Positions 1 through 64,000 of a stretch of DNA of 64,000 nucleotides are shown here, in pieces; positions within the stretch are counted from its first letter, which is position 1, and every line of letters starts with the position of its first letter. This DNA comes from Urechis unicinctus. Its lineage: Eukaryota; Annelida; Polychaeta; Xenopneusta; Urechidae. The stretch covers positions 52,122,514 to 52,186,513 of the forward strand of contig CM067354.1 in assembly GCA_034190875.2 (NCBI GenBank). The letters are read 5' to 3'. A program made the translations under genes and the position numbers. The notes beneath the pieces were generated by a model that did not search any database, was not told where the DNA came from, and saw only the letters and a list, made by a program, of their open reading frames with translations.

Positions 1-2542
1 TGCTCAAATTGCCGTTTCACACAACAACCTCATGACAAAACGTTATATATACACCATTTGACAACACATAGCGCGTGTTATACACTGTTATAACCCATGG
101 ACGTTATATTGCAATGCCATAACTGCGGTATAAACCTCCGACATAATTCGTCACATTTATGTCGCGAGCGCTAACGGTAGGTAGGCGTTTTTTTTTACAC
201 ACGATGATTACTCACATGAAGGCACGGGTCTACTGTTGATTCAAGATGCGCTGATGCTGCATATGAACCTTCCCTAAAACAAGATGCATCATGACAATAA
301 TTTGACCAATACATGCCCCTCTCGCTGCACAATGAAAAGTAAGGGTTTGAATTAGGGTGCGCCTTATCTGCAATAAATTGTCCTTTATATCCAATAAGTG
401 ATAAAAAAGGGATGGGGACGAGGTGTCCTATGCAATTCACATTATTTTGATTGTTAGAGGCCAGTGTTTACATTGCGACATGGTCCAAGAGACATAATTA
501 TAATCACTTGTAGATAAAAAGGCATGTTAAAAGGCATCGGTGTGAAATTTAAGAATGTATAACGTGAATAAATGTGAGACAAAACCGTGAATAACGATTG
601 TCTCGTTCCCAATCGCTCGCAGTGGATGTGTGGACAGCTGTTAGTGGTGCAGGAACACGTTATGACAAATTGTGGAGCCCTGGTGCCTTAATATGGTACC
701 AAAATCAATAAATGGATAACGAATAGCCAGCGGTACGAATTGTTACCATGTGGATACAATTGTATAAAGGGCTGTGACGTTATATATCCTACAAACCATA
801 CAAGGCAATGATACTGACCGACTGCGGGACATTGCAGGAAACCCGTGTCGCTTGACCAATTAAGTTGCGCTTGTATGATACCGCCTAGCAGCCATGGTAC
901 CTAATCCAGAATGCGATATGTCTTTGTCAGAAAATCCTTCATAATTACAATAATATTGAATCGTTTAATAACGGTAATTTCACAGTAGCATAGTAACAAT
1001 AGCATTAATTCTTTGTCCCAGTAAAAAGCGATATTAGTTGTGCATTCCTGACGTAATATTGATCTGATTAGTTATTATAATAGTAAAAGCTGCGGCTCAT
1101 CTTGTGCACCATGACCATTGTCACCGCACATGGATATGGCATTAGAGTAATAAATCCCCTGGGCTGCATTTCTGTTGTAACAAAAGTCATGCAAGCAACA
1201 ACACGTTAAGCACAAAAGGACACGCACATCAATGACCAGCGCATTCGTCAATACCCACAGTAATATCACGAGACTTATGGCCGAGGTGTGAATTCTATGT
1301 TTGTGCGACGTCACTAATGACACGTCATTGATTATGCGAAAACATAGTATTCATATGTGTGGCCTACGCTAAAACTTATCAGCCTTAGAGCCAAGGCAAG
1401 CATATTGCTGTCGTTGAGACAAATCATATTACTGGTGTAAAACATGGGAAACAATATGACATGATTATGTCAGCGGTTAAATAAATCCCTGCATCATTTG
1501 CGAATAAACTGTTATTTCCTTTAGCACAAGCCCAAGGTGACTAATCAAGGTATTGTATGAACATTGTACTTGTTAGTAAAGGCTCCTGCATTGTTCGGAG
1601 GTTTTATAGCTAATTGTATCTTACGTGATATCTGTTTGTTGCACATCGAATGCGCAATCCGAGAGCAGAAAAGCCTAAATATATATGTCTTCATATCGAT
1701 TGGCGAGATTATCAGAGCTATGATATATAACGCCAACACGCCGTATTCTGTTGAGATTCGATTGCATTCACGTCTATGTTATATGCCCTCATGTTGTAGT
1801 ATCATTGGCAAAATCATTTGATGATGGCCAATAATGTCTACGTCAACCATTAGTCATTTAAAAGAAGATGCCATTGATATTGCAGCTTACAATTAGCCTC
1901 ATGTCATTAAATGGAAACATCAATATGGTTGCTTTTTCCCCGATTATTGCTTTCGTTATTCGGCCTCACTATTGTATATGCAAAATGACAATAATGATGA
2001 ATAATATATATTCTGCTTCAATTTACCAAATATTGCATGGTATCAAGTAGCAATGTAAGCCTCAAAAGAGACCTATCAAATGGTGCGAACACATGCATCC
2101 ATATATACCCGAATTAACTAAGGCTAATTATTGTTTTAAGATATATCGCTGCTCCATACCCTCAGGTAGTGAGATTGATGGGAAATATTCTCTGTTTTAA
2201 TCAGCGACAGGTATAACATTTATGCGCCTTAATATAAAGTAATGTTTGTGACGTTTTGTTTCATGAATCACCGATTTATGTCTTATGTAAGCTGCACTTG
2301 TACAGACCCAATCCAGATAATTAAAATAACTTTGATCTAATCGTGAAATAAATATCACTGAACAGACTTCGTCATGCAATGGTTAACACATAGTCAGTGC
2401 ACATTTGACCTTGTATTATATCTTCTCTGACAACACTTTACAATAAGTAAGTCCTAAAATCTTACCATTGCCACGTGGTTATTAGAATTGTTTATTATTT
2501 CGAAACCATTAGGACAAATTTCCTAGCTGACACATCACGTAT
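1..2542. other. unassigned AT-rich DNA
   Basis: No gene, RNA or clear repeat is visible. Open frames here are short, rich in Cys, Ile and Tyr, and look like chance frames. I found no convincing second copy of this stretch elsewhere in the window. A weak resemblance between about 2,190 and 35,220 was not strong enough to call. Confidence 0.5.
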
Positions 2543-2930
2543 TAACAGAACGCTTGCAATGCAGGCAACAATGCCAACGTTAGTCTAGGATCTTCGAACT
2601 ATTGTTATATTAACACAGTTAATTTTATATCATATATCATCATATCTTGTTCGGGGAACTCTAAAAATAATCAATGTGGTAAGTAGCAATATAACTCACA
2701 GAGGTTGACCATTCTGCGCGCAGGACAATATTGCCATTATATCTTGCATGCGTTTGTATACTGCCCACGAACTTTATCATTACGAACGTATCAGATGCTG
2801 TCAGGCTAGTTTCACCAATGCAATGGCATGCTTTGTCGGGGTTTCTAGAGAAATATATCTTTTTCATTTGTTTATTGTTGACAAGCCAGTTTGACAAATT
2901 TGCTGCTAGACTGCCACATATGCCGTTTCT
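2543..2930 (+). repeat. segment A, copy 1
   Basis: Matches 35,583-35,985 in the same orientation. Shared landmarks include agaacgcttgcaa at the start, a stretch around ttatattaacacagtta, ataatcaatgtggtaag, and tctagagaaatatatc near the end. Frames of 79 and 98 codons here are not preserved in the other copy. Confidence 0.8.
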
Positions 2931-4218
2931 GTGTGTAAAGCTTCCCCAGTGTGTCATTTCTAATACTTAATCTGCGAAAAACATAATATATAACCGACCG
3001 AACATCTGTTACTGGTCTGGAAGCTATTGGAATGGAATCTCCAGCAATATATTTTGCAATTTGGATTTTTCCGGACTACGGTTATGCAGGGTGACTGCAT
3101 ATAAATGAATCAGCTCTGACCCGCATCGAATTGCGGAACCCATGCACCGCCTGTTCGCGGAAAAGGAAAAGTAATTTTGAAAGCAGTTGAAAATGCTCAA
3201 ATCAAGATATGACAATATGTAATTCAATCGTAACTTTGCAACCGAGATATGAATAGCCCTGGTGCGCAATTTAATTTTACTTGTGTGCGTCTGCAGATAT
3301 CATCAAATGTCACGACCTCTTCTTCGACTCATATAATCACCTAGAGAGAGGCCGTGAATTAAGTGGCCTGTAAAACCTGAGAAACTTGCAGCACCCAAAG
3401 CAAGCCGCTCAGCAGTCAATCCTAGTCGCATCCAACAGAACGCGCGCCACATAGGAGCACTCGAACGGAAACGGCAGTGGTATTCGGCAAACTGGGCTAA
3501 TCATTGTCTTTTGTGTGGCTGGCTTGGATTAAAAAATGCCAAACATTTGTACAACGCTAGCAGATTTCAAGCGATATCGGTACAATAAAAGTTCGATTAA
3601 TTGCCACAGAAACTAAATTTGGCTATTTCCACACAAAATTACGCAGGATTCATGCTTTGTCCATCTTAAATGGCCAGCTGATTGCACCATCTGTTATGGC
3701 ATGGAACATGAAATCAGCCTGTGCAGCGCTTGGACACATAATTACTAACTTTCTAAAGCTCTACATACACCTCCATTCATCACCTAAAATTGTGAACATT
3801 TGCCACCAACGATCTGCACAGGACCAAGTTGTGCTTAAGGCATATTCAATTACCAGCGTAATCAGCCATCAATGATTTATGGAACCGAAAAGCAGCCAAC
3901 TAAATTGTGGTCAATTCATGAGGTGCATACAAATATAATTTGACATAAACAATAAGGTATAATGCACCCATTAATATTTGCGCGCAGAATCAAACGTGGA
4001 TTACGATAGGACGATAACGACGGCTGGGCATCATCTGAAGCAGTTCCGTATAGATCTTATATCAGGGTTGGGGTGGAGGCGGATGGGGGTGAGGGTTTAA
4101 TCTGGAAACGGTTTATTATGGACAGGCATCGTTTATTTGTATTACGGAGCGAATTTTAGTCCATGTCACTCTTGTTGGAGAGAGAAAACTTGCTGAGTTA
4201 AGCAGTTAAACGGATCGA
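2931..4218. other. spacer between segments A and B
   Basis: No second copy was found in the window and no gene is recognised. The only distinctive item is a G-rich run at 4,065-4,095, listed separately. Confidence 0.5.
4065..4095 (+). other. G-quadruplex-like G-rich run
   Basis: Four G runs of 3, 4, 5 and 3 bases are separated by loops of 2, 11 and 3 bases. The 11-base loop itself contains three GG or single-G steps. The surrounding sequence is AT-rich, so the run stands out. Folding is inferred from the pattern only. Confidence 0.5.
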
Positions 4219-6640
4219 TTTCCTCTTATCACGCTTTATTTTGTGTTTTATCAAAATACCAGGTTCCAAACATCTTAACAAACAGTTACATCATATGAAA
4301 GTCATGCTTTTGTCGAGCGAATACAATAGTTGCCACATGTACTTACTTTTTCAAGCTAATGCTCTCTCGATCCATTTAATGGTGGGCTAAATAATTTATT
4401 GTGGCTAAAGCTTCCCAATGTGTCATTACTCTGGTGTCCTTGCTGTCAGGGTTGTTCAATTGTGATGCTAGTCAAGCGAGGAGAGGCCTTATAAATATAT
4501 GTTATCAGATGAAGCTGAATACTGTCAGGTTTCCATTTATTGATACACTCAATATAACTCTAGGTCTAACGACTACGAAGGTTGCTGTGCTAGTTTATAT
4601 TTACCTCATTCTTTGTTTATATTAATCCATAAATATAACCTTTAATATATTTTGTAATACGTTTTCATATTATATTTCGGCTCTTTTAAACAATGTAGCA
4701 TCAGGGAACGTAATAACAAAAATATAAAACATGCGGATTTTGTATTAGGATTTGGTAATAGCTCGTGAGTTTATTCGAATTCCCACTTGGCATCCAATAA
4801 GGCAAGTATATTGAGACAGCTATAATAGTTAGATCGCCACAAAGCTGAAGTCGACATATAAGTGATATATTTAAATCCCAAATTTATTGCTGTAGGGTCT
4901 ATGATTTTGTCAGTTATGCGGCATATGGTGTAACTTTGGCTGTAAGGACTAAAAGACTGAAAACAATACGCACAAAGAATCTGAAATATCATTGCGAATG
5001 ATTTCGTGGATACCATTAAGCTGTGAATAATCCGTATATAAAAGATTATTTAAATTAACTTATTGGCCAAAGTGGGGTGCCTGAATGTCTATCAATCAAA
5101 TGCCTTATTTTGCGAAGCAAGCGTGACGCCTATTTGCAGTGAATATCACTTGTTTTGTGATATAAGATATATTTGAGCAAAATAACTTTGCCATTCAGAA
5201 ATTACGCGTTCGTTCCTTATTCTGGTATGAGTTTGGTTCTGAACATGCACAGATATTTTATTGCACTAGGTTAATATTCCATAAAAGTAGATTCCTTGGT
5301 AACTTCAATGTAGCTAAATTTTATTGCTCTAGGTTAATATTCCATAAAAGTAGATTCCTTGGTAACTTCAATGTAGCTAAATCACCCTGTCGCGTTTGTG
5401 TGGGCATAGTTGACCTCCTACAGAGGCGGAAATAGCAGTGATTGCAGTGCATCATGTTGACAAACCTTGATTGCATTAAGCTCGGACTATAATTATTCGT
5501 CTAGTTTCATGATTGACAGCACGAAATGTGCCGCTTGGAACGCTGCTTTTTGTCTGATAATAAACGTAACTGCTATATTGTAACGAATGATCTGTTATTG
5601 GTCAGTCGGTGTGTATTTACAACAACATGAAGCAGTTATGGAGCTCTGCAACCTTCAATATGCACCACAAACATCTGCAGATCAATACATGTGCCATGTC
5701 GTAGATTGCTTGACAAGTTATGCCGCTAAAATGAATGCGATCAGCTCAAGCAAAGGAACAGCAACCTATATTATCCCAGACTTACCAATGATGATTGACA
5801 ATATCAGACATTTGCACATAGGCGGTGAACCTTATTCAGCTTCAGGCAATAATAAATAACCTGTTATTATGTGAGATTAACGTTATCATGTTGCACTAAA
5901 TTGTCGCATGAGATATACAGCATCGATGTGATGGCGAATTCCCAATTATGTGATGCGGAAGGTAACCTCAGCAATGTGATGCTGCTTCTAACATCACATC
6001 ATCTTCTCAGCGTTTAACGTGTTGCAAAATGTGAGAGTGAAAACATTTCTATTCAATGTGCGTAGTCAGTACAGTGAAATGGGATGAGATACAGGAAAGC
6101 ACTTGATATCGCGAGTTCTTACAGATAATGTATAATATCGAGATGAATATATATATGTAAACCATGGATTAAAACATTTCTAAATAGGGAGTGCCACTTA
6201 GTGCATAAAATTGTTATTTATGCAATGTTATCGATGCCTAGGTGTAATTGGACGGAATGTCGGAAATTTTTCCATGTTAATAGCACATGAATCGTGACAT
6301 AGCATACCTAAACGGACACTACATTTAAGTAGTACCGTAGCTTCTATTAATCCTAGACAATAGTTTTAAGAGCAATGTGCATCAATTTCAGTCCAGAACC
6401 TTACCTTGAACCGATTTGCTTATACTGCACAGTCAATGGTCGACAATTTGTCAGAAGCATTAAGAAGCCCTCTATCGTTCTTATCGCTCAATAAACCCCT
6501 CGAGCAAATAAAGAGAATATAAGCTAATTACATGTACCGTAGGCAATGTCACATTGCATTTGCAGAGATGCATATAATAGCGGCGTTAAACGAATTGTCT
6601 CAAGGCACGGTGGTTAATACAATGCCAAATAGGTCAGCTG
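4219..6640 (+). repeat. segment B, copy 1
   Basis: Colinear with 22,350-24,870. Landmarks shared by both are gtgatgctagtcaagcga, taactctaggtctaacgact and tcatgattgacagc. Copy 1 has an extra stretch of roughly 150-280 bp around 4,650-4,930. Copy 2 has extra stretches at about 23,343-23,445 and 23,935-24,045. The 90-codon frame at 5,587-5,859 is destroyed in copy 2 by an in-frame stop and a net 10-bp deletion, so it is not a conserved gene. Confidence 0.85.
5255..5380 (+). repeat. 63-bp perfect-length tandem duplication
   Basis: Two adjacent 63-bp copies (5,255-5,317 and 5,318-5,380) differ at a single base (gcactagg versus gctctagg). The paralogous site near 23,215-23,275 has one copy only and has diverged much more, so the duplication arose after the B segments separated. 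Confidence 0.95.
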
Positions 6641-7265
6641 ACTAACCACAAATGTGGGCAATATTCTCCAAGAATCTAATTACATATTTCAGAAGCTACT
6701 TAGTTCAAGGCTACGTAGATTGCTGGAGATTTGGTTTTATTGTCGACGCAATGTTGTGAACAAACAAAATGATTTAATATGCAAAACAACGTACATAATC
6801 GTGTACACAAATCAGCGCTGCATAGTGGCTATGGTCTCCAGCATGGTCTCCAGCAAATGCTGTTGTCAGCATCGCCTAATGAATAATCTATTTAACATTT
6901 ATGTATCAATGATTCCAGTGGACGGTAAGGTGTGTTTTAATAAAAATCATATTCATGCAATTTTGGGGTAAAAAACTGGTTCGACAGTTAAAATATTTTC
7001 GCACAATACATCTATGTAGGTTGCAAATTCACAGCTTCACTAGAGGCCTTTTCGCAAATATGACATAGCCATGCAACTATAGCTATGAAGATACATTAAA
7101 TGCAGACACTGGGTTGAATGACAAATGCACTCGAAGGCAAGTTATTCACCGTACAAAGACTCCTTTGCAAATATATGAGCAGTTACTCCATCCAGACGTG
7201 GTATTCTTGTTATTAGTAAAACGTAGAATATGCTCTCCATAGAAAGGATATGACACGCTGTGATA
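6380..7265 (+). repeat. four-copy subrepeat, copy 1
   Basis: Related to 24,560-24,890, 25,355-26,060 and 37,640-37,960. All four share an aacccctcgagcaaat-like core (aaccactcgagcaaat in the second) followed by aagagaat, then gcgtcacatt or gtcacattg, ttgcctcaaggc, and a ggactaacc-like block. The longer match to 25,355-26,060 extends to a shared ggttgaatgacaaatg block near 7,112. This family predates the large units because it occurs twice within unit 2. Confidence 0.8.
6831..6854 (+). repeat. 12-bp perfect tandem duplication
   Basis: atggtctccagc occurs twice head to tail. It lies inside a 105-codon open frame that has no counterpart in the paralogous repeat copies. Confidence 0.95.
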
Positions 7266-8339
7266 GAATTATATTTGTTTCAATCAATGTCAACGTAATT
7301 ATATATTTTTAATCAATACCACCATAGATAGCCCTTTTTTGTGAGAGCTCATTGGATAGACTATCATTTACACCAGCAACGCCACCGATTATCGCTGTAC
7401 ATCTGGGTAGCAATACGCGTGTATCAAGCTCAATGGGGTCTTTTAATGTCTCTACATTATTGCTACAACATGTTATACGGTCGATCAATGTTTAATACAG
7501 TGTTTAACTACGCAATAAATTGGTCAATTGAGAACACCGAATATCCAATTAAGATTAATACACAATGATTTTTGTTATCTTTAGGCAACTTATCAAAATC
7601 ATATTTTTGTCGGATCCATGAGTGATCGAATTCGGACCCTATCTCGCTGCTAACATAGCAATGATAGTTTATGCCAGCTACACTAGGTTCAGTGCATGTA
7701 CCTTTTTTATGCTTCACTGATTTGGCCGATTAATAAAGCGATCTTAAGTAATCATTATTTTCTCATTCGTAGTGTATCTGTTATCCAATGTCCAAAACTG
7801 ACAAAAGTGTTCCTATATGCAGGCACAAATTGCAACCACCCAAACGGGAGACCCAACAAAGCAACGCATATAGCAACGCAAAACGTCATTATTGATAACG
7901 CAATAGATGCCATAACACAATGCTACCTATATAAATATATATCCTTACATCTAAATGCCCGTACGGCGGAATCCTCATAGAACAAAATTACATTTGTCTC
8001 AGCATGCATTTGAGGACCAATATTTGTATCAAAGATCATTAATAAAAGGGATACCAACTTGTTATCGTATGATCTAGATCGACACAATTACCTGCTCTAA
8101 AATACAGATACATCAAGAATTCCTATGTTTACATTTGTAGGTTGTTAATGTATCTTTTACGTTATTCTGCAATGCGTATTTGAGTCTTGACTGTGATCCA
8201 TAGCTGTAATGCATGGCAACGGTGAATTCTATATTGCAAAAATCACATACTGTTTGATACGCTGAATAAGGATCAAATAATTAACGTTGCACTGAACTGT
8301 TGACTTAGATAAATTGGTACCTACATTCCAAACTTATTA
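7266..8339. other. unassigned stretch between the subrepeat and segment C
   Basis: No gene is recognised and no clear second copy was found. Open frames of 69-94 codons overlap on both strands and show no domain pattern. Confidence 0.45.
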
Positions 8340-9560
8340 CATTGAAATGTTGCTAGTTGGTATAAAAATATATGCGTGACCCATGGATCTGAATCATTTT
8401 GGTCTTCATCAGATTCATATGCGGTTAGTAATGTACAAAATGATATTGATTCAATGTGCCGTGGTTAGTGAAATGAGATGAGATTCAAAATAACACTTGA
8501 TAATGCGAGTTCTATAAGGCTCGGATGTTCGATTACCACATACTCGTATTTAAATTATATTTGTTGCATGTAAAATAGATAATAAAATTTCTACAGGAAG
8601 CATATTGTGAGTTTCTATACATTGAGTGGTACTTACAACACAACATTGTGATATATGCAGTGGTATTTTGTTTTTAGTTAATAATTAACCCAGTCTTATG
8701 TGAACATCGAGTGCATATGTCGTTCTTGTTGCCTGACTATAAATCATGGCGTTTTTTATATGAGCGCCAAACCATTACATTTGACGCGAATTCCTAGGAT
8801 GAATGAGCATTGATTTACAAACCTCCATCGAAGTCCCAGCTACACCTACAATGCGACATTTTTCTGTTATGATAATAAATGTATAATTGTCATTAACATC
8901 TACGTAGCATTACACATATAAGATGTTGCTTGCTTAATTTATTGGCACACATAGTGTATAACAACGAATTCTTCCTTAAATGAATACACTCAATATCCCA
9001 TTATAATATATACACAATGTACTGTTACTTATTAGTTACCTTTAGTCAACTTTGAAAAACAAGTGTTTTTGGAAACATTATTGACCAAACGTATAGTTCA
9101 TACTACCAAAACAGATAAAAATAATCATCAAAATGCCTTTTTACGTGTGCACAGTCGAAAAGTACGAAAAGTGAACGCAACATGCAACTATTCTATTGAT
9201 CAGTTCAATTTCTGTGTGACACCTCTCTTATTATGCAATATTGTGGATCTACACATTGGTCGTCAACGTTTAAAGACTAACCCCGCATAACAATGCGTAC
9301 AGGATTGCGTGCTTGTGCACCATGTTTAATGATTCATATATGTGTATTCACAACAAAACCTATGACAATAAAACAAACTGCATCCCATTGTCTGACACAC
9401 AGGTATTGGGAATGGTTTTAAATTGCTGGTAGACCTGTCAATGTTATTTAGAATTCATTGAGATAACCGTGGTTATTATTGCTCTCATCCGTCACTTGAT
9501 AGTAATTACTTGTGGCGCAGTATAAAAACAAAACGCCGATCGACCTGTTTTTGGATTTTT
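8340..9560 (+). repeat. segment C, copy 1
   Basis: Colinear with 24,897-25,340 and then 26,101-28,080. In unit 2 the segment is split by about 760 bp that contains a copy of the four-copy subrepeat. Landmarks are ttgttgcatgtaaaatag, aaaccattacattt and gcattgatttac. A block at about 8,450-8,520 (gtgccgtggttag, gggatgagattca in the second copy) is also related to 6,050-6,110 and 24,210-24,270, so C and B share an older tandem ancestry. Confidence 0.8.
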
Positions 9561-10030
9561 TTTGCTTTGGTTTATTGAGGTGTGACCTCTGAAATATACA
9601 CTCATGTGCAGATGATTCGTGGCCAGAACCTACTAATTAATCTGGTGAATGGAAATAAATATTGCGTTTTTGATTATAATGAGAGATTAAATCTGGTCAC
9701 AGGCAGCTGTCAGGTATGAAACACGGCTGATGGTTCAATTATTTGCAAATGAAAGGTTTTCAAAGCGATATATTTAGTGTAATTACTTACAGAGCCAGTC
9801 TTGTTACTATCACTGTATGATACATTTTCTTATCATTGCATTTGACTTCGCTTTCTATTGTTCGAAAACAATATCAACTAGGGCATCAAATGTTCCACGT
9901 ACCGATTTTCAAGACACGATATCAACAGCTGTTGAGAGTAGCAAAACATTTTGGACTGCGCTGGAGTGGTCAATATATGTTCCATGGCGTTGTTGGGAAC
10001 CGCATTAAGTTTATATATAGTCAGTGCTGA
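9280..10030 (+). repeat. three-copy block at the C/D junction, copy 1
   Basis: Related to 27,830-28,660 and 39,610-40,340. Shared features include aaactgcatcccattgtc, a gaatggttttaaattgc block, cgccgatcgacctgttt, and a core at 9,925-9,975 around agtagcaaaacattttgg. Frames through these blocks are shifted by 1-bp indels between copies. One is at gttattta(g)a..., another in gctgt(t)gagagtag of the third copy. The hydrophobic and Trp-rich peptides they encode are therefore not conserved products. Confidence 0.8.
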
Positions 10031-10199
10031 ACATGTCGATTTGTAAAAGTTGCAGTTAATGTTTTAGTTTTGAATCTACCGGGTGTTTTATGGCTATAGT
10101 CGATGTATTTAACAAATACCCACATGGCTTGATAAATTGATAATGACGGAGCTTCCAGGGGCCAAATCATTATTCATTTAAAAAAGCGTTATGACTCGT

Positions 10200-13100
10200 G
10201 AGCAGGATGCAAACGCATAATCTATGCACACAGCATTTGCATGCACGCGCCTGGCACATCCGAAACTTGAACTTTAGGCTCATGTTTTTACTCACCTTAA
10301 GTACGCATATGTTACATTTAAAGTAGCAAAGTTGCGTTCATATAAGTAAAAATACGACACTGACTATAAAATTCCATCCGCAAGCCTGCAATTGCAATTA
10401 ACGTTCAATTAAAGTAAATCATGACAAATCTTCAGGGAATTTTCGAGCAGCAAATCACCATTTACCGCTATACAACGCTAGAATCGGTGATCCTTCGGGT
10501 TTTGCACAAAGTGATAAACCCAGACTACGACCAAAAACTATCATGCGTAGCACCATACATTAAGGCACTTCTCTTAGGGAAGCAGTCTGTAATGTGAATT
10601 TTGCTTGTATATCATATCCTTTCTACTCTTATTCTACTCAATCATCAAGGTACATGTGTTTTGTCAGGGCATTCAGGAGATTCCACACAGCGGTAGAAAT
10701 TACTGACTCCACACATCACTTGAATATGTGTGGTTTCTACACATTAGTTTGCAAATCACGCTTCTGTATATTGCAGATGTTGTTGTTATTGATGCTGATT
10801 ATTTATACCGCTTAGGCCAGAACTAATCAAAGGGTTATGAATAACAGATGAACGCACAGGTATATACATTATGAATGATTGGAAACTTCACTTAGCTATT
10901 CCATTTATATGCCAATAGTAATCATATCGGTTTCTTATCATGGTGTAAACATGGTGCGCGTGTCTCTGTATCATTGAAAAAAATCGTACTTATGCAGTTT
11001 TGACTCACCTCAGCGTCGTTCTGATGCCATTTGCCATTCAACTAGTCACCACATGTTAAGTGTCTATTCACATGTAAAGGTCACTTGGTCTAAATCAATC
11101 CATTATCACGAAAGTCATGGTAGATTAACCTGCAAATCTGTAGGCTTAGAACATCTGTTCATCGCCTACAAACGTGATGTGCCCTGATAGTCCCGGATGC
11201 AGTTATAAATAGCTGTCATTATCCCGTTAAAATCATCACTACAAATGCTCTGTACAAGCTCGCTGGGATACATTGCGTCAAACTTAGCACTTAAGAACTT
11301 GAATATATGGAGGATAGTTGACAATCATATCTTGATTTACAACGATAATGCTTGCATGGTTTGTATTCAAGTGGACCCTTTTCAATGGAATATTCTGTTA
11401 TAAAATCTTCTGAAAGTCTGGCGTATCAATGAGGTCATGATAGGATGAGCAGCCAAATTAATAGCAAAAACAGGCAATATGAACGCATTATTAGTGTCTG
11501 TATTTTAATTCAACCAGTTAAATATTACAGCACTCATTCAATGTTTCATTCGAAGGAGAGTTTTATATAATGTCATATATATTGATTAAAACTGTTCATA
11601 TTCATTACATCGACGAAAATGGATTGAGAGCCAGATTCCTCGCGTCTGCTAATGCTTGTTCTGTTGTAGCACAACGAGTGGTTTGTTCGTATGCTGAATC
11701 CAGGCGAGCAGAAGCAACGTAATTTCCAAAACCTGCTGACAATCTGACGGCCAATGGGTGAATAACGACATGAAGGTTCTCCGGCGATCAATAATAGATC
11801 ATTAATCATTTCTGTTTGCAGCAAATCGACAATCCCGAAAAGCTGCGCTCGCTATTTAAAAAAAATAACCCACAAACGTTTCAATCGCTTAAATACGACA
11901 TACAAATTTAACCTGATAATATTCAATTTGAATTACGTCCGTTGCATGTGAACGTTTCATCGACATATCGATTCAATATTTTGCCCATCAAAGCAGCAGC
12001 GTCCCCAAAAACCGTCAGCTGTTCGTGAAGCAGCAGGATGACTAAAATGCATAATGATATTCTGCACCACAACGACGCAGCCGCCAAGACACTAGATATT
12101 CAATGTGGTGAATAAATTCAATTATTATGACTATTGTTACCATCTGGCTCGTGAGTTAGTGGCCTTATTGATAGCTTACAACAATATAGATTACACGAAA
12201 TAGCCAACGACAAAAGTAATTAAAGCGTAATATGGAGATCACGCCCTCGTTGTGCTCAAGCTGTTAGTAGTTTATGACATATCCATCACTTTAACGGTTA
12301 TTTACAATGCTATTATTGACATGAAAGCACACTTCACTGCTGACTATTAATATAATGCTCACATTCATATGTCGTGGACTCCATCAGGACCAATATGAAC
12401 TACTCATATTTGCAAATTATGGCCGCAAACCCAGAATAACATAACCAATTAAAACCAGTAGGTTTCCATTGTACTACTGCTGCTAATGATTGAAGAAACC
12501 ACTCCGCCGTAAATTGTCATCAAGAACCACATCGAATGGTGATTGCATGTTGACAATCCATGGGACATTTTTATGTGTCTCTCGCCATGTTCGTAACCTA
12601 CCATTATACTGCATTGTAGTGATGCCATGGTGCTTGACTAATGGGCGTATTGATATAATTCATACTTGCGGAACTGTCGTCCGGATACTGAAAGAAAATG
12701 ATAGATTCATCATAGTACAATAGAAATCATTTGAGACATTGCATTTTGGGCAATTCAGATATGAATATCGTGTGCTTAGCAACATGCAGAACGTTAAAGT
12801 CCTGTTAGTTCTTTTGCTATGTATGCTTCACTGGAGATCTTGCTGGCCACACCCCACAGTATTTATGGGGATAATTGTGTGTGGTTTTAAAATTGCATGG
12901 TGTAAGCTGTTGAGGCAGTTAAAAAAAGGATCTCAGTGTTAATACGATGTATGTAGCAGTTTATCGCATATTGTGTTCGCAGAACAAAGACAATCATTTT
13001 TATGACATACACTCTAAGCTTAGTTCTGTCGGTACCGGATCTTTGTAAGTAGTAAATAATGCATGGGCAAAGCAGCGTAACTAAGCAAAGGCCTTTAAGG

Positions 13101-13712
13101 GTCACGTAAAAAGGCGTTGCCATGTCCAAACAACCTCAATAAGCCATTTTGACAAAAGGAAACACGGAATCCAGTGATTACTCTAACGCTACTTGGCCAA
13201 CATGAAAACGATATAACTCAATATAACCAGCGTGATATGTCAAATCCGTACAATCTAGGATAATTTATAACCAATGCATCGTTCACTGCATACTGTAAAA
13301 CAGATCATAGCAAGGAAGTTATCACTGTCTATTCATGCATAGAGGTATATGATCTGGAAGCTTTTCCACACTTTGATTTTGCTTATTTGGGCACGTGATT
13401 TTCCGAAGTTACCCAAAAACGCATCCAGTGAAATATTTACTGGCATGAGAGGTTTATTGCGAGGAACGTTGACATTATCACTCGAGTCATTGTTGCTCTA
13501 AATGGAAGGGGAATTAATTCGGCCCCTGCTTTCTTTGCGTTGTTGAGATGCACACTGCACAAACGGATTTTAATATTGATTTTAGAATCGTTCACATTTC
13601 ATGACGTAATAGATGCTCATGACAAAGTCAATCGGATATAAAGCTGAGCGATTGAAGTTCAAACTGTATGGTTTAAGCAAAGCTAACCATTGGTCTGTTG
13701 TCCTTGAGATAA
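10200..13712 (+). repeat. segment D, copy 1
   Basis: Colinear over its whole length with 28,945-32,818. Particularly well-kept tracts are 10,452-10,540 against 29,203-29,290 (around cgctagaatcggtgatcc) and about 12,200-12,260 against 31,198-31,263 (around gtaatatggagatcac). The segment ends at a shared gtctgttgtccttgag / gcctgttgtccttgag block. Open frames, including the 83-codon minus-strand frame at 11,573-11,824, are not retained in the second copy. Confidence 0.85.
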
Positions 13713-13740
13713 GGCGAGTGTATAGATGTATTTATTAAAT

Positions 13741-13998
13741 ATTATAATGTTCTATGTCATCATTTACGTGGTAAATAAGGGAATTTATAGTTTACTAGTG
13801 CGTCGCATAAACGACCGAACAATCAATTTCATTGATTCGGATGTCTGAGATAGTTGCGGTAATTATAATATTACAATGTACTTTGTCATCAATTACGTGG
13901 TAAATAACTGGAAAGAAAAGTTTGAGTATACTATTGCTTCTCATAAACGACATAACAATCAGTTTCATTAGGTTAGGATATCTTAGAGTTACCGAATG
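13741..13998 (+). repeat. diverged tandem duplication, period about 129 bp
   Basis: Two adjacent copies share tgtcatcatttacgtggtaa / tgtcatcaattacgtggtaa, then cataaacga, then aacaatca.tttcatt. The gtcat landmark lies at 13,756 and 13,885. Segment E in unit 3 has one copy (about 42,308-42,425), whose first part resembles the first copy and whose end resembles the end of the second. Confidence 0.8.
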
Positions 13999-14774
13999 AC
14001 TGGCGATTGCGGCGAAAATACAGGCGAGTAAAAGAGCACAGTATGCATATCATAATTAGAGGTGGAGACTTGCAACTTTATGTTCAGGCATCAGTATGAT
14101 ATAAGTGAGGTGGATTACACAACATATCAGCGTAGTGGCCTCGCTGTAATTTTTATTTACTCCAGAGTCGTTTATGTCTTAGTTGTCTCTAAACAGTATT
14201 ATATATTATAAAATTAACCTTAATCTAAAAGGCTAGGTTATGGAATATACATTTGCTTGGATGTTTGCTCGACACAAGGCCCAAACAACAGCATTAATTA
14301 CTTATCAACGCGCAAGAATACGTTGACCTTTGTCTTAATTCATTCCCGTGCATTTAAAATATATCATAAAGCGACTCGCCTAGAAGGGCGGATATTAAGG
14401 ATGGTAATGATAATTTGCTAAAGCATCTTCAGCATCTATATACGACAGTACAAGATTCATCAATCAAGGTTGAATGCACTTCAGTTCATTTAAGTACGCC
14501 GGTAATACATTATAGGCTGTTGACTGACATTACTCTGCACCTCTCAGAAAATTATTTGACTTTTCATTGTTGAATGCTTCAAAAGATTACTGCAGTGAAC
14601 TATGGATTAAAATGCATTTACATTTGTGATATTTGATTGCTAGTGGGCAGGTATAACACTTTGTTGGCCGTCAAATAATCTGCAGATAACAACTTCCAAA
14701 AGAAATTCAACCTTTCTCTTCCTTTCATGTATAGGATAGAGAGGTTGTTAGGTGTCACAGACTAAGCATCCTCT

Positions 14775-15535
14775 ATGTGTCTAGCAGATGTGACCGAAGG
14801 TTAATCCTGAGGCTCTTCTTCTACTCAATGATGTCGCAAGATAGGATCGTCGCAAAAGTCGATCATTGTCCAACGCTAAGACCGCCTGAAGCAGCACCTG
14901 ATATCAGAGTTATGACGCAAGTGACGCATCACATACACTGAGTATAGAACTGTGACGCAGCGAGCCGGTCGGGACGCTCACAAAAGAGGCATAATTGTCA
15001 AAGGAATCAGCGAGAGGCAATCATCTCAAAATCAATATCAAAATTGATGCTATTACATATGCTATCTTGTTTATGGCTTACATCTGACCATAAGGTGCAA
15101 TCTGTACAGTATGATTGAGTTTGTCCTTTATGTGAATGTATACCATAATGCATTTTTCATCCTTTATTATTAATTATTTACAATCAGCTTATACTGCATA
15201 GCACAGGCATGCGAGGTTGGCCGGATAATCAACTCATGGCCATCGAGAAAACCGTAAAATTAGCTGATTTGCTGATATGCGATCGCGTAAAGGAATACAT
15301 TGAAATCAATGCGAACAAATAAAACGCGCAAATGCCATTATCTTCACATTCCGATGCAATTCGAGTTCCTAATTGGATCTCAAAGGGACGTTTATTGTTC
15401 ATTTAGCTAAGCCAAATGATGGTTATAACAATTTCTGTGTCGCGGCCGTGGCGTTTATATGCCATATTCTGGATATGCGTATATTTATATGGTTAAAGTA
15501 GGCTGCTGCAGCATATATATGCTTGTACCAGATGT
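14775..15535 (+). repeat. E subunit, single copy in unit 1
   Basis: The subunit is bounded on both sides by a cagatgtgac(c/g)g motif, at about 14,786 and 15,529. Unit 3 has two head-to-tail versions (42,811-43,458 and 43,459-44,200) bounded by the same motif, followed by a third boundary at about 44,214. Confidence 0.75.
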
Positions 15536-16327
15536 GACGGGCGTAAAATATTTTTTGTCAATTAAAAGTACCATTAGTACTTGCAGGGAGCTTGTGTTTC
15601 ACCGTGAGTAGATTGTTTTAATACAGATGACTGAATACTATATTGTAAACGGAAGTTGACTACAGCTCCATTATTTCACAATGATGGATTACAACCTCGG
15701 CTAACGTTACATATAGACGATATACTCTATCTGTGCTCTTGTGATATTTAACAGCAATATGTCGGTACGGGTTTGTTCACATCATTTCGTTAAACGCATA
15801 GGCATTATAAAAACAAACGGTTAATTCGCACAATTTCGATGCTTAAAAGAACGAATAATGAATATGCGGTATGGTATTGAGAACTATAGAACAGTTCGCT
15901 TGTTGCTTAGGTTCCGTCCAAGTGCAATGTGACGTTGTTCTCATTTCCGAAATATGAAAGATCGCCGATCACCGATTGTGACAATTGTACAAGCTAAATA
16001 TCCCCTATGAAATAGTGTATGTTTAATTTCGTATACAACAACTCGTCATTGTGCAAAAGAAAGATCTGTCATCCTGGTGATGTTATTTGAAACGGTTCAA
16101 ACATATTGTTTCATTTTCAGCTGTGTGGTTTATGTGTGCATGTAAGTGTACATTTTACGATGCGTCAGGTATGGATCGAGGCTTCTTTTCACGGTTTTTC
16201 AATATAATCTCAGGAAAGACATCTCAGCGTTATGCTCTGCAAATCCTGCGCCATGTTTCGGCTTTCGTACAGTCAACATGGGACTAAGGTACATATATGC
16301 TGATATAAAGAAATGCAACTGTTGTTG

Positions 16328-16439
<112 letters not shown>

Positions 16440-16469
16440 TTATATATTCGGCCCCCAATTAAGCAGTCA

Positions 16470-20060
<3,591 letters not shown>

Positions 20061-20074
20061 CGATAGTAGCCATT

Positions 20075-21450
20075 TGTCATGTTGATTAAGATATGTGTAC
20101 CTAGTTTAAGGTTGAGACATTCCTCAAATGAAGCATTGCGAATGCACAAAGTATGCTGACGGACATTACAAGCTAATCCAAATGATATATATACATCTGA
20201 CATAGACCTTTCATTGTATAAGACAATATGAATACAATTGTCCATAAGGCCGCTTACTGCTCTGTAAAATAGGCAATATTAAATAATTCAGGCAACTGTT
20301 TACCGCTACAAGTACAGTATACACATAATTCCATATTCAACTGGTAAAAATTAGAAAGTTTAAATTTATATATATATTATCTAAAAATTCATAGGAAATC
20401 ATATATTCCGCAAGATTGCAACGCCTTGTTGAATGATGAAATTGATGGAGTATTGGAATCTATAAAGTTGATGAATGTGCTACTGACCTGTCATGCATTG
20501 TTGTTCCTCTCCCGAGCAAGCGTAAAAATCTGGTGGAGGCAGCAGTGTAAGGTGTACAGTCGCAGTAAGGTAATGATGGAGGCGAGAATGTCCAGAAGAG
20601 ATTTAATATATTTGTTATTGAATCAATCAATCAATCAATCATACAGAAGTTTGACGTGTAACCTTTGGGATATTAAAGACAGCCTTCCACTGTGTATTTG
20701 CAATGTCAGCACTATTTCGTGATTAGAGCTTCCATTCTCGACACTAAGGTCCTTACAAAATGTACAGATAGCAACAGGTATGGGAATTTGCTATACCTCG
20801 TACATTTTGAGCACCCAATTGAGATTGTTCCGTACTCCGATATACCATATTATGTCTATATCATATTTCCTTTCATTAATGGCGAGGGATCGAAATATAC
20901 TCAATATCGATTTTGTGAATATCAACAAATATATTTTACATATGATGCGAGACAATGAAAAGCAACAGATGCAGTATTATTTATTTGCACATACACTCAC
21001 CTATTTGCTATATACTTACATTTAGACGCTGTGTTTGCCAGTTTGACAACTCAAAAACAACGCGTTGGTAGATAAAAAAAGGGCCAGCCATCAGAGTATA
21101 GTCAGCTACACGAGCGCCAGGCATATTAAATCATTCGTACTATGTTTGTAAGCCGTGTTCGTGTGGTTAAAACAATGCACCCCTACCTTTCAATAGAGAT
21201 GTGCTATGCGCACCGATAAGCTCGGGCCTGATGTTCAATAGTGTAGATCTCGCTAGTTCTCGAATCAGCTGACACTCCATGACTTGGCCTATCCACCCGG
21301 TAAGCGTTTGCTGCAGTCCAAATAATGTGTTGTATACAATATATGTAATAGTATTGTCTGAACACCAAATATGATTACATTTTAATATTGATCCTAAGTT
21401 ATTTGATCATCGGTCAAATGCCATCCGGCACGCTATCATATTCAGATTCG
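20075..21450 (+). repeat. segment G, copy 1
   Basis: Colinear with 55,677-55,960 and then 56,835-57,965. Unit 3 has about 870 bp more between the two parts. A 58-codon open stretch is aligned without indels between 20,780 and 57,265. My hand count of substitutions there is 9, 6 and 7 at codon positions 1, 2 and 3, the even pattern expected of non-coding DNA. The segment ends at a shared tcggtcaaatgcc block. Confidence 0.85.
20621..20641 (+). repeat. (AATC)n microsatellite
   Basis: Five tandem aatc units. The paralogous position near 57,051-57,066 also carries tandem aatc units, so this short microsatellite predates the split of the two G segments. Confidence 0.9.
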
Positions 21451-22349
21451 GGGTGCAGACTTGGAGGCATACACGTTCAATTTCATTCAATGTTGTAAAC
21501 AAATCTATTTATAAAGACGACTATCACCATGTGGTGCATGATCGAGTGGCCTTATTGCACATTTGCTATTCTTATTGGTATTTATTTGCCATTGATTTTT
21601 CTTGGCACTATAATTATCATATGATGAAGATTTTTCCACAGCACACTCGAACCACACCTTTTACATATAGAGGCAGCATAAGAATATTGATGTAAGTGTG
21701 CGACAGACGTATAGGTATGCTACGTTACGCCTCGCGAAACAAACCCCTTTGTAATAAAAAGCAAAAATGACAGCCCTTTACTACGGTGCAATATAAACTA
21801 TGCAATAATCATCGCATGTGTGAATATATGCTGCGCATTCCATCCATTTTACTAAATCCATCCTAGGCGCTACAAAACGTGCCGAACCGGCGCAACTATT
21901 ATCACTCCGACCCGGTTCTTGATTATAATATTGATCGAACGTGGATATGCCCCTCACTCCTGACATTTTGTGTAACATTGTAACGGCAGGGAATCTAACG
22001 GATGGTCACACGTAACGGCCTGAGAGCATCTCTTTATTACCCTCATGGTGCTGCTGAAATGATATATATAACGCCGAGTAACGATGTATGTGCCAAAACA
22101 ATGATTCATCCTTTGCGGCATATAATTGTGATCTCTGTTTCAATCGATTGACCGATTCTGACATGTCCTGAGTAACTGATCATGAGCATCGTACCTGGAA
22201 TTCATGTCGACGGAGTTCATGAGCGATTTAGGCAACTATATTTTGAATTCATTTCGAAATGCTTGGTTTGGGCTTGTGCTTGCACCGAAACTATACGCGC
22301 GCCGTACTTAACAAGAAAAGCATTCTACAGGAGACAGAGAGCTTGATCA
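21451..22349. other. spacer between macro-units 1 and 2
   Basis: Homology to unit 3 stops just after tcggtcaaatgcc, and homology between units 1 and 2 in segment B starts at about 22,350. Nothing else is recognised here. Confidence 0.5.
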
Positions 22350-24870
22350 ATTTCCAAATATCAGGCTTTATGTTGTTTTTTATCAAACCAAAATGGAGAA
22401 AAACACTTTAACACACAGTTGCTGAATACAAAAGCCAAGCTATTGCAAAGTGAATACAATATTTGTTATATGTTCTTACTTTATCAATGTAATGTTCTCT
22501 AGATACATTAAATGGTGGAATAAATAATTTTCTGTGGTTAAAGCTGTGCAATGTGTTATTACTCTGGTGTTCCTTGCTGTCAGGGACGTTCAATTGTGAT
22601 GCTAGTCAAGCGAAGAGAGACCTTATAAATATGCGTAATCAGATGAAGCTGAATACTGTCGGGTTTCCATTTATGGATACGCTCTTTATAACTCTAGGTC
22701 TAACGACTAAGGACGTCGCTATGCAAGTTATACTTACTTCATTTTTATTTATTCTTATCCATAAATGTAACCGCTAATATACTTTGCAATACGATTTTCG
22801 TTGGCTGCTACAACCAAAAGACTGAAAACAAGACGCACTAAGAAACTGAAATAGCATTGCCAATGATTTCGTGGATACTTTTGGCATCGTTACGCTGTGA
22901 ATATGCTGTATATTAAAGATTATTCTATCTTTTAGCCACAATAGACTGTATAATTGGGGTGATTGGTATGATGTATTCCGATTATATGCATTCCTTTATA
23001 AATTATATAGACCAATTGGCCAAAGTGGGTAGTCAAAATGGCTATCAATCAACTGCCTTATTTGGCGGGGCAAGCGAGACGTCTTTTTACAGTGTGAATA
23101 TCATTGGTGTTGCAATATAAGAGCAAAATATCTTCGGCATTTAATGTCAATCAGAAATTACGCGTTCATACCTTATTCCGGTGTGAGTTTGATTCTGAAC
23201 ATGCCCAGGTATTGTATTGCGCTAGGTTTATATTCCATAAAAATTAATTCTTGGGCAACTTCAATGAAGCTAAATCACACTGTCGTGTTCCTGTGGGCAT
23301 AGGTGACCTCCTAAGAAGACTAGAATAGCAGTGATTGCAGTACCCTTCGAGAAATAGAAGGATTATATGGCCAGCATTACCAAGGTGAATGAATGATGTC
23401 GAATTATTGAATCATGTATTTGTTAATTGTTAAAAACAACCTTGATTGCATTAAGCTCCAACTAAAATTAGTTTCATGATTGACAGCGTGAAATTTTTCG
23501 CTTTGAAGGCATGTTATTTTCAGATAATAAAACTAAGTTGAATACTTAGAATACGATTAAGCTAACTTTTCGAAGCGCTATATCGCCTCAACAAATTGAA
23601 TAATTTCATGCAACAAATAATCAGTTACTGGTCAATCGGTGTGCATTTATAGCAACATGAAGCAGTTATGGAGATCTGCAACATCCAATATGCACTACAA
23701 AACTCCGCAGATCAATACATGTCATAGATTGCTTGAGTTATGCTGCTAAAATGAATGCGATCAGCTCAAGCAGGGGAGCAACAATCTACATTTTCCCAGA
23801 CTTACCCATAATGTTTGACAAAATCAGACGTTCACACATCTGCAGTTAACCTTATTTAGCTTCCGGCAATATCAATGACCTGATATTATGTGAAAATAAC
23901 GTTATTATGTTGCACTAAATTGTCGTATGAGATCAATTATTATTGACATTCGTCATGTATTACATTAAGCGGTTGTTTGAGCTCTAATGCTAAGCATCCA
24001 TGCATGGCATATGGTCGCCATCACATTCAAGTGTGAAGAATAATATACAGCATCAATGTGATGGCGAATTCACAATTATGTAATGCGGAAGGTAACCACA
24101 ACAATGTGATGCTGCTTCTAACTCATGATTAATCATCTTCTCAGCGTTTAAAGTGTTGCAAAATGTGCTGGAGTGAAATGTCAAACATTGGTGCGAGTGA
24201 ACGCATTTCAATTCAATGGGCCGTGGTCAGTACAGTGAAATGGGATGAGATACAGAGTAGCACTTTAGAGCTCTAAGGCTCGAATTCCTTTTATAGAAAA
24301 TGCATTATATAGAGATGATTATATATGTTAAACAGAGAATAATACATTCCTCAACCTTGAGCACTTAGTACATAAAATAATGATACATCGAATGTTATCG
24401 ATGCCACCATGTAATCGTACGGAACGTTGGAAATTCTTCTATGTTTCTGGCACAAGATTGATGATAGCGTATACCTGAGTGGACACTTCATTTATGTAGT
24501 ACCGGGGCTTAAATTACCCTGCGCCATAATGTTCGGAGCAATGTGCGTCAATGTCAGTCCTGAACCAATTAGCGTCAATTTCAGTCCTGAACAGTACCTT
24601 AAACCGAGTTGCAAATACCACACAGTCAATCGTTTACAATTTGTCAGTAGCATAGAGAAACCCCCGACCTTTCTAATCGTTCAATAAACCACTCGAGCAA
24701 ATAAAGAGAATAGAAGCTAATCACATGTAGCGTATGTAATGTCACATTGCGTTTGCTGAGATGCATATGATAGTGGCGTTAATCGAATTGCCTCAAGGCT
24801 CGGCGGTTAATACATTGCTTATAGGTAAGCGGACTAACCATGAATCAGGGTAATATTTTCAAAGAATCAA
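22350..24870 (+). repeat. segment B, copy 2
   Basis: Colinear with 4,219-6,640. It has a single copy of the element tandemly duplicated at 5,255-5,380, and about 100 bp of extra sequence at each of 23,343-23,445 and 23,935-24,045. Confidence 0.85.
24545..24598 (+). repeat. 27-bp tandem duplication
   Basis: gcgtcaat(g/t)tcagtcctgaac occurs at 24,545 and again at 24,572. The paralogous place in unit 1 (about 6,379-6,400) has it once. Confidence 0.85.
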
Positions 24871-24890
24871 ATTACATATTGCAGGAGCTA
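24560..24890 (+). repeat. four-copy subrepeat, copy 2
   Basis: The second member of the family described at 6,380. It contains aaccactcgagcaaataaag, gtcacattgcg and ttgcctcaaggc in the same order. Confidence 0.75.
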
Positions 24891-24896
24891 CTTATT

Positions 24897-25340
24897 TATG
24901 GTTGCTAGTCGGTGCTCTAGTGCTAAAAATATAAGCGTGACCAATGAATCAGAGTTATTTTCGTCGTCATCTGATTCATATGCAGTTAGAAATACACAAC
25001 AGCAAATGATAACTTGCTCAATGTGACTGCAGATGGCCCAATTACGTGATGCGTAACGTAACCATAACAAAGATATGTTGACAAACGTAGCAGCCATGCT
25101 ATGAAAATGTAAGTGACAGTGAACAAATATTGATTCACTGTGCCGTGGTTAGGGAAATGGGATGAGATTCAGAATAGCACTTGACAATTCGAGTGCTGTA
25201 AGGCTCGAATAATCGTGTTTAGAATATATTTGTTGCATGTAAAATAGTAAATGAATTTTTACAGCAAGGATATTATGTACAATGAGTGGTACTTACGACA
25301 TAACATTGTGATATATGCAATGAATTCGATGTTTTCCTGA
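24897..25340 (+). repeat. segment C, copy 2, left part
   Basis: Matches 8,340-8,670. About 100 bp (25,020-25,120) that is absent from copy 1 contains a cccaattacgtgatgcgtaacg block. That block is related to 5,940 and 24,067, another trace of older tandem duplication. Confidence 0.75.
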
Positions 25341-25354
25341 ACTGAATCGTCGAT

Positions 25355-26060
25355 TTGTATGTTAATTGTGTACAATTGTTCCGTGGCCTTAAGCAACCCT
25401 AAACCTACCTTTATTATTCAACGAACCCCTCGAGCAAATTAAGAGAATCAGACTTAATCTCATTTAATGTATAAAGCGTCACATTGAATGGTCTGGGATG
25501 CATATAAACATTGCGCCGTTCCTATTGCCTCAAGGCTTGCAGTTAATTCAATTACCAATATGTTAGTGGACTAACCCTTAAGGCGGGCAATTTTCTCCAC
25601 GAATCGAATTACATATCGTAGAAAGTAAATCAAATGAAAAGCAAGCAGTTCGTATCGGCATGCAACAACAGTAGATGCGTTATATCAATCATGGCGTTAA
25701 ATATTGATTTGATGAAACAACACTAATGCATGCTAGGTATTCCATGGTAATCTCACTATATGCCGCCAGAATGATGCTACAAGGAGTGTATAATTAGCAA
25801 AATGCGACGGGCCGTAACTAAATTATAATCGGTGTAGCATTTTGGCGAGTATTCAGCTAAAATCACATGTCTGTTTTTGCGCATGTAACAATGCTACGCT
25901 ACCATAGAAGACATATACCGTTCAAATGTTGACACTTGGTTGAATGACAAATGTCCTTGAAGGCAATTATTTAACACTACAGAGCCACCTTGACTGATCT
26001 GCATGGAAAAAATCCCGGACGTTATCCAGACTCGTTTGGGATTGTTTGTTATCAATGGAA
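25355..26060 (+). repeat. four-copy subrepeat, copy 3 (extended)
   Basis: Matches 37,640-37,960 closely (shared tgttaattgtgtacaatt, cgaacccctcgagcaaat, ggactaacccttaaggcgg). Further right it matches 6,900-7,265 of unit 1. It interrupts segment C in unit 2. Confidence 0.8.
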
Positions 26061-26100
26061 TGAACGGAAAGCTTTCTGTAAAAACGTAATTTCGCAAATA

Positions 26101-27070
26101 ATTTTTTGTTTCAATTAATAATTAACTCTATTTGAAAATCGAATGCATGTGTCGTTCTTGTGGTCAGTCAATAAATCAGTTCTTTTTATAGAGATTCGTA
26201 TGAGCGTCAAACCATTACATTTGTGGCGAATTCCTAGAATGGATTAGCATTGATTTACCAACCTCCATTGAAGTCCAAGCTACACTTATACCGCAAAATT
26301 ATTTTGGGTTATGCTGCAAAATGAATAATTTTCATGTCTATCTTGGTAGGGTAACATATGTAACATATGGCCTGCTAAATTTATTTGTAGACACAGTGCA
26401 TAACAACCAATTTGTCCTCAAATGAATACACTCTAGCATCCCATTAAGATATATACACTATGTACAGTTACTTATTCGATATCAGTAGTCAATTTTTTTA
26501 AATTTTGAAGAAGTTTTTTTGGATACATTAGTGATCAAACGCATGAGTCATAAAACCTATACACATTAAACAAACCATAAAAAAACCTTTTATCTTAAAA
26601 CGGTCAAAAAGTTCGAAAAGTGAACGCAAAGTCGTTCGCTTACATTTGAGATCGGTTTCATCTTGATGCGCCCAAAATACACAAGTGGGTTGTATCAGTT
26701 TTGGCAAGTAGTCGCTGATAAATGCATCTGCTATCAAACGTATTAGTTCAATAGGTATCCATATTAGTCCATTTATGTATATTGTGTTACCTTTTTCAGA
26801 CACTGTTTATACAAACGTTTGCAATATGTCGCATTAAGCTTCATAGGCGCGTTATTTCATCTATATATTCCTGCGATATTTTAGGTTGTTATCCAACAAA
26901 GTACCTATCTAGGTAAACGAGTCTCAATTGTCAATTAATGTTTCTATCATATACGGACATGCAGAAACTAACCTATTGATAAGAACAATTGCCGTGTGAC
27001 ACCTCTTTGACTATGTTGTAATCCTTGGTCGTCGACTTTGAAAGATTAACCCCTTAACAACAATCAATGA
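26101..27070 (+). repeat. segment C, copy 2, right part
   Basis: Continues the match to unit 1 (about 8,670-9,290), with aaaccattacattt, gcattgatttacc, and gacacctct with the ggtcgtc block at the end. About 300 bp within (26,620-26,990) has no clear match in unit 1. Confidence 0.7.
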
Positions 27071-27195
27071 CAATGTACATTTATCACTCTTGTATCATGA
27101 ATTTAAAGGTAAAAACAATTATCCATCTGTCTATTCCACCATCCAATGGTACTCATCGGCAATCAATGAAATCCGGCTGATTTATATATATCATT

Positions 27196-28660
27196 TGCCT
27201 TTAGTTATTTGACGCGGACGGTACCTGCCATTAATTGTACAACAACTGGGCATGTCGTATAAACATTTATGCACGCGATTCACATCACAATATTAATTGT
27301 TGACTTTGGATATTCTCACAAAAAAGTTTGAATACAAAAGGGGCTCCGGAATTTGCCAGAGCGATGTGATAACAGTTGTGAATATTGAGTATTTTTTTCT
27401 ACTAGGACTGTATGATTGGTGTGCAATTGATATAAATCATTAAGGGTCAATTGGCCAAACTCTGAACTCTTCATAACACGCTCAAGCTATAAATTACGAA
27501 GCTATTATGATAAGGCTAACGGCCAGATTCTTCATTGTGTAGTTACCTGAATAATACTTTCGCAAATATCATCACTGTGTTCGAATCGCTGCGACTGAGG
27601 GACCATAGACATGGTCACATGACCCATTGAGTTTTTGCCACGTATACCATGCTTCTTGGAGGTATTGTGGGTGTCATAGGCAATGGGTCTTTCCTGCAGC
27701 TTGACACAACATGCATAACTACCACTTTTTTTCTACATTTCGGGATTGGTTGATGCTTACTGTTACCAACACATCTAATCGGAAATATTGGATTTCAGGC
27801 ATTATTCATTTGCTCTTTCAAGCGAAGAATAACGATGCGTTTAGGATCGGGCTCTAGTACACCATGTTTAATGATTCATAGATGTGTATTGACAAAAATC
27901 GATGACAATAAAACAAACTGCATCCCATTGTCAACCGGTAATGGGAATGGTTTTAAATTGCTGGTAGACCTGTCAATGTTATTTAAATTTATCGAGATAA
28001 CCGTGGTTATTATTGTTCTCATACATCACTTGATAGTTATTACTTCAGCGGCACAGTAAAAATACAAAATGGTTACACGCCGATCGACCTGTTTTGGAGC
28101 TTTTTTCCTATGGTTTATTCAGATGTGTTCTTTGCAATATGCGATCAAATACAGATAATTTGTGGCCAGAACCTGCAAATTCATCGGGTGAATAAAGATA
28201 AATATAGCGCATTTGAATGATTATAATGATAGATTGAATCTGGTCATATGCAGCTGACAAGTATAAAACACGGCTGATGGTTCAGTTATTTGCAAATAAA
28301 AGGCTTTTAAAGCGAGATATAATTAGTGTAATTACATAAAGAGCCAGTCTTTTTACTATCGCTGTATAATAGGTTTTCGTATTATTGAATTTGGCATCGC
28401 TTTCTATTGCTCGAAACCCATCATTGCTGCATATACTATGTATCAATGAAATGTAATGTGCCATCACACACTGAGTATTCCTCGTGCTGATTACGAATAA
28501 AATAGCAACTAGGGCATTAAGTTATCCACGTATCGACGTTCAAGACACGACATCAACAGCTGTTGAGAGTAGCAAAACATTTTGGACTGCGTTGGAGAGG
28601 TCAATTTTTGTTCTATGGCGTGGTTGGGAAACGCATAAGTCCTCGCCGAATATGTTGATT
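27196..28660 (+). repeat. C/D junction block, copy 2
   Basis: 27,196-27,550 matches 38,205-38,560 (gcgatgtgataacag, tgaatattgagtat). 27,650-27,830 matches 39,430-39,610 (attgtgggtgtcatagg, cagcttgacacaacatgc). 27,830-28,660 matches both 9,280-10,030 and 39,610-40,340. Unit 1 lacks the first two parts. Confidence 0.8.
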
Positions 28661-28944
28661 TGTATAGTTGCAATTAATGTTTTAGTTTAGGAACTACTGG
28701 GTGGCTGTGTGTGGCATTTCGCAGCTTTCTCAACTTCTTGTGATAACGACGTTATCATGGTATTTCTAATGTTTTAGCCGCCCAGGAGGCACATTCAATG
28801 GCGCTATATTCATTAGCTTTTGACCAATGTCTGCCCCTCCTTGTTTTTTTATGAATTAGCTGCGCATTGCATAAGGCACCATTGTGGCGGCCTTACTGCG
28901 CACAGTCGCTTTAAATATTTTCTAGCTTATGAAGAACAAATTGC

Positions 28945-31900
28945 TATCAAGCAGAAATAAATATGCAATCGCATAATCTATGCAAACAGCAGTTGCATGC
29001 ATACACCTGACACATCCTCCTACATCCGAAATTTAGGCTCATTGTTTGACTCACTTTAAATACGCATATGTTACATTTTGAAGTAGGACAATTGCGTTCC
29101 TATAATTAAAACACGTTGCTGGTTACAAAGTTCCGTCTGCAAGCCTGCAATTGCAATTAACTTTGAATTAAACCACGACAATTCTTCAAGGGATTTTCCG
29201 GACAGCAAATCACCATTTATTGCTATACAACGCTAGAATCGGTGATCCTTCGGGTTTTGGACAAAGTCATAAACCCAGACTACGACCAAATAATGGCATG
29301 CGAAGCGCCATACATTAAAAGACTTCTCTTGCTCCAGGGCTATGGAGTCTGGAATGTGAATTTTGCTCGTATAATACATCTGCATATATCCTTTCTACTC
29401 CTATTCTACTCGACCACCTAGCTACATGTGTTTTGTCAGGGCATTATTTCAAATACGATAAACATGTAGGATATTTCACGCAGCAAAATTCTCGGTAGAA
29501 ATTACTGGCTCACCACATCACCAGAATATGTGTATTTCTATACATTGATTAGCTAATCACACTTCTGTATTTTGTAGAGGTTAGCTGTTATTGATGCTGA
29601 TTATTTGTACCGCTTAGGCCAGAACTAATCAAGGGGTTACAAAAAACAGATGTTCGCCTCGTGATTGTAACATAAATGTTATCGACGAATAAACTTTCTG
29701 CCTGAAGCAATCGAGTACGAAATGCCGTTGCTGCAAATCACAAGTTTAAACGCGTTCTCGTTTCTTGAATGCACCATATGATTTGATAGAGCATGTATGT
29801 GTATTCTTAATGTATATCCTAATAAACTCCCTACTTAAATTATGCGAATATATCACAGAGCTAAGGTGCGGTCTTCAAAAATACATTAACGTTCAGATAT
29901 AAACATTATTAGTGATTAGAAATTTCACTTAGCTATTCGATTGACATGCCAAAAGTTGTCATATCGGTTTCTTATTATGGTGTAAACACGGTGCGCGTGT
30001 CTCTATATCATCGAAAAAGCTCATACTTATGCAGTTTACACTCACCTCAGTGTCGTTCCGATTTCTTTTGCTATTCACCTAATCAGCACATGTTAAATGT
30101 CTTTTCACATGTAACTGTCACTTAGTCTAAATCAATCCATTATCACGAAAGTCGTGATCGATTAACCCACAGATCAGCTGGCTTAGACTCGAATATTATT
30201 CAGGCCATCGCGTGCAAACGTGTTAGACGTCGATGTGTCCTGATATTCACGGATGTAGTTATAAATAGCTTTTATTTTCCCGTTAAAATCATTACTGCAA
30301 ATGCTCTCTACAAGATCGTTGGGATCCATTGTCAAACTAAGCATTAAAGTACTTGAATAAATAGCTGATAGTTGACAAACATATTTTGATTTACAACGAT
30401 AATGCTTGCATGGTTTGTATTCAAATGGACCCTTTTCAATCGAATATTACGTCGTAAAATATTCTCAAAGTCTGGCGTATTAATGAGGTCATGCTACGCT
30501 GAGCAGTCTTGTGAATAGCAAAATTAGGCAATATGAAAATATCATAAATGTCCGTGTTTTGATTCAACCAGTTAAATAATACAGCAATTATTCATAGTTT
30601 CATTCGAAGGCAAGTTTCATATAATGTCATAAATATCGATTAATACTGCTCACACTCATTACGTCGACGATAATGGATTGAGAGCCAGATTCCACTTATT
30701 TGCCAATACTTGTTCTGTTGTTGCACAACGGATGGTATGTTCGTATGCTGAATCCAGGCGAGCAGAAGCAACGTAATTTCCAACACCTGCTGACAATCTT
30801 CGGCGATCAATAATAGATCATTAAACATTTCTGTTTGCAGCGAATCGACACTCCCGAAATGCCGCGCTCGCTATTTATAAACAATAACCTACAAACGTTT
30901 CAATCGCATATATACGACATGCAAATTTAACCGGATAATATTTAATTTGAATCAAGTCCGTTGCATGTGAATATTGCAATCGTTTTATCGATTCAACATT
31001 TTGCCCATCAAAGCAGCAGCGGTTCGCGAAGCAGCATGATGACTTATATGCATAATAATATTATGCACCATAACGACGTAGATGCCAAGACATTAGATAT
31101 TTAACGTGGTAATAAATTCAATTATTATGCCTATTTTTCCATCTGGCTCATGAGTTAGTGGCCTAATCGATCGCATACACCAATAAAGATTGCACGAAAT
31201 AGCCAACGACAAAAGTAATTAAAGCGTAATATGGAGATCACACCCTCGTTGTGTTCAAGCTGTTCATTTTTTATGACAGATCAATCACTTTAATGGTTAT
31301 TTACAATGCTATTGCTGACTTGAAAGCACACTTCAATGTTGACTATTAATATAATGCTCATAATATATGTCGTGGACTTAACCAGGACTAATATGAACCA
31401 TTTATATTTTCAAATTAAGCCCGCAAACCCAGAGTGACATAACCAATTTCACCCAGTAGGTTTCCATTATACTACTGCTGCTAATGATTGAAGAATCGTC
31501 ATTGTCATCTAGAACCACATCGAATGGTGATAGCAAGTTGGAATTCTATGGGACATTCGTATGTGTCTCTCGCCATGTTTGTAACCTACCATTATGCCGG
31601 ATTAAATTAAGGCCAAGGTGCTTGACTTAAGGGCGTATCAAACGAATTCATACATTGCAGAACTGTCGTCAGATGGAAATAATAGATTTATCATAACACA
31701 ATAAAAATCATTTGACACATTGCATTTTGGGCAATGCAGATATGAAACTCGTGCGTATAGCAACATGCAGGACGCTAGAGCCCTGAATGCTCTTTGCTAT
31801 GTATGATTCGCTGGAGGTCTTGTTGACCGCAACTAACAGTATTTTTCGTGATGCTTTTGTATGGTTTAGAAATTGCATGGTGTAATCTGTTGCGGCGGTT

Positions 31901-32818
31901 TAAAAAGGCTCTTAGTGTATTTACGAGGTATGTAGGGGTTTATCGCATAATGTATTCGCGGAACAAACACAATGAAGTTTATGACTTGCACTTCTAGATT
32001 TGTCTTCTCGGTCTGAAGCAAATAGGACCATGATCTCTGTAAGTAGTAAATAGATGATTAGTCTATCTTAATATAATCATGGGCAAAGCAGCGTAACCAA
32101 GCCAAGGCCTTGAGGGAGCACGTGAAAAGGCGTGGTCATGTCCGGACAACCTCAATAAGCCATTTGGATAAAAGGGAACACGGAATGCAGTTATTACTCT
32201 GGCATTACTTGGCAGTTGATAACAATTGTTCCTGAGTATTACTTCATTAATTGGCTGTTTTAAACCATCACCCAGCGTGATATGTCAAATCCGTACAATC
32301 TAGGATACGTTATAACCAATGCATTGTTGACTACATTATGTAAAACAGATCATAACAAGGAACCACATGAGCTGTTGGCAAGACAAGGTGAGGAAAGCAA
32401 GGCAAGACGAGCACATGGTCGCTGACTATTCATGCATAGCGATATATGAGCTGGAAGCTTTTCCACACCTAGTTTTTGCTTATCAGGGTTTATGATTTTC
32501 CCAGAATAGTATCCAGTGAATTAGAAATTGGCATGAGAGGTTTATTGCGAAGAACGTTGACAATATCATTTGAGTCCTTGTTGCTTTCAATGATTTGGGA
32601 ATCTATTCGGACCCTGCTTTCTTTGCGTTGTTGAGTTGCAAACTGCACAAACGGAATTTAATATTGATTTAAGAATCGCTCAAAATTTCACGGCGTAACA
32701 GATGCTCATGAAAACTCGAATAACCCTCAAGCATATCTGATCGGATATAAAGCTTAACTATTGAAGTTCAGACTTTATGGTTAAAGCATGGTAATCATTG
32801 GCCTGTTGTCCTTGAGTT
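28945..32818 (+). repeat. segment D, copy 2
   Basis: Colinear with 10,200-13,712. About 50 bp of purine-rich sequence at 32,363-32,415, with ggcaagac twice, is absent from unit 1. A stretch near 29,655-29,890 is also extra here. Confidence 0.85.
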
Positions 32819-33699
32819 CACATGGATGAAAGTCAGGCGGACAAAGACTGCACGAATGCTTAGAACGAAATGAAGGCCAATGCGGTAGCGCTCTATAAGA
32901 CCAAGGCTTCAAATTATTCTTGCCACACAAATGACATAGAAGGTTGCAACGGTAGTTTTTATATCGCGGCGTACTTAAATGTACGATGAAAGCGTGTCGC
33001 ATTTTTACATAGTGCTATACCTTGTTTTCCCACGCCTCGTCATTATAGACAAATTTGCACATATATGTCGATGTACATATACGTATACATATACATGTAT
33101 TTACATATAAATTTATATGTAAATAAATGGCTACTTGATTGTTTTCTTCATAAGAGGTTAAATAAATATTCTCATACAGAATCTGCTTTTCGAACAATCA
33201 CCCCTACTCACCTTAGCTGCTCATAAACCATACAGCATTGCATCAAATCGAGTATAATTGATCATATTAACGATATTTTGTCGTCTCTGTCGACGTACGT
33301 AGATTGTGACATCAGTGTTTCTGTCATTCAGGTTATTTGAGAGACTGATAACTAGACAAAGGGCCTTTCCACGTTAAATTTTGCGTCCAGACAAGCAGCT
33401 ACGTTTTCATCGTGTTATATGAGCACGCTATATGCGTCCATGTTAAAGGCTGCTTTTGCAAGAATACTGTGATCATTTTAGTATATTGTGTACGTTTCCC
33501 AGACACATTCCATAGCCATATGATAGCATTACCGTAGTCAACTGGCTCCAGAGAATTCGGCTAGCATATGTTGACGGCATGTGTAAAATGTAAAACGCCT
33601 TATTAGCTGTAACGTTATCCAGACACAGCCTGTTGTCGATAGACAAGTAGACAAATTGCTATGCTAGTTAAGCGTTTTGGGCACCTAGTGCCGTTTTGG
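32819..33699. other. spacer after macro-unit 2
   Basis: No second copy and no gene recognised. It includes an AT-rich palindromic tract at about 33,060-33,125. Confidence 0.5.
33098..33125. repeat. 28-bp perfect palindrome
   Basis: The two 14-base halves (tatttacatataaa and its reverse complement) abut without a loop. It sits at the right end of a run of alternating catata/gtata sequence, so it may be a by-product of microsatellite growth. Cruciform potential is inferred only. Confidence 0.9.
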
Positions 33700-34090
33700 A
33701 TAATGTCATTTTCTTCTTTGGTGTCATTATAAAGCTTCATTTTTGTATTCGGGTTATTGGATGTGAAATATATATATGTGTTTGGCAATTGCAACACCTA
33801 CGTACAATCAAAGAGCTGTAATTGCATACATAACAGTATTGCAGGAAATCTGTGGTTTCTATGCCAATATTCTTCCAAGCAAAAGAATGTTCACTTCCTG
33901 CTACACTAATGTTGTTTTAGAGGTGTAATCAGAGACGATACATTCGTTTCAACCAGTAACTCGCATAACTGCTGGTAAATCAGAGACTAGCCATTGGCCT
34001 ACATGTAACCCTATGAAGCTCGATGCGGTTTGGTTTCGCTCTGCTGGAACGCTCCATAAGGCTTTTGGTATTAAACTATAATGAATGATT
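33700..34090 (+). repeat. segment H, copy 1
   Basis: Matches 40,376-40,760 and, more weakly, 62,447-62,750. Shared blocks are tctttggtgtcattata, gtgtttggcaattgcaaca, ttgcaggaaatc, and ctgctggtaaa, then tttcgctctgctggaacgct in the first two. No protein frame is common to the three. Confidence 0.85.
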
Positions 34091-35582
34091 GCAGAGATTG
34101 CTACAAATATGGCAATTTTGTTAAAGGACATGAAAAAATCGGTCGCGCTTCGTTAAAAAAATAGGTTATATATTGACAGGCAGCAGCATCAACTGCAGCT
34201 AGTACAAAATCAAAACAGTCCATTGGCGTTGTCAATGGTTCAGTTACTTCTCCAGTGAAATACTTAACGAATTCAATGGACAGTATTTGAGACGTTACTG
34301 AGGCGCTTTAACGTCCCCATTATTTCACCTTGAATGCAGTTTCTAGTTCGAGGGGCCATTATGATAATGCTACAGGAAAGAGTTGTTGTAATGGACCTTA
34401 GCTTATATTAGCTAACAGCATTCCAAGCAGAATACATGAATAACACACTGTCTTTGTATTGCCAACCTCAGTAAGGTGCAATATTCAAAGCACCGTTAAA
34501 TCCGTGAAGCTATTGTTGTTAGAAATATCATATTATATACACAAGAACAAGGTTCTTAAAATTTTTTCTTGTGGTAATATTTTTACACTCTAATTTGTTT
34601 ATCACTTTTAAGTCATACCAGTAGCCAGACGCCAGGAAAAAAGCTATAGGTAATGTCGTAATCAACATTGCTCATTGGTCAGCAGTATAGGGATTTTATA
34701 TTTTGTTATCATATATCATTAGACTCACGTTGTTTGGGTATAAATCCGATATTTGCTTTCATAAGCCGATTTACAACAATATTTAAAGAAAATGTAGACG
34801 AAATAGTCAGAAATCGACATAGAGGCGCTCTACAAATTTGCAGCATCACTTGCATGCAAAAAATTATATAGCTGTTATATAGTTTTAACATTTTGTGGAT
34901 TTCAGTTATTACTAAAAACATTTTCATCATAATATTTTGCACACCGATATATCGTGCCCCACAGCAAGTTTGATAACCATGCTGTGTCGTCATGCAGGTC
35001 ACATGAGCAGGGTAGTAAATGTGGAACAAAAATTCTTCAAAGTTGAAGTTTTATTGTACAGTGTATTTATACGCTCCAGACCTCCTGCATAAAGGATGTG
35101 CATTTGACGTAGGATACCTTAGTCGGCCGGAAATTATCTTTGAATGTGTGTGATCCAGATATGTGACGCTCTTTTGGTGCGCAATCTTTACATTATCAAG
35201 ATGCATAGTTGGGCATGACAATTAATCGCTGACAGGTTTAATACAAACTTTCGGATTTCAACCGTAGAAAACAGTATCCACATCAACTTAACATCGGTAA
35301 CAAATTTCTTGCACTTGTTTAAAGTACTGATGAAGTTCCACGATACATAGATAAGTAAACCATATAATTTAGGCAATCATTTACATTGAAACAACCAGAA
35401 CAACAATAACGCAACAATCATTATATACATCGCCACAGTACATCATAAGTAATCGTGCCATGAATGTATCAAAAGTAACTGTACTGGGTGTCGATTATCT
35501 TTAGATACCCACAATCGGGATTAATCCCCTTCCTTCTCAGTTCATTCATATTGTAATAGTCCAGTATTCAAATCGATCGTTT
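34091..35582. other. spacer between segment H and unit 3
   Basis: Nothing recognised. A 106-codon minus-strand frame at 34,709-35,029 has no visible domain, and I found no copy to test it against. Confidence 0.45.
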
Positions 35583-35985
35583 GCAGAACGCTTGCAACGC
35601 AGCCAACGAGACCAATAGCAATGGTAGTTTAGGATCTTTGAACTCTTGTTATATTAACACAGTTAATTTTGTAATATATGTCATCATAACTTACTTGGGA
35701 AATTGTCAACCACTTTCAAAATAATCAATGTGGTAAGAAGCAATATAACTTACCGAGATTGACCATTTTGTGCACAGGACAATAATGCCATTACATCTTG
35801 CATGCGGTAGTATTCCGTCCTCGAGCTATATCATTATGACCCTGGTCAGATGCTTTCACGCAAGTTTCATCAATGCTATATCACGTTTTGTCGGGGTCTC
35901 TAGAGAAATATATCCTTTTCACTCCTTGCTGTTGGCAAGCCTGTCGGGTTAATTTACAGTTGATTTACTGCTAGGTCGTGCACAT
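35583..35985 (+). repeat. segment A, copy 2
   Basis: Matches 2,543-2,930. Confidence 0.8.
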
Positions 35986-37639
35986 TCGGGAATCCCATCA
36001 TGTTTGCAGGTATGTACACCAGTGAGCAATATATCCGATTATTATTGTCGCGAGAACGTAGAATAAATGGTGATTCTGCAAAGCATGAGTATTTTGTGGA
36101 GGCTGTAATTCAGATTGTACAGTAAGTGCCTGAACAAGCAGTATCATTTGAACCCTTTACATTATGTTTATCGTTGCGTAAATTGCTGCAAATAAGACGT
36201 CTAACGTAGCGTGGATCTCGCTAAACGATGGCTTCCTCCAATGCAACTATATTGCACCGCGGTGCTAGATGACTAACGAAGCCCGTAATTACATGTGCTG
36301 ACAAGCCATGGCAATGATTTTAATTGCATAAATCGAGATAAGGGGAGCAGAACATATCGATATGTATGTAGTTACATCGATGTTGCTGTTCGCCAAATGA
36401 CACAGCTGTATTCGCGTTACTGCCAAGCATAACCCACTACCACGTTCGAGAATATTCAATGAAATAATTCAGTATATAAATTCTGAGCAGCATTAAAATA
36501 ATATTAACAGCCGATATGAACACATTCATAACGTTAGCAATTTGGTCGAACTAACTGAGTAATTTAGCACTAAAAGTTTTCGTTCATACGATCAATGCCA
36601 TATAAATGAGAAGCTAATAGTGTGCAGAATGTGCAAAAATCAATCCCTGATTCTACCATCGGCAATGCCAAATCGTTCACACACTCTTATGGATTACTAA
36701 CAAAAACTGCGAATGGCACAGCAGTACTACAAAACACTTTGACAAATTAATTGTATTGCAATCTGCATTTAAAAGCGTAACTTTTCGAACGATGGCGTGA
36801 GTAGTTCAACTACAAACATTGCAAATCCGCTTTACATGTAAAGCAACCAAATGTGAACGCTTAGGCTGTTTCTAGTTATGGCAGCAATCATTTTACAAAG
36901 GAACAGAAGTCTAAATCATGGGATTGATAACATTATTATCACTTAAACAATTTATTCTGTTTTGCGGCCTTTGTGGACATATGCTGTCATCTAGATATTT
37001 TTGCTGTGGTTCTATGCAGCTCACCGTAGTTGCTGTTTCGCTATTTTGGTTACGTTGCAACTAAGGAAACTTTTCTCATGATTCGTCCGTGACATCTATC
37101 AGAGCCAGTCTGCGAGACAGCTTTGTTGTTCAGTATGGTCTGCAGATGAAGAACATTGCTACATAATATTATCTGTTAAAGACGGTATTTAAGGCAACAA
37201 TTGTCACCACAATAGTGTCGATACGGATATTGCCCTAACCCTTAACAATCTGATCAATAGTGTTTAAATTGCCGATCCCACAAAAGCATTTCTGTTAATA
37301 GATAGGCCAAATATCCAGGTTATAAATTCAGCGATGATCGCCTGGACGGCAATGATATTCTACGTCCAATGCGCACCATCTTAGTACGGACATATTCGCA
37401 CACCTGCAAGTGTTAAGCAATTGTACAATGTCTAAAAAAGACTAGAGGGACACGTTTTGCGAGATGTAGCTATCTTTAGAGGTGATTAAGGTAATGAATG
37501 TAAGCCATACAATCTGTATAACTCTGCCGACTGTTTGTTTATCAATAAGCTGCCTGTTTTCGATTATCCTCACATAATTTTTGTTTCAAATATCATTGTT
37601 TGTCTCCTTCATTTCAAGATTTGCAGTAAGGGGCATCGG
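35986..37639. other. spacer in unit 3 replacing segment B
   Basis: No match to segment B or anything else in the window. A 16-bp perfect palindrome, gctttacatgtaaagc, lies at 36,829-36,844. Confidence 0.5.
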
Positions 37640-37960
37640 TTGTCCTGAACTGTATCGTCGGTTTGTATGTTAATTGTGTACAATTTATCCGGGACCTTAA
37701 GCAACTCTTTACCTTCCTTAATCAATCAACGAACCCCTCGAGCAAATTAAGAGAATTAGACCTAATCTCATATAATGCATTTAGCGTCACATTTAATGGT
37801 CTGGAAGGTATATAATAATGGCACCGTTCCTGTTGCCTCAAGGCATGGCAGTCAATTCAATTACCAATATGTCATTGGACTAACCCTTAAGGCGGCCAAT
37901 TTTGTCCAGGAATAGAATAACATATTGTAGAAGGTAAATCAAATGAAATGCTAGCAGTTC
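37640..37960 (+). repeat. four-copy subrepeat, copy 4
   Basis: The closest relative is 25,355-25,660. It includes cgaacccctcgagcaaatta and ggactaacccttaaggcgg. Confidence 0.85.
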
Positions 37961-38204
37961 ATATCGGCGACTTTTCACTTGCATCATTTAAGAGAGGATC
38001 TGTGCTGATGTAATAAAGTTCTTCAATTAAATAAGACCCAGTATCATTTTATTTTCCCGTATAATGTAGAAGAACCGGAGTACAACCACAATGATAAGAC
38101 TGTGGCCAAAACAATGTTGTCAACTTAATGACATCACGGTAATTCTACCATGTCACAGATAATCCCAAGGCAAATTTTACAACACGATCATTGTTCACGA
38201 GTTC

Positions 38205-40375
38205 AGAGTAGCTATTTGACGAGGACTATAACTACCATGTATTGTACAACATGAGGACATGTCGTATTTACATTTATGCACGCAATTCATGAAAGAATAT
38301 TACCACAAATTTAGTCTGAATACAAAGGAGACATCTCAGGAAACTTGCAAAAGCGATGTGATAACAGATGTGAATATTGAGTATGTATTTGTACCTACAA
38401 GGATTGCATGTTTGATGTGAAATGGATAAAAAATCATTAAGCCAAACTCTGATCTGTTCATTAAACCGTCGATCAAAATAACGGAGCTATTATCATAAGG
38501 GTAATGGTCAGATTCTTCTTTGTTCAGTCACTTTAATAATACACAAGCTAAAATGATCGCTTGGTTCGAATCGTACTCTTTAGCAAAGGTGTTGTGCGCG
38601 GGGGTTAATGCGCGTCTCTACGTCATAGACAAGGGAATAAATTAACCAACACCCTTCACCTTAGAAAATATTTAGATAACAAAATACGGATTTTTTCGAC
38701 AGTTGGGATAAGCATTTCCGTCGTGACGGATGATATGCGTTTGCTGCATAATAACAATAATGAAAGATGTGATAGTTTGAGTATGTAACGCCTAAATCTA
38801 TCGCCCTATATTCATAATGATAAGTTCACTAACCTCATTGGTAGTTTATCAAGTGTAAGTCGACCTCTACACTTTGGAAAAGACAAAGATTTTAGGATTC
38901 AGCATAGACAATAAACTAATTGAAAACCAAGGCTATATACATTAAGAAGATTTGTGAAAATTTTGTAATATCAATGCTGCTATCTTTTAAAACCCCGACA
39001 TCTATGGTGGATAAACCGTTGAACGACACAAAGGAAGAAGGGTTTTCGTCTGCAGTCAATTAATGTAATATTTGAAACGGGACGATTGTGACCCGTAAAA
39101 GACATTGTATTGACTGTGCAATGCAACTGCAACGCAACAAATAGTGCTGATTGTATGAAAATATAACATTAATCACCACTTACGCATACAGTGTAGTTCC
39201 ATATGTATGCACATGTTAGGTTGTATACAATTAAAAAATAGGTTTAATCTGTTACGAATAGTTTAACCCACTCGGTGGTCAATCCAACGGGAGTGCTTTA
39301 TGAAACCCGCAATGTAATACATGTTTGTATCTTGCCTCATTTAACTGCAGTAATTACGGAAGCATAATAACTGATTTTACACAAACAAACATATTGTCCC
39401 AACAAGTTCTTGCCATGTTTACAATGCTTGTTTTAGATATTGTGGGTGTCATAGGTAATGGGTCTTTCCCGCAGCTTGACACAACATGCATAATGTTTCG
39501 ATATTTTGGGATTGGTTGATGCTTACTGTTACCAGTGAATCTAATCGAAAAACAGTTGATTTCATGCATAATTCATTTGCTCCTATAAGCGGTGGAATTA
39601 GTTAATCGTGGTATAACGATGCACATAGGATCGCGTGCTAGTCCATCTTGTTTAATGATTTATAAATGTGTATTAACAAAAAAACTATGACAATAAAAAT
39701 AAACTGCATCCCATTGTCTGACACACAGGTAATAGGAATGGTTTTAAATTGCAGGTACACCTGTCAATGTTATTTTGCATTCATCGAGATAAGCGTGATT
39801 ATTATTGTTCTCATAAATCACTTGATACAAGTTATTTTAGTGGCGCAGTATAAAAGCAAAACGCCGATCGACCTGTTTCGCTTTTGAATGATTATAATGA
39901 GGGATTGAATCTGGTCACAGGCCGCCGACAGGTATGAAACAAAACTGAAATTGTAGTTATTCGCAAATAAAAGGCTTTTAAAGCGATATATTTAGTGTAA
40001 TTACTTACAGAGCCAGTCTTGTTACTATCACTGTATTGGTTTTCTTATTGAATTTGACATCGCTTTCTAATGCTCGAAACCCATCATTGTTGCATATACT
40101 ATGTATCAATGAAATGTCATGTGCCATCACACAGGGAGTAGCAAATTTCTCCTGCTGATTACGAATAAAATAGCAACTAAGATATCGAATATTCCACGTA
40201 TCGACGTTCAAGACACGACACCAACAGCTGTGAGAGTAGCAAAACATTTTGGACTGCGTTGGAGAGGTCAATAAATGTTCTATGGGGTGGTTAGAAAACG
40301 CATAAGTTTATATATAGTCAGTGCCGAATATGTCGATTTGTATAGTTGCAGGTGGCTATGGGTGGCATTTCTCAG
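38205..40375 (+). repeat. C/D junction block, copy 3
   Basis: 38,205-38,560 matches 27,196-27,550. 39,430-40,340 matches 27,650-28,660. About 850 bp between (38,570-39,400) has no counterpart in unit 2. Homology stops at about 40,375, where segment H begins. Confidence 0.8.
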
Positions 40376-40760
40376 GTTCGTCTTTGGTGTCATTATAAGG
40401 CTTCATTATTTTGAATTCGGGGTATCGGATGGGCGATATTTATGTGTTTGGCAATTGCAACATCTACGTACAATCAACGAGCTGTATTTGCACACAATAC
40501 AATATTGCAGGAAATCTTTGGTTCATAAAGCAATGTTCTTCCAAGCAAAGGTATGTTTAGTTCCTGCTACATAAGTGTTGTTTCCGGATAGTAATCAGAG
40601 ACGAAGCATGATTATCAGCCAGTACCACGCATACCTGCTGGTAAATCAGAGACAAGCTATTTGTCTACTTGTAACACGATGAAGCTCGCGCGTTTTGGTT
40701 TCGCTCTGCTGGAACGCTCCATATGGCTCTGGACATTAAACTTTAGTAAATGACCCAAAT
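40376..40760 (+). repeat. segment H, copy 2
   Basis: Matches 33,700-34,090 closely. The junction with the preceding block falls just after a ggcatttctcag sequence. Confidence 0.85.
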
Positions 40761-42307
40761 GACGGCAAAGGTTTCTATATTCAATATGTTCCTTATATAT
40801 CCCCATTGGGAAATACACGGTAACACACTAGAGTAATATCATATACAAGGTCGTTCGATCACATTGTCCTTACGATTATCGGTTTCTGAAATGTGAAAGT
40901 TTCTCTAACATAGCTCGTCACGCGCCCAAAAACATGGCCATCTGTTAGCGGCGACTAGGTGACGACTACGGTTAGGTTCGGCTAATGGCTGAAAAAATAG
41001 TATAAAGTTCCTTCTAAAATAACAGCAGTATGTATTTTTAGCATGCTTCTCCAAATGGTTTTAACATGCTTTCCCAAATATTCTTATACACCATAACTAT
41101 ATATCCATATATTGTTATTATATCTTCCTTGACAGACATTTTCCAATATGCTCAGAATATCGCCATTAACTAATGGTGCACCTGGAATTAAATTCTATCA
41201 CGTCTTATTGAGGTATAACGCGTTTCGCTATTACTCTGTGTATCATCGGCACATTCTACAAATGTGGGTAATCAATCACATGATACATATATTTCAATTG
41301 CATAGATAAATATCTTTAGGCTGGTGTCCTTGAAAACTGATATTTAACCAGTGGCATTTCCACAAAGCTTCACTATTTGTCCCCCTGCTTTTGGTCAACG
41401 TGTAACAAAAGTTATTTAACTGCATCTAATAGTATGGTACCAATCAGGTCACCCTGTGCTATTTCGCGCATGCTATTTAGCAATCAAATGACAATCAAGT
41501 CTTTGAATGATATAATGTTTAGTAACGGAAATTCCGTTTGCATCACATATTTTGCATTGAATCTGCTAGTGGTAGCAATCCGGCAAATATTGAGCGAGTA
41601 GGCTGGTACGTGGTTCATGATAGTGTAGCGCTTAGGATATCTGCCACAAGGTCGAGAGATCGCTGACCACTAACCTAATGAGCACACCAATTGTTACTTC
41701 AACGACCACCAATGGGTCATATCGGGTGCGTACCAGTTTTCGTAATGGTATATATTTACTATCACAGAACACGGCGTGTGATACAGTTTCATAATAGAAT
41801 TTGTCTTATTATATTGCCGGTGTGATTATGAAGGCATGGTTGAATATATCTAATTTCGATATTTTTACAGCACATCTCATCCTGATAAAATGTTGCCAGA
41901 GCTAATCCAGCCTAAAGTGTAATTTGCATGTCATATACGGTGAAGGTAAATTGGCTGTAAGCTGCATAAGATAGTAGTCAATAGTCTTGCTTGGATAGAG
42001 GCAGCGATCTGATCAATTTGTATTACATGAGTTGTATAAATAGCGAAAGAGCAACTCATAACCTGGCAAGTAATTTGATTTTATCCACATATCAAGTTTT
42101 TCTCCCCTACTGTGTATGCAATATCGCCCATAAAAGCGACAAAAACGCGGGAAAAGAATGCTTACCAAACTTATATGCAAGCTTTATAATGTCTTGAGCA
42201 TCGCGTTACGTACAAATGTTCGTTTCCTCATAATTGTTGCAATGTGTTGACTGATGACATGATAACTCGATCCTGTAAACATTAAGTCACTTATGATTGT
42301 GATTATT
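40761..42307. other. spacer between H and segment E in unit 3
   Basis: Nothing recognised and no second copy found. Confidence 0.5.
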
Positions 42308-44855
42308 GTACTAAGTTCTATGTCATAATTTACGTGGTAAGTAGTGAATTAACAGTATACAAGTGCGTCGCATACAAGACCTAACAATCAATTTCATTGA
42401 TTCGGATTTCTGAGTTAACGAATGACTGGCGATTGCGGCGATAATACAGGCGAGTAAACAGCGCACTATGCATATCATAATCTGGGATGGAGTTTTGCAA
42501 CTTTATGTTCAGGCATCAGTGTTATATAAGCGAGACGGATTGCACGACATATCAGCGTGGTAGCCTCGCTCTAATTGTTATATACTCCAGAGCCGTTTCT
42601 CTCTGTGTTGTCCCTTAACAGTTTTATATATTGTAAAAAATTGACCTTTATCTAAATGCTAGGTTATGGAATATAAATTTGCTTGGATGTTTGCTCGACA
42701 CAAAGCCCAAAGAACAGCAAAAGTTACTTATCTACACGCAAGAATAATTTATACTTTTTTTAATTATTTCCCGTGCATTGAAAATAATGACACAAGTGTT
42801 TGCGTGCCTACAGTATGCTTGTAACAGATGTGACCGAATGCTTACCACGAGGCTCATAATCTGCTAAATGACGTCCCGTTATCGTTATAATATCCAGTCG
42901 TTGTCCAATGATTAGACCGCCAAAAGCAGAGTGTCTTAAATCACAAGCGATAGTGTCACATGTATCAGTGAGAGGATCACACAATCGCGTCAAAATCAAC
43001 TGAAACCCTTTGGGCTATACCAAAAGGGACTTGGTTAATTTCTTTCACCTGACGGTAGGATGCAATATTCATCAGAAATAAAATATGCTTGTGGCTGCCC
43101 GATGTGAATGCATGCCATAATGTGATTTTCCACCTTATTAACTCATTATAAGCAATAACCTGATATTGGGTAGCACAATCCTGTGTGTTTCTTCATTTTA
43201 TTTACTAACCGCCGATTTGTGTGAGCGCGCTCTCGTAAAATAAAATTCCAGTCAGCAGATAAGGCACAAATGCCATCACCTTTACGTCCCGATACAATTT
43301 AATTAACTTAATAGGATTTCAAAGGGGCTTTAATTGTGTAATTAGCTGTAGGAAATGATGGTTATAACCATTGTTGTGTCACGGCATTGGCGTTTATATG
43401 CCATGTCCAGGACATGTGTATAATTGTTTGATGGAACTCGGCTGCTGTAGCGGATCTACAGTATGCGTCGAACAGATGTGACCGAAAGTTAATCCTGAGG
43501 GCTCTTCTACTTCTCAATGATGTCCTGGGATTGTAGCAAAAGCCAATCATTGTCCAAGGCTAAGACCGCCTGAATCAGCACCTGACATCAGAGTAATGAA
43601 GCAAGTGACACATACATTGAGTATAGAAATGTGACGCAGCGAGTCATTCGAGACGCTCACAAAAGACGCACAATTGTCAAAGGAATCAGCGAGAGGCTTA
43701 TGCAATCGTCACAAAATCAATATAAACCTTAGTGCTATAACATATGCTATCTTGTTTATGTCTTACACCTGACCATAGGGTGCAATCTGTACAATATGCT
43801 TGGGTCTGTCTTTATGTGAATGTATACAATAATGTATTTTTCATCCTTTATTATTAATTATTTACAATCACCTAATACTGTATGGCACAGTCTTGCGAGG
43901 TTGGTCGTAAAATCAACACATCGCCATCTAGAAAACAGTCAAATTATCTGATTTGCTGAAATTCGATCGGGTAAAAGCATACATTGAAATCAAAGCGAAC
44001 GATAAAACGCCAGATGCCATTATCATCACACTTCGATGCAATTCGATTTCCTAACAGGATCTCAAAGGGACGTTTATTGTTCATTAAGCTGAGCCAAATG
44101 ACGGTTATAACTATTGCTGTGTCACGGCCCAGGCGTTTATATGCCACACATTGGATATGCGTACATTTATATGGCTTAACTATGCTGCTGTAGCGTATAT
44201 CCTGCATGCTTGTAGCAGATGTGACGGGCGAAATGATAAGTACCATTCAAACTTGCAGACGTTACACACGGATGATATACTCTATCCGTGTTCTTGTGAT
44301 ATTTAACAGCAATATGTCCGTATGGGTTTGTTCAAATCGTTTCGCCAAATACATAGGCATTATATAAACAAACGTTTAGTAGCACAATTTCGATGCTTAA
44401 AAGAACGAAGAATAAATGTGCGGTATGATTGATGGCAATTTGTGAAAACTATAGAACCGTTTGCATGGTGCTTAGGTTCCGTCCACATGCAAAGCGACGT
44501 TGGTCACAGTTAAAATCGCCGATCACTGGATGCCGACAATTGTAACAGCTGCAAAAAAATATCCAGTATCAAATAGTGTATGTATAATTCCGTATACAAC
44601 TCCTCGGCACTGCGCATAAGAGAGCTATGCCATCCTGGCGATGTTATTTAAAACGTTCAAAAGTATTTTTTCATTTTCAGCCAAGTCGTTTATCTATGCA
44701 TGTAATAGTACAGTTTACGATGCATCAGCTATAGATCGTGGCTTCTTTTTACGCTTATGAAAAAGAATCCCTAGCAGGACATCTCACTGTTATGCTCAGA
44801 GTATCCTGTGCAATGTTTCGGCTTTTTGACAGTAAACATGGGTCTAAGAGACATA
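42308..44855 (+). repeat. segment E, copy 2
   Basis: Colinear with 13,741-16,290. Differs by having one copy of the 129-bp element and two copies of the E subunit. Confidence 0.85.
42811..44200 (+). repeat. two head-to-tail E subunits
   Basis: Subunit 1 is 42,811-43,458 and subunit 2 is 43,459-44,200. Both begin with a cagtatgc...cagatgtgaccg block, and the boundary motif recurs once more at about 44,214. Subunit 2 is clearly closer to the single subunit in unit 1 than to its neighbour (for example at aatcctgagg, cattgtccaa.gctaagaccg and cagcacctgaxatcagag). Confidence 0.8.
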
Positions 44856-46849
44856 TATAACATTTATATATGGTGCACATCATTTCCTTCGTCGATAGAT
44901 ATCTTGGCATAAAGTTATCCAGCTTGCCTCACAACTTCTCTCAATGTATATTCATTGGAAAGCGCCATCACTTCTGTTAGGGAAAAACATACCAGTTTAA
45001 ACGGCTCACGGCATGTCCTATATAACTAAATGTAAATTAATGAGGACTTATGTCTGCGTAGTTTCTATTACAAGTGAGAGCCAATCACCAGGCTTAATTT
45101 GATTAAATGACCAATAATATCAGCAGTAACTGGAAGAGGATATTTTGTCGAGGCTTAAGTTATGTTTATCTCCACCCGCAATTACTGCTCGAATCTAGTG
45201 CTGCTATAAGGCGGCACTAACGGCATTCTATACCTCTTGCGTTCATTCTGCCTATTCAACAACCGGTTCATTGTCACCAACCCGGCTGCTCTGCTATCTC
45301 TGTTTAGGCCAATTTATAAAAAGTTACTAGTCAACGAAATTAAATTATCAATATGGAATAACAAAGGCCTCTTTGCTAGGTGCATACATTATCCATACAC
45401 AGAACGCGTAGCGAAAACACAGAGAGTGCTAAGCAAATCCTCGGTCGTTGGTTGAATAGAATAAGGTTGGTCCAAGTGTACAGGATTCCTCATTCAAAAT
45501 TGTAAGCACTACCTTGCAGATTTTTCCGTACTGTAATGGCGGGCTATCGTTTCCGCAATTGATTCTTAGATTCAATTCACTCTGTAAAGAAATAAGTTGA
45601 CTCATGTACTACTGTACCAGCTTTGCATCACTAGTGGGAATGTACGCTATACACATATGATCAAAACAAGATTGATCGTGGATAATATAATAGAGAGCAG
45701 ATTGCATTAGAAGTGATGCTGATCAAATTGTTGCAGGGCATGAAGTCAGTCGTCTCTCAACGTATGCTGCAAACAGGTGATGATTGTATGGCCAAATATT
45801 ATGCGCGAATAGTTTTACCGCCATCTGTTGCCTCAGGAAGTCAACGCAAATGTCAGTAGATGCCTTATTTAGGGCAATGTACGAGACACAATATATGCAT
45901 ATTTGTGCAACGATAATTCGGATGCAGCCAGATTAATATTGGCGCTGTCAAGGGGATATTGTGACCTGATCATTTTCGAAAACGTAACATTTAGCCGTGC
46001 CCGCAAGTGATATCAAAATCTCTATTTGCTCAAATAAATGCTGCATTTACGTGTGAGAATGTTTATTTGGCGTGTTAACAACATCCAAACATCAGTTCAC
46101 GACGATATGTCAATGGTATGAATGAAAAGAGCGGAGGTTATAGTCACTTCTGTTAGAGTTTAAATGAAAATCCTGCTCTGTGGGTAGATTCGGGCATAAC
46201 CACATTAAAAAACCGATTACCATTATAACCGAAAAAGATATGCATTGAACTTCGTTCCGATCATAACAAAATGAGATGCCACAGGTGGTGCACCTTGATG
46301 ATGGGTTCGTTCACCATGTTGGTTTGATGTGCGGTATTATGTCAATAAACATTATTTACCCTACGTGGAAGCCCAATAACAATACTTCATTCAGTTAATC
46401 TTTTTATGCGCGGTTGCTATCGCCTTTTTGTTGATCATAACTTCTAGCAACTGTAATTATCATGCAGCTAGTGCTTCTGCATGGGCCACGATTTGTGTAA
46501 CCAATATCAATATCAAAGCAGAATGTCGTAGTAAAATATATCAGAAAGCTACTGAATGCCCCCAATGGTTTAGAGACGCAAACGACTGACGAGTTGATGT
46601 GTGTGAAAATGTAAGGTGTATAACTAACCAATATATAAAAGAAAAGTACTCTGATTACAACTTCTTTCCTTAGTAACGAGTGTCCAAATGCTTATGTGTT
46701 ATGAACTTGCAACGACTACATGTCCTAGGGATAAATTCTACCACTGCAAGCAATAATGCATAGCAATATGTATCTTGACGGGGCTTGCTAGCAACAACTG
46801 TTTTTATGGTCTAGTATATATCATCCCTTTTCAAATCGTCGCCAATTCA
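44856..46849. other. spacer between segments E and F in unit 3
   Basis: In unit 1 only the (AT)52 run and about 35 bp separate E from F, so nearly 2 kb here is either inserted in unit 3 or lost from unit 1. No gene recognised. The 72-codon frame at 45,237-45,455 has no visible domain. Confidence 0.5.
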
Positions 46850-49440
<2,591 letters not shown>

Positions 49441-49939
49441 ACAGAATACTATATTTTGGCTATTATCATCTGTATTTCATACGGTATGCAGAAGAGCATT
49501 TGCTTTGGGGCACATCTTGTCTAAAACCCGTTGAGTTCTAGTTTATAAAGCTAATTTATGAATATGGTATTGTATTGCTTATGGTTTTCATGTTTTTCTG
49601 TTAGGTCTGAAATATGCACAATTGCGAACAAGGGACGTGTTTTCGTTTCTCAGCTGCACTTTGGTAGCGCTACTTATATGCTTATTATACAGTCAGCAGA
49701 CTTATGCACCTCTGGCTGATTCTATTGGACGTTCCCCAGGTAGGGCGGTCAAACGCTGCGCCGATTTTGTTTGGACAAGCCATTTTTATGCCGTTTAGGG
49801 CTCAGATGTAACTGGCTGCCGACGGCGAGCGAATAAACGGCAGACTTTGCTGTTTGAATATGTTGTAGATAAAGATTAGTTCTTTCATATGATACCAAAT
49901 TCAATCATATAGGCGAATGGGAATAAAGCGTAAATATTA

Positions 49940-49971
49940 CCCGAAAATGGCAAAATGTCGTCATTTTCGGG
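49940..49971. repeat. 10-bp stem hairpin
   Basis: cccgaaaatg at 49,940-49,949 pairs perfectly with cattttcggg at 49,962-49,971 around a 12-base loop. It lies just left of the larger palindrome. Confidence 0.85.
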
Positions 49972-49995
49972 GCCCAAAATATCGTGGCGGGATTT

Positions 49996-50297
49996 ATATG
50001 GTTGACAGAAAATCGTCGTACGGGCTTAATATTTATCAGAATCATATTTAAAGGGCAGAATATTGAAGAAAAATGAAAACGATATTCTGATCCGAGTGAG
50101 TGGCATTGAAAACGATATTTAAAAGCTGTAAAATCCGTGGTTTTCTGCTTTAAATCCGAATAACTCGCCGGTATCTTTACAAATTCACCCCACTCACTCG
50201 GCATCGTGAAGACGAGACTGCCCCTCCTACAATGGCTTTTACAGCTTTTTGATTGGTTAAATATTAAGCCCGTAGCCCTCCGACGAACCAACCATAT
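49996..50297. mobile_element. imperfect foldback palindrome, MITE-like
   Basis: Three perfect inverted blocks share the same centre at 50,146.5: 9 bp (49,996-50,004 with 50,289-50,297), 14 bp (50,021-50,034 with 50,259-50,272) and 12 bp (50,092-50,103 with 50,190-50,201). A fourth pair, aaaagctgtaaaa at 50,121 and its complement at 50,237, is off-centre. Exact concentricity of three separate blocks argues for one palindromic element and not chance. No target-site duplication was seen. A 131-codon minus-strand frame (49,905-50,300) runs across it and is probably a by-product, though it is the longest non-microsatellite frame in this island. Confidence 0.55.
50251..50256 (-). promoter_or_regulatory. 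inverted CCAAT box candidate
   Basis: gattgg (CCAATC on the minus strand) lies about 170 bp upstream of a candidate initiator ATG at 50,425 whose context is gtaATGG. It is a short motif, so the call is weak and rests on its position. Confidence 0.2.
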
Positions 50298-50424
50298 CAC
50301 GAGCAGTTGAAAGCTAGTCCGCGCGAAATCCTTTTCGACGCGATCATTAGCAAAGCACGCTGCCAGCTTGTCGTCAAACGAATTTTCTGCTATTTACAAC
50401 TTATTAAGGTATTCCAAATTAGTA

Positions 50425-50458
50425 ATGGCTTCTGCAGCAAGTGTGCAAGTTTCTTATG
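50425..50458 (+). CDS. candidate first exon (hypothetical, very short)
   Basis: An ATG with purine at -3 and G at +4 opens a short frame reading MASAASVQVSY, followed by G|GTGAAT, a possible splice donor after 50,458. The frame itself closes at a stop a few codons beyond 50,510. If spliced from 50,458 to the acceptor at 51,315, the reading frame would join in phase with the open frame at 51,318-51,656. This is an inference from phase and motif matches only. A second possible start at 50,799 competes with it. Confidence 0.2.
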
Positions 50459-50795
50459 GTGAATTATTTATATATTTATGTAATAAAATAAGATCGTCGG
50501 TTGTATATGTAACAATGTAACGCCTCCATGACCATATTTAGAAGATTTTAAGTTGGCGGCATTGCACGCCGGGGGCACTTATTCTACCAAACTGGTTTAA
50601 CAATTGTTTTTGTGAAATGTGTTCAAAAATAATCATTGTTAATGTAGAATCATTCATCACTGAGGTTGGTTCGAAAAAGATTATGAGTTTTTTGGGTGTT
50701 TATTTTGGTTTGTAACAAGTTCAGAATTTTAAAAAATCCTGACCCAGTAATCCCCCCACCCGCCTTGCTTGCCAACGCCCGATGCGTGCATTTTA

Positions 50796-50805
50796 AAGAT
50801 GGCGG
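50796..50805 (+). promoter_or_regulatory. YY1-like / initiator ATG motif in CG-rich patch
   Basis: aagatggcgg matches the well-known animal YY1-type core, which in TATA-less promoters overlaps the start codon. Here the ATG (50,799) opens a 15-codon frame beginning MAGLIPVAKR. The 90 bp around it is the most CG-rich non-repeat sequence in the window. There is a possible donor at tgc|gtgtga, about 50,840. Confidence 0.35.
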
Positions 50806-51315
50806 GTCTCATCCCCGTGGCGAAGCGGGAGCAGTCTTGCGTGTGATGTCCGTTTTCGTTTGGAATAGATACGGTGGCGGATTTTAACATATAATCACAG
50901 TAATGTAACATTTCAGCATACAACCAAGACAGCTGTTTGTTATATACGATGGTTGGGGTGCATATGGCACTACTTATCCCATCTCCGGTCAGACGGTGAT
51001 ATAAAACATGTCTACTCAGACGTGTAGGGCTATGCTTATACAAACGCATGACATGGTCCTAAAAGATGGGATATTAATGTAGCGTCCACTATGTTGTGAA
51101 ATGTTTACACTGTTCTATAATCATATGTGCTTCATTCCAATTTTGTACTTATTTGAGGTCAAGTCAAAGACACATTCAATAGTATATTTGTAGATGTACA
51201 TAGTGAAAGCAGTCTAAAAACTTGACAAAGACTGCAAAAATTCTGTTCCATGCTGCGTTGTATTGATCCTAATATTATTTTCCCACATATTACTTTTCTA
51301 ACTCAGCATTTACAG

Positions 51316-51656
51316 TCTTGCACAGACACTTAGATTTAGTTAAGGTATGTGAACCCCTGTACCCCCAAAAGTGTGATTTGAGTGAGCCCCAATATCTACC
51401 TCGCTGCAAGAGCATAGGTATTACAGAAAATGATATAGTTGCCACAAACCATGAGAAAATGTCAACCATGCTTCTCCCTGCAAGAGATCTGACAAATCGA
51501 CATGTGTTTGAAATTTTCAACTACCTACAAAACCACAAACATTGCCACAATATCTTCTCGGATTTCGTCTTTGGTCGTTTTGCAGTTAAGCCTTGCCCCC
51601 ATCTTCAACGTTGTGGACCAAAGCCGTTCGTAAAACTCAAGCTATGCAGAAAATAA
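51316..51656 (+). CDS. candidate internal exon or coding remnant, unknown product
   Basis: This is the most protein-like frame in the window: about 112 codons, open from the splice-acceptor-like tttacag at 51,309-51,315 to TAA at 51,654-51,656. A branch-point-like ctaac lies at 51,298-51,302 with pyrimidines around it. There is no ATG near its start, so it would be an internal exon. The peptide is balanced in composition. It has a polar N-terminal third with spaced Cys, a central amphipathic stretch (LTNRHVFEIFNYLQNH) and a basic Cys-containing end (CGPKPFVKLKLCRK). I do not recognise the family. A strong donor-like aag|gtatgt at 51,345 would cut the exon short if used. Protein-like sequence continues in another frame after 51,640, which suggests either a second splice or a frameshift, that is, a pseudogene. 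Confidence 0.35.
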
Positions 51657-51778
51657 GAGGAAAACAAGCCAAATTTCAGATGTTATGGTGTTTGATCTAC
51701 CTTAGAATAAGGCAAATGCAGTCAAAACAAATGCTGAAGAGAGGGATGTTTGTGCAGGGGGCTCATCAAATACCTTAA
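51640..51778 (+). pseudogene. possible shifted-frame continuation of the 51,316 frame
   Basis: Reading in the frame of 51,593-51,778, the peptide after about 51,640 is basic and helical-looking (KIRGKQAKFQML, then YLRIRQMQSKQMLKRG), ending FVQGAHQIP at TAA 51,776-51,778. It follows the end of the first frame with no gap. One indel or a tiny intron near 51,640-51,656 would join the two. The first half of this second frame overlaps the first frame and is probably a shadow. Confidence 0.25.
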
Positions 51779-53142
51779 GATCGATCACCAAGCCAACAGC
51801 AGTCACAACAAAATTTGTACACAACACAAAAATTTTGCCATTGGTTGAATGCAATTTTTATATTATTTGCTTATAAATGTCTCTATAATAGAAAGATAAA
51901 TGTTGGTGCAGATGTGTGTCAACCAAATGTGAGCACAAATTTGTCAGGTTATTTTTTTGGGTGGAAATTCCCCTGCACTAATTCTCAATAATTTAAGCGG
52001 GTACACATAGTAAATGGTTAAGGATTGACACTTAAAGCTTCACAAGTTGCATTTTCAATGTGTATTTATGCAGTGTATAAGCTGTTCCTATTATTTGCAA
52101 AGTATCAAAGGGGTATGAGTAATATTTTTTACACAATCAATGTTTTTGTCAATTTTTCCCCACAAAATTTCCAGCAAAAATATTACCGATGCCTGACCTT
52201 AATATGGCCTCAATATACATAAATGGAGCAATTAAGTTATGAAAACATTCCCTCTTGACAATAACAGCATGCTGCACTGCATACATGAGTTTTAAGACTC
52301 ATGGATGGGGTGTTTTGGGTGAAAAATAGCTCTTTACCATCAATAAAGCCAAAACAAATTGCGGAATATTTTCATGACATACCTCCTTCCAAGAGCTCTC
52401 ATCTAATAACTGGGTCCAAATAAATGATGCAAAACTTCCTTATGATACAACTGGATGTTAACTTATTAATAACTTTTAGTTTTAGGGTGAAACAGCCAAT
52501 ATTTTTTCCAATATGAGCAAAAGTTTACCACATATTGTAAAAATCCTTTTAAAAAGTTAGATTTTTGGTCATTGAACGATATTTAATATAGAAAGTAGTA
52601 TTATAGTGGGAATAAATTGGTATAAGGCCTTACAAACTAGTACTTTTAAGGTCCACATGGGTGTTATTAATCTCAGTTGATCAAATAACTTTTTTCATAA
52701 TTCAGCATTGAATTATGGGCATTCAAAGTAGACCTATAATCGAAAAAATGGACCGGACACGGCGAAAAAAACACAAACACAAGACACAAAATACCATTTT
52801 CCACAGTCCGTAAATCCTAAATTCAATTTAACCATAGAGTTGTATGTTTTTAATTTGTCTAAGGTGCTCCCAAACATGCCATTTAGTATGAAACATTGGT
52901 CTATAATGATCTAAAGTACTGAAACATTGAATGTCACATGCTGTGAGTGGTGGTGGGAGTGATGGAGGAGGATGCAGGATAAAAAAACCAAATGTCAAAT
53001 CAATCAACGTCGCCTTTGGCACTCATGCCCATGTCACCGCCTGCTCTTGTGCTATCAGCATAGGTTAACACCTAAGGCCATTTCCGTACGTGCATAATGA
53101 GGCTGCGTTGCTTTGAACATTTCTCTCCACACATGGCTAGTT
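51779..53142. other. AT-rich 3' part of the insertion
   Basis: Long A and T runs and several aataaa sequences (for example 52,342-52,347) are compatible with a 3' untranslated region or intron. A G-rich tract of gtggtgggagtgatgg type is at about 52,930-52,975. No coding frame stands out. Confidence 0.4.
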
Positions 53143-54085
53143 TAGCGACGAATATGGTACACAGGGGTGCTGCAAGATACTAATTCCCATGTTATTCATA
53201 TCGTATTTTACCGTCGGGCGGTATCATATGTGTCTCGGACATTACGTTATTATTCGAACGATAAACGTTGTAATGGTGATCTTTGTTTATGTGTAGACCA
53301 CGAACGTAGGCTCTTATTATGTTGCTTCCTGTCCGGTTGTTTGTTCTATTAGGTCATCATTGCCACAATGTCAATTAGTTCATAGTATGACAGATAGAAT
53401 AATTACTTAACAAAAGTAATATCCCTATAGAAGACTGAAGCATATGTGTAATGCAAAGCTCATGGGCCGCATCGATATGGTATGACGCGATGCTGACTAT
53501 TTGACTAGTGAACTGCGGCGGTAATATATCGCTAGCTGACAGAGAGATTCATAGGGCTGTGTAACGCAGCCATAATTGTGACCGGTTTTTTAGTTTATTT
53601 TCTGTAATTATTCATGTTTTAAGTGCCTGAGCCTGAAGGTTCATATTTAAACTGGCCGGCCCCTGGCGCTAGTGACGGACGGCTCTTTAGTCGGTGCTAA
53701 ACATGTGTTAATATCGAACAATATGTGCTTGGGGTACGTTAAAGCCGTGACAAATGTATCTGGCATTACAAGTATAAGATCAGTCGTGGTGGAGCCTACA
53801 ATCACTGTATGTGCATCTTTTAATTCATGGATTATGCAGCCGAATTAAAGTTGCTGATATTATAACAATAATAATGTATTGATTTTTACAGCGCCATATT
53901 ACAAACACGGTTTCCTTGCGCTGTTGCAACAAATTGTGGCTCCGAAAGTTGTATTTATATGCTGAAGGGCACATAAATGTACACAACTAAATTAATTGAC
54001 GACCAAGCATAATGGAGCAAGGTACCAATTAGGACGATAAGTGTAGTGGTGCTGATCTTCCTACTCAGCAAACTGCGAAAGTAGC
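53143..54085 (+). repeat. segment F, copy 2, right part
   Basis: Continues the match to 19,370-20,060 (agtttattttctgtaatt, ctctttagtcgg, cagtcgtggtgga). About 215 bp at 53,295-53,510 is extra relative to unit 1 and contains one copy of a small local repeat. Confidence 0.85.
53311..53377 (+). repeat. local repeat, copy 1 (copy 2 at 54,086-54,154)
   Basis: Both share gttgcttcctgt, gtttgtt and a tcatcattgc block followed by atg(t/c)ca. Both copies sit in material that unit 1 lacks at the same places. Confidence 0.75.
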
Positions 54086-54154
54086 CTCATAATGAGTGTT
54101 GCTTCCTGTTCTGTGGTTTGTTATATTTAGTCATCATTGCAAACATGCCATTTA

Positions 54155-55676
54155 GATGGTATAATATGTAAGAAATGTATGGCACGAATATTGAGAACCA
54201 ATTTAAATAAATGAATAACAGTACCCCCACTCGCATTTAGAAACTAATTACCATTACATGCTATCGTGTTTAATGCTTCTACCATATTCACAGATTAATC
54301 TAGCGACACAGAGTTATGGTTGCTAGATAAGTTACTCTTAATAGCTGGGGTATCTTTACAGTTAGGTGCATATTGCCTGGAGAGATATCCCAACAATTAC
54401 TGCTGAAATGTTACGTTAATACGTGACGGTCTGACAAGCGTTGGTATTAGATCGAGATATCCGAATTCGTTACTTTCTTCAGTATATAGTGACTGGATAC
54501 ATCTGAGGCAGATATGCGTAATAATGGATTATTAAACGTGACTTACCTGTAAGTGATGGTTGACAAATTCTCCTTCATTTCCAAGTTAAATGCCACATGG
54601 CGCTTCAAATCAAGCCTTGTACTTGGCATGCACTAGACATATGTTTATGGAAGTATAAGTCATAAGATTTGTTCTTGATGATGATGGAATACTGTCTTTG
54701 TGTGTATGACTTAATTACCATTTTCAAATTTGGAGTGCCTTTTGACGCGTGGTGTCGATATGCAACGAGGAGGTCCAATGGAATATTAAACAATGCTCAC
54801 CCGTAAGTTGATGTTTGATGTATATTCTACTTCCTCAGCTAATCATGAGAGATCAAGCACCCGCCTGATTACCAACCCTTTTGCTGTTACTTCTTCTCAC
54901 ACGGTCTAGCTTTAAAGAATGATCTTCTGATGCCAACATGCTCTCTCGCTTGAACGCTTGGATGGGAAAGTAGAATATAGTGGGTCAATGATGAGTGCAA
55001 TTGAAAGTAGTAATATCAGTGGGTCAGTCGTTCCATACAAGCAGTCAATTGAACATCTGATAAAGTAAGATGATTATGCAAATTGCAGCATATATATAGA
55101 GACGATTCAGATGGCTATTGCATCACACAGCAAAGGAAATAATATAAATTGAATTGACGCTGCATAGTTTCCAGTAACTTCGAGTATTTAATATTTATTC
55201 CAGAATCATCGGATGTTAGTAATAGTATCGCCAATCTACATAGCGTTGTGAGAATTCGATGTAACTGAACCCGTATTCATCAATATTCCAACAGCACACT
55301 TATTCTGCAAATGTACCATGAGTCACCAAGTAGCTAAGGCGACATGGATTGATTAATGTGGCAATATAAGTCCCTGTATTATGTGGCTTTGTTTGATTGA
55401 TGTATGCAGTTTAATGATTGATTGCGTCAGATGAACACATGTACCTACGCAATATGTGCACTCATTTACCTTTTTTTGTGAACCATTGAGGGCAGTTTAA
55501 CAGAGAGCGCAGTAACCAATGCAATAGAAACAACTAGCAACGCAATCATACATTGGCTGCGTAAAATCATTTATTGCATTGTTACAACAAAAACAGAATA
55601 TGGTCACACTGTAACGCCAAACATATGTCATATTTAACATTACGAAATAATAATATCATGCTTCTCAAACAACTGT
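54155..55676. other. extra DNA between F and G in unit 3
   Basis: In unit 1, F passes directly into G at about 20,065. This 1.5 kb has no copy elsewhere and no recognised gene. Confidence 0.5.
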
Positions 55677-55960
55677 GTCATGTTCATCAAGATATGTGTA
55701 CCTATTTTGAGCATGAGACATACGAATATACGAAGTACGTTGACGGACAATTAAAGCTATTTCAAATAATATAAACACATCTAACATTGACCGTTTATTG
55801 TATAAGACAATATGAATATAATTGTCCATAAAACGGCCTACCGCTATGCAAAATAGGCAATGTACAATCAAACCGGGCAATTATTTTCCCCTGGAAGAAC
55901 TGTGTACACATAATTCCATTTTCGATTGGTACAGACTATAAATGGAATAGTTTAAAAATA
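55677..55960 (+). repeat. segment G, copy 2, left part
   Basis: Matches 20,075-20,365 (aagatatgtgtaccta, gtataagacaatatgaat, acacataattccat). Confidence 0.85.
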
Positions 55961-56834
55961 TGGACCGTTCAGGTGATCGTCTATAAGGGAGTCTAATCTC
56001 GGCAGACGTATCTGACGGATATGTTTGAATTCCTAAATTAGGCTCATGTCTAGTTTTGCGTATCCCTGAATGTGCTATCGACCACATTCTATTGTTATTC
56101 GTCATGATACTGTTACTATGTTACTCGTCCAGAGACCGAAGAAATGGGTCAATAATTCCAATTTTACAACCACTTGTTATCTCATATTATCGACCCACTT
56201 AAAGCGCACCACCCTTGAGTACACGCAGTGTAATCGAAACATAATGTCACACAGCCAGACAAAAGGCAGATTTACACGTAGAGTATTGTGTATTTGTAAA
56301 CAAAAATCGGACAATTCATGATAATCGTAGACTGGATTTATGGCGGTGAGCAAAACCAGAAAAAGCATCGAAATGAGCGTTATAGGCCTGTAAATAATGA
56401 TTAAGCCTACATAGCCCTTGGCGATGCTGTTGTAAAATCTGCCTGATCATGCATATCAATTGGCTTGTTATCGCATGTTGGAAGAATGGTGTTACTGATC
56501 CACCATTGTTTCCGTTCCAAATTTTGTGCGATACAAAAACCTTATTAGTTCATGAGACATGTGATATGATAAACCATACCAGTACTTAAATACCTGCATA
56601 AAATGTAACGTCTTCTATATGTTATAGGATATGTCCCATTATACAATGCAACTGATTGAGCTTGGATTCACTTCACATATTCATTTGATTACGTAAATCA
56701 TTTACCGAAACATCTATTACCTACCTACTCCCGAAAATAAGGCGTCCGTTGAAAAGCTGCTGTACTGCTGAGTTGACTTCCTTGCATCGATCCTGTAACA
56801 TCCGCACGGATCGGATTCTGTATTGGGTTTGATT
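55961..56834. other. insertion within segment G of unit 3
   Basis: Absent from unit 1. The part at 56,378-56,515 resembles 59,037-59,185 (gttata.gcc.gtaaat, then a tgatcatg.at block and c(a/g)cg..gttgg), which suggests another diverged dispersed repeat. Confidence 0.5.
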
Positions 56835-57965
56835 ATCTAAAAATGCACAGGGAATCATATATTCCGCAAGAGTGCGACGCAATGTTGATTGATGAAACTG
56901 ATGCAGCATTGGAACCTAGAAGATTGAACAATGTGCTACAGACCTGTCATGCATTGTTCCTCTCCCCAGTAAGCGTATAAATGTGATGGAGGCAGCAGTA
57001 CAGTCGCAGTAGGATAGTGATGGGGGCGAGTTTTGATATATTTGTCATTTAATCAATCAATCAATCTTAGCCTATAATTTCAATCATTCAGAACTCTGAC
57101 CATGCGGATATTAACCATGCGGATATTAAATTCAACGCAAAATATTATTTAAAATGAATTTTCATAGCTTACCATGGTGCATTTGCAATGTCAGCACTCT
57201 TTCGTGACTAAATGTACCATTCTCTACACAAACGTCCCTACGAATAGTACTGATAGCAGCAGGTATGGGAATAGGCTGTGCCTCGCACATTTTGAGCACC
57301 CAGTGGAGGTTGTTTGATACTCCGATTTACCATATTATGTTTATAACATATTTCATTTCACTAATGGCGTGGGATCGAAATATACTCAATATCGATTTGG
57401 TGAATAGCAACAAATATATTTTATCTATGATGCGAGAAATCAATCCCAATAGACAAATTTAGTTTTGAACGAACATTATCTGGGCGGTATGCACATGGCG
57501 TATTTCTGCAGAGAAATACAACAGATGCAGTTTTATTTATTTACACATACACTCACTTATTTGCTATACTCGTTCATTAAAACGCTGTGTTTGTCAGTTT
57601 TAAAACTCAAAACCAACGTATTGGTAGACGCACTACTCAAGCGCCGGACATGTTACATCATTCGTAATATGTTTGTGAGCCGTGTTCTTGTGCTTAAAAC
57701 AATGCAATCGTACTTCAGCTTTTCAACAGAGGTGTGTTATGCGCCCCGATAAGCTCTGGTCTGATGTTCAATTGTGTTATTTCTAGAATCAGTTGACACT
57801 TCATGACTTGGCGCATCCACGCGGTAAGCGTTTGCGGCGGTCCAAATAATGTGTTGTATACAATGTGTGTAATAGTATTGTCTACACAACAAATATGATT
57901 ACTCATTGATATTGAACCTAAGATAATTGATCATCGGTCAAATGCCGTCCGGCATGCTGTCATTC
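56835..57965 (+). repeat. segment G, copy 2, right part
   Basis: Matches 20,378-21,450, beginning tctaaaaat and ending tcggtcaaatgcc.gtccggca. Includes a 15-bp perfect tandem duplication (accatgcggatatta twice, 57,099-57,128) that unit 1 lacks. Confidence 0.85.
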
Positions 57966-60585
57966 CTTATTGCATACAGCCTAGACGCAAATTTATATTA
58001 TCCGAACTAACCGTGAGAAGGTAATAGATTAGATATTTATCGAACTGATGCGGTACAATGTCAGTCCAAACATAGCTTTACGGTGCAGATGTTATCCATC
58101 CCGACAAACTGCTAGTTTAGATAATCCATCTGTGTTTTGCAGGGCAGATACAATGTAATTCAATACTTAGCCAATTTTCACTAGAAGGTTTATTCAGCAT
58201 GAGTACTATGAACATAGTACATATGGCGCTATGGCTCCCTTGTGAAAGTCCCCGCATTAAATGGCTTTGCCCGACTGACGTCTGTACTTATCCAACCATT
58301 GTAGCCTGTTCTACTGAGAGCATTGCAGCTCATGCAATTACAGCAAATGGTCACAATGTAGCATAAAACGAATTTGCTAGTGTATGAGTCAACAGAGCAT
58401 CATAAAGCTCATAGCTGACTTTATTCATATTCATGTTTATTAATTGTATAAGTAGATAAAACAATATTGCTGCTACTCAAAACAATGTTGCGCTTGAATC
58501 GTGAGTCAGTTAACATGATTGTCCGTAAGGTAGCTAATTGTTCTAAAAATATAGACGACCCAGAATGGAATTAGACTATATCGTTTCCCCAGAAATTATA
58601 AAAGATGCTTAACACAAGCTTGGAATAAAATTATGATAGCTTCCTACGGTTTAATTTCGCGATCATCCACTTTAATACTAGCAACTGGAATTATCCCCGC
58701 ACCAAATATTATCTTTACTGCGCCATTATATTATTGAAAGCATCTGTGCGATTTCACCCAAATTTCAAAAATATTGCTGATAATGCTACTTTTTAAACTA
58801 TATGGGTGGCCAGAATTAAAATGACGCTTAATGAATCTGAAACTGTCTTTGCTGTGGATTCCGGTATTTAAGAAATTTAACATTACAGAAACATATACAA
58901 GTAAGCATTAATGACAGGTAATGCTCTGATGTAGAACAAAATATGTGTCGTGATATATACTGCTAAACATGCAATAATATGATCGTAACATGAGTCTGTG
59001 GCGATGTGTAATACCTGAGGGATCCCCGAATCAAACGTTATAAGCCCGTAAATCGTGATTATATGATCTTTTTAGTCCTTTACATCCCTTGTAGATTCCT
59101 TCCTTACGTCAGCTTGATCATGTATGGCAATATCCTGCTTTACACGCGTTGGGAAAACCGGTAGTGACTGCTCCATCTCCATTAGCGTGTTGTTACAAAA
59201 CCTACCTGACACGTTAAGTGTTTACCATCAACAGCATCGTGGATAATCGTAGTTACAGTCAGAGTGGCAGGCACAGATAGGTGACATTGATATCTTAATG
59301 GAAACTAGCGGACTAATGCCTGTGGTAGAGACTGGTCTATTGTTAATATGTCCTCCAAATAAACGATTGCTCGCATATTGTTGAAGGCAAACAAATTAGA
59401 TAGATGATCATCATTGTGTTAGAAGGAAACGTCAGAGAAAAGAAAGTCAAACTAACCCAAATGCTATGATTTAAATATCATAAAATGTCTACGGCAAAAT
59501 GTCTGAGATTTGACCAAACTATTGTCAGCGGAGAACCATGATAGAGTTATGGTCAGTAGAGAATGATCTGACTCGATCAATGCTGCAGCCACTTCACTTC
59601 AACGCACGCTTCAGTCACTAAGGCTTCGATCATATTCAGGCGGTACCAAACTACGATTTGCCTTACTTATCGTCACCGACAGTATCCCTATATCACGAAA
59701 GACCATTAACTGGTCTGTTATCGGTGATGCCCTAACGACCGTATGATCATCATCAAAGGAACCGAGGTGACGTCTGTGACGAAAGTCGCCCGCGATATGC
59801 ACACCGGGGTGTCGATTAGATCCATCTCAGTCAAAAACGGTACTGATCGCTAGTCAAAGTAGCAGCTACAATAGTAAGATGCAGATATGTCAAGGGTCTT
59901 AGTATTCGTGTCGTTGTATTTGTCATTCTATCATATCACATACTCTATTTTGTAATAAATCACTCTGTCCATCGAGACAAGCATTTAATGTACATGTTGT
60001 TGAGATGATATATTGACCAGAACGAACTGATTCGGGTTATTTGTCCCCTTTAGCTGAATAGCAAGTTATTCATTAACAATATTTGTGGCATTTATGAATA
60101 TAATTCAGCCATTTAATAATAGAAAGTGAATAATATTGCGCAAGTGAATTTTAAGACACAGAAAAGGGCTGTGAAATACACGGCTCGAAAGATTTGTCTA
60201 TACACATACATTATTTTTGATTGCCTACTTGAAGATAGGCGAAATACAGTCGTCGATGTAATATAACACAATTTCGTTTTCTATTCAAGCGGCCATTACA
60301 ATATCAATATCATCGGTATTATGATACGATAACGCATAGTATGTAATGCAGCGCCTTAAAGGTTCCGTAAAATAACTCCTCACTTTTTCGGACACGACCA
60401 ATTCGCTGTAACTGATACTTAAGCTTGCACTATATGGGGCAGTTTGTCTGCGGTTTTTTAATTATGACTCCACTTGTCTTGTGCAAATAATAACGTACCC
60501 GCCAAAATAGTACCATTGCAATTAAGAATCACTTCTGAAACTCTCGTTTAGGGTAGATTTCTTTTCAACGCCAATTTAATTAGAC
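57966..60585. other. unassigned DNA right of unit 3
   Basis: Apart from the weak match at 59,037-59,185 to 56,378-56,515, nothing is recognised. Open frames are 63 codons or less. Confidence 0.5.
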
Positions 60586-61230
60586 TTGCGCCTTGAGGTT
60601 TCAATGGATGTCTGGGAAGCCTTTGATATGGTACAACAAAGAGCACGAAAAGTACTCTGCAATATCATTAGCTGTTTTCAAGATCACGCACTGATCAATC
60701 TTTTAACCCATTTAAGAGCAGATGCTGCATACACATGGTCGATAAATACACATAGACCCATCGACACATCTATACACACATACAAGTACCGCATTTGAAC
60801 ATTACACACAGAGATACAAATAGGCTTCCATCTAATTTACGTCTGTACAATGAGGCAGCTTTCTTACATTCCACTAAAATCTATATATAATCCAAACGAC
60901 ACTGATTCAGCCGATACATCTTACGCTATAGTTGATTGTGCGACATTTAATTTTGGACAGCCGCTTTTTATTTGGCTGTGTAAGCTTGATCCTCAAATAA
61001 TAACTGCCTCGTTTTCTAGAAAGAATTACCATATATAAAAACGTCTAATGGCCTGTAATAGCGGTTCATTAAAGCATATTCTCCTACCTAGCCCAGCACT
61101 TGTGTGAAAGAAACTTTCTATTCAAACGTTTACATCATTACAGACAACAATTCATGCACCTTGGTAACTAACACTTGCTGCTTTACAGCACTCGCTCCGG
61201 AATTCTTTTTCTTCCTCAAATTCCTAACAC

Positions 61231-61426
61231 CATTCCCGCTCTCTCTCTCTATATATATATATCTATATATCTATCTCTCCCCCTCTCTCTCTCCCTCTAT
61301 CTCTATATTCACTCTCTCTTCTCTCTCCCCTTCTCTTTGTTCGCACTCGCTCAATTCTCTCTCTCCATTCCCGCTCTCTCTCTCTATATATCTATCTATC
61401 TATCTCTCTCTCTCTCTCTCTCTCTT
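61231..61426 (+). repeat. CT/TATC low-complexity tract with internal duplication
   Basis: (CT)n, (TATC)n and AT runs alternate. A block starting cattcccgctctctctctct occurs at 61,231 and again at 61,366, a period of 135 bp. Ser/Leu/Tyr/Ile-rich frames over the tract are low-complexity artefacts. Confidence 0.9.
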
Positions 61427-61507
61427 CTGTAACTTATTGTCCGTCTCACTTACTCACTCCAATAAATATTTCACAATATGCAATTACTTTTCTCCTAACA
61501 TTTGCAG

Positions 61508-61627
61508 TCCCTATAGGTATTTCAGCGTTGAATCAGCATGGGAATGGTGGTTAATCATACAGTGCACTGCTGACCAATTCCACATTCCAGTTATTGCTGA
61601 AGTACTTTGCATTTTCATCAGTGACAT
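61508..61627 (+). CDS. candidate internal exon, unknown product
   Basis: About 40 codons between acceptor-like tttgcag (ending 61,507) and donor-like atg|gtaatt. The peptide contains VESAWEWWLIIQ and a hydrophobic HIPVIAEVLCIFISDM stretch. No family recognised. The downstream acceptor at about 61,706 (gtttcatgttag) would not continue the frame in phase. Confidence 0.2.
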
Positions 61628-62062
61628 GGTAATTGCAAAAAGGTTGTAGAACTTCCTCTTCCTCTCAATTGAAGCCTATGCGATAACATTGTCTGTTTCA
61701 TGTTAGGTATTTGTCCATCATTAGAAATGATTGCTACTCACAAATCACTTAAGGACACATATTATGTAGCAATGTTCACACATATATACACATATATAAT
61801 AAGAACAGCAGTAACTCTTTGCATGAATGTGCATGGTGTGGTCTTCATAGTGTACTTGCATCACTTGCGAAAGATAATTGTTAGCATAAAATGTTTTGGT
61901 ATACTCAAAAATCATGTTTTAATTAGTCAAAGTGTTGACGGTGAAGCCGGGGGTGGAATTTATTGCTGTTAAATTTCCTTCGCGTGTGGTTTCGTTACAC
62001 TGAGGACAGTTCTGAAGTCTGTGGTTTTGAATTATATTATTTTTGCGGTTGATATTATGCAG

Positions 62063-62240
62063 AGCTTCTGTAGTGCTTAAATTGAATGAATGGCGATATG
62101 CAGAAACTCCAGATGTTGACTTTAAGCAGAACGGAACACACTCTCATGGAAATTGGTTCGTTGCATGGTTCGATCAAGTTAACTCTCGCATTGTTAGCTA
62201 TGACAGTATGCAGACACAGCCTGTTTTCATTACTTTGTGA
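62063..62240 (+). CDS. candidate terminal exon, unknown product
   Basis: Begins after an acceptor-like ttatgcag and stays open for about 58 codons to TGA at 62,238-62,240. The peptide (for example [18 protein letters not shown], then [11 protein letters not shown]) has balanced composition and looks protein-like. It ends 20 bp before the (AT)n run. It is not part of the H repeat that follows. Confidence 0.25.
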
Positions 62241-62257
62241 TCGGTGTATCGGATGTG

Positions 62258-62446
<189 letters not shown>

Positions 62447-62750
62447 CACAATATTGCAGGAAATCCATTGTTTCCAATATCGATATTCGTGCATAAATGT
62501 CCAAGTTCCAGTTTACCCTATTGCTGAGAGGTGTTATCAGAGATGATGCATCCAGATCAACCATTTACTTGCGTAGCTGCTGGTAAAGCAAATATGAGCT
62601 AAAATCCTACATATAACATGACGAAACTCGATGCCGAAGGTTTTCCTTCTGTGGGATGGCTATATATGGCTCTCACCGTTGAAATACACTAAACGACCCA
62701 AATAACGACGAAGGTTGCTATATGTATTACAATTTGTTCCTTAGATGTTT
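62447..62750 (+). repeat. segment H, copy 3 (diverged)
   Basis: Shares caatattgcaggaaatc, agcctgctggtaaa-like, and a cgacccaaat.acg.c.aagg...ttccttat block with 40,500-40,800. It is more diverged than copies 1 and 2 are from each other. Confidence 0.7.
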
Positions 62751-64000
62751 CCGTGAGGAATTATACTACAGCACACTTTCTGTTCAACCTTTTGGGATTT
62801 CGATAAATACAAGCTTAGCAAAAATTAGATGCGCACACGAATTTCTTTTTTGTTCAACCTTGGGTTATTGTGATTTCGAACATAAAGAACCGTACAAATC
62901 ACTTAGCAAAAAGTTAAACATTTAATTCCATCGGTGTACTAAAGGCACCCTTTAAAATCAAAGATCCACCATATGTGTGGCCGCAGAGAGCATCCAAATC
63001 AAGACCCTTTAAATGCATGGTCAACCCAGTGCCGTTCCGAATTAGCTATGTTCGATCGTCCCTGCGACGTTCATTACGATTGGTTCTCTGCTTCAACATG
63101 TAGGATCGTCGTTATCCATTGCACATGGGACATATATGTAGAATGGGTGAAGTATGCGTCGACTTTTCAATCTTATGCATTAGGAAATTGACATGAAGCG
63201 ATAATGTATAAACATGGAGGAGAGATAGCGATAAACATAATAAACAATCATCCAGTAATTGTTGAAATACGTTTGCCATACAATGAGCTGAGAAGTCAAG
63301 CATGATTAAGTAATACTTAGCCATTGGCAAATTGTTGCTAAACAAACAAAAACTAGAATTAAGCCGATCGTGTGTATTTCACTCAAGATGTCTGCGAATT
63401 GCACATGAAAGCCCAAATGACGTTCAAAAGTCAATTGTACATGAATGACATTAACATAGGTAGTTATCTTATGTATCTACATTGGTTTATTCTCATTGTT
63501 GTTATTGATTCAAGAATTGATAGCGACTAGAAAACGTTTTACGGACACATGAAGGTATACCATTTCACTAAAAAAAATATAATCGTGCTTGTTTCAGGAT
63601 TTGGCGATGCCATGATCATTTTTGTTTCTCAGTATAGCTTCAATGTAGTGACGGTCCCCGTTGTATGATACATAATTCCCTAAGTCAAATGAAAACACCA
63701 AACGCAAACCACAGAAGCCATTTACCATTGTCTATTAGAGTACATATTACTGATGCATTACTCGGTTTGGAAGTACGGTTCAGTGTCTCATAAATGAAGG
63801 GTAAAAAAAAACTTGACTAGCTCGTTACATAATTACATCTGCAAGAAAGATATCGAATTGAGAAACCAAACATTTACATACTAACTTACAAGGAATGTCT
63901 GCACCATCAATAACAGCGTCAAAATGATTATTGTCTGGCTATATAGTGCACATTCTCAGTAGTCAGGAAGTAGTGACAGTGTCAACGTTTTTATATTTGT
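62751..64000. other. unassigned DNA at the right end
   Basis: No repeat copy found. Frames of 67 and 72 codons at 62,722-62,925 and 62,973-63,191 are unremarkable in length for this window, and the first starts inside the H repeat. Confidence 0.45.

Follow-up and report, generated by a model that had tools for sequence, protein, structure and literature searches.

Local clusters of duplicated DNA are commonly ascribed to selection on a gene within them, and gene clusters typically expand locally, in large units and in both orientations. Segmental duplications are usually defined as copies of 1 kb or more whose identity is 90% or higher, and pericentromeric or heterochromatic zones gather them in other animals. 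In imprinted microRNA megaclusters, non-coding units are repeated at a single place; macrosatellites are arrays of homogeneous kilobase units set head to tail, and piRNA clusters are usually rich in fragments of dispersed transposons. Published work treats the macrosatellites DXZ4, FIRRE and ICCE, which are large, locus-specific non-coding repeat units (PMC6985041), piRNA clusters, which are large non-coding loci (PMC10588112, PMC6128900), and imprinted microRNA megaclusters (PMC6346411).

We analysed a stretch of 64 kb, hereafter the window, from chromosome C13 of Urechis unicinctus (C13:52122514-52186513), within a searched genome of 1.19 Gb in 926 contigs. No COX1 match was obtained, and myosin exons mark the genome as eukaryotic and probably animal. 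The window probably belongs, in a reading that includes neutral decay and that we favour with some reserve, to a segmental-duplication domain that is confined to one locus and spans at least 1.25 Mb (C13 ~51.38-52.64 Mb). Like intrachromosomal segmental duplications, or low-copy repeats, the domain consists of kilobase-scale local blocks, direct and inverted, lying nearly on one chromosome and nested in time; unlike them, most copies in the window are only about 78% identical, and the scanned parts yielded no gene. The usual cut-off is reached by flank pairs of 7.2, 3.3 and 3.0 kb (92.3-93.8%), whereas the window pairs stand at 78-80%. On the pattern of its copies we would file the domain under intrachromosomal segmental duplication, with the window pairs falling below the 90% identity generally applied.

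The other systems resemble the locus in part. As in macrosatellites, the units are large and locus-specific and no gene was found in them; however, they measure 10-22 kb, are strongly diverged and differently truncated, and alternate in orientation in the wider domain. A macrosatellite was therefore rejected, unit pairs of ~78-80% identity with these truncations and orientations not forming a homogeneous head-to-tail array. Imprinted microRNA megaclusters share with the locus repeated units without a detected gene at one place, but here hairpins were not in excess, and wherever at least two copies were alignable none was retained in all of them. Like piRNA clusters, the locus is large and without a detected gene; in contrast to them, only two of five local queries hit dispersed sequence (pieces X, over bases 6-288, and Y, over ~250 bases; see below), while the window and its flank contain two larger dispersed elements (49741-52913 and a left-flank retrotransposon). 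No description of such a domain was recognised in those parts of the literature returned by a weak, keyword-level search made without the species name.

Comparison of the window with itself by BLAST, after masking of microsatellites, gave 56 off-diagonal matches at E ≤ 1e-4, all 56 of them direct, as compared with no off-diagonal pair and one row, a 30-bp self-palindrome, in a Markov-shuffled control; ten extra shuffles again produced no off-diagonal pair and one palindrome row. Chaining of these matches delimits three units, all on the forward strand. U1 (2546-21439), defined by self-BLAST and chaining, is the fullest copy in the window, with segment A at ~4.2-13.7 kb and segment B at ~13.7-21.4 kb. 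U2 (22345-32816), placed by chaining to U1, comprises only segment A, the first half of the unit, and U3 (35584-57963), placed in the same way, consists of a partial A (35.6-40.8 kb) and then B (42.3-58.0 kb), with a mobile element within. At E ≤ 1e-10, one collinear chain takes in 13 of 15 U1-U2 matches (mean identity 78.4%), another 16 of 18 U1-U3 matches (79.8%) and a third four of five U2-U3 matches (79.9%), confirming that the window holds three diverged, collinear, direct units that are ~78-80% identical. The first-pass annotation had proposed, from the letters alone, three macro-units whose segments recur directly and in the same order, and had predicted diagonal tracks at about 18, 28-36 and 12 kb. 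Direct recurrence and order held, and the main tracks were found at offsets of 16.6-19.0 kb (4213-13708 against 22345-32816), 28.4-36.6 kb (13749-21439 against 42315-57963) and 11.0-12.3 kb (25331-28672 against 37639-40350). The three diverged units stand too, sharpened by the finding that U2 is A only and that U3 joins a partial A to B and a mobile element.

A second copy exists inside the window for 51% of its length, and within 264 kb (window plus flanks) for 74%; by unit, the fraction with a copy within 264 kb is 87% for U1, 99% for U2 and 65% for U3. In this 264-kb count the in-window pairs comprise 45 direct and no inverted ones. For pairs at 70-88% identity that are no shorter than 300 bp, ungapped aligned bases give a mean K2P distance of 0.17 and a transition/transversion ratio of 0.87. 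U1 carries an AT microsatellite (17975-18246) where the homologous place in U3 has AT and TG microsatellites (48155-48364), a difference that is a sign of divergence after duplication. Base composition is even, with GC between 0.34 and 0.40 per 2 kb. TRF found nothing in the window beyond microsatellites and repeats of roughly two copies, with no long satellite array, and on this result a centromeric satellite array was rejected for the window.

Whole-genome DNA searches placed the copies of all three unit queries at one locus. Segment A (9287-13708, forward strand; 11 of 11 candidates scored) gave 40 matches, all at C13 51.47-52.16 Mb and in both orientations, which by eye group into about ten places. 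Segment B1 (14774-15546, forward strand; 9 of 9 candidates) gave 13 matches, all at C13 51.49-52.46 Mb, and segment B2 (55229-57531, forward strand; 25 of 25 candidates, with local BLAST in addition) gave 36, all at C13 51.48-52.64 Mb; the B2 copies that have diverged furthest retain mainly 55232-55483 and about 56326-56553, a core of ~250 bp. A further copy of the unit, U0, lies upstream of the window at 52.026-52.040 Mb. The repeat thus continues outside the window, over 51.47-52.64 Mb for A, B1 and B2, as had been anticipated, and the proposal of repeated duplication of an intergenic region gains support from this. A dispersed transposon does not fit these segments, as 40/40, 13/13 and 36/36 matches are on C13 within ~1.2 Mb; the search passes over very common words, so that confinement is meant at that sensitivity.

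Two pieces from the left flank extend the picture. Piece X (L025:2001-6400), picked as a control, has copies at 51.635-51.639, 51.719-51.721 and 51.754-51.757 Mb, and its best 40 of 5711 candidates yielded at least 55 rows, 35 of them off C13, with a dispersed repeat over its first 288 bases (6-288). For piece Y (L020:5001-9000), the best 40 of 77 candidates yielded at least 69 matches, including 54 in the domain at 51.38-52.11 Mb; the remaining listed matches are seven short ones on other contigs, ~250 bases of Y hitting dispersed sequence, and eight in another Y-family island on C13, at a distance of 17 Mb (C13:35115865-35140570; 8 of the 69 listed). As scoring covered 40 of 5711 candidates for X and 40 of 77 for Y, both lists are lower bounds. 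Two control pieces of 600 bp, from C3:40.0 Mb and C13:20.0 Mb, proved to be dispersed repeats with copies on many chromosomes, indicating that the search does detect dispersed copies where they are present; being only two, and both dispersed, they do not serve as single-copy controls for confinement. The latter piece (C13:20000001-20000600) is a very abundant dispersed repeat, tandem at many places, with 228 matches and several per place.

Orientation is organized in blocks. The 157 mapped C13 matches form eight runs with seven switches, against a permuted mean of 78 and a minimum of 55 in 2000 permutations, a contrast that is overstated because neighbouring pieces of one copy are not independent. 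This map retains all A, B1 and B2 rows, but drops 41 of the 55 X rows (35 off C13 and six self-inverse microsatellite rows) and 15 of the 69 Y rows (seven off C13 and eight at C13:35.1 Mb); the self-inverse piece of X is largely AT microsatellite and was discarded as a candidate. Among the matches listed, the order X-Y-A in block direction, read off the map by eye, occurs at all four X places, and B1 and B2 come after A in several of these blocks. Estimated from match positions, X and X are ~83 kb apart in one pair, and X and B2 ~90 and 124 kb apart in two others. From this arrangement, U1-U3 look like a secondary multiplication of the A-B part inside a larger macro-unit.

The youngest copies seen are in the right flank. 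The end of U3 and the sequence that follows it (53343-63969) recur there inverted at ~120.6-130.8 kb and direct at ~144.9-154.3 kb, in window numbering. Newer flank copies reach 93-95% identity and include an inverted 7.2-kb pair at 93.8%; further flank pairs measure 3.3 kb at 93.1% and 3.0 kb at 92.3%. Copy identities thus range from ~65% to ~95%, indicating that duplication has been long-running and continued more recently. Duplication at this one domain is local and repeated, both direct and inverted, and both old and more recent.

Part of the extra length of U3 is due to a young dispersed mobile element of ~3.17 kb (49741-52913), copies of which are up to 98-99% identical and lie on many chromosomes, a large number of them sharing both ends. 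Its six frames gave no Pfam family, and no terminal inverted repeat or target duplication was recognised. The left flank contains a LINE-type retrotransposon, with Pfam matches in L021 and L022 to RVT_1 (E 2.2e-26) and Exo_endo_phos (1.1e-4); in L021 (window numbering -25240 to -21492) it shows open frames of 224, 220 and 826 codons. Further out, L028 (-98861 to -97885) has two overlapping open frames of 147 and 235 codons, which we take to resemble a YqaJ-type exonuclease. Runs of N, either assembly gaps or withheld letters, occupy 64001-68500 (4500 bases), 132243-140068 (7826) and -42134 to -39635 (2500). The first begins exactly where the window ends, and another sits between the arms of a 94% inverted pair; the window itself is free of N, and therefore no N run separates U1, U2 and U3.

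We examined the duplicated DNA for coding sequence with two codon tests. No excess of third-position changes at p < 0.001 appeared in any of 1111 aligned open segments (at least 25 codons, copies at most 90% identical), in a test whose simulated power is 58% at 100 codons and omega 0.1, and 10% at omega 0.3. A stronger synonymous/nonsynonymous test of 1142 segments (copies at most 96% identical) gave 45, 11 and 1 at p < 0.05, 0.01 and 0.001; three column-shuffled controls, of 999-1017 tests each, gave 35-44, 3-12 and 0-2. In simulations of this test at omega 0.1, exons of 25, 40, 60 and 100 codons reach p < 0.001 in 9, 33, 61 and 91% of cases, and at omega 0.3 in 2-35%. With this power, strongly conserved exons of 60 codons or more are unlikely in the duplicated part, and short or fast-evolving exons are compatible with both tests. 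Frames of at least 20 codons that are open in five or more A copies number 19, a weak excess over the 11.3 ± 2.5 found in 20 shuffles. The earlier statement that no frame survives between copies is thus upheld by the codon tests, within their limited power, and qualified by this weak excess.

A six-frame Pfam scan, with X at stops, covered window positions 1-4300, 4300-17900, 18250-22400, 32800-37700, 49400-53200 and 57900-62200; in the flanks it covered 77.3 of the 80 kb before the window (all but 2.7 kb of mostly N at the end of L023) and the 40 kb after it. No Pfam family was found in six frames of window 4300-22400 (without 17901-18249). Over all scanned stretches the scan returned the left-flank retrotransposon, and every other name it gave stood at E 0.007 or weaker, the single match in the 40 kb right of the window being a weak RVT_1 (E 0.021). 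Glyco_hydro_71 (0.0073), LRRC37AB_C (0.016) and KSHV_K1 (0.037) were taken for chance matches. Detection of the retrotransposon domains indicates that the scan is able to find a coding domain.

Searches for RNA genes were likewise negative. The window scan found no tRNA, and the window and L009-L032 contained no Rfam match at gathering level; below threshold (E ≤ 0.5), mir-297 on both strands at 33.05-33.12 kb and STnc560 at 9452-9600 in the window were dismissed as simple sequence or chance. Hairpins resembling miRNA precursors occupy 22 and 16 loci on the two strands of the window; with 15-20 loci per strand in each of four Markov sequences, they are not in excess. A few are retained in one or two copies (for instance 20481-20560, in two of three), none in every copy where at least two are alignable. 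A miRNA or structured-RNA cluster was accordingly rejected, as there were no recurrent conserved hairpins and Rfam gave nothing at gathering level over the window and L009-L032. The annotation's suggestion of a non-coding RNA cluster gained no support from these scans; a piRNA or lncRNA locus is a separate alternative, considered below. No over-represented short motif could be separated from AT-rich simple sequence and the duplication itself.

Islands of 90-96% identity in a background of ~78% number 156, against 67-85 in column-shuffled alignments, each pair being counted from both sides in real and shuffled data alike. The positions of conserved stretches were compared in six disjoint copy pairings, giving rho values of 0.21, 0.27, 0.13, 0.24, 0.11 and -0.52 (p = 0.09, 0.02, 0.33, 0.13, 0.39 and 0.02, respectively). 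Conserved positions are thus little shared between disjoint copy pairs, only one of the six comparisons being positive at p 0.02, which is what one would see if most islands were due to gene conversion and uneven mutation and not to constraint common to the copies. Only one of 44 island folds lies beyond z -3, giving no sign of structured RNA in the conserved islands. The excess of islands and the excess of open frames both go beyond a uniform neutral model; gene conversion or uneven mutation could be the source of both, and constraint may act on some of the duplicated DNA.

The domain might instead hold genes of one family in tandem, whose exons are very short or evolve fast, such as those of small secreted peptides, the repeats being introns and very long non-coding spacers. 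Large units that expand locally in both orientations are the usual look of a gene cluster, the 19 frames open across A copies exceed their shuffled controls, Pfam is blind to families outside its collection, and most exons that are short or evolve fast escape the codon tests. We nevertheless consider a gene family unlikely, since the synonymous/nonsynonymous test behaves as do column shuffles, the third-position excess is absent, window 4300-22400 (without 17901-18249) has no Pfam family, and the scanned flanks offer only the retrotransposon and sub-cut-off names over 77.3 kb on the left and the weak RVT_1 match over 40 kb on the right. Copying for an RNA output, as in a piRNA-producing or lncRNA locus kept as a functional non-coding domain, would suit a large domain on a single chromosome that has been duplicated repeatedly and in which no gene was detected, as well as the ~250-bp core retained in the B2 copies that have diverged furthest. 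Against it, the conservation islands are mostly pair-specific and not unusually structured, and neither Rfam matches at gathering level (window and L009-L032) nor a hairpin excess were found, which makes such a locus distinctly improbable in our judgement.

The repeated, alternating-orientation duplication with no gene found would also agree with a pericentromeric or otherwise heterochromatic duplication zone of C13, to which we give little credence: the window is without a satellite array, its GC content is even, and lying at 52 of 79.6 Mb tells neither way. An assembly artefact, whether uncollapsed haplotypes or misjoined copies, is highly improbable. The N runs of 2500, 4500 and 7826 bases within 264 kb, of which one separates the arms of the 94% inverted pair, mean that blocks adjoining them could be wrongly oriented; yet no N lies between U1, U2 and U3, and copies at 78% are too diverged for alleles. 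The annotation had named uncollapsed haplotypes as an outcome that would overturn it, and this objection fails because the ~78% copies stand in series in one contig, with outside copies inverted relative to them. Neither this nor its pericentromeric, sex-limited and germline-limited readings received positive support; C13 measures 79.6 Mb, next to 77.6 Mb for C3 and 75.0 Mb for C15.

We therefore return to a locus-confined segmental-duplication domain that has grown by unequal exchange and inverted duplication and is decaying nearly neutrally, the explanation we think probable, though by no means secure. As the pattern of copies suggests, already similar stretches would have undergone unequal exchange and inverted duplication to give new copies, and each added copy would ease the next exchange. 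Large inversions would have set the blocks of alternating orientation. The A-B part was itself multiplied again, as U1-U3. Most of the DNA of the domain would be without coding sequence and would decay nearly neutrally, in which case persistence of the array would need neither a gene nor a present function. It is quite unlikely, by our estimate, that this is instead a gene-free functional region of at least 1.25 Mb, duplicated in alternating orientation, whose macro-units are retained for a role in RNA or chromatin, be it as a piRNA or lncRNA locus or as a satellite-free, centromere-like domain. A domain of more than 1 Mb that has been duplicating from ~65% to 95% identity without a detectable gene is a test case for whether such growth can proceed by recombination alone or reflects the copying of an unseen RNA or chromatin function.
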